Source of the DNA: Bacteroidetes bacterium QS_3_64_15
GTDB taxonomy: Bacteria > Bacteroidota > Rhodothermia > Rhodothermales > Salinibacteraceae
Assembly: GCA_003022565.1 (NCBI GenBank)
Contig: PXTN01000095.1
Coordinates: forward strand, 1-45,035
DNA: 45,035 nucleotides
Reading direction: 5' to 3'
Positions 1 through 45,035 of this stretch are shown one piece after another; within the stretch, counting starts at the first letter, position 1; every line of letters begins with the position of its first letter. Both the position numbers and the translations under genes were made by a program. Under the pieces are notes generated by a model. It did not search any database. It was not told the origin of the DNA and was given only the letters and a program-made list of their open reading frames with translations.

Positions 1-182
1 GAACCTCGTTCTCCTCGAAAGACCTCGCTTCCCCCATGATACAAACTGAAAGTCGCTCGTCTGGAAGACGAGGGTTTAGCACCGGCTGCATGGAAATGAA
101 TGTCATCGAAGCGCTGTCGCGAGGAGGCGCTGTCGCGGGGAGGGCGCCTGTCTCGACAAGCATTCGGTGGAGAATGGAGCCG

Positions 183-1010
183 TCATGTCCCGTCGGTGGT
201 CTCCTCGCCAGGGTTACACTCGACCCGGCCGAACCGACGGTCGCGATCCTGATAGCTTCGGATGGCCCCGTACAACTGAGGCCGCCGGAAGTCTGGCCAG
301 AAGTCGTCGGTGATGTAAAGCTCCGTGTAGGCGCTTTGCCAGAGCAGGAAGTTGGAGAGCCGGTACTCCCCGCCGGTCCGCACCAGGAGGTCGGGGTCCG
401 GCATCCCCGCAGTGTCGAGCTGGTTCTCGAAGCAGGACGCGTCGATCTCCTCCGGGGAAAGCTCGCCGTTTGCGACCTTGGTGGCAAGGTCGCGGGCGGC
501 CTGTAGAATCTCCCAGCGTCCACTGTAGGAAAGCGCGAGCGTAAGCGTCATCTGGCTATTGTCCGCCGTGTCTGCTTTGGTCTCAAGGAGGGCCTTCCGG
601 CAGGGATCGGGGAGCTGAGACAGGTCGCCAATAACTTGGAGCTGGATCCCGTTCTCCATGAGGGTGGACCGCTCCTTCTGCACCGTGCGCACCAGAAGCT
701 CCATCAGGGCATCAATCTCGGCGTCGGGCCGCTCCCAGTTTTCGGTACTGAAGGTGTAGAGGGTGAGGTACTCCACGCTGAGCTCCGCACACGCCTCCGT
801 GATTTCCCGAACGGAAGTGACCCCTTCGTGGTGACCCAGCACGCGCGCCTCCCCCCGCCGCTGTGCCCAGCGGCCGTTTCCGTCCATGATGCAGGCCACG
901 TGGGCCGGCAGCTTCCCCCGCTCCCGGAGGGCCTGCTGTTGGCGTTCGTCACTGGCATCGGAGGGGTCCTTTTGAACCGAAATATTGGCCTTATGGTGGG
1001 TCGATCCCAT
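183..1010 (-). CDS. uppS: Isoprenyl transferase (undecaprenyl diphosphate synthase)
   Basis: Cis-prenyltransferase that condenses isopentenyl diphosphate onto farnesyl diphosphate to make the C55 lipid carrier for peptidoglycan and other envelope polymers. The 275-residue product has the family's first signature at residues 41-48 (IMDGNGRW, with the Mg-binding Asp43), the FSTENW motif in the middle, and a C-terminal block DLLVRTGGEYRLSNFLLWQ typical of the dimer interface and diphosphate site. I chose the ATG at 1010; an upstream in-frame extension is Cys/Arg-rich and unlike the family. It is the last of three co-directional genes, dxr-rseP-uppS, with a 255-bp gap after rseP. Length is slightly above the usual ~250 because of a charged N-terminal tail. 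Identification is firm. Confidence 0.95.
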   Translation of the reverse strand: MGSTHHKANISVQKDPSDASDERQQQALRERGKLPAHVACIMDGNGRWAQRRGEARVLGHHEGVTSVREITEACAELSVEYLTLYTFSTENWERPDAEIDALMELLVRTVQKERSTLMENGIQLQVIGDLSQLPDPCRKALLETKADTADNSQMTLTLALSYSGRWEILQAARDLATKVANGELSPEEIDASCFENQLDTAGMPDPDLLVRTGGEYRLSNFLLWQSAYTELYITDDFWPDFRRPQLYGAIRSYQDRDRRFGRVECNPGEETTDGT

Positions 1011-1265
1011 AAATCTGTGTGACTCCGACCAATGAACACGAGAGGAGGAGAATGCGCTCCCCGTGGTCCAAGAAGTGCAACAGCAGCGTAACCTACAGGG
1101 AGCAGGCGCAAAGGTCAACAGGCCCACGCACACATTTCCATCAACCGTCACCTCGGCGTTCCCCAGACCGTCTCTTCGCCAAGCCCACGTGGCAGGCATG
1201 AACCCTCGTCCGGACGAACGGCAGGAGGACGTTGAGCCATCCGCGGGGCATCAGTCCGAGGAGGC

Positions 1266-2720
1266 TTACAACCGAAGAATGTCGTTGAAGATCAGGAAGG
1301 CCATGAAGCCGATCAAGAGGATCATTCCGACCTGTTGTGCGACGAGCCGGACCCGTGCAGACGGGCGGCGGCGCGTGACGGCCTCGTACAGCAGAAACAG
1401 AAGCTGCCCGCCGTCGAGCGCCGGAATGGGCAGGATGTTCATGATGGCCAGCGTAATCGAAAGGGCCCCGATGATGCGCCAATACGGCCCCAATCCGGCA
1501 GATGCTGCTTCGCTGGTCACCTCTGCAATCATCACAGGGCCCCCGAGGCTGTCTCGGAGGCTGTCTCGACCCGTAGCGATCCGCTTCAGCGTAACGACAA
1601 TGTTTCGGCCATAGGTCCAAGTGTCCACCACCCCTGCCTTCAGGGCCCCTAACGAACTGTAGCTCTTAGTCCGAACCCCAAATTTTTCGAACATCGTCTG
1701 CCGGGTGATCTGATTGCCCCCCGGCCCCCGAATCCCGAGCAGGTACCGATCTCGATCCTTGTCGTATTCGGCGGCCACCTCGGCTGCCAGAATCCGCCCC
1801 TCGTCGGTACGGCGAACCAGGATGGGCCCGGCCTCTCCGGGCGCCGAGTCGGCCAGCGAGTCGGGCCGGAACCAGCGCACCTCTACAGGGGTCCCCTCCG
1901 CCGCCTGGAGCATGTCGCTCATCTCCTGCCAAAAGCGCACAGTGTCGCCCTGAATAGCAAGCACGCGGTCCCCCACCCGAAGCTCCGCCGAGTCGGCGGG
2001 ACTATCCTTGAGGACGCCCCCAACGAGCGGAGGCTGAAACCCCAGACCCGGAAGATAGCGAGACCGCCGGTCGTCGTCGCGCGCCCGGCTGAGCCGCGAG
2101 ATGATGTCGGACGGACCCACCAACGTCTGCCGTTCTCCGTCCCGCATGACCGTCACCGTCATCGAGTCCGCTGCGATCAGTGACGAGGGGTCCATCTGAT
2201 CGAAGCGCTCAAATGACGTTCCGTTCACCTTCAGGATGTGGTCCCCGGTGCGAAGCCCTACGTCGTAGGCCACCGACCCCTCCTCCACGTACACCTGCTC
2301 CACATTTTCGGCCGGAATGTACGTATCACCCTCACTCCACCGCAGTCCTCCAAAGACGACGATGGCGAGAAGGGCGTTGAAGGCGACACCGGCCGTGATG
2401 ACCACGATGCGCTGCCAGACCGGCTTGGCGCGAAACTCCCACGGCTCGGGCTCTTCCTCCGTGTGGTCGGTGTCGAGGCTTTCGTCGATCATGCCCGTAA
2501 TTTTCACATACCCGCCCAGAGGGGTGGCCCCCACCGCGTATTCGGTGTCTCCGTATTTGCGGCCGAAGAGCGTGGGCGGGAACCCGATCGAAAAGCGCTC
2601 GACCCGCATGCCGAAGTACTTGGCCGTCAGGAAATGGCCCAGCTCGTGGATAAACACCAGGATGGTGAGCGCCAGGAGGACCCAGAGCGTCGAGGTAAGA
2701 ATGCTAAGCAGAAGCTCCAT
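1266..2720 (-). CDS. rseP: RseP-family site-2 intramembrane zinc metalloprotease
   Basis: Membrane protease (M50) that cleaves transmembrane anti-sigma factors or remnant signal peptides within the bilayer. The 484-residue protein begins with a hydrophobic helix carrying the zinc motif HELGH at residues 25-29. A central periplasmic region holds PDZ-type sequence (for example VGLRTGDHILKVNG), probably as two copies. Near the C terminus is the second metal-site motif in NILPIPALDGGQLLF, followed by a final hydrophobic helix. The ATG at 2720 places the first helix directly at the N terminus as in the family; an upstream in-frame stretch was rejected. It lies 71 bp downstream of dxr on the same strand, a pairing common in many bacteria. 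The substrate cannot be read from the sequence. Confidence 0.93.
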   Translation of the reverse strand: MELLLSILTSTLWVLLALTILVFIHELGHFLTAKYFGMRVERFSIGFPPTLFGRKYGDTEYAVGATPLGGYVKITGMIDESLDTDHTEEEPEPWEFRAKPVWQRIVVITAGVAFNALLAIVVFGGLRWSEGDTYIPAENVEQVYVEEGSVAYDVGLRTGDHILKVNGTSFERFDQMDPSSLIAADSMTVTVMRDGERQTLVGPSDIISRLSRARDDDRRSRYLPGLGFQPPLVGGVLKDSPADSAELRVGDRVLAIQGDTVRFWQEMSDMLQAAEGTPVEVRWFRPDSLADSAPGEAGPILVRRTDEGRILAAEVAAEYDKDRDRYLLGIRGPGGNQITRQTMFEKFGVRTKSYSSLGALKAGVVDTWTYGRNIVVTLKRIATGRDSLRDSLGGPVMIAEVTSEAASAGLGPYWRIIGALSITLAIMNILPIPALDGGQLLFLLYEAVTRRRPSARVRLVAQQVGMILLIGFMAFLIFNDILRL

Positions 2721-2791
2721 ACAGGGGGTGGCTGGGAGATCACCGAGGGACGCTGTACACAGAACGGATGAGCCGGAAAGATCCCCACCGT

Positions 2792-3997
2792 TCAATTTGA
2801 TGCCGGCAAGGGGAGTTCCTCGACGAAGCGGCGCGCCTCTTCGTCCGCGGCAACGAGATCGTCGAGGGTCGGCTCGGGGCGGACGGGAATCTGGGCCAGT
2901 GCCCGCTCCACGGCGCGGGGGATGTCGGTAAACCCGATCTGCTCGTCGAGAAACCGCTCGACGGCGACCTCATTGGCCGCGTTGAGGATGGCGGGAGCCG
3001 TGCCGGTCGTCTCCATCGCCTCGTACGCGAGCCGGAGGCACGGGAACTTGTCGGTGTCGGGACGCGCAAAGTCGAGCCGGGAGAGCTCGCCCCAGTCCAG
3101 TCGTTCGTGGGGGGCCTCCCACCGTGCGGGAAAACTCAGCGCATACTGGATGGGGACCTTCATGTCGGGCACCCCGAGTTGAGCCTTCACGGCCCCATCG
3201 GTGAAGGCCACCATCGAGTGGACGATCGACTGGGGATGCACGAGCACCTGAATTTGATCGAGTGTTAAATCAAACAGCCACTTTGCCTCGATAATCTCCA
3301 GGCCTTTGTTCATCATGGTGGCCGAATCGATCGTAATCTTCGCCCCCATCGACCAGTTCGGGTGATCAAGGGCCTCGCTCACGGTCACCTCCCCGAAGGT
3401 TTCGGCGGCGCGGTCCCGGAAGGGCCCGCCGGAGGCCGTGAGTACCACGTCTTCGACGGAGCGATCGGGCTCGCCCAGCAGGCACTGAAAAATGGCCGAG
3501 TGCTCGCTGTCGACGGGCAGCAGACGGCCCTCGCTCTGATCGAGCGCCTCGGCAACCAGCGCGCCGCCCACGACGAGGGTCTCTTTGTTGGCGAGCGCGA
3601 CTTGTTTCCCCGCCTTCAGGGCGTCGAGGACAGGCCGGAGTCCAGCGAATCCCACGACCGCGCCCACCACCACGTCCACGTCCGCCCGCGTGGCTGCCGC
3701 GCACAGCCCCTCCTCCCCGGCGAGGATCCGAACATCCGGAGCAATGCCGGACAGGGCGCGCTCCAGCGCCTGGGCTTGGGAGGGCGCCCCGACGGCAACG
3801 CACTCGGGCTGAAACTCCCGCACCTGCTCAGCGAGCAGATCCACGTTGCGGCCGCAGGTGAGAGCCTTCACGTCGAACCGATCCGGAAAAAGCCGCACCA
3901 CGTCGAGGGTTTGCGTCCCCACCGACCCGGTTGCGCCGAGGATTGCGAGATTCCGAGGCCCTGTGCCTGACCGGCCGTTCTGAGGAGGTGTATTCAT
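2792..3997 (-). CDS. dxr: 1-deoxy-D-xylulose 5-phosphate reductoisomerase
   Basis: Second enzyme of the MEP isoprenoid pathway, converting DXP to 2-C-methyl-D-erythritol 4-phosphate with NADPH. The 401-residue product shows the N-terminal nucleotide-binding motif GATGSVGTQTLDVV, the substrate-loop block ASGGPFRD, and the strongly conserved HPNWSMGAKITIDSATMMNK segment. Length matches the family. ATG at 3997 is preceded immediately by an in-frame TTG; I prefer the ATG. It is the first gene of the dxr-rseP-uppS run and is transcribed divergently from the TPR gene at 4185, so the 187-bp gap should hold promoters for both, although I could not identify a convincing one. Confidence 0.95.
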   Translation of the reverse strand: MNTPPQNGRSGTGPRNLAILGATGSVGTQTLDVVRLFPDRFDVKALTCGRNVDLLAEQVREFQPECVAVGAPSQAQALERALSGIAPDVRILAGEEGLCAAATRADVDVVVGAVVGFAGLRPVLDALKAGKQVALANKETLVVGGALVAEALDQSEGRLLPVDSEHSAIFQCLLGEPDRSVEDVVLTASGGPFRDRAAETFGEVTVSEALDHPNWSMGAKITIDSATMMNKGLEIIEAKWLFDLTLDQIQVLVHPQSIVHSMVAFTDGAVKAQLGVPDMKVPIQYALSFPARWEAPHERLDWGELSRLDFARPDTDKFPCLRLAYEAMETTGTAPAILNAANEVAVERFLDEQIGFTDIPRAVERALAQIPVRPEPTLDDLVAADEEARRFVEELPLPASN

Positions 3998-4184
3998 CAA
4001 CGATTATCGAACGTCGCGAAAACAGCGTATCGAGTACAGGGCCCGCCGCCCCCTGCCGCGTGGCCGCGGAGAAACGTCCGGCTCGCCCGCGTCGTAAGAT
4101 AATACTTGCGAGTCTCAACGTTGCTTCAATCCGTCACGCTCGCGGTTGGCCTAGCATCTTCTACACGCCTCGCTCCTCCTCTCC

Positions 4185-6071
4185 GTGACGCACCCGTCCT
4201 TTCTCCGGCGGCTGGCTGGCTGGGCCCTGCTGAGGCCCCGACCCGTCCTTCTACCCCTGGTCCTGCTCCTCTGCGGCAGCGCCGGCCCGACGCGGGCCCA
4301 GCAGGCCGACAGCACCTTGCTCCGGCAGTTTCAGAGAGCGAATGCGTACGCTCGGGCCGAAAAGACCGAGAAGGCAATCAAGCTTCTCGAGCGCCTGCAT
4401 GCCGAGGCCCCCAGCAACACGGCGTTCTACCGAAAACTGAAGGAGGCGTACGAGAGCGTCAAGCGCTACGACGAGGCTCTCCGTCTTGTGGAGGAGTGCA
4501 TCGGGGATTCTCCCACCGTGTCCCTCCTGTCCGAGAAGGCGCGCCTGCAGTACCAGAAGGGGACCGTGGAAACAGCCAACGAGACCTGGGACCGGGCCCT
4601 TCGCCTCGTACCGCAGGAGCCGCAGACGTACCGGACGGTCTACCAGACGCTCGTCGACATTCGTCACTTCCGAAAGGCCATCGAGGTGCTGAAACAGGGC
4701 CGCACCGTGCTCGATCGCCCCGATGCGTTCCGGACTGAGCTGGCGAACCTGTACGGCCTGGACGGACAGTTCGAAGAGGCCATGACCGAATACGTTCAAC
4801 TTCTGGCCGAGGCCCCCGAGCGGGTCGGCTACGTCCGGAATCAACTTCAAACCTTCGTGGAGCAGGGACAGGGCATCGAGGCGAGCATCGAGGTTCTGCG
4901 GGAGACGGTTCAGGAGGCCCCGCTGAATCGGTCCTATCGGCAGCTTCTGGCGTGGCTCTACATGGAGAAGAATGACTATGCCGCTGCGTTCGACGTCTAC
5001 CGTGCCCTCGACCGGCTCGGAGAGAGAGAAGGCGAACTCCTCTTCGACTTTGCTCGGAAGGCCGCAAACGCTCAGAGATACGACGTCGCCACCACGGCCT
5101 GCACCTCCGTGTTGGACCGCTATCCCGACTCGGACGCGGCCCCCGACGTGCAGAAGACCCTCGGGGATCTGTACCGGCAATGGGCCGACCTGGAGGCCGA
5201 TTCGACGACTGCGGCGGCGGACTCTGCCCGCTACGAAAAGGCCCGAGCGGCCTACAAGACCTTTCTGGAGTCGCACCCGGGCCACTCCGACTCTCCGTCG
5301 ACCCTTCTGCAACTCGGCACGCTCCAACTCGACGCCTTCCGTGCGCTGGACGAGGCGGAGGCCACCCTGGATCGACTGGTCTCCACTCACCCGCAGACCG
5401 CAGCCGCAGAGAAGGGGCAGTATCACCAGGCTCGGTTGGCCCTCTTCCGTGGGGACCTCAATCAGGCGCGATTGCTCTTCTCACGTCTCTCCAGCGAGGC
5501 GCAAGAGAGCGACCTCGCGGACCGGGCTAAGTACGAACTGGCCCTCCTGCATTTTTACGAGGGCGCGTTCGACGCCGCCACGGCCCGGGCGAAGGCCACG
5601 AGCCAGAACACGGCCGCGGACGTGGCCAACGACGCCATCGAACTCAAAACCCTGATTCAGGAGAACCGCGGGCCCGACTCCCTTGACGTCGCCCTTCGAA
5701 CATTTGCACAAAGCCGTCTCTACAAGCGTCAGCGGAGGCGCAGAACGGCCCTTGCCCAACTGGATACCCTTCTGCAGAACCACCCCCGGCACCCCCTCGC
5801 CGATAATGCCCGGTTCCAGCAGGGCACGGTCCACCTTGCCCGCCGCGACACCGCGGCAGCCCTGGAAACATTTCGGGCGCTTCCGAAGCGGCATCCGCGA
5901 AGCCCGTACGCCGACCGGAGCCTGTTCCGGGCCGGCACGTTGCTGGAAGCGAGCGGGCGGCCTGCGGCGGCCGCGGAGGTCTACAACCGGTTGCTGACGG
6001 AGTACCCGAAATCCCTTCTCGCCGGCGATGCGCGCGGCCGGCTCCGAGCCCTCCAGCAGACGCAGGGGTGA
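4185..6071 (+). CDS. Secreted tetratricopeptide-repeat protein
   Basis: A 628-residue protein with an N-terminal signal peptide (basic residues, a Leu/Val-rich core, and a likely cut after TRA near residue 38). The rest is almost wholly alpha-helical TPR-like repeats, such as AEKTEKAIKLLERLHAEAP and KRYDEALRLVEE. The C-terminal repeats resemble YbgF/BamD-type TPRs, each ending in a proline-containing turn (HPRHPLADNARF, HPRSPYADRSLF). TPR proteins are scaffolds, so the role is probably envelope assembly or substrate binding, but the partner is unknown. Translation starts with GTG at 4185, which gives the complete signal peptide. The next gene begins 56 bp downstream and is also secreted, suggesting co-transcription. 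Confident as a gene; function is not assigned. Confidence 0.85.
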   Translation: MTHPSFLRRLAGWALLRPRPVLLPLVLLLCGSAGPTRAQQADSTLLRQFQRANAYARAEKTEKAIKLLERLHAEAPSNTAFYRKLKEAYESVKRYDEALRLVEECIGDSPTVSLLSEKARLQYQKGTVETANETWDRALRLVPQEPQTYRTVYQTLVDIRHFRKAIEVLKQGRTVLDRPDAFRTELANLYGLDGQFEEAMTEYVQLLAEAPERVGYVRNQLQTFVEQGQGIEASIEVLRETVQEAPLNRSYRQLLAWLYMEKNDYAAAFDVYRALDRLGEREGELLFDFARKAANAQRYDVATTACTSVLDRYPDSDAAPDVQKTLGDLYRQWADLEADSTTAAADSARYEKARAAYKTFLESHPGHSDSPSTLLQLGTLQLDAFRALDEAEATLDRLVSTHPQTAAAEKGQYHQARLALFRGDLNQARLLFSRLSSEAQESDLADRAKYELALLHFYEGAFDAATARAKATSQNTAADVANDAIELKTLIQENRGPDSLDVALRTFAQSRLYKRQRRRRTALAQLDTLLQNHPRHPLADNARFQQGTVHLARRDTAAALETFRALPKRHPRSPYADRSLFRAGTLLEASGRPAAAAEVYNRLLTEYPKSLLAGDARGRLRALQQTQG

Positions 6072-6127
6072 TCGGGCCCGGGTCGCCCCTTCACGAATCA
6101 TCTTCCCGCACACAGCGCTCCTCTCCG

Positions 6128-7408
6128 ATGCAACTCCGGGACCTCCTCCTTACAGCACTCGCGCTTCCCGTGCTCGTCGGCCTGGCAGCCCCATCTGCCC
6201 CGGCGCAGGACCTCCTGATCCCGATGGACGGGCAGCAAGAGAACCACTTGAAGGCGTACGGGGCTGTGTACGCGACGCTTCAGGAAGGACAGACGGTCGA
6301 CTGGCTTCTGAACTATCGCGGGGGCTCGTTTCTCACCAGCGCCTCCGACGCCGTGCGGCGCGAGTTGCGTGTGCGGGGCGTATCGTTTGCCGCCATTGGC
6401 GGCGGGGAGGCCTCAAAGATCATCTCGGAGGTCGAGTCCGACGGCAGTAACAAGTCGGTCGTCCCCCTCGAAAAGGCGCCCGAGATCGCCGTGTATGCGC
6501 CCGACGGGGCCGTGCCCTGGGACGATGCCGTGCGGCTGGCGCTAAAGTACGCCGAGGTGCCCCACGACGTCATCTACGATGAGGAGGTCCTGAACGGAGA
6601 CCTTTCTTCCTACGACTGGCTCCACCTCCACCACGAAGACTTTACTGGCCAGTTCGGCAAGTTCATCCGCTACCGGAACGAGCCGTGGTACATTCAGAAG
6701 CAGAAGAAGGCGGAGGCGGCGGCCAAGAAGTTTGGCTTCCGGAAGGTGAGTCAGCTCAAGCTCGCCGTCGCGGAGCGCATCAAAAATTACGTTTCCCAGG
6801 GGGGCTTCCTGTTCTCGATGTGCTCCGGCACCGAAACCCTCGACATCGCCCTGGCGGCCCACAAGACCGACGTCGTGCCGGAGGCGTACGACGGCGATCC
6901 GGTAGACCCGAATGCCCTCGACAAGCTCGACTTCAGCAACACGCTTGCCTTCCGAAACTTCACGCCCAACTTGAACGCCCACGAGTACTCGCATTCCAAC
7001 ATCGACGTGGGCCCGCCGCCGCCCAACATGCGGGATCCCTCTCTCGATTACTTCACCCTGTTTGAGTTTAGCGCAAAATGGGATCCCGTCCCCACCATGC
7101 TCACACAGGACCACGTGGCGACCGTGAAGGGATTCGTGGGCCAAAGCACCGCCTACAACGAGGAGGTGCTCAAGGAGGACGTCGTCGTCATGGCCGAGGC
7201 TCCCGATCGGCCACAGGTGCGGTACGTGCATGGCACCCTGGGACAGGGAACCTTCACGTTTTATAGCGGGCACGATCCGGAAGACTATCAGCATTTCGTC
7301 GGCGATCCCCCTACGGATCTCTCCCTCCATCCCAAGTCGCCCGGCTACCGGCTCATCCTGAACAACATCCTCTTCCCCGCCGCCAAGAAGAAAAAGCAGA
7401 AGACCTGA
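6128..7408 (+). CDS. Secreted protein of the Bacteroidota family often labelled asparagine synthetase B
   Basis: A 426-residue exported protein. A signal peptide (residues 1-26, ending APAQ) is followed by a family hallmark block LLIPMDGQQENHLKAYG and the segments VDWLLNYRGGSF and YDWLHLHHEDFTGQFGKF. I recognise these from a conserved Bacteroidota family routinely called asparagine synthetase B, but no ATP-pyrophosphatase or N-terminal nucleophile domain is visible. The stretch GGFLFSMCSGTETLDIAL has the look of a class I glutamine amidotransferase or ThuA-like nucleophile elbow (Cys), and several His residues (LHLHHEDF, AHEYSHSN) could bind metal; these readings are inference. The C terminus is very basic (KKKKQK). 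The ATG at 6128 was chosen because it starts the signal peptide. True function is unknown. Confidence 0.85.
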   Translation: MQLRDLLLTALALPVLVGLAAPSAPAQDLLIPMDGQQENHLKAYGAVYATLQEGQTVDWLLNYRGGSFLTSASDAVRRELRVRGVSFAAIGGGEASKIISEVESDGSNKSVVPLEKAPEIAVYAPDGAVPWDDAVRLALKYAEVPHDVIYDEEVLNGDLSSYDWLHLHHEDFTGQFGKFIRYRNEPWYIQKQKKAEAAAKKFGFRKVSQLKLAVAERIKNYVSQGGFLFSMCSGTETLDIALAAHKTDVVPEAYDGDPVDPNALDKLDFSNTLAFRNFTPNLNAHEYSHSNIDVGPPPPNMRDPSLDYFTLFEFSAKWDPVPTMLTQDHVATVKGFVGQSTAYNEEVLKEDVVVMAEAPDRPQVRYVHGTLGQGTFTFYSGHDPEDYQHFVGDPPTDLSLHPKSPGYRLILNNILFPAAKKKKQKT

Positions 7409-7575
7409 CTTTCATTTTGTCATTTTATCATTTTGCCATTTCTCATTTCTTCTCCTACTTTATCATTTTTGGTTCTTTTATTTTCGCATATAACTTTCTA
7501 AGTTTTTTAATTCTTATAACTATAGATCTTATTTGAATCATCTCCTTCAAACTATAATCTTTCCACCTTCAATCT
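7409..7575. other. AT-rich intergenic tract with short T-rich repeats
   Basis: Immediately after the preceding stop codon the base composition falls sharply to mostly A and T, in contrast to the GC-rich surroundings. The first 50 bases are tandem variants of an 8-base then 7-base unit (tcattttg, tcatttta, tcattttg, ccatttc, tcatttc). No reading frame or tRNA-like structure is apparent. The T-rich start could help end transcription of the upstream gene, but there is no preceding stem. Confidence 0.6.
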
Positions 7576-7632
7576 TCGGTAGCATTTCAAGTCTGTGAGC
7601 TGATATCTTCGGGGTGTGCCCACCTCGGGAAA

Positions 7633-7705
7633 GACGGCGGACGGTGGACCGCAGACGGCCGCTTCTCGGTGTTTTTCGGCGGTCTGCCGGCCGTCGACTG
7701 CGGTC
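7633..7705. repeat. Heptad-register inverted repeat (gacggcg type)
   Basis: The left arm at 7633-7660 is four tandem 7-base units: gacggcg, gacggtg, gaccgca, gacggcc. The right arm at 7678-7705, read on the other strand, is again four 7-base units: gaccgca, gtcgacg, gccggca, gaccgcc. The arms can pair imperfectly around a 17-base loop. It is intergenic, upstream of the cobalamin riboswitch. It belongs with the other heptad elements listed in this window. Confidence 0.75.
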
Positions 7706-7739
7706 CTCGCACATGAAGGCAGCCACGTCCGCGCTCAAC

Positions 7740-8030
7740 TCACAGTGTTGAAGTGCGACCCAATCTTCCAACCTTTAGAATCTGTCTGGTGGATGGATGC
7801 GAAGCCGGGACACAGTGGGCGAAGCCGCAAAAGGGCCCAAATGAGTCCCTGTATCGGGAGCAGAGCGGAAGCGAGGCGGACCGCACGGCCGAGACCGCCC
7901 GGTGCCTGCAGGCCACTGAGGAAACCGGGCCGTTCCGGCTTGCGCCACGGAAAATCTCGTGAAGGGATTGTGCTTTGTCGCGACGGTCGTCTACGTTGAA
8001 GGTTGATGTTGTTCTTTCACACACGCCACG
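7740..8030. other. Unassigned intergenic block between the heptad repeat and the riboswitch
   Basis: About 290 bases with no convincing gene. Several potential helices are visible: gggac near 7817 with gtccc near 7847, a nested gggc/gccc, and cccggt near 7899 with accggg near 7924 enclosing the palindrome gcctgcaggc. The repeated motif gcgaagccg occurs twice near 7800-7830. GTGCGAC at 7753-7759 resembles the start of bacterial group II introns, but no matching domain V was found. It may be a structured RNA, a decayed mobile element, or neither. Confidence 0.35.
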
Positions 8031-8034
8031 GGTT

Positions 8035-8365
8035 CTCGTCCCGGCGGTTTGCTGGGCGAGATGAAAAGGGAACGCCAGTGATCCCATTTTGGATTTTTGA
8101 TTGGGGATTTTGGATCTCATAATCCCCAGTCCAAAATCGTCAATCCAAAATCGGGAGAGTCTGGGGCTGTCCCCGCAACTGTGAGTCGAATGATGGATGC
8201 GTGCCGGAGACGGTTCGCCACTCCCCGATGGAGTTGTGCCAAATGCGTTCGGCACGGCTCATCGCGGGGGGAAGGGGAACCGTTGAGCGCATCCGTCTGC
8301 CGGTCGGCCGCGGCCTGTTTGCCGGGGTCCACGGGTTCGATGAGCCAGGAGACCTGCCTGTGTGC
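8035..8365 (+). promoter_or_regulatory. Cobalamin riboswitch with an inserted heptad hairpin
   Basis: The class-defining boxes occur in order: AAAAGGGAA (8064-8072) with gccagtga, GGCTGTCCCCGCAACTG (8165-8181), cgCCACT (near 8217), GGGGAAGGGG (near 8270), and the B12 box GAGCCAGGAGACCTGCC (8343-8359). Together these match the adenosyl/methylcobalamin-binding aptamer family. It precedes a BtuB-like receptor and a BtuG-like lipoprotein, the expected targets. Between the first two boxes, bases ~8082-8156 are an extra imperfect hairpin made of 7-base repeats. Without it, the flanking gccagtga and gagtctgg would close as in ordinary aptamers. Aptamer limits are approximate. The expression platform would be in 8366-8586. 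Confidence 0.88.
8085..8152. repeat. Heptad-register inverted repeat inside the riboswitch (gattttg type)
   Basis: Left arm 8085-8119 reads as five 7-base units: cattttg, gattttt, gattggg, gattttg, gatctca. The opposite strand of 8125-8152 reads gattttg, gattgac, gattttg, gactggg. The arms pair over most of their length, with the core ggggatt/aatcccc and closing tccc/ggga just outside. Local composition is AT-rich and unlike the aptamer around it, which supports insertion of a mobile or expanding element into the riboswitch. Confidence 0.85.
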
Positions 8366-8459
8366 GTGCCGCAGAGTCGATCTCGTCGACTCCTCTTTTC
8401 GCCAAGAGCCTCCGGGATCAGAGGCTTGTGGCGTGCCTGGCTCCCTCGTCTCCCTGTGT

Positions 8460-8503
8460 CGGGAGGAGTATCCCTTCTGTACGGGAGAAGTACCCCTTCC
8501 GTG
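8460..8503 (+). repeat. Two-copy 22-bp tandem repeat in the btuB leader
   Basis: Copies at 8460-8481 and 8482-8503 differ at only a few positions. Each contains a short inverted pair (gggag with a cccttc-type arm), so each can form a small hairpin or the two can pair alternatively. The position between the B12 box and the start codon at 8587 makes it a candidate part of the expression platform, which is inference. Confidence 0.6.
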
Positions 8504-8586
8504 CACGAGGTTGCTCGCCCCTGGTATCGATCCGGGGCGGGCCTGGAGCCGCCGCCCAAGCCTCGTCAGAGGTGAGGGCTTCTCCT

Positions 8587-10548
8587 ATGGATGCTCCCCA
8601 CATTGTACACTCCCGCCTCTGTGCGGCCCTCCTCATCGTCGTCGGTCTGTGCCTGGGACCGGCCGCCGCACAGCCGGTGCCTGCAGACCCAGTCGCGGCC
8701 GACACCAGTGACGTGCAGTGGGAGACGACCCTCCCCCCGCTTACCGTCACGGCCAGTCGGCTCCCCACGTCGCCCGCCGAGGCCCCGGCGCGCGTGTCGG
8801 TTTTCGACTCGTCGGCCCTCCGCACATCGGGGGCCTCATCGGTGGCCGGCCTTCTCGACGACCGGGCCGGGCTGCACGTCCGCCGCTACGGGGCGGGCGG
8901 ATTGGCCACCCCGGCGCTTCGGGGCACCGGGGCCTCCCAAACGGTCCTGCTGCTCGACGGGCAGCGCATCACCGACCCGCAGATCGGCCACCTCGACCTC
9001 TCCCTCCTTCCCACCGCGTTGCTCCGGTCGGTACGGGTGATGCACGGGCCCGCCTCCCCCCTCCACGGCTCCGACGGGCTCGGCGGGGCCATCAACCTCC
9101 AAACGCATCCGCCCTCCTCCTCGACCGAAGCGCGCCTGGCCGTGGAGGGCGGCGCGTTCGGTGCACGCGGCGGGAGTCTTCTTGTCAGCAGCGTCCTGAC
9201 GGACGTTACCTCCGTGGTCGCCGCCGTCGACTATCAGACGACCGACGGCGATTTTCCCTACACCGACGAGAGCCGATTCCCCCCGGAGACCGTGCACCGC
9301 CGCAATGCCGACCGCACACGCCAGTCTCTGTACGCCAGTGTGCAGTCTCGCGTGGCCGAGCATCAACTGCGGGTGTCCGGCTGGGGCACGCAGGCCGAGC
9401 GGGGGCTCCCGCCCACGAGCTCTACGGCCCCGGCCCGTGCGCGACAGTGGGACACACAGGTCCGGTTCTGGGGACGCGATCGCGTGCCGGTCGGCGAGGG
9501 CCGCCTTACCGTGTCGGGGCTTGCCCAGCGCACCCGCCTGCAGTACACCGATCCCACTCAGAACCTCGATCAGACCGGACGCACGGCGCTTGCCTCGCTG
9601 GAGACGACCCTTCGCCACCCGGTGTCGGGGCGGTGGACGATGATTGGCGGCGGATCCGGGAGCTATGCCCGCGCCCAACACCCGAGCCTGTCGGCCTCCG
9701 CCCACCAGCACCATGCCTCGGCCTTCATGGAGGGGACGGGGCGCTACGGGCGCCTCACTCTCTACCCGGCGCTGCGCACCGACGCGTACTGGATGCCGGC
9801 CGGCACCACGCGGTGGGCCATGAGTCCTCGGCTCGGCCTCAACTGGCAGCCCTTCGCCCGGTGGCCGGGACTTCATGTGAAGGCACAGATTGGCCGGTCC
9901 TTCCGAGTCCCCACCTTCAACGATCGGTACTGGCAACCGGGAGGAAATCCCGACCTGCGCCCCGAGCGGAGCTGGGGGGGCGACCTCGGGATCCGTCTCG
10001 ATTGGTCCCACGGCCACGCAGAACTGTCGGCCTTTGGGCACCGACGCCGCGATCAAATCACATGGCAGCCGACGGGCAACGGCTACTGGGCGCCCAAGAA
10101 CGTGCAGCGGGTCCGCGCCCTCGGGGGCGAGGCCTCAGTCGGGGGGGCCTGGTCGCTTCCATTCGGGGCCGACCTCCGTGGCGGCGTCACCTACACGATC
10201 ACCGACGCCCGCAACCGCACCGATCCGGGCTCGGACTCCTACAATGAGCCGCTCCGCTACGTCCCCCGCGACCAGCTGAAGGCCCACTCGACCCTCTCCT
10301 GGGGACCGGCCGTCCTCGCCCTCAACGCCCGCTACACGGGCCGCCGCTACGTCACGAGCGACGGATCCCAATTTTTGGAGGCATACGTGATTGCCGACAC
10401 ACAGCTCCGCCTCGAGCATGAGTTCGGGGGCGTTCGGACGGAGCTCTCCCTGAGGCTCGACAACGCGCTCGACACGGACTACGAAAGCGTGGGCGGCCGC
10501 CCGATGCCCCCGCGGCACGCTCGCCTACGCTTGCGTCTGATCCTCTAG
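8587..10548 (+). CDS. btuB: TonB-dependent outer-membrane receptor, BtuB-like (cobalamin uptake)
   Basis: A 653-residue outer-membrane transporter. The signal peptide ends near residue 22 (PAAAQ) and is followed by a TonB-box-like segment (PPLTVTAS). The plug domain includes VLLLDGQRITDPQIG and the GSDGLGGAINLQT block. A long beta-barrel ends in an aromatic-poor but typical strand, RHARLRLRLIL. Length fits BtuB rather than the longer SusC family. The upstream cobalamin riboswitch and the following BtuG-like lipoprotein support vitamin B12 as substrate. The ATG at 8587 gives the complete signal peptide and lies behind gaggtgagg. BtuB-type receptors pass cobalamin to BtuFCD; no ABC genes are in this window. 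Confidence 0.88.
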   Translation: MDAPHIVHSRLCAALLIVVGLCLGPAAAQPVPADPVAADTSDVQWETTLPPLTVTASRLPTSPAEAPARVSVFDSSALRTSGASSVAGLLDDRAGLHVRRYGAGGLATPALRGTGASQTVLLLDGQRITDPQIGHLDLSLLPTALLRSVRVMHGPASPLHGSDGLGGAINLQTHPPSSSTEARLAVEGGAFGARGGSLLVSSVLTDVTSVVAAVDYQTTDGDFPYTDESRFPPETVHRRNADRTRQSLYASVQSRVAEHQLRVSGWGTQAERGLPPTSSTAPARARQWDTQVRFWGRDRVPVGEGRLTVSGLAQRTRLQYTDPTQNLDQTGRTALASLETTLRHPVSGRWTMIGGGSGSYARAQHPSLSASAHQHHASAFMEGTGRYGRLTLYPALRTDAYWMPAGTTRWAMSPRLGLNWQPFARWPGLHVKAQIGRSFRVPTFNDRYWQPGGNPDLRPERSWGGDLGIRLDWSHGHAELSAFGHRRRDQITWQPTGNGYWAPKNVQRVRALGGEASVGGAWSLPFGADLRGGVTYTITDARNRTDPGSDSYNEPLRYVPRDQLKAHSTLSWGPAVLALNARYTGRRYVTSDGSQFLEAYVIADTQLRLEHEFGGVRTELSLRLDNALDTDYESVGGRPMPPRHARLRLRLIL

Positions 10549-10602
10549 CCCCACCCTTTGCATCCCTTGTCTCTTCATTCCTCCCCACCAATCCTCAAAC
10601 TT

Positions 10603-11655
10603 ATGACCTTTCGCCATCTTCCTCTCGCTGTTCTGACGGTTCTCCTCAGCCTCACCCTTGTGAGCTGCGACCTCCTCGGAACCGATGACGACGAATCTTC
10701 AATCGTCACCGATGGGGTGTACGTAGCCAATCAGGGCAACTTCGGCGACGGAAACGGCTCAGTAAGCCTCTACGATCCGAATACCGATGAGGTAACGAGT
10801 GAGGCAATCGGAAACCTGAACTCCATCGTCCAGAGCGTCGCTCTCCGAAACGACCGGCTCTACCTGGCCGCAAACTCGGGGGGACGCATCGATGTCTTTG
10901 ATGCCGACGACCAGACGCAGCAGCAGCAAGTGACCGGCCTGAGTAGCCCGCGTTACCTGACGTTCCCCGACGACGAAACCGCGTTTCTTACGAATCAGTC
11001 GTTTGGCGGCCCCTCCTCCGTCGCGGTGTTGGATACGGAAGGGTCCTCTCTCGACATGGCCGACGACATTGAGGTGCCGGGCACGCCCGAGGGCATCACG
11101 ACCACTGGCGACCGCGTGTACGCCGCCCTCGGGGGCTTTAGCGATACCAGCCTGGTGGCCGCCATCGACACCGACGATCAGACGCTCACCGAAACCATCG
11201 ACGTGGGATGCGCACCGCGGTACACCGTTGCCGACCGTGAGGACGACGTCTTTGTCGTCTGCAGCGACACCGCCGAGGTTGCCGTCCTCGACGGCTCTAG
11301 CGGAGAGGAGCAGGTCCGTCTCGACCTCCCGGCGCCGTCCTCAACGGTCGGACCCGGCCAGCCTGCCTACTACGCCCCGGACGTGGCGGAGCTATACATC
11401 GTCGCATCGGAGGACCAGATTGTTCGCGTCAACACGGCGACCAACAAGGTAACGGCGACGATCGGCCCTCTTGAGGGCGACGAAATCGGGGCCATCGGCT
11501 ACGACGCCGTCCGCGAAGAGCTGTACGTCGGTCGGGTCCCCGGCTTTACTGAGCGGGGCACCGTCACCATCCACGCGCGGGACGGGACGCAGACCGGCTC
11601 CTTCCAGGCCGGGGTCGCCCCCACGTATATCGACTTCCGTCGATTGGAAGAATGA
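10603..11655 (+). CDS. btuG: BtuG-like surface lipoprotein (DUF5074 / YncE-type beta-propeller)
   Basis: A 350-residue lipoprotein with lipobox LVSC (Cys about residue 21) and a repeated beta-propeller pattern, for example VYVANQGNFGDGNGSVSLYD and LYLAANSGGRIDVFD. The NxGNFG..NGS..YDP opening is what I associate with DUF5074 proteins. In Bacteroides, BtuG is a surface propeller that binds cobalamin tightly and caps BtuB. Here the gene follows the BtuB-like receptor by 54 bp under the same riboswitch, so a BtuG role is likely but inferred. The protein is markedly acidic, as expected for a halophile. The start at 10603 gives a compact signal sequence; an upstream GTG or ATG is less plausible. 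Confidence 0.82.
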   Translation: MTFRHLPLAVLTVLLSLTLVSCDLLGTDDDESSIVTDGVYVANQGNFGDGNGSVSLYDPNTDEVTSEAIGNLNSIVQSVALRNDRLYLAANSGGRIDVFDADDQTQQQQVTGLSSPRYLTFPDDETAFLTNQSFGGPSSVAVLDTEGSSLDMADDIEVPGTPEGITTTGDRVYAALGGFSDTSLVAAIDTDDQTLTETIDVGCAPRYTVADREDDVFVVCSDTAEVAVLDGSSGEEQVRLDLPAPSSTVGPGQPAYYAPDVAELYIVASEDQIVRVNTATNKVTATIGPLEGDEIGAIGYDAVREELYVGRVPGFTERGTVTIHARDGTQTGSFQAGVAPTYIDFRRLEE

Positions 11656-11719
11656 CGATCGATCCGCCGCGGCCGTCAGGGCGCCGCGCACGGTCCTCTC
11701 AGTTCCAGTTGCTTCCCCC

Positions 11720-11935
11720 ATGAACATTGACCGCTGCTACTGCTACGACCAGACGTTCGCCCACCTGAAGGCGATCGCCGACGAGACGGGCGCCTCGTCC
11801 ATCGAGGCCCTGCAAGAGCACGTCACGTTCGGCGAAAACTGTCAGTTGTGCCACCCGTACATCCGGCGGACGCTGACGACGGGTCAGACCTGTTTCCACG
11901 AAGTCCTCGAGGCCGAAGCACCAGACTCCCCGTGA
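11720..11935 (+). CDS. BFD-like [2Fe-2S] protein
   Basis: A 71-residue protein with Cys6, Cys8, Cys41 and Cys44 arranged as CxC-x32-CxxC, the pattern of bacterioferritin-associated-ferredoxin-like [2Fe-2S] domains. The helical linker between the pairs (SSIEALQEH) also fits the family. It sits 64 bp after the BtuG-like gene and 39 bp before a PIG-L deacetylase, so it is probably in the riboswitch-controlled transcript. A role in electron transfer for cobalamin handling (for example Co reduction) is an inference from context only. The protein is short but has clear family residues and a good ATG. Confidence 0.8.
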   Translation: MNIDRCYCYDQTFAHLKAIADETGASSIEALQEHVTFGENCQLCHPYIRRTLTTGQTCFHEVLEAEAPDSP

Positions 11936-11974
11936 GAACGGCGACCTTCTTCCCCAACCGCCCCCGTCTTGTTG

Positions 11975-12724
11975 ATGGCCACCCTCCTGTACGTCTTTCC
12001 TCACCCCGATGACGAATGCTTCGGGCCGGCTCCCGGCATGGCGCGGCAGCGGCGCGAGGGGCACGAGGTGCACCTGCTTACCCTCACGCGGGGCGAGGCG
12101 ACCTCGCAGCGCGAGCGCCTCGGCTGCTCGAAGGCCGAGATGGCCGAGACGCGCTACCAGGAGATGCAGGACGTCGCGGCCACGCTGGACCTCAATTCGC
12201 TGACTGTGCTGGAGTACCCAGACGGCCAACTGGCTGAGCTCAACCCGCTGGTGCTGGAGGACGCGATTGCCGACCACCTCCACGCGCGGACGCCGGACGT
12301 CGTCGTGACCTACCCGGTGCACGGCGTCAGCGGCCACCCCGACCATCTGGTGACCCACGCCCTCGTGAAGCGCGTGGCGTGTGCCCTCCGACAGGACGGC
12401 GCTGCCGTGCCCCGCCGGCTCGCGTTCTACACGCTCCCGCCCGCTCCCGACGACGCAGACCGCCCCCCTCACCTCCACCACTCCTCGCCGTCCCTCATCG
12501 ACTGCATGCTTTCGTTCGACGCGACGGATCTTGAGACGGGACGCGAGGCGCTGCATTGCTACGAGACCTACCGTCCCGTCATCGAGGAGCATCGCCCCCT
12601 GGACGCGATTGGCGACCACATCTCGTTCGGGCTCTTCGGGGAGGCGCACGAGCCTCGGCTCTCGTCGCTGACGGAGGCCCTGCCCGACGCGGAGACGGGA
12701 CTGGACCTCTCAGCCAGGTCCTGA
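11975..12724 (+). CDS. PIG-L family (LmbE-like) deacetylase
   Basis: A 249-residue zinc-dependent N-deacetylase. The diagnostic PHPDDE motif is at residues ~10-15, and the third metal ligand lies in HGVSGHPDHLVTH, as in BshB and MshB. The family removes acetyl groups from N-acetylglucosaminyl conjugates, including the bacillithiol precursor GlcNAc-malate; the substrate here cannot be assigned. Two TTG codons precede the ATG at 11975, which I chose because the hydrophobic first strand begins there. Its close spacing to the BFD-like gene suggests membership of the same cobalamin-regulated cluster, although a later independent promoter is possible. Confidence 0.85.
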   Translation: MATLLYVFPHPDDECFGPAPGMARQRREGHEVHLLTLTRGEATSQRERLGCSKAEMAETRYQEMQDVAATLDLNSLTVLEYPDGQLAELNPLVLEDAIADHLHARTPDVVVTYPVHGVSGHPDHLVTHALVKRVACALRQDGAAVPRRLAFYTLPPAPDDADRPPHLHHSSPSLIDCMLSFDATDLETGREALHCYETYRPVIEEHRPLDAIGDHISFGLFGEAHEPRLSSLTEALPDAETGLDLSARS

Positions 12725-12853
12725 GGGCGAACACGAGCCCATTTTCAATTTGTTAACGGCCTCACGGTCCCGGTTGGGGAACGCAGGGACCGGTCGAAGA
12801 GGTACGACTCGACAGATTGTTTTTCCACCACCTGGGCTGGTAGCCTGAACGCT

Positions 12854-13912
12854 GTGTCGTTTCTTTCCCCGCTGCCTCCCTTCGTCAGTCGCCTGTCGCT
12901 CAAAATAGGGGCCGTGGCCGGTCTCGTCGCCGGGCTTGGGGGACTTCTGGCGCCGAGTGCAGAGCCCTGGGCCGCTCTGGCCGCTGGGCTGGCCGTCGCA
13001 GGCACAGTGTACGCCACTGGCCACGTCTGGCTGCACCGCCGCCTTCGACACCTGCAGTCGATCCTTCGCCGGATCCGGACGGACGAGCTCGACGACGTAT
13101 CGCCCCCGTCCGATTCCGAAGGGGACGAGCTCGACACTCTCCTGTGGGAGGTGTACCGCACCGGCCAGAGCCTGGACAATGAGATTCAAGAGCTCAAGGA
13201 GATGGAGAGCTATCGGCGCGAGTTCATCGGCAACGTCTCTCACGAACTCAAGACTCCGATCTTCTCCGTTCAGGGCTTTGCCGAAACCCTTCTCGACGGC
13301 GCCCTGGACGACGAGTCGGTCAACCGCACGTTCCTAGAAAAAATCCTGCAACACGCCAACCGGCTCGATAATCTGGCTCGCGACCTGTCGACGATCACGA
13401 AGATCGAAACCGAAGAGCTGGACATGACGAGTGAGGCGTTCGACGTGGCGGATCTGTTCGAGGAGGCCCTTGAGTCGGTGGAGATCCGGGCTGAGGAAAA
13501 GGGAATCACGCCCCGGCAGGACGTCGCGGCGGGCCTCCCGGAGGTTTACGGGGACTTCGACCGCCTTCGCCGGGTGCTGGTCAACCTGCTGGACAACGCG
13601 ATCAAGTACAACGAAGAGGGCGGTGCGGTGGAGCTGCAGGCCGAGGTCCGGAGCGACGCGGTCGAAATCCGCGTCGTGGACGATGGGATCGGCATCCCCG
13701 CCGAAGATCTCTCGCGCCTCACCGAGCGCTTCTACCGGGTCGACAAGAGCCGATCCCGGAACCAGGGGGGGACCGGGCTCGGCCTTGCGATTGTGAAACA
13801 CATTCTGGGGGCCCACGACTGCGAACTGCACGTCGAAAGCACGCCCGGCGAGGGCTCTGCGTTTAGCTTTACCCTACCGACCGCCTCGAAGTCGAGCCTG
13901 CAGCCGGCGTGA
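12854..13912 (+). CDS. Membrane sensor histidine kinase (PhoR-like)
   Basis: A 352-residue kinase. Two hydrophobic segments (about residues 17-34 and 38-56) form a hairpin anchor with almost no periplasmic sensor. These are followed by a HAMP-like or linker region, the dimerisation/phosphoacceptor helix NVSHELKTP with His130, and an ATPase domain with the N box (NLLDNAIKYN), G1 (DDGIGIP) and G2 (GGTGLGLAIVKHI). Organisation and the YRREFIGNVSHELKTPI block resemble PhoR. GTG at 12854 starts the protein; no ATG fits better. No response regulator is adjacent, so it is an orphan kinase, and its partner is unknown. Confidence 0.9.
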   Translation: MSFLSPLPPFVSRLSLKIGAVAGLVAGLGGLLAPSAEPWAALAAGLAVAGTVYATGHVWLHRRLRHLQSILRRIRTDELDDVSPPSDSEGDELDTLLWEVYRTGQSLDNEIQELKEMESYRREFIGNVSHELKTPIFSVQGFAETLLDGALDDESVNRTFLEKILQHANRLDNLARDLSTITKIETEELDMTSEAFDVADLFEEALESVEIRAEEKGITPRQDVAAGLPEVYGDFDRLRRVLVNLLDNAIKYNEEGGAVELQAEVRSDAVEIRVVDDGIGIPAEDLSRLTERFYRVDKSRSRNQGGTGLGLAIVKHILGAHDCELHVESTPGEGSAFSFTLPTASKSSLQPA

Positions 13913-14213
13913 GTCTCCATCCTACGTCGCCGGAACGGAGCGGGCGCCCGGCGAACGGAGCGATGCGCATCTCCTCTATTCGCCATGCAGGTGTAGCCCG
14001 GGAGGACGTGCCCTGGTACGGAGATGCAGTGGCGCTTCCGAACAAGCGGGCCGCCCTCCGGACCCGAACGCCAAAGATCCTCCCGGCGCATTTGGTAAAG
14101 GCGACGTAAATTTTGGGTGTACGATCTTCGAAAAGAGTGCCCGCTTTTCTACTATTATAGTCCCCTTCCATTTGTGGTAACAGCGCCGTCTACTGGCCCA
14201 TCTTTTCCCTACC
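13913..14213. other. Intergenic region without a recognised gene
   Basis: About 300 bases between the histidine kinase and a small membrane-peptide frame. The first half is GC-rich with a direct repeat of gaacggagcg (near 13935 and 13954). The second half becomes AT-rich (taaattttggg near 14107 and tactattatag near 14151) and probably holds a promoter for the genes after 14214; this is inference from composition only. Confidence 0.4.
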
Positions 14214-14306
14214 ATGGAGAACTCGGTTGATAAAATGACCCGCCTCATGGCCATCGCGGCGGGGTTCGTGAGTCTTCTCGTGTACGTCATTTTTCACCTC
14301 GTCTGA
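14214..14306 (+). CDS. Small single-pass membrane peptide (30 residues)
   Basis: The frame encodes 30 residues: a short polar N terminus with one Asp-Lys pair and one Arg, then a continuous hydrophobic helix (AIAAGFVSLLVYVIFHLV) to the stop. This is the form of many real bacterial micro-membrane proteins. It lies behind an AT-rich, promoter-like stretch. No Shine-Dalgarno site is obvious and no family is recognised. It could equally be a chance frame, hence low confidence. Confidence 0.4.
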   Translation: MENSVDKMTRLMAIAAGFVSLLVYVIFHLV

Positions 14307-14471
14307 GGAGGAGCGAGCCGCGACCGTGGCCCGGACGCCGAAGCTGAGGAGACGTATGGTTTTTGTGGAAACATCGACGGAGGATGAACCTGCGTCTGCC
14401 GGCCTCGTTATGGTTGGCGTCTTTTTGTCTCCGTCGCACTTTTCTTCCCACGACCTCGCGCCCGTAGTTTC

Positions 14472-14885
14472 ATGGCGGACCTAGTAGTCGTCGGCGATCG
14501 TGTTCTCGTTGAACCGCAGACCGGTGAGGACAAAACGGAGACGGGGCTCGTGCTTCCTGCCTCTGTTTCGCAACAAGGCGAGGTGCTGAGCGGACGGGTC
14601 GTCAAAACCGGGCCCGGATACCTCACGCAGAACCCGGAATACAGCGAGAGTGAAACCTGGAAGGAGTCGGAGACCCCCGTTCGGTACCTGCCGCTACAGG
14701 CCGAGCCGGGGGACTTTGCCTTTTTCATGGGCAACGAGGCCATCGACCTGCGCTACGAGGAGACGAGCTACATGATCGTCCAGCACAACGCCATTCTGGC
14801 CCTCGTGCGCGGCAACGATACCCCCGGCGAGGAACCCTCGGACACGACAATCGACGACCTGGAAGACCTGTGGGACGACGAGTAG
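14472..14885 (+). CDS. GroES-family co-chaperonin-like protein
   Basis: A 137-residue protein matching the GroES beta-barrel at both ends: VVGDRVLVEPQ at the N terminus, then TGLVLPAS (mobile-loop region), VVKTGPGYL, and a final strand MIVQHNAILALV. It is about 40 residues longer than GroES, with an inserted Glu-rich segment (NPEYSESETWKESETP) and an acidic Asp/Glu tail (TIDDLEDLWDDE). No groEL is adjacent, so it is probably the divergent stand-alone co-chaperone paralogue seen in Bacteroidota rather than the main groES. Whether it caps GroEL is unknown. ATG at 14472 is clear. Confidence 0.8.
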   Translation: MADLVVVGDRVLVEPQTGEDKTETGLVLPASVSQQGEVLSGRVVKTGPGYLTQNPEYSESETWKESETPVRYLPLQAEPGDFAFFMGNEAIDLRYEETSYMIVQHNAILALVRGNDTPGEEPSDTTIDDLEDLWDDE

Positions 14886-14931
14886 TCGGGTTGAGCGACG
14901 GGTCCCGCACGACGGAGGGCTTCCCGGCTGT

Positions 14932-16764
14932 TCACGAACGCTGTGCCCACCACGAACGATCGTCGTCGACGGGGTCCGGCACCGGAGCATGGGCCTCGGT
15001 TTGCTGTCCGTTGCCGCGCGCATCCGGGACGGGCGGGCCGCCGGCCCGGTCTGGCAGGGGGTCGAGGCGGAGCAGGTAGCGCAGGTAGCGCCCGATGGTC
15101 ACCTTGGGCATCTCCTCGAGCCGCTCCTCGATGCGCTCCCGCTCAGTCCGCTGCGTCTGGATCTTCTCGCGGGTCCGTGCCAGCTGGGCGTCGATGTCCT
15201 CAACCCGGTGCTGGACGTAGCGCTGGAGGCGTCGCTCCTGGGCCGGGGAGAGGGAGTCGGGCACCGCATCGGCGTACTTTTCCTCCAGGGCCGCCCGCCA
15301 CATCTTGAGCCGCGCCTGGGCCCGGTCGCTGATGCGGCGGAGGGACTCGATGGCCTTCGGCGTCACTTCGGACGCCGTTCGAATGTTGGCGACTTTGAGC
15401 TGCACGACGTGCTTGTGGGTGAGGCCCTCCACCTCCCGCACCTCCCCCACGAAGTGATGCTTGAGGTGGTCGTGCAACGCCTCCTCCTGGATCTCTCGCA
15501 GTCGCTCCTCGCGCCGTTCGGCCATGGAGGTCCGGAGGTTCTCGCGTTTCTCCTGGAGGCTCTCGACCTCTCGCTCCAGCTCCCGGATCGTAGACGCAAA
15601 GCGCTCGGCCTCCTGCTGGAGGCGGCGCCGGCGCCGGACGAGGGACAGGCGCCGGTACCGCGCCCCGACCCACCCAGCACCGAGCCCCCCACCGCCGAGG
15701 AGGAGACCGATGGCGGCGATCGTCCATCCCGCGGCCGCCAGGGCTCCAGCTACGCCCACGACTCCGGTGGCGGCGGGAAGGAACGCCCGGGCAAATCCGC
15801 TTCGCGCCGCCGCGTCGCGGCCCTGCCGGGTTCGCGACCGAGAGACGGACTGCTGACTCGGCTCCAGTCCCCCTTCTCGGACCGCAGCGAGCGGGGGCAC
15901 GTCCGCGGGCTCCACGTAGCAGGCCGTCCAGAGCGCGTCTGTCAGATCACGCAGCGGCTCAGTCTCCGCAAGCGCGTCGAACAGCGGCGACTCTTCGGGG
16001 GTGTAGAAATCGGCGTCGCGGAAGAGCAGGTTTTCCCCGGCGTCGTATTCGGCCCACAGCTCGGGGCGGACGGCACAGGCCCGCAGCGCCGTGTAGATGA
16101 CGAGGCCCGCGAATCGGTCGAGGGTGGGGCCGAAGTCGGCGTCGGTGCGGTCGGGGTGCTGGTAGTTGCGATGGCCCACCTCCGCACTCTCCCAGCCCTC
16201 CAGTGCGGGCACGTACATGGTGTCGTAGTCCACGAGCCGGAGTCGGAGCACCTCGCCGGCCGTCTCGACCAGGACGTTGCCGTGCTGCAGGTCCCCGTGG
16301 GCAAGATCCATCACCTCCAGGTCCGCCATCAGACCGGCCCACGCCTCGGCGAGGCGATCGAGAACCTCGGGCTGGTCGAGGTGGGCTTCCACGAACCGGT
16401 TGAGCGTCGTCCCCTCCGCCCATTCCATCTTGAGGAGCGGGTACGAGTCTCCCGCCACCGTGATGCCCTCCGGCTGATACCCAAACTCGACGAACGCGTC
16501 ATGGTCGACCGTGTCGAGTGCGTCGGCGACGGCCTCGTAGCGGGCCTGTTGCGCGGGCTCGGCCGTCAGGAAGCACTTCACCGCGTACCGCGTGCCCGTC
16601 TCGGTCGTCATTGGAAAGACCGCCGCGAAGGACCCCGTGATGGGTTGAGGCAGGCCGAGGGCGTTGGTGCGGGGGGTTGCCGCCCGGAGCTCCGAGTCGG
16701 CGAAGGCCACGTCGGGCGTCTGCAGGGCCTGCTGGTAGTCGCTCGGCGTGGGATAATCCGCCAT
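14932..16764 (-). CDS. TerY-P triad protein kinase with membrane segment, coiled coil and helix-hairpin-helix (YegI-like)
   Basis: A 610-residue protein. Residues ~40-260 form a Ser/Thr-kinase-like domain with the ATP lysine in RYAVKCF (Lys63), catalytic loop HGDLQHGN (156-163), and VDYD in place of DFG (Asp179). A Gly/Ala-rich hydrophobic segment lies at ~318-360, then a charged coiled coil (~370-440), then a helix-hairpin-helix-like block (KVANIRTASEVTPKAIESL) and a further helical region. Kinase plus coiled coil plus HhH is the architecture described for the kinase of TerY-P systems and E. coli YegI. PP2C and vWA genes are upstream on the same strand, completing the triad. The ATG at 16764 was chosen over a GTG 18 bp upstream. 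Confidence 0.85.
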   Translation of the reverse strand: MADYPTPSDYQQALQTPDVAFADSELRAATPRTNALGLPQPITGSFAAVFPMTTETGTRYAVKCFLTAEPAQQARYEAVADALDTVDHDAFVEFGYQPEGITVAGDSYPLLKMEWAEGTTLNRFVEAHLDQPEVLDRLAEAWAGLMADLEVMDLAHGDLQHGNVLVETAGEVLRLRLVDYDTMYVPALEGWESAEVGHRNYQHPDRTDADFGPTLDRFAGLVIYTALRACAVRPELWAEYDAGENLLFRDADFYTPEESPLFDALAETEPLRDLTDALWTACYVEPADVPPLAAVREGGLEPSQQSVSRSRTRQGRDAAARSGFARAFLPAATGVVGVAGALAAAGWTIAAIGLLLGGGGLGAGWVGARYRRLSLVRRRRRLQQEAERFASTIRELEREVESLQEKRENLRTSMAERREERLREIQEEALHDHLKHHFVGEVREVEGLTHKHVVQLKVANIRTASEVTPKAIESLRRISDRAQARLKMWRAALEEKYADAVPDSLSPAQERRLQRYVQHRVEDIDAQLARTREKIQTQRTERERIEERLEEMPKVTIGRYLRYLLRLDPLPDRAGGPPVPDARGNGQQTEAHAPVPDPVDDDRSWWAQRS

Positions 16765-16841
16765 GACGTGCGCAGTAAACACTCCCGAAAACAGTCGGCG
16801 AAGATGCTAGTAGCTTGTCAAAGCTCATTCTTGATGCAGTA

Positions 16842-16975
16842 GCGTGATCTCAAAATCCAAATGAGCGGCACGTCATTTCGAGCGAAGTCGAGAAATCTCC
16901 CCGGAGACGCCGCCGTGTTCGGGGAGGTTCTTTGACGTTGCTCAGAACGACATGCCAGGGATTTTGAGATCACGC
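16842..16975. repeat. 134-bp imperfect palindromic element
   Basis: The ends are a perfect 17-bp inverted repeat, gcgtgatctcaaaatcc (16842-16858) against its complement (16959-16975). Inside, the left arm gtcatttcgagcgaag... matches the complement of ...cagaacgacat with several mismatches, meeting around gccgccgtg. The whole can fold into one long hairpin. Motifs of the gtcatttcgagcgaag kind are familiar from dispersed intergenic repeats in Bacteroidota. It lies in the 293-bp gap between the PP2C and kinase genes. No coding potential and no clear target-site duplication were seen. Confidence 0.85.
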
Positions 16976-17057
16976 GCTCTACCAGCATAATTAGATTTGA
17001 CACTGTACTAGACGGATGGCGGCGCGCGTTGTGCCATTCCACGACTGGACCATCTCC

Positions 17058-17807
17058 TTACGTCTCTGCGTCCGTCGGAGCGTGCAGCTCCAGCACCAGC
17101 AGGGTACAGTCGTCGTTGCGGAGGCGGTCGTCGGCCCGGGCCGCAGCAACGGCTTCGCGGAAGGCATCGGCATCCCAGGTCCGCGCAGCGGCGGGGCCTT
17201 CGCGTTGCTCTTCAGCGCGGAGGAGCCACGCGACCACGGCGTCGGTCGCCAGCAAAAAGGCGTCGCCGGGCTGCCAGTGTCCGGTCACAGCCCGGTAGTC
17301 GTCGGGTGACCGGCTCATCTGATCCCGACGACTGGGAAGCAGGGCCGGACGGTTCGTACCCTCCTTCGGGGCAGCAGACGGCCATGCCCGCTGGAGGGTG
17401 TCGTCGCGCAGGTGGAACAGCCCGCAGTCGCCCACCGCCACGGCTCGCCACCGCCCGTCGGCGTTCAGCTCCAGACCGAGGAGCGTCGCGAATGCGCCCT
17501 CCCTCAACTTGACTTTCGCGTACCAGGGCGCCACCTCGGTCCGGTCGGCGAGGGCCGCGGCCCACCGGGCCTGCCAGTCCGAAAGTGCCGTGGTGAGGGC
17601 CTCCGGCGTGGCGGCCATTGCGGTTATGCCCTCCACCAGCGTCTCGGCCCAGGCCCGTGCAAAGATGGACTCGGTCGCCCCGTCGGCGACGGCAACGCGC
17701 ACCGGCCAGTCGTCCGGCCGCACGGCCGCCGCGTCCTCGTACTCGCTCGCGTCGGCTCCGGCCTTCGGAACCGACAGGATTCGAGAGTCGACAGGAGGCG
17801 ACGGCAT
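17058..17807 (-). CDS. PP2C-family protein phosphatase of a TerY-P triad (YegK-like)
   Basis: A 249-residue metal-dependent phosphatase. The family's metal-binding acids are visible in the order expected: Glu-Asp near the N terminus in ASEYEDAAAV, the Asp-Gly in VADGATESIF, the Asp in LLATDAVVAWLL, and the final DD in LRNDDCTLLVLEL. The strand VAVGDCGLFHLRDD is also typical. It begins with ATG at 17807, 35 bp after the vWA gene; longer in-frame upstream sequence would overlap that gene and is not protein-like. It would reverse phosphorylation by the kinase encoded downstream. The vWA-PP2C-kinase arrangement supports the triad assignment. Confidence 0.87.
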   Translation of the reverse strand: MPSPPVDSRILSVPKAGADASEYEDAAAVRPDDWPVRVAVADGATESIFARAWAETLVEGITAMAATPEALTTALSDWQARWAAALADRTEVAPWYAKVKLREGAFATLLGLELNADGRWRAVAVGDCGLFHLRDDTLQRAWPSAAPKEGTNRPALLPSRRDQMSRSPDDYRAVTGHWQPGDAFLLATDAVVAWLLRAEEQREGPAAARTWDADAFREAVAAARADDRLRNDDCTLLVLELHAPTDAET

Positions 17808-17842
17808 GAGTAGTCGTCCATGTGAGGCCGACAGGCGGTCTG

Positions 17843-18709
17843 TTACCGGAGGTTGCTCGGCCGAGTGCCGATCTCCAGAAACGTCACGAGCGACACCGGG
17901 TCGGCATTGAAGACGAACCCGCGGGTGTCGAGCGTCACGCTGTATCCTTCCTGCTCCGCCGCGGACCGCATGGAGAACGGAAGGCGGCTCGACATCTGGA
18001 AGAGCACGTCGGCGTACTCGTCGTCCGAGGGCAGCTCCGCCGAGCTCGACGGCAACTCGACGGGCGCTTCTTCGGATTCGGAGAGGTGCACGTTGAAGAG
18101 CAATACCTCCCCGTCGTCGGTCGCGAATGAGCGCAGCTCCTGCGCGTAGCGGAGCGGGTCCCCGTCCGTAGCCTCCCCGTCGGTCACGTTGATCACGATG
18201 GGCGGGAAGCTGTGGGGGTGCTGGTCGATCCAGTCGCGGACGGACTGAGCGGCCAGGTCGAGCGCCTGGCACATCGGCGTGCCGTTCTTGGCCTGGGGGT
18301 TGAACCAGATGGGCACCTTCACCCGCGTCTCCGTCGTGCCCCCCTCCCCGTCGTCCACCTCCTTCACGCGCTGCTCCATGCGCTGGGGCCGGTCGGCGAG
18401 GTGGCTGATGGGGACGAGGCCGGTGCCGGGATCGTACTCGTCGGTGGGCTGGATGAGCCGCTGTACGCGCTCCCCGTAGCCAATGACGCCGACGTGAAAA
18501 TAATCGCGCACGCCCTCCTCCTTCGCACAGCGCAGCACGAGGTTCTGGAGGAGATCATTCACCGTGTCGGCCAGCACGCGGGCCCGGCTGGGAGCGGCGT
18601 CGCCCGTCTGCTCGGCCCCACCGAACGGCTCCTGCATCGAGGCCGACTGGTCGAGCAGGAAGAGGACGGCGGTGGGCTGCCGGCGACTAATTTCGGCGGA
18701 ATAGGGCAT
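17843..18709 (-). CDS. TerY-like von Willebrand factor A domain protein (YegL-like)
   Basis: A 288-residue vWA protein. The MIDAS motif DxSxS is at Asp20-Ser22-Ser24 in FLLDQSASM, with the downstream MIDAS Thr/Asp in NGTPMCQAL and VTDGEATDGD. There is no signal peptide, so it is cytoplasmic. In TerY-P systems the vWA protein is thought to act as a metal-dependent scaffold or target recognised by the paired kinase and phosphatase, linked to stress signalling and in some genomes to tellurite resistance genes; no TerC/TerD genes are visible here. It is the first gene of the three, 35 bp before the PP2C gene. Confidence 0.88.
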   Translation of the reverse strand: MPYSAEISRRQPTAVLFLLDQSASMQEPFGGAEQTGDAAPSRARVLADTVNDLLQNLVLRCAKEEGVRDYFHVGVIGYGERVQRLIQPTDEYDPGTGLVPISHLADRPQRMEQRVKEVDDGEGGTTETRVKVPIWFNPQAKNGTPMCQALDLAAQSVRDWIDQHPHSFPPIVINVTDGEATDGDPLRYAQELRSFATDDGEVLLFNVHLSESEEAPVELPSSSAELPSDDEYADVLFQMSSRLPFSMRSAAEQEGYSVTLDTRGFVFNADPVSLVTFLEIGTRPSNLR

Positions 18710-18823
18710 GCGCGCACAGGCGGATCATCGAGGAGACGACGGCTCAGAAGTGGCATTAACCGGCCCCGCCGACGTTCCGGGAGCACTGTAAAAAACGCCG
18801 GGAGACCTGCCTCTCCTGGCCGA

Positions 18824-19615
18824 CTAGTCGAGCTCATCGAGGAGCGTGCGCGCCTCTTTCTTGTATTTTGGGGCGAAGGGATCGACGCCGGGCATGTCGA
18901 GGGCCGTATTCAGCTCCCGCCGGGCGGCCTCCGGGCGGCCCATCTGCAGGTAGGTCTTCGCGAGTTCAAGGTGGTGGAAGACCTGGTCGTTGAGCTCGAT
19001 GGCCCGCCTGAAGTCACGCACGGCCTGTTCGATGGACGACTCTGGAAGGCCCCCGTAGACGGTTTTCACGATGGCCCGTTGGAAGACGCCGATATCCTCC
19101 ACCTCCCGGTGCCAGCGCCCACGGGTGTGGTAGGCTCCATCGAGCGTCGAGTCGAGCGCAATGGCACGGTCGGCGTGGCGCTTGATGGCCCGTGAGCGCT
19201 GGATGCGCTCTCGCGTCCCGGAATTCAGCGCCGCCCGGCCCTGCGCCACCGCCAGGGCGAGGTGGGCGCGGGCACTCGTCGAGTCCGCCGCAAGTCCCGC
19301 CTTGGCGACATCGAGCGCGCTCTGATAGTAGTCCGCCCGTTTGTCCTCGTCGTCGGTGGTCTGCCCAAGGTCGGCGTAGGTGTACACCAGCCGCCACAGC
19401 ACGGCCACCTCACTGGGATGCTCGTCGCGCAGCGCCTGAAGCCGCGTCCGGGCCGCCCGAAAATCGCCCGCCTGCCGAAGGCTGTCGACCGTCGTCAGGG
19501 CTGCCCGGAGGGTTGTGTCCGACGTGTTGGGCGACTGGGCCTGGGCGGGAGAGACGAGTACGCTCCCGAGTACGACGAACACGCTGAGCACAAGAAATGA
19601 CCCGCACGAACGCAT
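18824..19615 (-). CDS. Exported TPR-repeat protein
   Basis: A 263-residue protein with a signal peptide (about residues 1-26, ending SPAQAQ) and helical repeats throughout, including AGDFRAARTRLQALRDEHP and PEAARRELNTALDMPG. The central region (RAIKRHADRAIALDSTLDGAYHTRGRWHRE) resembles proteins annotated as regulator-of-microtubule-dynamics-like TPRs in bacteria, a name without functional meaning there. The start at 19615 gives a normal signal peptide. It lies 114 bp before the vWA gene on the same strand; a link to the triad is possible but not shown. Confidence 0.8.
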   Translation of the reverse strand: MRSCGSFLVLSVFVVLGSVLVSPAQAQSPNTSDTTLRAALTTVDSLRQAGDFRAARTRLQALRDEHPSEVAVLWRLVYTYADLGQTTDDEDKRADYYQSALDVAKAGLAADSTSARAHLALAVAQGRAALNSGTRERIQRSRAIKRHADRAIALDSTLDGAYHTRGRWHREVEDIGVFQRAIVKTVYGGLPESSIEQAVRDFRRAIELNDQVFHHLELAKTYLQMGRPEAARRELNTALDMPGVDPFAPKYKKEARTLLDELD

Positions 19616-19722
19616 AGGAAACGGTGGACGGATGGGTGGGACGAGCAACACGAGGAGCCCGGAACGGCGTGGTTCAGGACTGCCGTGCCCATCGAATGCG
19701 TTGCCGGACCAAAAGATCTGCG

Positions 19723-20103
19723 CTACGCCGCCGCCTGATCCTCATCGTCCTTTGCCTGCTGGTCGCCTTCCTCCGCCTGTCCGTTTTTGGGAATGCCGCG
19801 GTCCTCAAGCAGGGATTGACCGAGAAGGTCGTGAAGCTTGGCATTCCAGAGGCCAGCTCCCTTGCGCAGGCGAATCGGTACCGTCCGACCGTCCTCTAAG
19901 TGGAGGAGAAGGTTTGGGCGCTCGGGGCGAGGGCGCCAGTCGACCTCGTCGATGTCCGCAACGGCCACCTCCTTCTGGTATTGTCCCCGCCACGTCCACC
20001 CCTGGATGCGAATCCGGTCTTCATAGAGAGACGCCCGCCCGAACCAGAGGGTGCGATGGGGAAGTGTGCACCGGTGCGAGTAGAGGGGGTCGGAAGAAGC
20101 CAA
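19723..20103 (-). CDS. Conserved-looking small protein with a PH-like beta domain
   Basis: A 126-residue cytoplasmic protein. The core has alternating beta strands (RTLWFGRASLYEDRIRIQGW, VAVADIDEVDWRP, NLLLHLEDGRTVPIRL), the sequence rhythm of small PH-like or YcxB-type domains. A helix (GLWNAKLHDLLGQSLL) and a charged, low-complexity tail follow. No specific family is recognised. The only available start for the whole core is TTG at 20103, which lowers confidence in the N terminus. It is co-directional with holB upstream (144-bp gap) and the TPR gene downstream. Confidence 0.6.
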   Translation of the reverse strand: MASSDPLYSHRCTLPHRTLWFGRASLYEDRIRIQGWTWRGQYQKEVAVADIDEVDWRPRPERPNLLLHLEDGRTVPIRLRKGAGLWNAKLHDLLGQSLLEDRGIPKNGQAEEGDQQAKDDEDQAAA

Positions 20104-20247
20104 GGGCGGGATGCTGATTGGTTCAACAAAGCAAACATCTTCTACTGTCCGGGGCCTGTTCGACCGCGCCCATTTTCATTGAAACGCTCCCCCGACCGGG
20201 AAGGCCCGAAGGACAGGCCTGTGACGCCTCTTCCACTCGTTCTATTC

Positions 20248-21435
20248 TCACGCGGCGGCCTGGAGTTCGGCCTCCGAGAGCGGCACGTACAGGCCGTCCA
20301 CGTCGCGGCCCCGCATGGCCCGGGCCAGGCCGTGGGCAAGGGCCGTGAGCAGCAATGAGACACGCACGTTGCGCTCCGCAAGTTCCACTGCCTCTTCCAC
20401 GAGGCCCACCATGCCCTCCAGGTCGGCATCGGGCAGGTTGCCACAGAACCGCGCCACGGCCTCCCGTTGATCCACGTTCACCAATGGGGCGTCCTCGCCC
20501 ATCGTGCGGTACAACAGAAGATCCCGGACCCAGCGAAGCATGAGACGCAGGACACTTTTCACCCGCTCGCGGCCCTGCTTCTGGAGCTCCTGAATGCACC
20601 GGTTGAGCGGCTCCACCTTTTGCGTGTAGGCGGCCCGGAAATAATCGAGTACCAGCTCGCGGCTGGTCATCAGGTTCTCGTTGGCGGCCAGCTCGAGCGC
20701 TTGGCTATAGGACCCGTCCGCCATGCGGGCGAGCATCGACGCCGCGTCCGGCTCCATCTCGTCCCGCTCAATGAGGGCCTGCTTGATCGTCTCCGGCAGC
20801 AGCGGGTCGAACCGCAGGCGCTGACAGCGGGACAGGATCGTGGGCAGCAGCTGCTCGGGCCGGTTCGTGGTGAGCAAGAACACCGTCTGGGGCGGGGGCT
20901 CTTCCAGTAGCTTCAGAAAGGCATTGGCCGCTTCCTCGCGCATCTTCTCGGCGTCGAGGAGAACGTTCACTTTGTACTGCCCTTCGCCCCGGGCCAGGCT
21001 CATGGGCTGAATCACGTCCTGCCGCACCTGGTCGATTCGGTAGTACACCTGCTGATTCGAGGTCTCGGACGGGTCGGAGAGGGAGGGCCGGCGCACGTAG
21101 TCGATGGCGGCGTACGGATTCTCGCCGAGGCGCCGGATCCGCTTCCCCATGTCTTCCTCGTCGCGGTCGCTCTCCTGGCTCCACGGATGAGGCAGGTGCA
21201 CGTGCACGTCGGGGTGCACCATGCGGCGCGTCTTCCGACAGGTGGGGCACGCGTCGCAGGCCTCATCGTCCTGCTCGGGGCACTGCAGCGCGCGGGCCAT
21301 CTCGTAGGCCACGGCTCGCTTGCCCACACCGTCGGGGCCGTGCAGGAGATAGGCATGGGCCACCCGATCCTGCACTAGGGCGCGGCGCAAAGTGTCGACG
21401 ACCCGCTCCTGATCGAGAACCGTACTCCAGGCCAT
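20248..21435 (-). CDS. holB: DNA polymerase III delta-prime subunit
   Basis: Clamp-loader AAA+ subunit that, with delta, gamma/tau, opens the beta clamp. The 395-residue protein has the family opening (VLDQERVVDTLRRAL..RVAHAYLLHG), Walker A-like GPDGVGKR (33-40), and a zinc-binding cluster with Cys52, Cys60, Cys63 and Cys66. It also has LDAEKMREEAANAFLKLLEEPP, the sensor stretch FLLTTNRPEQLLPTILSRCQ with the SRC motif, and a helical C-terminal collar domain. An insertion between residues ~70 and 120 (HPWSQESDRDEED...) is typical of Bacteroidota delta-prime. ATG at 21435 is preferred over an unlikely N-terminal extension. Confidence 0.92.
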   Translation of the reverse strand: MAWSTVLDQERVVDTLRRALVQDRVAHAYLLHGPDGVGKRAVAYEMARALQCPEQDDEACDACPTCRKTRRMVHPDVHVHLPHPWSQESDRDEEDMGKRIRRLGENPYAAIDYVRRPSLSDPSETSNQQVYYRIDQVRQDVIQPMSLARGEGQYKVNVLLDAEKMREEAANAFLKLLEEPPPQTVFLLTTNRPEQLLPTILSRCQRLRFDPLLPETIKQALIERDEMEPDAASMLARMADGSYSQALELAANENLMTSRELVLDYFRAAYTQKVEPLNRCIQELQKQGRERVKSVLRLMLRWVRDLLLYRTMGEDAPLVNVDQREAVARFCGNLPDADLEGMVGLVEEAVELAERNVRVSLLLTALAHGLARAMRGRDVDGLYVPLSEAELQAAA

Positions 21436-21631
21436 CCGACAATGATGGAACAATGGTGGAGATGTAGCGGCGAGTGGGAATTGGTCGTCTAACGTATAGC
21501 TTGTGCGTGACGAGGGCAACCATTCAAGAATGGATCACATCCAGTTCCTGCCTCGAACATCGCTCGAGCAGCCTGCGTGAAAGATGGGCTGTCTCTCATG
21601 CGATCACGACTCAGTTCCACTGTCCTGCAGT

Positions 21632-21856
21632 ATGGACCCTTCCTCCCACCGAGGCTTCACCTTCCAGTCGTATTGCCCTGATGGGCCGCACACCGACAAG
21701 CACGCCCTGCGGGCGACCCGCGGTCGCATCACCCTTTTCGTAGAGGTGTCGGGCGGGGAGCTGCCAACCGGGTGGGGCCTGCGCGATGTGCTGCGCTACG
21801 AAATCGACCGCCTCATGGACCCGGCCACGCTCCGCGACGTGGAGCATCTGAACTGA
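21632..21856 (+). CDS. Small hypothetical protein
   Basis: A 74-residue protein with compact alternating character: FTFQSYCPDGPHTDKHALRA, then GRITLFVEVSGGELPTGWGL, then a helix RDVLRYEIDRLM. No family recognised and no membrane segment or signal. It stands divergent to holB and 82 bp before a tRNA gene on the same strand. The third-position GC bias and sensible secondary-structure pattern favour a real gene, but this is a modest claim. ATG at 21632 is the natural start. Confidence 0.5.
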   Translation: MDPSSHRGFTFQSYCPDGPHTDKHALRATRGRITLFVEVSGGELPTGWGLRDVLRYEIDRLMDPATLRDVEHLN

Positions 21857-21938
21857 CGCCCCCCGTCCACCGCTTCTTCACCGCGCCCCGGAAACACCAA
21901 GCGCGCGAGTGAACATATAAACGCTCGGAAAACCACCC

Positions 21939-22012
21939 GGCGTGGTAGCTCAGTTGGTTAGAGCGTCGGATTCATAACCCGGAGGTCGAGGGTTCAAATC
22001 CCTCCCACGCTA
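21939..22012 (+). tRNA. tRNA-Met (CAT)
   Basis: Complete cloverleaf of 74 bases without encoded CCA. The acceptor ggcgtgg pairs with ccacgct (one G-T), the D arm is gctc..gagc, the anticodon loop ttcataa has CAT, and the T arm is gaggg-ttcaaat-ccctc. The anticodon stem has an A-C apposition next to the loop, as in other Bacteroidota elongator Met tRNAs I recall. tRNA-Ile2, also CAT before modification, cannot be wholly excluded; the initiator is excluded by the paired first base. Confidence 0.92.
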
Positions 22013-22035
22013 CAATGTCCACCCGTCAGGTTTCC

Positions 22036-22058
22036 GCCGCCTGCAGGCGGCCCTTTCT
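22036..22058 (+). terminator. Probable terminator of tRNA-Met
   Basis: A perfect 16-bp palindrome, gccgcctgcaggcggc (22036-22051), starts 24 bases after the tRNA and is followed by a pyrimidine run, cctttcttcc. The stem is strong, but the downstream run is only partly T, so termination may be incomplete. Confidence 0.6.
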
Positions 22059-22216
22059 TCCTGACACTGCATGGGTCGTCTGTCTCATCCAATTTCTGTA
22101 GTAGCGTCCCGTGAAGAAGTCCGGGGCAGCCGTACGGCACAGTCGTGCTTGTGCGGAGATCGCTCGTGGTCTTCGGAGCATTCTCACCTCCTCGCTCATC
22201 TGGGCGAATGGGCCCC

Positions 22217-22266
<50 letters not shown>

Positions 22267-22349
22267 AGTTCGTGGAAAGCCGGAACGCATCACGTCGCGC
22301 GGCATGTGCTTTTTGAAGGTGCATTATACTGTCGGGTCGACCTCGGTCT

Positions 22350-22751
22350 ATGACCCTCTCTGATATCCCTCATCTCCTTTCCGTCGAGGATAATTCGGAG
22401 ACCCGTCTCTTGCTAAAGCACCTGCTCGATGAGGACTACGACCTCACCTCCGTACCCGGTGTGGATGAGGCGCTGGACGCCGTGGACTCTGCGTCGTTCG
22501 ATCTCCTGCTGCTGGACATCAATCTCAGTTCCAAGAGAGAGGACGGAGGAACGAAACTCCTGCACAGGATCCGCACTCGGGAGGACACCGGGGACATTCC
22601 GGCAATCGCCGTCACTGCCTATGCCATGCCCGGCGACCGAGAGGCGTTGCTCGACGAGGGATTCGATGGGTATGTGAGCAAGCCCTTCACGGGCCGAGAA
22701 CTCACTGAGACCATCGACCACATCCTCACGGCACGGAGAGAGGCCTCTTGA
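22350..22751 (+). CDS. Single-domain response regulator (CheY-like receiver)
   Basis: A 133-residue receiver domain with no output domain. The acidic pair is Glu13-Asp14, the phosphoacceptor Asp56 lies in FDLLLLDINL, the switch Thr89 in IAVTAYAM, and the conserved Lys111 in YVSKPF. Stand-alone receivers act in phosphorelays or by protein-protein contact. The nearest histidine kinase is ~8.4 kb away, so no partner is implied. The 45-base A run 85 bp upstream could influence its promoter. ATG at 22350. Confidence 0.9.
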   Translation: MTLSDIPHLLSVEDNSETRLLLKHLLDEDYDLTSVPGVDEALDAVDSASFDLLLLDINLSSKREDGGTKLLHRIRTREDTGDIPAIAVTAYAMPGDREALLDEGFDGYVSKPFTGRELTETIDHILTARREAS

Positions 22752-22848
22752 TTCCCGCGGGGATGGATGTCCGTCTTCATCCGCGTCTGGCGATTCGGTG
22801 ACACTCCCGCGCTCGACGCTCTCATGTCCGTGCTGAGCAGGGCCTGCA

Positions 22849-25506
22849 TCACTCCAGGAGCCCCGGCACCAGCATCACGGCGTTCTGCATCATGCGGCTC
22901 GGGCCGCGCCAGAACATGCGGTACTGGGTGTTATCGACGAGAAAGACGACGGCGCCCGCCCCCATCTCCACGGTGCCCGCGAAGCTGCGTCCCGCCAGCT
23001 GCTCCAGGTTGCTCTGGGAGGCATAGCCGCTCACGAGCAGGTCGGCGGCGTCCGTTGCGTAGTGGCCCGCGGTCTGAAGGTCGGGGCTCGGCTCCAGGCC
23101 CGACACGCCGTACGTGAGCGTGTAGACCTCCTCCCCGAGGCCGTATGCGAGCGGATGGGTCTCGTCAATGCGACCGGCAAGGGCGGCGCCGGGAATGTTG
23201 TCGAGCCCCACTGAGTCCTCCCGCGCGGCGTATGAGGTGTAGGGACCGATGGGGCTGTCGGTCGTGTCCTCCATCGCCTCCACCTCCGTGAGACCGGAGG
23301 CGTCCGCCGTTAGGAAGCGAGCGCTCTCCTCCGTCCCCACGAGGGTGCCGCCGTCGCGCACCCAGTTGCGGAGGGCCTCCACCTGCGTGGAGTCGAAGAT
23401 GCTATCGATCCCGTAGCCGCCGGGCAGCACGAGCACGTCGAAGTCGTCGAGCGACGTCTTGCCGTAGCGGGCGTAGCGCCCCTCCCCCACGGCCGACTCC
23501 TCGAGATTCGAGGCCCGGATGCGGGTGATGGGCCACTCGGTCTCTTGATCGAACAGGTACCAGATTTGTCCGCTCGTGTACGTGGAGAAGGGCTGATCGA
23601 CGAGCATCCCCACCTCGGGCGGCTTCACGGGTGAGTTGTTTTCGGAGCCAAGGTCGGGCCCGTCCGCCATGCGGCCGGTGTCGAGGCCCACAATTTCGAC
23701 GCCCGCCTCCGACGCGATGCGCTGCATGTCGGCCGCCGGAGTGTCGTGGTCCGGATTTCGGCCCAGGAGCACGATCAGCGAACCCGCCCCGAACGACCGC
23801 GATCCGGTGTCAAATGGTTCGCGGGCCGCTCGGACCCGGTAGTCTGCCTCCCAGAGGGCCGCCAGGGCCCGGGGCGCATGGCGCTGGTCCCACGCCACAA
23901 CGAAGGCGTACCGGGCGTCCGGATTCTCGACTCCGGACTCCGGTGTCGGCGCCGCGTCCACCGATTCGGTTGCCGCCCCCAGTGCCTCCCGCGTGGTATA
24001 GGCCTCCAGGTTGTACGCGAGCGGTGCCGACCACGTAGACATGTCGTACATCACCGAGTCCTCGAACGTCACCTGGCGCTGCAGGAGCGTGTTCACGAAC
24101 AGGTGGCGCGGCTGATCGGTGGGCACCACGTAGGCGCCCGCGTCCACCCGCTGGTCGGCTCGGTCTCCAGTGCGGTAGTCGAGCGCATCATCGAGCCGTG
24201 TGGCTTCGGTCGTCCGCCGCACCTCGATGCCGTGGTGGCGCAGCATCTCGATCACGTCGTAGAGATACCCGTCGCCCTCATCGTCGGGAAAGACGTAGGC
24301 GGCCGTTTCGACCGTATTGCTTGCCTGTGAGTGGGCCGTGAGGTCATATTCCAGAAGCGCCCGTCGGTTATCGACGGCGGCCTCGATCGTGGCCAGCGAC
24401 GTGGTATAGTGGTCGTGCACCCGCTGCCGGAAGGTGAGCGTATAGCCGTCTTTGTTTTCGACGGCCCGGCCGGCCCCGATCCCCGCCTGTTCGGTCAGCA
24501 TGCCGATGCCTCCCATGACGCTGGGGTAGGACGACCCGTAGCTCGGGTAGAAGAAGTCGAACGCCTCGCGGGTAAAGTAGGCGACCTGCTGCTGATCGAA
24601 CGCCTCGATGTTGGCGCGGCCGAAGGTATCGGCCCAGGCCACGTAGCGGTCTGGCAGGAGCGCGTTGCGCGGCGTGGTGCCGGGCATGGTGAAGTAGTGG
24701 TCGTTGTAGCCCTGCTCATGGTAGTCGGCGTGCACCTGCGGCATGAACGTCTGGTAGACCTCCGTGAGGCCTTCCATTTCGGGGTGGATGGTCCACACCC
24801 AGTCGCGGTTGAGGTCGAACCAGTAGTGATTGGTGCGCCCCTGCGGCCACGGCTCGTCGTGGACGATGTCGTCCGGCTCGGTGGCCGCCCGGGCGCGCTG
24901 CATCGACCGGGCCCAGTAGGCGTAGCGGTCGCGCCCGTCGGGGTTAACAGTGGGATACATGATCACGACCGCGTCCTGAAGCAGCGCCTGCGTGCTGTCG
25001 TCCTGTGCCGCGGCAAGACGGTAGGCCGTTTGCAGGGCCGCCTCCGTGGAGGCCGGCTCGTTGCCGTGGATGTTGTAGCTGTAGGAGACGAACACCGGCT
25101 GATTCTGCAACAGCCGATCCCGGTCTGCTTCCGAGAGGCGTGAGGGATCCGAGAGACGCCGACTGTTTTGCTTGAGCCGGTCGAGCTGATTCTGGTTCTG
25201 CGGGCTCGTCACGACGAGGTACGGCAGGGTGCGGTCCTCATAGGTCGTGCCGTAGGTGTCCATCGCCACGCGATCGGAGGCATCGGCCAGCGTTCGCAGG
25301 TAGTCCAGCGCATCGGCGTGGAGGGTAAACTGCGTGCCGATCTCGTAGCCGAGCGCCTCCGAGGGCGAGGGGATGTCGCTGTCGTAGCGCAGAGTGAGCT
25401 CGAACGAGAAGCGCTCCGGCGTGAGGTCGGTCGGCTGGGCCGCCGCCGCGCCGGCGAAGAAAGCGCCGAGGAGGCCTACCGAAAGGACGCGGAATAGAGA
25501 GGTCAT
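22849..25506 (-). CDS. Secreted M14-family zinc carboxypeptidase with a C-terminal amidotransferase-like domain
   Basis: An 885-residue exported protein. The signal peptide (1-23, AAAAQ) is followed by an M14 catalytic domain with zinc ligands His147 and Glu150 in YNIHGNEPAS and a third candidate His259 in MPQVHADYHEQG. TVNPDGRDRY and DLNRDW are the substrate-binding blocks usual for the family. After about residue 420 comes a long accessory region ending in a DJ-1/PfpI-like or glutamine-amidotransferase-like fold (DDFDVLVLPGGYGIDS; LRNWVRDGGTLVGTEESARFL), though with no obvious catalytic Cys. Large M14 proteins of this layout are common in Bacteroidota and probably take up peptides from the medium. 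ATG at 25506. Confidence 0.88.
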   Translation of the reverse strand: MTSLFRVLSVGLLGAFFAGAAAAQPTDLTPERFSFELTLRYDSDIPSPSEALGYEIGTQFTLHADALDYLRTLADASDRVAMDTYGTTYEDRTLPYLVVTSPQNQNQLDRLKQNSRRLSDPSRLSEADRDRLLQNQPVFVSYSYNIHGNEPASTEAALQTAYRLAAAQDDSTQALLQDAVVIMYPTVNPDGRDRYAYWARSMQRARAATEPDDIVHDEPWPQGRTNHYWFDLNRDWVWTIHPEMEGLTEVYQTFMPQVHADYHEQGYNDHYFTMPGTTPRNALLPDRYVAWADTFGRANIEAFDQQQVAYFTREAFDFFYPSYGSSYPSVMGGIGMLTEQAGIGAGRAVENKDGYTLTFRQRVHDHYTTSLATIEAAVDNRRALLEYDLTAHSQASNTVETAAYVFPDDEGDGYLYDVIEMLRHHGIEVRRTTEATRLDDALDYRTGDRADQRVDAGAYVVPTDQPRHLFVNTLLQRQVTFEDSVMYDMSTWSAPLAYNLEAYTTREALGAATESVDAAPTPESGVENPDARYAFVVAWDQRHAPRALAALWEADYRVRAAREPFDTGSRSFGAGSLIVLLGRNPDHDTPAADMQRIASEAGVEIVGLDTGRMADGPDLGSENNSPVKPPEVGMLVDQPFSTYTSGQIWYLFDQETEWPITRIRASNLEESAVGEGRYARYGKTSLDDFDVLVLPGGYGIDSIFDSTQVEALRNWVRDGGTLVGTEESARFLTADASGLTEVEAMEDTTDSPIGPYTSYAAREDSVGLDNIPGAALAGRIDETHPLAYGLGEEVYTLTYGVSGLEPSPDLQTAGHYATDAADLLVSGYASQSNLEQLAGRSFAGTVEMGAGAVVFLVDNTQYRMFWRGPSRMMQNAVMLVPGLLE

Positions 25507-25920
25507 GGTGGCGAAGGATTGAAGGCAGGAACAACGCGCCCACAAGGTGTCAACCTGCCGCGTCTCTCGCAACCTGCGTCCCCGCCTGCAAGACGGATGC
25601 AGTGTGCAAAATCGGGAACGTCGATGTGGACCCGTCAAAATTGGGGCCTGCTCCTGCCGTGACTGGACAACTCGGCCTGCGGTGCCGACGCGCGGGGCAA
25701 TCGCGTGCCGGGAACCCGGACCACACGCAGAGCCCTCTCCGGGCCGACAACCGGCAGCGGTGGGGCGCGCGCCGTTCCAGGCGGCGGTGTCGGCTGGGGA
25801 TCCCCCCTCCCCACCTCCCCGGGCACGCTTACTGCGTGAACCTCAATTCCGCTGATGTTTTCAATACGGCGGTTTGCCCTCACAGGACACACGTTCGCAC
25901 TTGTTATGCGCGCCTCAGCA
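25507..25920. other. Divergent intergenic region
   Basis: About 410 bases between the M14 peptidase (minus) and the FGE-domain lipoprotein (plus). It is mostly GC-rich with no convincing gene or RNA. The last 60 bases before 25906 are less GC-rich (gatgttttcaatacggcgg) and probably hold the plus-strand promoter. I see no further feature. Confidence 0.4.
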
Positions 25921-26964
25921 ATGACATCCCGATGGGCGATCATCGTACTCATGGGCCTGTTCGTCGGCCTCGTGGGGAGCGGCTGCCAGAGCGATTCTTC
26001 CTCTCCGCCGAGCCCCTCCTCCTCGGCCACCGCGTCGCCCGACTCCCAAGGCACGTCCCCCCGCACGCGGACTCCGGACACGACCCAGGCTCTTTCTCCT
26101 CAGGGGGCGTCCGCCGACACCACGGCCCCAGATGGAATGGTGTACGTGCCCGGCGCCAAGACAAAGATCGGCGTGGAGACCGAGCGCTGGAAGCGGCTGC
26201 GCGCCAACCGGGAAACCGGCCCGCGACACCTCTTCGGGCGGGACGCCCTCTCGCCGTTCTGGGCAGAGGTAGATCCGTTTTTTCTCGACGTCCATCCCGT
26301 CACGGTCGCGCAGTTTCGGGACTTCGTGGAGGACACCGGGTTTACCACCCAGGCCGAGGAGTTTGGCAACGCAGGCGTGCTCCGTAACGGCCAATGGCAG
26401 CTTGTTGGCGGGGCCACCTGGCGCCGCCCGCGGGGCTCCAACGAGCCGATGGCGCCGGATGATCACCCCGTGACGCAGGTCTCGTGGAACGACGCCGAAG
26501 CGTACTGCGAGTGGGCCGGGAAGCGCCTGCCCACGGAGGTCGAGTGGGAGCACGCCGCCCGGGCGGGGCAGGACCGGGACGCGCTGTGTCTGTGGGACGG
26601 GTCTTGTCTTGATCCGTCGGCCCGCACAGAACACGCAAACACGTGGCAGGGTCAGTATCCGGTGCAAAACACGGTGGAGGACGGCTACCGCTACACCTCA
26701 CCGGTCGGGGCGTTCGACACCACTGCGCTCGGCCTGCAGGACATGAGCGGCAACGTGTGGGAATGGACGGCCAGCTGGAAGCGCCCCTACGATACGCGCG
26801 GAAGCGACTTCCAGCCCACCCGCAAGAGCGAACGCGTTCAGCGCGGCGGTTCATTCATCTGCGCGGAGTGTGGTGGATACTTCCTCTTTGCCCGGGCCGG
26901 CGCTACGCCCCGTACCTCGCTGTTTAACGTCGGCTTTCGGTGCGCGAGAGACGCTTCCTCGTAG
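25921..26964 (+). CDS. Lipoprotein with a formylglycine-generating-enzyme (SUMF1/FGE-sulfatase) domain
   Basis: A 347-residue protein with a signal sequence leading to GSGC (Cys22), a Ser/Thr/Pro linker (~25-70), and then an FGE-type C-lectin fold domain. Matching blocks are the VDPFFLDVHPVTVAQFRDFV opening, HPVTQVSWNDAEAYCEWAGKRLPTEVEWEHAAR, LQDMSGNVWEWTASW, and the end GFRCARD. In true FGE the active site follows GGS with two cysteines spaced Cx4C; here GGSFICAECGGYF has Cx2C and is two residues shorter, so activity is uncertain. It ends 28 bp from the stop of a convergent Cys-type sulfatase. An ATG at 25906 is an alternative start. GldJ/GldK-like structural relatives also have this domain. 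Confidence 0.82.
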   Translation: MTSRWAIIVLMGLFVGLVGSGCQSDSSSPPSPSSSATASPDSQGTSPRTRTPDTTQALSPQGASADTTAPDGMVYVPGAKTKIGVETERWKRLRANRETGPRHLFGRDALSPFWAEVDPFFLDVHPVTVAQFRDFVEDTGFTTQAEEFGNAGVLRNGQWQLVGGATWRRPRGSNEPMAPDDHPVTQVSWNDAEAYCEWAGKRLPTEVEWEHAARAGQDRDALCLWDGSCLDPSARTEHANTWQGQYPVQNTVEDGYRYTSPVGAFDTTALGLQDMSGNVWEWTASWKRPYDTRGSDFQPTRKSERVQRGGSFICAECGGYFLFARAGATPRTSLFNVGFRCARDASS

Positions 26965-26992
26965 GGCTGTGGCCCCCTCGGCCGGTGCGCGG

Positions 26993-28471
26993 TCATTGCT
27001 GCGAGCCGTTTGGCAGCCTTCGCTCGCTGTTCTGCCCGCCGCGGGGCCGTTTCAGGGGAATCTGGAGCCCGCCGGTCGCCTCCAGCCGGTCGAAGAGCTC
27101 GTTCCGCAGACTATCGGCCAGGTCCGACCGAACCTCGATAAGATTGTGCATCTCCTCGGGGTCGTTCTGCACGTTGTAGAGCTCGTTCAGGTCCCAGAGG
27201 CCGTAGTAGAAGACGTACTTCCACTCATCGGTCCGGAGGCCGAACATGGTGGGGGTGTGCGGGAAATTCCACTCCCAGTAGTACTCGTAGAGAATCGAGT
27301 CGCGCCAGTCGACGGGGCGATCCTGCAGAAGCGGCAGGAAAGACCGACCGTCAATCTTGTTGACCGGCTCGGCGCCTGCAATGTCCAGGATCGTGGGCCC
27401 CACGTCGATGTTCTGCACCATTTCCTCAATCGTCCGGCCCGGCTCAATCGATCCCGGCGCCCAGGCCAGCATGGGCACCCGGACGGAGGGAGCGTACATC
27501 TGGCGCTTGTCGATGAGGCCGTGCTCGCCCCACATGAAGCCGTTGTCGCTCATGTAGACGACGAGGGTATTCTCGGCCATGTCGTTTTGCTCCAGATAAT
27601 CAAGGACGCGCCCAATTTCCCGGTCCATCGAGTAGAGCGCCTCGGCGTAATTGCGGAACCGCCGGTCGAAGGACTCCATGCCCCGGTGGTACATGTGCTC
27701 CACGCCGTGCCAGCCGTATCGCTGCTCCTGCACCCAGTCGGGCTTCATGCGGTAGTTCTGGCGAGTGTTCTTCATCGACTGAGGGCGAGGCATCTCTACC
27801 TCGTCGTAGCGCCCCTCATCCTCGGGGTGGGGCCGGAAGGGGCTGTGGACGTTCTTGTGGGAGAGGTACATGAAGAAGGGCTTCTCGCTCCCCCGTTCCT
27901 CCAGCCACTGAAGGGCCTGGTCCGTGACGATGCTGGCGTTGTAGCCCTCAAACTGCTGGGTCGTCCCGTTGACGTTGAGGGTGGGATCGAAGTAGCTGCC
28001 CTGTCCCCGGAACGCCACCCATTGGTCAAATCCGCGTCGGGGCTCGGCGGAGGCGCGGCCCATGTGCCACTTCCCGAAGAACCCGGTCTGGTACCCATTC
28101 TGCTGGAGCGTCTCCGGGAAGAAGTGGGTGGTGTCGGGCACGCGCCGCTGATTGTCTACTACGCCGTGCCGGTGGGCGTGCTGGCCGGTCAGGATCGACG
28201 CCCGGCTCGGCGAACAGAGACTGGTGCCCACGAATGCATTGGCGAGGTGCGCCCCTTCCCGCCGCATCCGGTCGAGGTTCGGGGTTTCCAAAAAGTCGGG
28301 CGCCCGCTCGTGGAAGCCCATGTAGTCGTAGCGGTGATCATCGCTGAAGATAAAGATCACGTTCTCGGGCGCCTCGGCCTCGTTCTGCGCAAGCGCCCCG
28401 ATTGGGACAAACGCCGCGCCGACCACGGCGAGCCCGAGGACGAGCGAAAGCATACGCCGAAAACCAGACAT
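26993..28471 (-). CDS. Secreted sulfatase (Cys-type)
   Basis: A 492-residue type I sulfatase that would hydrolyse sulfate esters, probably on polysaccharides. The signal peptide (1-29, ALAQ) is followed by the metal ligands in FIFSDDHRYD (Asp44-Asp45). The modification motif C-x-P-x-R is at Cys86-Arg90 (LCSPSRASILTG), with HRHGV and GKWHMG downstream, and MSDNGFMWGEHGL in the C-terminal half. The Cys must be converted to formylglycine, so an FGE is needed somewhere; the FGE-domain lipoprotein next door is a natural but unproven candidate. The substrate is unknown. ATG at 28471 gives the complete signal peptide. Confidence 0.92.
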   Translation of the reverse strand: MSGFRRMLSLVLGLAVVGAAFVPIGALAQNEAEAPENVIFIFSDDHRYDYMGFHERAPDFLETPNLDRMRREGAHLANAFVGTSLCSPSRASILTGQHAHRHGVVDNQRRVPDTTHFFPETLQQNGYQTGFFGKWHMGRASAEPRRGFDQWVAFRGQGSYFDPTLNVNGTTQQFEGYNASIVTDQALQWLEERGSEKPFFMYLSHKNVHSPFRPHPEDEGRYDEVEMPRPQSMKNTRQNYRMKPDWVQEQRYGWHGVEHMYHRGMESFDRRFRNYAEALYSMDREIGRVLDYLEQNDMAENTLVVYMSDNGFMWGEHGLIDKRQMYAPSVRVPMLAWAPGSIEPGRTIEEMVQNIDVGPTILDIAGAEPVNKIDGRSFLPLLQDRPVDWRDSILYEYYWEWNFPHTPTMFGLRTDEWKYVFYYGLWDLNELYNVQNDPEEMHNLIEVRSDLADSLRNELFDRLEATGGLQIPLKRPRGGQNSERRLPNGSQQ

Positions 28472-28560
28472 GTGGCAGGAATTTGGGATCAATAAATTGA
28501 GACCAGCGAAGAACGGGAACGTCCTGGACGGTTCACGCCCACAGACAAACGCCCACAAAC

Positions 28561-28616
28561 AAATAGATGCCCCGAAGCCGCGGGGCGGGGGGAGGGGTCA
28601 CGGCTCGGGGCATCTA
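28561..28616 (-). terminator. Terminator after tRNA-Ala
   Basis: On the minus strand, agatgccccgagccg pairs with cggcttcggggcatct (one mismatch) around a GC-rich loop and is followed by attt-gtttg. The hairpin starts 5 bases after the tRNA and separates it from the sulfatase gene downstream on the same strand. Confidence 0.75.
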
Positions 28617-28620
28617 AAGG

Positions 28621-28693
<73 letters not shown>

Positions 28694-28931
28694 TCGCAAT
28701 GTCTCGGAGCGGGCAAATGAGTTTCATCAACCGGTGTCCTTTTGCTCTCTCCGTTCATGCTCTACTTTCGGCACTGCGGCACGTTCCCGGTCGCATGATT
28801 CCACGCTTCGTTTCATGGAATTTGTCCGCGGGTCGGTCTCGACGATCCGTGCCGCACGGTGGATAACAAGACCGCCCGGAGAGCCGTATGAGGGGCTCGC
28901 ATTGTCTGCATCATCACCCCTCTCGCCTTTG

Positions 28932-29672
28932 ATGAACCTTGCACTCGTTGGCACCGGACAGATGGGACAGGCCGTGGCGGCGGTGGCCGCGGAGGGGTCC
29001 CACGAGGTCACGGCGCGCTTCAACTCAGACCGGCCCCTCGTAGATGCTGCCCCCGCCGCCCTTGAGGCGGTGGACGTCGCCGTCGACTTCTCCCTTCCCT
29101 CCCTGGCCGTGCCCCATTTCCGACGCTACTGCGAATGGGACGTGCCGGTCGTGATGGGCACGACCGGCTGGTACGATGCGCTCGATGAGGTGCAGGCCCT
29201 TGTTCAGCACCACGACGCCGGCGTGCTGTATGCGCCCAACTTTTCGATCGGCGTAGCGGTGCTCTCCCGAGCGGTCGACCACGTGACGGGCCTCATGGAC
29301 GAGATCGAGGCGTACGACGCCTTCGTCCACGAGATGCACCACACGAAGAAGGCGGACAGTCCCAGCGGCACGGCTCGGATGCTGGCCGAACAACTGGTGG
29401 ACGGACTCGAGCGGAAAGGCCACATCGATCCCGAGGCACAGCACCAGCGCATCGACCCGTCGGCCGTGCACGTCAGCTCCACCCGTGCCGGCACGGCCTT
29501 CGGCGAACATACGGTCGGCTTCGACAGCCCCTACGACCGCGTCTCCCTCCGCCACCGGGCCAAGAACCGACGCGGCTTCGCGGTAGGAGCGCTGCGGGCC
29601 GCAAAGTGGCTGCGCGGACGGACCGGCCTTTTCACCCTGGACGACGTGCTGGACGACTGGCTCGAAGACTGA
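28932..29672 (+). CDS. dapB: 4-hydroxy-tetrahydrodipicolinate reductase
   Basis: NAD(P)H-dependent reductase of the lysine/diaminopimelate pathway, acting on the dapA product. The 246-residue protein has the N-terminal nucleotide-binding motif LVGTGQMGQAV, VMGTTGWY in the cofactor/substrate hinge, and the catalytic signature EMHHTKKADSPSGTA with His136, His137 and Lys140. It is a little shorter than E. coli DapB, typical of the Bacteroidota form. ATG at 28932 aligns with the first beta strand. dapA follows 52 bp downstream, so the two are very likely one operon. Confidence 0.95.
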   Translation: MNLALVGTGQMGQAVAAVAAEGSHEVTARFNSDRPLVDAAPAALEAVDVAVDFSLPSLAVPHFRRYCEWDVPVVMGTTGWYDALDEVQALVQHHDAGVLYAPNFSIGVAVLSRAVDHVTGLMDEIEAYDAFVHEMHHTKKADSPSGTARMLAEQLVDGLERKGHIDPEAQHQRIDPSAVHVSSTRAGTAFGEHTVGFDSPYDRVSLRHRAKNRRGFAVGALRAAKWLRGRTGLFTLDDVLDDWLED

Positions 29673-29724
29673 TCCCCTGAGTCGCTGCTTGCATTTTTTT
29701 GACCGACGAACCTCTTCGTATCTT

Positions 29725-30630
29725 ATGTCCCACGACCTTCTCTTCCGCGGCGTGGCCCCAGCCCTCGTCACGCCCTTTACGTCCGACGACACCATCGACG
29801 AGGGTGCCTTCCGTCGCTTGATTGAGGTCCAGATCAAGAGCGGCGTGTCGGCCCTCGTGGTGCTGGGAACGACGGGTGAGAATCCGACCATCACAGAGGC
29901 GGAACGACGCCAGCTCGTGGACACCGCCGTTGAAACCACGGACGGACGCGTGCCCATCATCGTGGGCACCGGCACGAACAACACCGACCAGAGCATCGCC
30001 TTTTCGGAGTCGGCCGTCAACGCGGGGGCGGATGGGCTCCTGGTAGTGGGTCCCTACTACAACAAACCCTCACAGTCGGGCTTCACGGCCCACGTCGAGG
30101 CCATTGCCGGCGCCGCCGACGCACCGATCATTCTCTACAACGTCCCGAGCCGCACGAGCTTTCACATTGCCCCCGAGACGGCCCTCCACCTGGCCGAGCA
30201 GGTCCCGCAGGTCGTGGGCATCAAGGAGGCCTCCGGAGAAATCGACCAGATCAACGACCTCCTCGTCCACCGCCCCGACGGATTCGGGGTTTACTCGGGA
30301 GACGACGAGATGACGCTCCCACTGCTGGCCCTAGGGGGCGACGGGGCCGTGTCCGTCGTCAGCAATGCCCTGCCGGAGCCCTTCTGCGCGCTCGTGGCGG
30401 CCGCGCTCGACGGCGATCTTGAGACGGCCCGCGAGCAGCATGAAGAGCTCCTCCCCGCCATGCGGGCCTGCTTCCTGGAGACCAATCCCATCCCCATCAA
30501 GGACATTTGCGCCGCGCTGGGCTGGATGGAGCCGCACGTCCGCCTCCCCCTCGTGGCCATGGAGGAGCGATCGCCGGTGCGCCAGCGCGTCCTGTCCGCG
30601 TTCGACGACCTGCTGGACGTGACGATGTAG
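29725..30630 (+). CDS. dapA: 4-hydroxy-tetrahydrodipicolinate synthase
   Basis: Class I aldolase condensing pyruvate with aspartate semialdehyde, the first committed step to lysine and diaminopimelate. The 301-residue barrel has the phosphate/substrate motif LGTTGE (Thr49-Thr50), YYNKPSQ, the catalytic Tyr138 in LYNVPSRT, and the Schiff-base Lys167 in VGIKEASG. GDDEMTLPLLALGG near residue 200 is also typical. The ATG at 29725 gives family-length protein. It follows dapB by 52 bp; a heptad repeat element lies after its stop codon. Confidence 0.96.
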   Translation: MSHDLLFRGVAPALVTPFTSDDTIDEGAFRRLIEVQIKSGVSALVVLGTTGENPTITEAERRQLVDTAVETTDGRVPIIVGTGTNNTDQSIAFSESAVNAGADGLLVVGPYYNKPSQSGFTAHVEAIAGAADAPIILYNVPSRTSFHIAPETALHLAEQVPQVVGIKEASGEIDQINDLLVHRPDGFGVYSGDDEMTLPLLALGGDGAVSVVSNALPEPFCALVAAALDGDLETAREQHEELLPAMRACFLETNPIPIKDICAALGWMEPHVRLPLVAMEERSPVRQRVLSAFDDLLDVTM

Positions 30631-30693
30631 TGCCCACATCGGGGCTGATCTCCGAAGTGGGAAGAAGAGCCTGCGTGAACGGGCTGGGGATGT

Positions 30694-30775
30694 TGTATCG
30701 CGTCGTATTGCGTATTTCGTATTGCGCGTGTCGGTAAATGGACGCCGTACGCACCACGCATCACGCAATACGTCG
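30694..30775. repeat. Heptad-register inverted repeat (cgtattg type)
   Basis: Left arm: tgtatcg (30694), then after a cgt the units cgtattg, cgtattt, cgtattg, cgcgtgt (30704-30731). The opposite strand of the right arm reads cgtattg, cgtgatg, cgtggtg, cgtacgg. The two arms share the same leading units and pair imperfectly around a short loop. It lies between the 3' ends of dapA and mreD, where transcription converges, so it may act as a two-way terminator. Confidence 0.8.
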
Positions 30776-30786
30776 CAGTCGTGCCA

Positions 30787-31254
30787 TCACTGGGCAAACA
30801 ACGCCACGATGCCCCCCACCGCAGCCGTGTAGAGGGCCGAGCCCAGCCACAGGCCGTACAAAAGGAAGTTGGTCGTGGCCTGGGTCTGCAGGGCGAGGAG
30901 CGCGACCAGGAGCCCGTTGTGGAGGAGCGCAATCACGAGCGCTCCGAGCAGGGCCTGCCGGGGACGAATGATGAGGGGCGTGTGCTCCTCGACGGCGAAG
31001 CGCCCCACCAGGAAGCCGATGAGGGTTTTGACGAACATGTGGATGCCCCACGTGCCATAGGCCACGTCCATGGCCAGCCCGAGACCGGCCCCTGCGAGCG
31101 TGCCACGCTGCCGTCCCTCCCGGAGCGCGTACCAGCCGAGAAAGAGGAGCACGGCGTCCGGATAGGTGCCGTAGATGCGGAGTCGGCCCACGATGAGCCA
31201 CTGCAGCAGAAATACGGCAGCGGCGACGAGAAGTCGGCGGGCGGAGGGCGACAT
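30787..31254 (-). CDS. mreD: MreD-like rod-shape protein
   Basis: A 155-residue, very hydrophobic protein with about five membrane helices. The N-terminal VFLLQWLIVGRLRIYG..PDAVLLFLGWYALREG block and GAGLGLAMDVAYGTWGIHMFVKTLIGFLVG match MreD, which links cell-wall synthesis enzymes to the MreB/MreC elongation machine. MreD is poorly conserved, so the call rests on size, topology and these blocks. mreB and mreC are not adjacent. The gene is downstream of dacB on the same strand, keeping a cell-wall theme. ATG at 31254. Confidence 0.75.
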   Translation of the reverse strand: MSPSARRLLVAAAVFLLQWLIVGRLRIYGTYPDAVLLFLGWYALREGRQRGTLAGAGLGLAMDVAYGTWGIHMFVKTLIGFLVGRFAVEEHTPLIIRPRQALLGALVIALLHNGLLVALLALQTQATTNFLLYGLWLGSALYTAAVGGIVALFAQ

Positions 31255-31285
31255 GCAGTGGCGACGCTACAGAGCGAGAACGCAG

Positions 31286-31307
31286 TGTCCGGGGCCGGCC
31301 CCGGACA
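31286..31307. repeat. Perfect 22-bp palindrome
   Basis: Bases 31286-31307 (tgtccggggcc and its exact complement) form an unbroken palindrome in the 59-bp gap between dacB and mreD. It could be a hairpin that attenuates readthrough or a dimeric-protein site. There is no T run, so simple intrinsic termination is unlikely. Confidence 0.7.
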
Positions 31308-31313
31308 GCCCCC

Positions 31314-32747
31314 TCAGGACGGGGGTGTGGTCAGCTCTCGAACGATGTCGTCCATCGTGCGGGTGATCTGGTTGGACGGACCGGTGTAGTTGTTGGCAAA
31401 TAGCACGAACGCCACGCGGGTGCCGTCCGACCGCTTGACGTATCCGCTCAGGGCCCGCACGAAGGACAGAGAGCCCGTCTTGGCCCGCGCGTCCGTCCGG
31501 CCCAGACGCCCACTGAGGGTTGTGTTGCGCTCGCCGCCCTCCGGCAGCGACACAAAAAAGGACTCACGTTCGGAATGCCCGGCCATGTGCACGAGAAGTT
31601 TGCGCAGGGCTCGAGGCGTGATGAGATTCTTCCGTGAGAGGCCCGAGCCATCGTTGATCGTGAGCCCGCGCGTGCCGACGCCCGCCCCTCGCAAAAACGA
31701 CTTGGTGCGCCGGATGCCGCCCCGCGTGGAGCCGCCCCAGCCGTACGTCCGGAAAACCTGCTCTGCGTAGAAGTTGTCGCTGCGCTTGTTGATGACGCGC
31801 ACAATCTCGGACAAGGGCGGCGACACCTCCACAAATACAGGATCTCCCTCCTCCGACGACGCGTCAAGCGAATCGGCGCCCATCAGATCAAGGTCCGTCT
31901 CGATGCCTGCCTCTTGGAGCCGCTCCCGAAAGACGCGAAGTGCAAAGGCGGTCGGGTCACTGACCGGCACGTTACGGACGCCGTCGTAGGACCGGGCCAC
32001 CGAGCCGGTCAGCACGAGCTTGTTGGTCGAGAAGGTCCGGTTGATCAGAAGCGTGCTTCCGCGCCACCGCTCGCTCGTGACGGCTCGATTCTCGTACTCG
32101 ACCGCTCCTTCCGGCCGCACGCGCACCACCGGGGCCTCGCCCGGATGAGTGGCCCGCACCTCTACCGGCACCGAGTTGTCCCGGTAACTGAGCCCGCCGG
32201 CTCGAACGCCGATCTGCTCCCCCTTCTCGCGGGTCAGATAGCTCACGTTCCATCCGTCCGGATAGGACTCCTCCCGAAACGCCTCTCCGTCGCCAATCAG
32301 ACGCCCTTCGATGCGGCGCACCCCCATGTCCGTAAGCCGCTCGGCCCACTCGCGCAGAGGATCGTCGCGCCGGAGGGAGGTGCTCCCGAACGTCGGGTCG
32401 CCCGAGCCCGTGAGCCGAAGATCCCCCTGCATGACAGAATCCTTCGTCGTGCCGTCGAAGGTGAGCGTCGTCTCGTACCGGTGGGTGCTGCCCAACAAAT
32501 CGAGCGCGGCGGCCGTGGTGACCAGCTTCTGATTGGAGGCCGGGAGAAAGCCGCGCTCGGCGTTTCGGCTGAACAGCAGGCTGTCCCGGTCGAGATCGTA
32601 GATGCTCACGCCCCAGAAGGCGTCCCGGCGCTGCTGGAGGAGGGACTCGACCCGGTCGTCCACCGACTGCGCGGGGGCCCCGATCGGACCCAGCGCTCCG
32701 ATGAGGACCAAAAGGCCGAAAGCAACCGAGAGCCAGCAACGAATCAC
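31314..32747 (-). CDS. dacB: D-alanyl-D-alanine carboxypeptidase/endopeptidase (PBP4-type, S13)
   Basis: Periplasmic penicillin-binding protein that trims or cleaves peptidoglycan peptide cross-links. The 477-residue protein has a signal peptide (1-26), the SxxK nucleophile motif SNQK in FLPASNQKLVTTAAAL, the SxN motif in KRSDNFYAEQVF, and the KTG motif in ARAKTGSLSFV, in correct order with the long S13 insertion between SxxK and SxN. Translation starts with GTG at 32747, which gives a normal signal peptide. It is divergent to the DUF3098 gene and followed by mreD. Confidence 0.93.
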   Translation of the reverse strand: MIRCWLSVAFGLLVLIGALGPIGAPAQSVDDRVESLLQQRRDAFWGVSIYDLDRDSLLFSRNAERGFLPASNQKLVTTAAALDLLGSTHRYETTLTFDGTTKDSVMQGDLRLTGSGDPTFGSTSLRRDDPLREWAERLTDMGVRRIEGRLIGDGEAFREESYPDGWNVSYLTREKGEQIGVRAGGLSYRDNSVPVEVRATHPGEAPVVRVRPEGAVEYENRAVTSERWRGSTLLINRTFSTNKLVLTGSVARSYDGVRNVPVSDPTAFALRVFRERLQEAGIETDLDLMGADSLDASSEEGDPVFVEVSPPLSEIVRVINKRSDNFYAEQVFRTYGWGGSTRGGIRRTKSFLRGAGVGTRGLTINDGSGLSRKNLITPRALRKLLVHMAGHSERESFFVSLPEGGERNTTLSGRLGRTDARAKTGSLSFVRALSGYVKRSDGTRVAFVLFANNYTGPSNQITRTMDDIVRELTTPPS

Positions 32748-32913
32748 GGAGGACAGTCAGCGATGCGAAGAGCGACGGCGACTGGAACCTTCCTCGAAGG
32801 CCCCTGGTTTCCCGAACGACGCAAAAAAGCTCATTCCTCTCTCCGGCACTCCGTCCACTTTCTGCCGCCGAGTCGGTCTGCCGTTTGCACGTTAGATTTC
32901 CTCCGCTCGATCC

Positions 32914-33174
32914 ATGCCCAAGCCTTCCAAGCGCCGGGGCCGGTCCGGAACGCTCGTCTTCGAGAATCGGAACTACGTCCTCCTCCTTGTTGGAGCCGCC
33001 CTCATCGTGATCGGCTTTGCAGCGATGTACGTCGAGAACGCGTACCAGGGCTTCGTGTCCCTGTACATCTCTCCGATCCTGATTGTGGGCGGATACGCGG
33101 AGATCATCTACGCGCTTTTGTGGTCGCCGGGCGACGACGAGCCGGCTGAGGAGAAGCACTCGGCCCCTCAGTAG
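32914..33174 (+). CDS. DUF3098 two-helix membrane protein
   Basis: An 86-residue protein with a basic N-terminal tail (KPSKRRGRSG), then FENRNYVLLLVGAALIVIGFAAMYVE and a second helix ISPILIVGGYAEIIYALLW, with an acidic C-terminal tail. This two-helix layout with the F..xNY start is what I know as DUF3098, a Bacteroidota family of unknown function, often near cell-division or cell-wall genes. Its 3' end overlaps the convergent namZ gene by 7 bases. ATG at 32914. Confidence 0.82.
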   Translation: MPKPSKRRGRSGTLVFENRNYVLLLVGAALIVIGFAAMYVENAYQGFVSLYISPILIVGGYAEIIYALLWSPGDDEPAEEKHSAPQ

Positions 33175-34481
33175 AGCAGCGCGGCGGAGCGCTGGTCCTG
33201 GAAGGCGGCGACTTCTTCTCGCCACGACGCCACAATCGAGTCGGGCGGCGTCCCGTTCCGCAGGAGCCGCAGCAACCGATCGGTGCCCGCCAGTCGCGTG
33301 AGGTGCTGAGGCCGGTTCACGAAGTTCGTGTACCCCTCGGCCTGGGCCTGCCGGTACATGGCGTGGAGCGCATGAATCCCAATCTCCAGCGGGTATACAG
33401 CCTGTCGATCCGTCACCTCCAGCTCAAAACCGTGCACTTGCTCTCCCTCAAACCGTGGAGAGGGCGCCGCCTGGGGCATGGACTGCGGCGTGAACGCGAT
33501 CGTATCCACTGCGACCCCCGGCAGGTCGTACGCCCGAAGCGTGTCGACCACCTGCCGCGCGGCCTCGGCGGACCACGGGGCCCCAATTTGCAGGAAGGGC
33601 CGGGCCGTCCCGCGTCCCTCACTGACCCGCACGCCTTCAAAGAAGCACATGCCCGGGTAGAGCAGCGCCGTCTCCCAGGTCGGGAGATTGGGACTCGGCG
33701 GGGTCCACGTCCGTCCCGTGTCCGGCCACTGCTCGTCGCGGGTCCAATTCTCGACCGGCACCACCGACAGGTCGAGCGCTTCAACGCCCGGCAGCAGACG
33801 TTGCTCTTGAATGTAGCGGGCGAGTTCTCCAATCGTCATCCCGTGGGCGATCGGGATGGGATAGCGCCCCACGAACGACGAGTGGGCGGGCTCCAGGACG
33901 AACCCAGACGTGTAGGTCCCGGCGAGCGGGTTGGGACGATCGAGCACGACGAACCGCAGGTCGGCCTCGGCGGCCGACTGCATGGCCAGCCCCATCGTGG
34001 TGATGTAGGTGTAGAACCGCGCCCCCACGTCCTGCACGTCGAACACGAGGGCGTCCAGGGATTGCAGCTCCTCCGGCGTCGGCCGGCGGGTATCGTCGTA
34101 GAGGCTATAGACCGGCGTGCCCGTGCGCAGATCCTGCCCGCCCTCGATCGACTCCCCGGCCCCAGCCGTGCCTCGAAAGCCATGTTCGGGCGCAAAGATG
34201 GCACCGAGCTCTACGTTCGGAGCGGCGGCAAGACGGTCGACGAGGTGGACCGTGTCGACCTGCGCGGTGTGGTTCGCGATGACCCCGATGCGCTGGCCGG
34301 CGAGGAACTCAAAGTCGTTGCCCGCGAGCACCTCCGCGCCTGTGCGCATCGGAGAAGGCTTCTTCTCTGGGGCACATCCACCAAGCACCGCAACGAGGAG
34401 AACGGCAGTGAGGAAAAGAACTCCAGAGGTCCCCCTCTCAGATCCAAGAACGATACCGGGCATGCAGGGACAGCGGCTCAT
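33168..34481 (-). CDS. namZ: NamZ-like exo-beta-N-acetylmuramidase (DUF1343) lipoprotein
   Basis: A 437-residue lipoprotein (lipobox LGGC, Cys36) of the DUF1343 family, whose characterised member NamZ releases terminal MurNAc during cell-wall turnover. Family blocks include RIGVIANHTAQVD, IFAPEHGFRG, DALVFDVQDVGARFYTYITTM, LDRPNPLAG, PNLPTWETALLYPGMCFFEG, and GRGTARPF. The start at 34481 overlaps the ndk stop codon in an ATGA arrangement, pointing to translational coupling; ATG at 34463 is an alternative. With dacB and mreD nearby it fits a peptidoglycan-metabolism neighbourhood. Confidence 0.88.
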   Translation of the reverse strand: MSRCPCMPGIVLGSERGTSGVLFLTAVLLVAVLGGCAPEKKPSPMRTGAEVLAGNDFEFLAGQRIGVIANHTAQVDTVHLVDRLAAAPNVELGAIFAPEHGFRGTAGAGESIEGGQDLRTGTPVYSLYDDTRRPTPEELQSLDALVFDVQDVGARFYTYITTMGLAMQSAAEADLRFVVLDRPNPLAGTYTSGFVLEPAHSSFVGRYPIPIAHGMTIGELARYIQEQRLLPGVEALDLSVVPVENWTRDEQWPDTGRTWTPPSPNLPTWETALLYPGMCFFEGVRVSEGRGTARPFLQIGAPWSAEAARQVVDTLRAYDLPGVAVDTIAFTPQSMPQAAPSPRFEGEQVHGFELEVTDRQAVYPLEIGIHALHAMYRQAQAEGYTNFVNRPQHLTRLAGTDRLLRLLRNGTPPDSIVASWREEVAAFQDQRSAALLY

Positions 34482-34906
34482 TGGTTGGCGACAATCTCGT
34501 GCTCGGGAAAGAAGTAGGCCGCCTCCTTCTGGCCATTGGATGGGGAGTCGGACCCGTGGACGATGTTCTCCTGAATGGAGCCGGCAAAGTCACTCCGGAT
34601 GGTTCCGTCCTCGGCCTCCTCCGGGTTGGTGGCACCGATGAGATCACGAAAGTCCGCGATGGCATTTTCCTTCTCCAGCACGACGGGAACGCACGGCCCG
34701 CTCGACATAAAGTCGGTGAGGTCGTCGAAGAACGGCTTGTCCGCGTGGACGGCGTAGAAGCCCTCGGCCTCGACCTTCGACATGGTGATCATCTTCATCG
34801 CTTGAATCTGGAAGCCGGCCTCCTGAATGCGGCGGAGAACCTCCCCGATCTTGCGCTTTCGGACACAGTCGGGCTTGAGGATGGCGAGTGTTCGTTCGGT
34901 GGCCAT
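34478..34906 (-). CDS. ndk: Nucleoside diphosphate kinase
   Basis: Transfers phosphate between nucleoside di- and triphosphates through a phosphohistidine. The 142-residue product starts TLAILKPDCV and contains the Kpn-loop region. It ends with the catalytic block FAGSIQENIVHGSDSPSNGQKEAAYFF, where the active-site His is in VHGSDS. Length is normal. ATG at 34906. The stop overlaps the start of namZ (ATGA), so the two are co-transcribed. The 246-bp gap to the divergent msrA should carry promoters for both directions. Confidence 0.97.
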   Translation of the reverse strand: MATERTLAILKPDCVRKRKIGEVLRRIQEAGFQIQAMKMITMSKVEAEGFYAVHADKPFFDDLTDFMSSGPCVPVVLEKENAIADFRDLIGATNPEEAEDGTIRSDFAGSIQENIVHGSDSPSNGQKEAAYFFPEHEIVANQ

Positions 34907-35152
34907 GATGGTGTGATCGCTTGAGCAGAGAGCTGACAGACAGTTCGTAAATTTATGAGACCCAAGGTTCTTTCCCCTCTTCCTAATTGTTAGTCGTCGG
35001 TGAATCCTCCCCGAAGAGGTCGGGAACCGGTACCGTTAATGATCGTAACGAGTTCGCCATTCGGGATTCTCTGATGAGCCCCATAGCAACAGGGCGCCGG
35101 GTTCATCGTTTGAAGTCTATTGAATCATTTCTCAAAACAACGCTCTAGGATC

Positions 35153-35707
35153 GTGTCCAACCAACAGAACGCGACGCTCGGTGGAGGCTGTTTTTGGTGT
35201 CTGGAAGCCGTCTACGAGGAAGTCGACGGGGTCTCGGACGTCGTCTCCGGCTACGCGGGCGGCCACGTCCCAACCCCGTCGTACCGCCAGGTCTGCAACG
35301 GCACCACCGGCCACGCCGAGGTCGTGCAGCTCACGTACGACCCGTCCGTGATCGGCTACCGCGACCTTCTGGAGATCTTCTTTACGATCCACGACCCGAC
35401 GACGAAGGACCGAGAAGGGGCCGACATCGGCCCGCAGTACCGGTCGATCATCCTCCACCACGACGACGAACAGAAGGAGATCGCCAACGCCGTCATCAAC
35501 GAACTTGAGGCCAACGGCGTGTTCGGCGACCCAATCGTAACGGAGGTGGAGCCCCTGGACACCTTCTACCGAGCCGAGGATAAGCACCAGGACTACTACG
35601 AGCGCAACACCTCGCAGCCGTACTGCCAGTCCGTCATCTCTCCGAAGGTGGCCAAGCTCCGGAAAAAACACGCGGAGAAGCTCCAGCAACGAACGACGGG
35701 TCGCTGA
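35153..35707 (+). CDS. msrA: Peptide-methionine (S)-S-oxide reductase
   Basis: Repairs oxidised methionine. The 184-residue protein has the catalytic GGGCFWCLEAVY near its N terminus (nucleophile Cys13), SGYAGG, the Glu-containing CNGTTGHAEVVQLTYDP, and HDPTTKDREGADIGPQYRS. I start it at GTG 35153, where aggat lies just upstream and the length fits MsrA; a TTG at 35120 would add 11 atypical residues. No fused or adjacent msrB is visible. It is divergent to ndk. Confidence 0.94.
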   Translation: MSNQQNATLGGGCFWCLEAVYEEVDGVSDVVSGYAGGHVPTPSYRQVCNGTTGHAEVVQLTYDPSVIGYRDLLEIFFTIHDPTTKDREGADIGPQYRSIILHHDDEQKEIANAVINELEANGVFGDPIVTEVEPLDTFYRAEDKHQDYYERNTSQPYCQSVISPKVAKLRKKHAEKLQQRTTGR

Positions 35708-35753
35708 CCATGCACCGAGCCGTGCAAAAGTTCTGAGGAGTACGCCTAAGGTG

Positions 35754-35814
35754 TGAGCGTTTGGGCGTCTGGGAGAAAAACGTCCATACGCGCCCACTCC
35801 CCATTCGCTATTGC
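35754..35814. repeat. Heptad-register inverted repeat (gcgaatg type)
   Basis: The opposite strand of 35780-35814 reads gcgaatg, gggagtg, ggcgcgt, atggacg in 7-base register. The left side (tgagcgt, ttgggcg, tctggga) can pair with it imperfectly. The element sits between the convergent msrA and comF-like genes and its right arm overlaps the last bases of the latter. Confidence 0.6.
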
Positions 35815-36527
35815 CGGGCAAGGCCGAGCGTCATGAGATAGAGGGCGTCGGCCCCGGCGTCCAAGAGCGTCCGGCCCGCGGCCACCGCCGTCGATCCTGT
35901 GGTGAGCACGTCGTCCACCAGAAGCCACTCCCCCCCGGCACACTCGGGGGCTGCCGTGAACGCGTCCCGCACGTTGCGCCACCGCTCCTCGCGGGACAGC
36001 CCCGTCTGGGGGCGGGTGGGATGAGGCCGATCAAGGAGACCGGGCCGTGCAGGACAGTCGAGCTGATCCGCCGCCCCCTCCGCAAGGGTCGCACTCTGGT
36101 TGTAGCCCCGTTCCAGCCGACGCGTCCGATGAAGGGGCATCGGCACCACGCCGTCGGGGGCGGGATGCCGTTCCGCAAAGGCCTCCCCCATGAGTCGTCC
36201 GAGCGGCACGCCGTAGCGCGGCCGGTTCCGGTACTTCAGGGCGTGCTGTACAGACTGGAGGGTCCCGCCCTTGTCGAACGCCCAGAGGGCAAGGGCGCCG
36301 TCAAACACGCCCCCTCCTACCGGAAGGCGATCGAGCCGGGCCGCGACGCCCATCTCGGGCGCTCGTTCCAGCGATTGGAGGCACTGGGGACAGAGGGGGA
36401 GCCGGGGCGACTCCGGTCGCGCGCCGCACCCCAGACAGCGTGGGGGATAGACGACATCGAGGAGGCCGCGCCCCAGGTCGCTCACGAATCGTGCGGTCCC
36501 GGACGCTAACGAACGCAGACTCGGCAT
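35808..36527 (-). CDS. ComF-family phosphoribosyltransferase-like protein
   Basis: A 239-residue protein with an N-terminal zinc-ribbon (YPPRCLGCG ... LCPQC, four Cys) and a C-terminal phosphoribosyltransferase fold with the PRPP loop LLVDDVLTTGSTAVA. The block PMPLHRTRRLERGYNQSATLA is diagnostic for ComF/GntX proteins. These act in natural transformation (ComF) or gluconate metabolism in some bacteria, but the catalysed reaction is unclear. ATG at 36527 fits the family; upstream in-frame sequence is Arg-rich and rejected. It is convergent with msrA. Confidence 0.9.
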   Translation of the reverse strand: MPSLRSLASGTARFVSDLGRGLLDVVYPPRCLGCGARPESPRLPLCPQCLQSLERAPEMGVAARLDRLPVGGGVFDGALALWAFDKGGTLQSVQHALKYRNRPRYGVPLGRLMGEAFAERHPAPDGVVPMPLHRTRRLERGYNQSATLAEGAADQLDCPARPGLLDRPHPTRPQTGLSREERWRNVRDAFTAAPECAGGEWLLVDDVLTTGSTAVAAGRTLLDAGADALYLMTLGLARQ

Positions 36528-36720
36528 GTGTGCGTGGAGGCGTCGTGGAGCATCAGTCCGAACGCGGACAGATTTTCGATAAAATGCCGATCGCGTGGTG
36601 CAACCGGTAGTGGTATTGTATACGTTTTCGGGTGTGGAGTCAACATGAAGAGATGTGCCCTCCTCCTCGGGGACGAGTGCAACACTGGGACGGAGCTTTT
36701 CATCACATCGACTCGGGCTC

Positions 36721-36957
36721 ATGACCGACCGGGATCGACGCGGCATGCTCATTAAAAACAGCGGGACCGCCCCTGTGCGCGTGTCCATGTCCTCGCGCCT
36801 GCTTCGCCTCGATGCCGGGGAGGAGGCGTTTGTCACTCCGGAGGAGGTTCGAGACCCCCGGCTTCGCGAAGCGCTGCAGGAGCGGTCCGTTTCGATCGTC
36901 CGCCCGGCCACCGCGGCGGAAGACGAGGTTCTTCACGAGCAACTCGACGATCAATGA
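36721..36957 (+). CDS. Small hypothetical protein
   Basis: A 78-residue protein with short strands (GMLIKNSGTAPVRVSM, SRLLRLDAGEEAFVT) and a charged helical end (DEVLHEQLDDQ). No family recognised. It precedes the glycosyltransferase gene by 59 bp on the same strand, so the two may be co-transcribed. ATG at 36721 is preferred over a GTG 66 bases upstream. The acidic composition agrees with its neighbours. Confidence 0.55.
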   Translation: MTDRDRRGMLIKNSGTAPVRVSMSSRLLRLDAGEEAFVTPEEVRDPRLREALQERSVSIVRPATAAEDEVLHEQLDDQ

Positions 36958-36975
36958 CGACGGGCCCTCCCTCAT

Positions 36976-37001
36976 TCCATTCGCATTATCCATTTGCATT
37001 A
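36976..37001. repeat. Two-copy 13-bp tandem repeat
   Basis: The unit tccattcgcatta (36976-36988) is followed directly by tccatttgcatta (36989-37001), one mismatch. It lies 15 bp upstream of the glycosyltransferase start. Copy-number change here would alter the leader of that gene. Confidence 0.75.
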
Positions 37002-37016
37002 CCGCTCGGATTCCCA

Positions 37017-38168
37017 ATGAACATTCTCGCCCTCGAACCCTGGCACAGCGGGTCCCGACGACGCTTTCTGGAGGGGCTTGCCGACCACAGTGCCCACGAC
37101 ATCCGCACCGTCACGATGCCGGGGCGCTTCTGGCAATGGCGGATGGAGGGAGGCGGCGTGACGCTGGCCCAGAAGGTGCGGTCGGTCGTGGACGAGGGCT
37201 TCCATCCGGACCTCCTCTTCGCCACGGACATGGTGAACCTGCCGGCGCTCTTGTCGCTGTCCCGCCCCGATCTCAACGACGTGCCCGCCGTCGCCTACTT
37301 CCACGAGAACCAGCTCACGTATCCCGTCCCGCCTGACGAGGAGCGCGAACGGGCTTACGCGATCACGAACTACCTGTCGGCCCTCGCGGCCGATCAGGTC
37401 GCGTTCAACACGCAGTCGCACTTCAACGAGTTCACCGAGGCGCTTCCCCAGCTTCTCCGCGACTTCCCGGACTTCACGAACATGCACACCGTGCGCGACA
37501 TCCGCGACAAGAGCACGGTGCTCCACCCCGGCATTGACCTGCGGGCCCATGACGAATACGCGGGCACCCGCACGCAACGCACCCCGCGGGGCACCGCTGC
37601 ACCCATCGTGCTCTGGAACCAGCGGTGGGAATACGACAAGAACCCGTCCGGCTTCTTCCGCATGATGAACCGGCTCGACGACGCGGGGGTGCCCTTCCAG
37701 CTCATCCTGGCCGGCAAGCACTTCTACGAGCAGCCGGAGGCGTTCGAGCAGGCCTTCGAGCGCTACGCGGGGCGCATTCTCCACTACGGCTACGCCGAGG
37801 ATTTCGACGAGTACAGCCGCCTGCTGCACCGGGCCGACGTGGTGGTCTCCACGGCTCGGCACGAGTTTTTCGGGGTTGCCATCCAGGAGGCCATCTACTG
37901 CGGCTGCCACCCGGTGCTGCCGAACCGCCTCAGCTACCCGGAGCTCATTCCGGAGACGCACCACCGCCCCCTCCTCCACGCCCCGGTGCTCTACGACGAC
38001 GAGGACCACCTCTTCGACGTGCTGCGGTCCATCCTGGAGCGGGAGGAGCGCCCTCTCCCGCCCGATACGCTGCGCCAGATGCCGGAGCCGCTCGACTGGC
38101 GCACCCACGCCGCAGACTACGACGACCTGTTCGAGCGCGTCGCCGAGGGGGCGATGGTCCCGGCGTAG
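37017..38168 (+). CDS. Glycosyltransferase of the tRNA-queuosine alpha-mannosyltransferase type (DUF3524/GTDC1)
   Basis: A 383-residue GT-B protein. The N-terminal half begins MNILALEPWHSGSRRRFLEGL and contains PAVAYFHENQLTYP and FNTQSHFNEF; these match the DUF3524 domain. The C-terminal half is a GT4-type domain (VLWNQRWEYDKNPSGFF, LAGKHFY, VVVSTARHEFFGVAIQEAIYCGC). In vertebrates the family member QTMAN puts mannose on queuosine of tRNA-Asp. A bacterial member probably modifies queuosine or a related base, by inference. ATG at 37017. tRNA-Glu and tRNA-His genes lie just downstream. Confidence 0.87.
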   Translation: MNILALEPWHSGSRRRFLEGLADHSAHDIRTVTMPGRFWQWRMEGGGVTLAQKVRSVVDEGFHPDLLFATDMVNLPALLSLSRPDLNDVPAVAYFHENQLTYPVPPDEERERAYAITNYLSALAADQVAFNTQSHFNEFTEALPQLLRDFPDFTNMHTVRDIRDKSTVLHPGIDLRAHDEYAGTRTQRTPRGTAAPIVLWNQRWEYDKNPSGFFRMMNRLDDAGVPFQLILAGKHFYEQPEAFEQAFERYAGRILHYGYAEDFDEYSRLLHRADVVVSTARHEFFGVAIQEAIYCGCHPVLPNRLSYPELIPETHHRPLLHAPVLYDDEDHLFDVLRSILEREERPLPPDTLRQMPEPLDWRTHAADYDDLFERVAEGAMVPA

Positions 38169-38402
38169 GCGTAAACCAGGGCAACCGCATCACCCACGGA
38201 GACGTCCTGCACCGTCGCTCTGAGCTTGACTCAGAGCCTATCCAGCAGCACGGATAAACCCTGTCGGTCGGATGGATGGGCTCCAACCCAAGTTTGGAGC
38301 GACGAAGGTAGTGTTTTCATGACTGGAAAGTCGGATTCGAGCAGTACTCTCGAGGAAGAACCGCTGATGCGATTGCCGTGAGGTGCAAACAAGGTTCAAA
38401 AC

Positions 38403-38423
38403 AAAAAAGGCTCCGGGAGAGCC
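38403..38423 (-). terminator. Terminator after tRNA-Glu
   Basis: On the minus strand ggctctcccggagcc forms a 5-bp GC-rich stem followed at once by six T residues. It lies about 30 bases after the tRNA-Glu 3' end and is a textbook intrinsic terminator. Confidence 0.88.
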
Positions 38424-38453
38424 TTCCGAAGCCTGGTGAAAAATAGAAAATGG

Positions 38454-38528
38454 TACCGCGTACGGGATTTGAACCCGTGTTACCGGCGTGAAAGGCCGGC
38501 GTCCTAGACCAGGCTAGACGAACGCGGC
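38454..38528 (-). tRNA. tRNA-Glu (TTC)
   Basis: Minus-strand cloverleaf: acceptor gccgcgt pairs with acgcggt, and the anticodon stem gccgg/ccggc carries loop ctttcac (anticodon TTC). The T arm is cacgg-gttcaaat-cccgt-like. The CCA end is encoded (38451-38453). It follows tRNA-His on the same strand. Confidence 0.95.
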
Positions 38529-38536
38529 ACAAAAAT

Positions 38537-38560
38537 GGGCCCGGCCTTTCGGCCCGGCCT
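38537..38560 (-). terminator. Hairpin with T run between tRNA-His and tRNA-Glu
   Basis: On the minus strand ggccgggcc, a gaaa tetraloop, and ggccgggccc form a stem with one central G-G mismatch, followed by cattttt. This lies between the two tRNA genes and looks like a terminator for tRNA-His, so the two tRNAs may be separate transcripts or partly attenuated. Confidence 0.7.
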
Positions 38561-38568
38561 CGGTGCGG

Positions 38569-38643
38569 GGTGAGTGGCGGGATTTGAACCCGCGACCTCC
38601 AGGACCACAACCTGGCGCTCTAACCAACTGAGCTACACCCACC
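38569..38643 (-). tRNA. tRNA-His (GTG)
   Basis: Minus-strand cloverleaf with the histidine hallmark: an extra G at -1 (base 38643) opposite discriminator C (38569). The acceptor gtgggtg pairs with cactcac (one G-T), the anticodon loop ttgtggt carries GTG, and the T arm is gcggg-ttcaaat-cccgc. The GTG anticodon is a substrate for queuosine modification in bacteria. Confidence 0.97.
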
Positions 38644-38779
38644 ATTGTCGGAATGACGGACCTCAGCGTTCAGTCACTCCTTCGGACGCACATTCGCGCC
38701 AATACGTTTCGTGGAGGCTCGGATCGAGGAGCGTTCCCGCCGTGAACTTTCCGTGGACCCCCTGCCTGTCGGGCTGAAG

Positions 38780-38833
38780 CGTGACCCGTGAATCGTGAGG
38801 GTCGTCACACGTCACTCCTCACGCATCACGGCG
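38780..38833. repeat. Heptad-register inverted repeat (cgtgaNN type)
   Basis: Left units are cgtgacc, cgtgaat, cgtgagg (38780-38800). The opposite strand of the right arm reads cgtgatg, cgtgagg, agtgacg. The arms pair imperfectly around a short loop. It is intergenic, between the tRNA-His promoter side and the 3' end of ribH. Confidence 0.78.
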
Positions 38834-38881
38834 CCTAGCAGCAGGGAGGCCTATCAGCCCCAGACCGCACGCAGCACTCTG

Positions 38882-39355
38882 CTAGGAACCGTCAATCTGC
38901 GGCATCAGAGTGACCATTTCGATGGCGGCCTCCGCGGCCTCGCGGCCCTTGTTGCCCGCCTTCGACCCGGCCCGCTCAATCGCCTGGTCGACCGTGTCGG
39001 TGGTCAGAACGCCGAACAGGACCGGCACCTCGGTGTCGAGCGAGGCCTGCATCGTGCCGCTCGTGGCGCCGGAGCACACGTAGTCGAAGTGGGGCGTGTC
39101 GCCGCGGATGACGGTGCCGAGGCAGATCACCGCGTCGTACTCGCCGGACCGGGCGCACTTCTGGGCCGCAACGGGAATCTCCCACGAGCCGGGCACGTGG
39201 GCCACCGTCACGTCATCGAGGTCGGCCCCGTGGCGCTCCAGGGTGTTGAGGGCGCCGTCGAGCAGGTCGTCGGTAATGCGTTCGTTGAAGCGGCCGACAA
39301 TGATCGCGAACCGGTGGTCATCAACGACAAGGTCTCCTTCGAGGTGAGTCGGCAT
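38882..39355 (-). CDS. ribH: 6,7-dimethyl-8-ribityllumazine synthase
   Basis: Penultimate enzyme of riboflavin synthesis, joining the ribityl-diaminouracil with dihydroxybutanone phosphate. The 157-residue protein has [35 protein letters not shown], the active-site loop [15 protein letters not shown] with the catalytic His, and [12 protein letters not shown]...[20 protein letters not shown]. Family-length, ATG at 39355. It follows the PHP gene by 49 bp on the same strand, so likely co-transcribed. Other rib genes are elsewhere. Confidence 0.97.
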
Positions 39356-39404
39356 CGAGGCAGGGAGTGATCGGCACGGAAGAGCGGGCGTATTGACGCC
39401 GCAG

Positions 39405-40256
39405 TTACAGAGCGGCGTCCCGGAATCGTTCCCACTGCGACACCGTGAGACCGACGGTACCGAGCGCCCTCTCGTCCGCGTCCGATCCGCCGTGATAATC
39501 CGATCCGCCGGTTACCAGCAGGTCGTGCGAGCGGCAGATGTTTTTGTAGTAGTCGACGAGGTAGTCGGGATGACTCGAGAAGTGGCACTCAATGCCGTCC
39601 AGGCCATCCCCGCGGAGCGCCGTGAGCAAAGAGCCCGGCACCCACTGTCCAGGGTGGGCCAGCACCGCCACGCCCCCGGCGGCGTGGAGGACGTCGATCG
39701 CTTCCGTCGCGGGCTGGGTGGGAGCAGACACGTATGCCAGCCGGTCCGCGTCCAGATACTGCTCGAACGCAGCCTCGTAGCTGTCTACGTGCTCTTCCTC
39801 CACCAGCGCCCGGGCGAGATGGGGCCGTCCGGGCGCTGCAGTGGCCGCGACGTGCCGCTCGACGACTTCGGGGGACACCTGGACGCCGGTCTCCGAGAGC
39901 CGCCGCACCATCCGATCGAGGCGCTCCCGTCGCCGACGTGTGAAGGACGAGAGATAGTCGGTGAGGGCGGGGTGTCCGGGATCCATCCCGTACCCGAGGA
40001 GATGCACGGAGTGTCCGTCCACCTCGACGCTGAGCTCCACGCCGTTCACGAGTCGAATGTCGTGAGTCTGCGCTGCGGCGCGGGCCGCCTCAAGGCCGGC
40101 GGTCGTATCGTGATCCGTCACGGAAAGCACCCGCACGTCACGCTCCGCCGCCCGCCGCACCAGCGCGTCGGGGGCCCGAATTCCGTCGGAGCAGTGGGTA
40201 TGTGCGTGAAGGTCGGCGTACACCGTCTCGGAAGAGGTCGATCGCTGCTGGGGCAT
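39405..40256 (-). CDS. PHP-domain phosphoesterase (RNase AM / 3',5'-bisphosphate phosphatase type)
   Basis: A 283-residue protein with all PHP metal motifs: [11 protein letters not shown] (motif I), [13 protein letters not shown] (II), [19 protein letters not shown] (III), VLAHPGQW, and the final GGSDYHG. The layout matches the TrpH/YciV family, which hydrolyses nucleotide 3',5'-bisphosphates or trims RNA 5' ends. The middle helical insertion ([19 protein letters not shown]...) is also typical. ATG at 40256 is preferred; a longer frame would run into the leader of the divergent HIT gene. Upstream of ribH on the same strand. Confidence 0.88.
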
Positions 40257-40405
40257 GCCGGTTCTCGTTCTTTGCCTCTCGACGGTCGCTGGCTTTGACG
40301 CACTGCTCCCACGCTCCCACGCCCCTCTACCGAACTGCCCCCTGTCTCCTGAGTTCAACGACATCCATCTGATTAGCTGCCCCCTCCAACCAAAGGCTTC
40401 GGCCG

Positions 40406-40942
40406 ATGGATCACATGTGGAGTCCCTGGCGCTCGGCGTACGTGTCCGAGGCCAAAACCCGAGACCTCGCCGACGACGAGTCGCTGTTCACGGCCCTGCT
40501 GAACGAGGAACGGGACGCGGAGAACCTGATCCTGTGGCGGGGCGAGCACATGTTCATCATCATGAACCGGCACCCCTACAACAACGGCCACTTGCTGATC
40601 GTCCCCTACCGCGAGGTCACCCAGTACGATGCCCTGACGCTCACCGAGCAACAGGCCCTCGCCGCCGCCATCGACCGCTGCATGGGATGGATCCGAAACG
40701 CCCTCTCGCCCGACGGCTTCAACGTCGGAATGAACCTGGGCCGGGCGGCCGGGGCCGGCATTCCGGAGCACCTCCACGCCCACGTCGTGCCACGGTGGGA
40801 GGGCGATACCAATTTTATGCCCACCACGGCGGACACGAAGGTGCTCCCCGAAGACCTGCAGACGACCTACGAAAAGCTCCGCGCCCCCATGTCCCCGGAG
40901 GCTCGCGCCTCGACGAAGAACGACACGCAGGTGGCTGAATGA
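40406..40942 (+). CDS. HIT-family nucleotide hydrolase/transferase
   Basis: A 178-residue HIT protein. The core contains FIIMNRHPYNNGHLLIVPYREV, a family block, and the histidine triad HLHAHVVPRW; the N-terminal MDHMWSPWRSAYV stretch is characteristic of the Ap4A-phosphorylase-like branch found in many bacteria. These enzymes act on dinucleoside polyphosphates or nucleotidyl conjugates; the substrate is unassigned. ATG at 40406, 149 bp from the divergent PHP gene. Confidence 0.92.
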   Translation: MDHMWSPWRSAYVSEAKTRDLADDESLFTALLNEERDAENLILWRGEHMFIIMNRHPYNNGHLLIVPYREVTQYDALTLTEQQALAAAIDRCMGWIRNALSPDGFNVGMNLGRAAGAGIPEHLHAHVVPRWEGDTNFMPTTADTKVLPEDLQTTYEKLRAPMSPEARASTKNDTQVAE

Positions 40943-40996
40943 GACCGTCCCTCCTTCCCCTCTAATTCATTTGCGGAAGAGCGTCAGACCTCCGTT

Positions 40997-41497
40997 CTAC
41001 TCCTGCTGGTCGAGCAACCAGCGATACAGGTCGGGTGAGGCGCGAAACGTGGTGTCTCGTAGGACTTTGGCGACCTGAACAGCATCGACATGTTCTTTCT
41101 TGACGGCTGCTCCGAGCACACCGATCGTTCCGGTTACCGTCAGTCCACGATTGCGGGCGGCATCCCGGCCTGCTCGTTCGTCGATGAGGAGAAGCCCTGC
41201 GTCCTCCCTCTCGGCCAGCAGGATGGCGTCCCACTCGCCCGGATCGAGGCGCGTCAGGTCCTCCTCTCCACTGCGGCGTGAACGCGGACGTCGGCCCTCG
41301 GAGAGCCCCTCTCGTGTCGTGATCCATGAAGGAGAAGACAGCATCCACTCTCGGACGGGATCGGGGCCTTCCGGGTGACTCAACTCTCGACGGACAGCCT
41401 CCGGAATCAATACGTGGTCGTAGAGCGCAGGAAGCAGTTCCTCCTCCCCGATGAGTATCAGATAGCTGATCGGGGAAGTATTACTGACGACGATCAC
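40997..41497 (-). CDS. PIN-like toxin (DUF3368)
   Basis: A 166-residue PIN-fold protein. Acidic and serine residues at the expected places are visible: VVSNTSPISYL (the first Asp of PIN is Asn here), the Glu in IPEAVRREL, LDPGEWDAILLAE, and LLIDERAGRDAARNRGL. The end (VAKVLRDTTFRASPDLYRWLL) matches DUF3368. Such proteins pair with UPF0175 antitoxins; one lies 60 bp upstream on the same strand. The Asp-to-Asn change in the N-terminal motif could weaken nuclease activity. Translation starts with GTG at 41497. Confidence 0.85.
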   Translation of the reverse strand: MIVVSNTSPISYLILIGEEELLPALYDHVLIPEAVRRELSHPEGPDPVREWMLSSPSWITTREGLSEGRRPRSRRSGEEDLTRLDPGEWDAILLAEREDAGLLLIDERAGRDAARNRGLTVTGTIGVLGAAVKKEHVDAVQVAKVLRDTTFRASPDLYRWLLDQQE

Positions 41498-41557
41498 GAG
41501 GCGGGCGGTCTCTGGAAAGAAGGATGGCCGGTCAGAGAGGCCGCTGCTTCAGGACAG

Positions 41558-41824
41558 CTACTCCCTAGCGGCCTGGAGGGCCGCCTCCAGGTCTTCTGCC
41601 AGCTCCTCCTCGGAGTAGTCCAGAAGCGCCCCCCGCTCCTTGAGAAAGGCTTCGGTCTGCATCCGAGTCTCGTGACCGAGCAGCGCGCAGACCTCCCCGA
41701 GCGTGAGCGACCCGTCGCGGTACCCCTGAGCGGCAACCGATTCGAGGGCGCCTCGGGAGAGGTCCCCCCACTTCTGCTTGAGGCGGCGGGCAAGGTCTTC
41801 GGGAAGCGAGAAGGCCACGTCCAT
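41558..41824 (-). CDS. UPF0175-family antitoxin
   Basis: An 88-residue helical protein. DVAFSLPEDLARRLKQKWGDLSRGALESVAAQGYRDGSLTLGEVCALLG is the UPF0175 DNA-binding part, and the C-terminal acidic helix (LDYSEEELAEDLEAAL) would wrap the toxin. It is first in the pair with the PIN gene, as usual for autoregulated type II modules. ATG at 41824. An RHS gene fragment lies upstream, suggesting an unstable locus. Confidence 0.87.
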   Translation of the reverse strand: MDVAFSLPEDLARRLKQKWGDLSRGALESVAAQGYRDGSLTLGEVCALLGHETRMQTEAFLKERGALLDYSEEELAEDLEAALQAARE

Positions 41825-41913
41825 GGCTCTGAATCGAGGCGTGAGCAATAGAAGAGCGGGGAAAAGAAAAGCAGACAGCCGCCGAGTAAGGTCCCTTGTC
41901 GACTCCCCTCGAC

Positions 41914-42147
41914 ATAGTCCCGCATCTCCTCCACGTTTGCCGAGTCGTCCATCACTACCCGCACCGACCTGAGATGGTCCTTCACGTAGTACTTCCGCTC
42001 CGGCCGCACGACCCGCACGGTCCTCGTCTCCGTGTCGACGCTTCCCTCGTCGTCGGTCACCGTCAGCTCGATGGTCTGCTCGGCCTTCAGCGTGTCCCCC
42101 CAGCCCAAACCGGTAGCGAAACTGCTTTCCCCTCCGCGTTGGTGGAG
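41914..42147 (-). pseudogene. Fragment of a PKD/RHS-repeat protein
   Basis: The minus-strand frame reads a PKD-like end (TIELTVTDDEGSVDTETRTVRVV) followed by YYVKDHLRSVRVVMDD.ANVEEMRDY, which is the opening of the RHS-repeat-associated core. It stops matching exactly where the conserved core should continue. No start codon of the expected kind and no upstream gene body are present, so it is a remnant of a larger exported polymorphic-toxin or adhesin-type gene. The break coincides with a small inverted repeat, tgtcga-ctcccc-tcgaca (41898-41915). The rest of 41825-42355 has no gene that I can support. Confidence 0.7.
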
Positions 42148-42355
42148 TCAGACTCCCGCTGTTTGTACGCTGACAGTCGGCCAAGTCCGGAGGAACCTGC
42201 AGGTGGTCGATGAAAATGTAACATTCGACCAGTCGGTGTTGTAAATTGGGCACGGTCGTCACGGCAGAACGGTGACGGACAAAGCGAACACGTCATCTTG
42301 CATCCCGAGCACTTCGGCGGCCAACTCGCGCTCAACCTGTGACTAACGTTCAGTT

Positions 42356-43396
42356 ATGAGTACTGCCTCTGTTCAGGACCGCCGCACCGCCGTCGACGCG
42401 TACAACTTTCGGGGTGTGCACCCGCACGTCCGCTTCGGCACCGCCAGCGACCGGTACGGGGGGTGGCTCGGCCAGATCTACCCGCCCGAGCGCTACGCCG
42501 ATCGCGTCTCGACCCGATCCCGGAAGATGGGGGGCGAGACCTTCACGGAGCGGCGCGTGCCCATCGAATCAGTGGGCGACTACTTCGAACACTTCGAGGT
42601 GCTGGAGATCGACTTCACCTTCTACCGGCCGCTGCTGGAGGAAGACGACGAGCCGGGCTCCAACTACTTTGTCCTCTCCAACTACGCCGACCATGCTCCC
42701 GAGGACGCCTCCTTCCTCCTCAAGGCCCCGCAGAAGTTCTTCGCCCGTAGCCTGCGCCGGAACGGCGAGTTCGTCGACAACCTGAGCTTCCTCGACGCCG
42801 AGAGCTACGTCGAGACCTTCCACGAACCCGCCCTCGACATCCTCGGCGATCGGCTCGACGGGATCATCTTTCAGCAGGAGTACCAGCGCGTCGCCGACAG
42901 TCCCAGTCCCGCCGAAAACGTCGACCAACTCGACGAGTTCTTCACGACGCTGCCCGGCACGCCCCAGGCGCACATCGAACTCCGCTCGGAGCATCTCTTG
43001 AAAGATCCGTACTTCGACTGGCTCTCCACGCGGGGCCTCGGGCACGTCTTCAGCCACTGGACCTGGCTACCTCCCATCCGCCGACAGTGGGCCACGAGCG
43101 GGGAGCGTCTCACCGCGGGCAACGATCAGGCTGTGACGCGCCTCCTCACCCCCCGCGACATGAAGTACGCCGAGGCGTACGCCACGGCCCATCCCTTCGA
43201 GGAGCCGGTCTCCGAACTGAGTGAGACCGAGCAGGCTCGCGACATGGTGCTCGACACGACGGCCCTCGCTTTCCGGGCCGAATCGCAGAACGCACTGCTC
43301 AACGTGGTGGCGAACAACCGGGCCTGGGGCAACGCGCCGGACCTGAACCGCGCCATCGCCCATCGCATTCTCGACGAACTTGAGGGTCGCAAATAG
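42356..43396 (+). CDS. DUF72 (YecE-like) TIM-barrel protein
   Basis: A 346-residue cytoplasmic protein of the DUF72 family. Recognisable blocks are VRFGTASDRYGGWLGQIYPPERYADR at the start, VLEIDFTFYRPL, FLLKAPQKFFARSL, and the ELRSEHLL..YFDWLSTRGLGHVFSHW segment. DUF72 has a TIM-barrel fold; no reaction is established. The N-terminal ATG at 42356 is clear. It stands alone, downstream of a 530-bp degenerate region, and convergent with ruvX. Confidence 0.9.
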   Translation: MSTASVQDRRTAVDAYNFRGVHPHVRFGTASDRYGGWLGQIYPPERYADRVSTRSRKMGGETFTERRVPIESVGDYFEHFEVLEIDFTFYRPLLEEDDEPGSNYFVLSNYADHAPEDASFLLKAPQKFFARSLRRNGEFVDNLSFLDAESYVETFHEPALDILGDRLDGIIFQQEYQRVADSPSPAENVDQLDEFFTTLPGTPQAHIELRSEHLLKDPYFDWLSTRGLGHVFSHWTWLPPIRRQWATSGERLTAGNDQAVTRLLTPRDMKYAEAYATAHPFEEPVSELSETEQARDMVLDTTALAFRAESQNALLNVVANNRAWGNAPDLNRAIAHRILDELEGRK

Positions 43397-43459
43397 AGAG
43401 TCGAAGGACGAAAACGGGTCTCGCCTCTCGCCCCCAACGCTCTGCTCTCAACGCTTTAC
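43396..43459. repeat. Heptad-register repeat between DUF72 and ruvX
   Basis: The 64 bases divide cleanly into 7-base units: gagagtc, gaaggac, gaaaacg, ggtctcg, cctctcg, one spacer c, ccccaac, gctctgc, tctcaac, gctttac. The two halves are complementary in part (gagag with ctctc). It lies between convergent genes and includes the ruvX stop codon. Confidence 0.65.
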
Positions 43460-43890
43460 CCTCGACGATCCAGGTACCCCTGTAGAATTACGGCAGCCGC
43501 GGCGGCATCCACGCGCCCCCTGTCGTAGCGCCCCGGCTGGCTCACCCCGGCGCGCCGGAGCAGGTCCTTCGCAATCTCGGACGTATACCGCTCGTCCTCC
43601 CGCACCACTGTCACTTCACCGAGCGCCTCGCGGATTCGGTCCACGTACGACTCGACCATGTCCGTTGCGTCCTCCGCGGTCCCCTCTTCGGTGAGGGGCC
43701 ATCCCACGACGATCGTGTCGATCCCCTCCTCGCCCGACATCTCCCGCAAGGCCTCGAGGGCTTCGTCGGGCGTGTAGGTGCCGCGCGTCTGGGCGAACAG
43801 GCGCAACGGATCGGCGACGGCGATGCCGACGCGCTTGGTGCCAACGTCCACCCCCACGATGCGCGACTTCTTTGACGGAAGGGTGCTCAC
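43456..43890 (-). CDS. ruvX: RuvX/YqgF-family Holliday junction resolvase-like nuclease
   Basis: A 144-residue RNase H-fold protein: IVGVDVGTKRVGIAVADPL at the N terminus with the catalytic Asp, TIVVGWPLTEEGTAEDAT, VVREDERYTS with a conserved Glu, and the final DAAAAAVILQGYL with the last Asp. YqgF members act in rRNA 5'-end maturation and/or as Holliday-junction resolvases. GTG at 43890 is the start. It lies 22 bp after the RelA/SpoT-like gene on the same strand. Confidence 0.94.
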   Translation of the reverse strand: MSTLPSKKSRIVGVDVGTKRVGIAVADPLRLFAQTRGTYTPDEALEALREMSGEEGIDTIVVGWPLTEEGTAEDATDMVESYVDRIREALGEVTVVREDERYTSEIAKDLLRRAGVSQPGRYDRGRVDAAAAAVILQGYLDRRG

Positions 43891-43912
43891 GGGACGCTGG
43901 AACGAAGAAAAA

Positions 43913-45035
43913 TTACTCCTTGAAGCGATACACGCCTTGGATGCCGTCGACGCGCTTCAGGCGCTCGATGAGGCGCTGCAGGTGCTCCAGGTCCGAGACG
44001 TGGAGCATGATGGTGCCGGAGAAAATGCCGTCTTCCGTGTCGATCGTGAGGGAGCGAATGTTCGTCTTTAGATTCTTCGAGATCACGGTCGTAATGTCGT
44101 TCACCATGCCGACCCGATCTTCTCCCATCAGGCGCAGCGCCGCCACGAACTGAACGTCCTTCTGATGGCTCCAGTCGACATCGAGGATGCGGTCGGCCTG
44201 ATTGACGAGCAGGTCCGAGGCATTGCGGCAATTCGACCGGTGAATGTTCACGGTGCCCGTCTTGCTGACGAACCCGAACACCTCGTCGCCGGGAATGGGA
44301 TTGCAGCACGAGGCATAGTTGACCGCCAGGTCCTCCTGCACCTCGCCGTTTATGACGAGGGCCTGCTTCTCCGTCTTTTGCGCCGCGTCCAGAAACTGCT
44401 CGTACTGCTCCCGGAGCGACTCTTCGTCGGGCTCCTCCATGGCCGATTCATCCTCGCCCGCCGGCGTACCCTTGATGTAATCGACCAGTTCATCGGGGTC
44501 GTACAGCCCTTTCCCAATTTCATAGAATAGCTGCTGAAGGTCGGGAAACTTCAGTTCGTGGGCCACTCCCTGCAGGTCCTGATCGCTAATTTCAAGGTCC
44601 GCCTGGTCTTTGGTCTTGGCCCAGATCTCCTTGCCGAGCTCCACGGCCTTGCGCCGCTCCTCGTTGGTCCATTTTCGAATGCGGCTCCGCGCCTTGTGCG
44701 TGACGACGAAGTTAATCCAGTCGGGATTGGGGGCCTGCTTTTCGGAGGTGATAATCTCGACCTGGTCCCCACTCGTCAGCTCCTGAGACAGGGGCACCAT
44801 TTTTCCGTTTACCTTCGCCCCGAGGCATTGCATGCCCACTTCCGTGTGCACCTTGAACGCAAAGTCGACCGGCGTGGCTCCTTGCGGAAGCGTCAACAGG
44901 TCTCCCTGTGGCGTAAAGACGTAGATCTCCTCGTCGTAGAGGTTGAGGCGAAATTCCTTCACAAACTCCGTCGCCTCTTCGGGCTCCGGGTTTTCGAGCA
45001 GGTCGCGGACCCACTCCAGAAAGCGCTCCATCTCC
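43913..45035 (-). CDS. RelA/SpoT-family (p)ppGpp synthetase/hydrolase, C-terminal part (cut by window edge)
   Basis: The last ~374 residues of a long RSH protein; the N-terminal hydrolase and synthetase domains lie beyond the window. Visible are the TGS domain (IYVFTPQGDLLTLPQGATPVDFAFKVH), the helical region with FVVTHKARSRIRKW, the conserved-cysteine/zinc-finger region (NYASCCNPIPGDEVFGFVSKTGTVNIHRSNC), and a C-terminal ACT domain (RVGMVNDITTVISKN). These regulatory domains sense ribosome state and amino-acid starvation. The gene is open at 45035; its start is not seen. Whether it is bifunctional cannot be told. Confidence 0.93.
   Translation of the reverse strand, partial: EMERFLEWVRDLLENPEPEEATEFVKEFRLNLYDEEIYVFTPQGDLLTLPQGATPVDFAFKVHTEVGMQCLGAKVNGKMVPLSQELTSGDQVEIITSEKQAPNPDWINFVVTHKARSRIRKWTNEERRKAVELGKEIWAKTKDQADLEISDQDLQGVAHELKFPDLQQLFYEIGKGLYDPDELVDYIKGTPAGEDESAMEEPDEESLREQYEQFLDAAQKTEKQALVINGEVQEDLAVNYASCCNPIPGDEVFGFVSKTGTVNIHRSNCRNASDLLVNQADRILDVDWSHQKDVQFVAALRLMGEDRVGMVNDITTVISKNLKTNIRSLTIDTEDGIFSGTIMLHVSDLEHLQRLIERLKRVDGIQGVYRFKE

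What the first reader, a model, noticed from the sequence alone, without database searches (positions are those of the whole stretch)
7633..43459. Family of intergenic heptad-register inverted repeats with different units at each site
Six intergenic sites (7633-7705, 8085-8152, 30694-30775, 35754-35814, 38780-38833, 43396-43459) read in strict 7-base periodicity, and in most the second half is the reverse complement of a similar heptad series. Yet the unit differs per site: gacggcg, gattttg, cgtattg, gcgaatg, cgtgaNN and gaNNNNN types. Length, period and geometry are conserved while sequence is not, which is unusual for a mobile element and suggests a process that builds or maintains 7-base hairpins. 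Heptanucleotide repeats (STRR) are known in heterocystous cyanobacteria; I do not recall an inverted, unit-variable form in this phylum.
Basis: partly seen in the sequence, partly recalled or inferred. Interest (0 to 1): 0.8.

Follow-up and report, generated by a model that had tools for sequence, protein, structure and literature searches.

The report
Seven-base repeat hairpins in Salinibacter
Salt-loving Salinibacter bacteria carry many short DNA hairpins between their genes, built from slightly varying seven-base repeats that nearly always point the same way and are often swapped for hairpins of different sequence between close relatives, which suggests an unidentified process that builds such repeats.

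Summary
Five of six sites have significant 7-base periodicity; site 4 has period 8; site 6 does not fold. The window is not cyanobacterial: its genome falls in the genus of Salinibacter ruber (Rhodothermota). Heptad arrays are in excess there and fall into recurring unit classes (CGTATTG, CGTGATG, GATTTTG and others), so units do not differ at every site. Three features stand out. (1) Polarity: the G-rich strand nearly always runs toward the loop, while other intergenic hairpins show no bias. (2) Turnover: between two genomes about 95% identical, array-bearing spacers are often replaced (7 of 13 below 70% identity, against 8 of 228), sometimes by another unit class. (3) Site 2 sits on a stem tip of a cobalamin riboswitch; two other species carry heptads of another class on that tip. 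This closely parallels the Nostoc trnL intron P6b stem. Heptad hairpins lack T-tracts and are rare in divergent spacers, so they are not classical terminators; neither a reverse transcriptase nor a Y1 transposase is needed. Best reading: fast-turnover, non-coding repeats that spread by copying and slip by heptads. A new variant of known heptameric repeats; what builds them is unknown.

The parts
7633..7705 (.). Site 1: hairpin of degenerate GACGGCG-type heptads (arms 29, loop 15). The G-rich polarity cannot be read in this G+C-only class.
   Evidence: lag 7 34 of 66, p 0.001; fold z -1.9; arms
8085..8152 (+). Site 2: hairpin of GATTTTG-type heptads on the tip of a stem of the cobalamin riboswitch
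   Evidence: lag 7 35 of 61, 0 of 1000 shuffles; fold z -3.9; insertion between model positions 58 and 59; same unit at two other places of G000
8014..8375 (+). Cobalamin riboswitch (RF00174) that holds site 2
   Evidence: 63.9 bits against a gathering score of 31.5; over the cut-off in 11 of 13 genus genomes
8362..10548 (+). TonB-dependent receptor gene downstream of the riboswitch
   Evidence: PF00593 and PF07715; relatives behind all 11 riboswitches compared
30694..30775 (.). Site 3: hairpin, left arm CGTATTG-type, right arm a mix of CGTATTG- and CGTGATG-type heptads; between dapA and a convergent mreD-like gene
   Evidence: lag 7 40 of 75, 0 of 1000 shuffles; fold z -1.7; the unit recurs in the genus
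35754..35814 (.). Site 4: inverted repeat with period 8 rather than 7, between msrA and a convergent comF-like gene
   Evidence: lag 7 p 0.076, fold z -1.6; lag 8 24 of 53, p 0.0005; heptad hairpin of another unit at this junction in G010
38780..38833 (.). Site 5: hairpin of CGTGATG-type heptads between a tRNA-His gene and the 3' end of the lumazine synthase gene
   Evidence: lag 7 28 of 47, 0 of 1000 shuffles; fold z -2.7
43396..43459 (.). Site 6: degenerate heptad series, no stable hairpin, at the convergent junction with ruvX
   Evidence: lag 7 30 of 57, 0 of 1000 shuffles; fold z +0.4

Best explanation
These are members of a dispersed, non-coding repeat population of Salinibacter: stem-loops of roughly 50-100 bp whose arms are degenerate tandem heptamers of several recurring classes, the G-rich strand of each arm pointing at the loop. 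Most likely they are neutral or selfish DNA. New arms or whole hairpins arise by copying from other copies during replication or repair (template switching or conversion), they grow and shrink partly by 7- or 14-base slippage, and they replace what stood in the same spacer before. They persist where a self-folding hairpin does little harm: spacers that do not hold two promoters, and tips of RNA stems such as that of the cobalamin riboswitch. Shown: recurrence of classes, polarity, turnover, some whole-heptad length changes, different classes on one riboswitch tip. Inferred: copying as the route of spread, neutrality, and that polarity reflects how the arms are laid down (for instance growth of G-rich 3' ends).
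For: Classes recur: 28 and 25 of 114 arrays; the exact CGTATTG hairpin in 13 of 244 genomes of the class, 4 of 89 genera, with 0 for the reversed pattern, and the loops listed nearly all differ apart from orthologues. Polarity: 41 of 41 paired arrays G/T-left, G>C 36, equal 5, C>G 0; 28 of 31 against 2 for heptad hairpins, 26 against 27 for other hairpins; 45 matches against 0 with the arms exchanged in 27 family genomes; 36 of 45 neighbouring array pairs convergent, 1 divergent. Turnover: 7 of 13 array-bearing spacers below 70% identity against 8 of 228, P = 1e-6, with swaps of unit class. Slippage: 6 of 19 indels in arrays divisible by 7 against 16 of 150. Tolerance: divergent spacers 3 against 21 expected by bases. 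Riboswitch tip: GATTTTG in G000, GAGT-type in G010 and G008.
Against: Copying has not been seen: no donor was traced and loops are not copied along. Strict polarity across classes does not follow from copying or slippage alone. Paired heptads of the two arms are less alike than in permuted pairs in the CGTA class (0.622 against 0.677), which fold-back copying would not give; the CGTGA class shows the same direction without significance. In CGTA-class arms neighbouring heptads are identical in only 7 of 195 comparisons, which simple slippage would not give. 13 of 19 indels in arrays are not multiples of 7.
Confidence: 0.45

Rival explanations
1. Functional RNA hairpins: selection keeps a stem in transcripts (3' ends, leaders, riboswitch tip), for stability or termination, and does not care about its sequence.
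For: 10 of 11 riboswitches compared keep a long hairpin on the same tip although the sequences differ; divergent spacers hold few arrays (3 against 21 expected by bases).
Against: No T-tract at 40 heptad hairpins against 43 of 244 others; convergent spacers not enriched (12 against 13 expected) and tandem arrays not nearer the stop (34 of 71); polarity absent from other hairpins; most junctions of relatives lack the hairpin.
Confidence: 0.2
2. A MITE- or REP/BIME-like family moved by a transposase acting in trans.
For: Dispersed classes, inverted pairs with variable linkers, one CGTATTG hairpin on plasmid pSR84.
Against: In the strain pairs I saw replacement of spacer sequence and no clean insertion with a target duplication (by eye); loops and outer ends vary; Y1_Tnp is in only 6 of 13 genomes and lacks in G004 and G007 (99% complete, 2 and 7 strict hairpins). 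Other transposases were not tested.
Confidence: 0.15
3. End extension: an enzyme adds G-rich 7-base repeats to both 3' ends of a break, and the ends are then joined. This gives two arms pointing at a random loop, like a head-to-head telomere fusion.
For: Polarity over unrelated units; unrelated loops; hybrid hairpins with arms of different class, such as C46 10416-10533 and C1 4663-4852 of G000; single arms (64 of 105 arrays have no partner within 90 bp). A repeat-making bacterial reverse transcriptase, DRT10, is described (passages of PMC12632851).
Against: No RVT_1 domain in 9 of 13 genomes, among them G006, G004 and G007 (99% complete), which carry 4, 2 and 7 strict hairpins; the unit shown for DRT10 in the passages is 9 nt and the product is cDNA, not chromosome; no other candidate enzyme found.
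Confidence: 0.1
4. Chance or base composition.
For: Site 4 fails at lag 7 and site 6 does not fold; spacer-wide mean autocorrelation is only mildly raised at lag 7 (z 3.2 to 5.9) and lags 3 and 5 are raised too in several sets.
Against: Windowed counts single out lag 7, and lag 8 less so, among lags not divisible by three; the exact CGTATTG hairpin recurs in 13 genomes with 0 for the reversed pattern.
Confidence: 0.02

Closest known systems
Nostoc and Calothrix trnL (tRNA-Leu UAA) group I intron P6b stem, Class I TDNGATT and Class II NNTGAGT (PMC4476775, passages seen)
   Same: Hairpin built on 7-base repeats at the tip region of a functional RNA; two unit classes; one class replaced by the other between relatives; structure kept. 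GATTTTG fits Class I by rotation; single heptads such as GAGTTCT (G008) and GAGTTAT (G000 C38) fit Class II.
   Different: Described there for one intron stem; here spread over spacers of a genome, with more classes, in another phylum.
GGGAATC (GGGANTN) repeats of Xanthomonas (PMC4692102, section 10 read and passages)
   Same: Degenerate 7-base arrays, mostly intergenic, dispersed; 70 (Xcc) and 75 (Xac) convergent pairs, G-rich strands facing each other
   Different: One unit family per genome; homologous repeats found in the same context in Xac for 83% (passage), so more stable than the Salinibacter pair seen here; studied as G-quadruplexes
Cyanobacterial STRR heptamers, including those inside RNase P RNA (Vioque 1997, seen only as a reference-list entry; details recalled)
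   Same: Short tandem heptamers, dispersed, also inside a structured RNA
   Different: Units and inverted order not compared here
TAACTGA repeats of Beggiatoaceae, Cyanobacteria and Bacteroidetes (PMC4679880, passages seen)
   Same: Abundant intergenic heptamers over distant lineages
   Different: Direct repeats; one inverted case reported among 170 sets
REP/BIME elements with RAYT (recalled)
   Same: Inverted pairs with variable linkers, extragenic
   Different: Heptad periodicity within an arm; a Y1 transposase is not required

Membership tests
Heptameric tandem repeats of bacteria (broad sense) | tandem units of 7 bases, dispersed in spacers, in excess over other periods | tested here: met
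   16 clusters against 0-2 at lags 4, 5, 10, 11, 13; lag 8 also raised (7)
Cyanobacterial STRR | the STRR unit sequences | not tested
   units are recalled only; no cyanobacterial sequence was obtained (one search failed)
Nostoc trnL P6b heptad stem | units of Class I TDNGATT or Class II NNTGAGT | tested here: inconclusive
   GATTTTG fits Class I; of the GAGT-type heptads some fit Class II, others (GAGTGTC, GAGTTCC) do not; CGTATTG and CGTGATG fit neither
Nostoc trnL P6b heptad stem | heptad hairpin in one RNA stem with classes swapped between relatives | tested here: met
   cobalamin riboswitch tip: GATTTTG in G000, GAGT-type in G010 and G008, lag-7 p < 0.001 each; a different RNA, so an analogue and not the same locus
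Xanthomonas GGGAATC pairs | convergent orientation of G-rich arms | tested here: met
Xanthomonas GGGAATC pairs | GGGANTN unit | tested here: not met
   no such class among the 17 classes with 2 or more arrays listed
Intrinsic terminators | T-tract after the stem | tested here: not met
   0 of 40 heptad hairpins, 43 of 244 others
REP/BIME with RAYT | Y1 transposase in the carrier genome | tested here: not met
   Y1_Tnp in 6 of 13 genomes; not found in carriers G004, G005, G007 (99% complete) and G000
MITE | fixed ends and target-site duplications | tested here: inconclusive
   none seen by eye in strain pairs; no systematic test
Telomerase- or DRT10-like repeat synthesis | reverse transcriptase in the carrier genome | tested here: not met
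   PF00078 in 4 of 13 genomes; not found in G004, G006, G007 (99% complete) or G000

The most novel reading that the evidence does not exclude
Bacteria of several phyla possess an undescribed activity that lays G-rich 7-base repeats onto DNA 3' ends (without the reverse transcriptase of telomerase), and head-to-head joining of two such ends leaves the convergent heptad hairpins seen here. The shared period, the shared polarity over unrelated units, the hybrid hairpins and the rapid replacement of spacers would be its footprints.
Probability: 0.1. Interest if true: 0.92.

Novelty: new variant of a known kind. Interest (0 to 1): 0.62.

Why it matters
Heptameric repeats have been noted in scattered bacteria with no accepted origin (PMC4692102, introduction passages). 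Here several unit classes share one genome, one period and one strand polarity, and turn over between genomes 95% alike. One carrier, S. ruber DSM 13855, is a named strain, so the question of what makes a 7-base hairpin becomes directly testable. The riboswitch tip shows such hairpins living inside a structured RNA outside cyanobacteria.

Tried and rejected
Mean autocorrelation over whole spacers was too weak a test; 21-base windows were used instead. Fold-back copying of one arm into the other should make paired heptads alike; they are less alike than permuted pairs in the CGTA class (the CGTGA class not significant). The 14-base alternation is strong in Salinibacter (neighbours identical 30 of 704, next-nearest 78 of 521) and not seen in 80 loci of other bacteria (36 of 327, 22 of 249). 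A reverse transcriptase or a Y1 transposase as a necessary partner was rejected for the carriers tested. Classical terminators were rejected. The dapA scan of genome contigs gave only distant phyla and did not name the organism; its 80 loci served as an outside sample. A plasmid search with a GATTTTG hairpin found nothing. GTGATGC hairpins gave 2 viral stretches; GAGTTAT hairpins gave none in either orientation. Paper searches for an earlier description in Salinibacter: one search listed one paper, on Thermomicrobium; the 10 papers listed of 4,715 do not hold the word Salinibacter; the library holds open-licence papers only, so absence from print is not shown.
Full report
What the window is. 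The window is contig C95 of a 2.62 Mb, 84% complete genome, G000. The tools place 12 further held genomes in its genus. One of them, G006, has a second contig of 35,505 bp whose first 5 kb match plasmid NC_007678.1 (35,505 bp) of Salinibacter ruber DSM 13855 at 100%. A CGTATTG hairpin of G000 finds one record among 72,556 plasmid records, S. ruber M8 pSR84. So this is Salinibacter in the tool's sense of a genus (Rhodothermota), not a cyanobacterium.

The six sites. All are present. Sites 1, 2, 3, 5 and 6 have significant lag-7 matches; site 4 does not and has period 8. Fold z-scores run from -3.9 (site 2) to +0.4 (site 6). Site 2 lies inside a cobalamin riboswitch. Sites 3, 4 and 6 lie at convergent gene junctions by my own simple gene calls.

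Genus-wide excess. In 176 kb of G000 contigs not chosen for hits, clusters with at least 16 of 21 lag-7 matches number 16, against 0-2 at lags 4, 5, 10, 11 and 13, and 7 at lag 8. In 800 kb each of G005 and G006 lag 7 gives 27 and 22; lags 4, 5, 10, 11 and 13 give 0-5 and 1-2; lag 8 gives 8 and 11, lag 14 22 and 13, lag 16 11 and 10, lag 17 8 and 8. In small samples (14-60 kb each) of nine other genus members lag 7 gives 0-2, no more than other lags in most of them, so density there is not measured. Of 114 arrays at the looser threshold of 15, 28 are of the CGTATTG class, 25 CGTGATG, 9 GATTTTG, 6 GAGTGAC, the rest smaller.

Distribution of two classes. In 244 genomes of the class, the exact pattern CGTATTGCGTA-N8..38-TACGCAATACG matches in 13 genomes of 4 genera: 10 of the 13 genus members, two more of the family (G200, G203) and G186 of another family with 8 matches; the reversed control matches in none. 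The exact GATTTTG hairpin matches in 6 of 244 genomes, of 6 genera. These exact patterns miss degenerate copies.

Polarity. Of 105 arrays in the genus stretches, 41 have a reverse-complement partner on one side within 90 bp (about 2 expected from shuffled units). In all 41 the left arm is G/T-rich; G>C in 36, equal in 5, C>G in none (both arms of one hairpin can be counted). By a separate hairpin finder 31 heptad hairpins have G>C left arms in 28, C>G in 2, equal in 1; 62 others have 26, 27 and 9; 3 of 96 fell between the two thresholds and were left out. In the 27 family genomes the CGTATTG pattern has 45 matches (a few overlapping), and none with the arms exchanged. For GATTTTG in viral contigs there are 11 matches and, exchanged, 1; by eye the exchanged one, and two of the eleven that are copies of each other, lack further heptads. 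Of 45 neighbouring array pairs 36 are convergent and 1 divergent.

Beyond the genus. In 80 loci (1.41 Mb) of other bacteria, brought in by dapA and so not chosen for repeats, lag 7 gives 51 clusters against 4-14 at lags 4, 5, 8, 10, 11 and 13 and 24 at lag 14; 24 loci contribute, by their titles mostly Bacteroidota, a few of them low in complexity. There 10 of 53 arrays have a partner (about 2 expected); G>C left in 8, equal in 2, C>G in none, while the G/T measure is 5 to 5. In 40 of these 80 genomes an exact GAATGAA hairpin gave 2 matches and the exchanged form none, too few to weigh.

Turnover. G005 and G006 are about 95% identical over aligned parts. Of 315 spacers compared, 13 hold an array; 7 of these are below 70% identity, against 8 of 228 spacers of like length without an array (P = 1e-6) and 14 of all 284 without; 18 spacers between the two thresholds were left out. 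Examples by eye: CGTATTG against CGTGATG at one after-stop position (400 kb block b, G006 250507 and G005 249912); a CGTGATG hairpin facing an octad hairpin; same class with a new loop; one arm kept while the other half is replaced; an arm longer by about five 14-base units (G005 167938, block b). Other array-bearing spacers are 87-97% identical, hairpin included. Among indels of 5-80 nt, 6 of 19 in array context are multiples of 7 (7, 7, 7, 14, 35 and 49 nt), elsewhere 16 of 150 (P = 0.02); so most indels in arrays are not whole heptads in these alignments.

Orthologous junctions of the window sites. At sites 3 (10 relatives compared), 5 (4) and 6 (4) none shows the hairpin of the window; at site 4 (10) G010 alone has a heptad hairpin, with a CGAATNN unit (by eye; G003 has a 14-base repeat at site 3).

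The riboswitch. Cobalamin riboswitches over the family cut-off were found in 11 of 13 genomes, all 11 next to a relative of the window's TonB receptor. The stem tip that carries site 2 holds GATTTTG heptads in G000 and GAGT-type heptads in G010 and G008 (lag-7 p < 0.001 each); G007 (p 0.16), G003 and G004 (p about 0.09) are doubtful; G001, G002, G005 and G006 have long hairpins without period 7; G012 has a short loop. This matches the Nostoc trnL P6b stem: two heptad classes, similar structure, one replaced by the other (PMC4476775, passages).

Structure of the arms. In 42 de-duplicated CGTA-class hairpins neighbouring heptads are identical in 7 of 195 comparisons and next-nearest in 60 of 111, an alternation such as TTG, TTT, TTG; paired heptads of the two arms agree less than in permuted pairings (0.622 against 0.677; 0.0002 of permutations as low). 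In 18 CGTGA-class hairpins the direction is the same but not significant. The alternation is not seen in the 80 outside loci. I read it as counter-selection of perfect repeats and perfect palindromes, or as descent from asymmetric ancestors; the data do not decide.

Function. Arrays lie in tandem spacers 71, convergent 12, divergent 3 (expected by bases 52, 13, 21); 48 further lag-7 sites fell in called genes and were left out; in tandem spacers 34 of 71 are nearer the stop than the start. None of 40 heptad hairpins has a T-tract, 43 of 244 others have. So they are not ordinary terminators, and rarity in divergent spacers fits tolerance rather than use.

Partners. Reverse transcriptase domains were found in 4 of 13 genomes and Y1_Tnp in 6 of 13. 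G004 and G007, rated 99% complete, lack both and have 2 and 7 strict hairpins; G006 lacks the reverse transcriptase and has 4. Other enzymes were not tested.

Conclusion. A known kind in a new variant: multi-class, strand-polar, fast-turnover heptameric hairpins. Copying plus slippage is my best guess at the mechanism (0.45). The shared polarity, which that guess does not explain by itself, is the observation most worth pursuing.

Noticed in passing
22220-22264: A run of 45 A in a 64% G+C contig, possibly an assembly artefact.
   Followed up: no
7412-7441: A period-8 array of TCATTTTG just after the stop of the gene at 6068-7408.
   Followed up: no
L158 15336-15409, L161 9470-9515, L175 8893-8922: Octad arrays of GGGCGTNT type in G000, one with an inverted partner: a period-8 counterpart of the heptads.
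   Followed up: partly
L036-L115: Excess of period 7 in 80 unselected loci of other bacteria, with many different units (GAATGAA, GAGTTAA, GTGATAA and others).
   Followed up: partly
L195 1501-1582 (NC_014157.1 37427-37508): A CGTATTG-type hairpin between rfbA and rfbB on S. ruber M8 plasmid pSR84.
   Followed up: no
L170 14720-14811; L157 6777-6814: Heptads directly in front of start codons in G000 (rpsD-like and carB-like by eye), where G005 and G006 have arrays of other units.
   Followed up: partly
L307 1-5000: A Y-family DNA polymerase gene is annotated on several S. ruber plasmids under the match.
   Followed up: no
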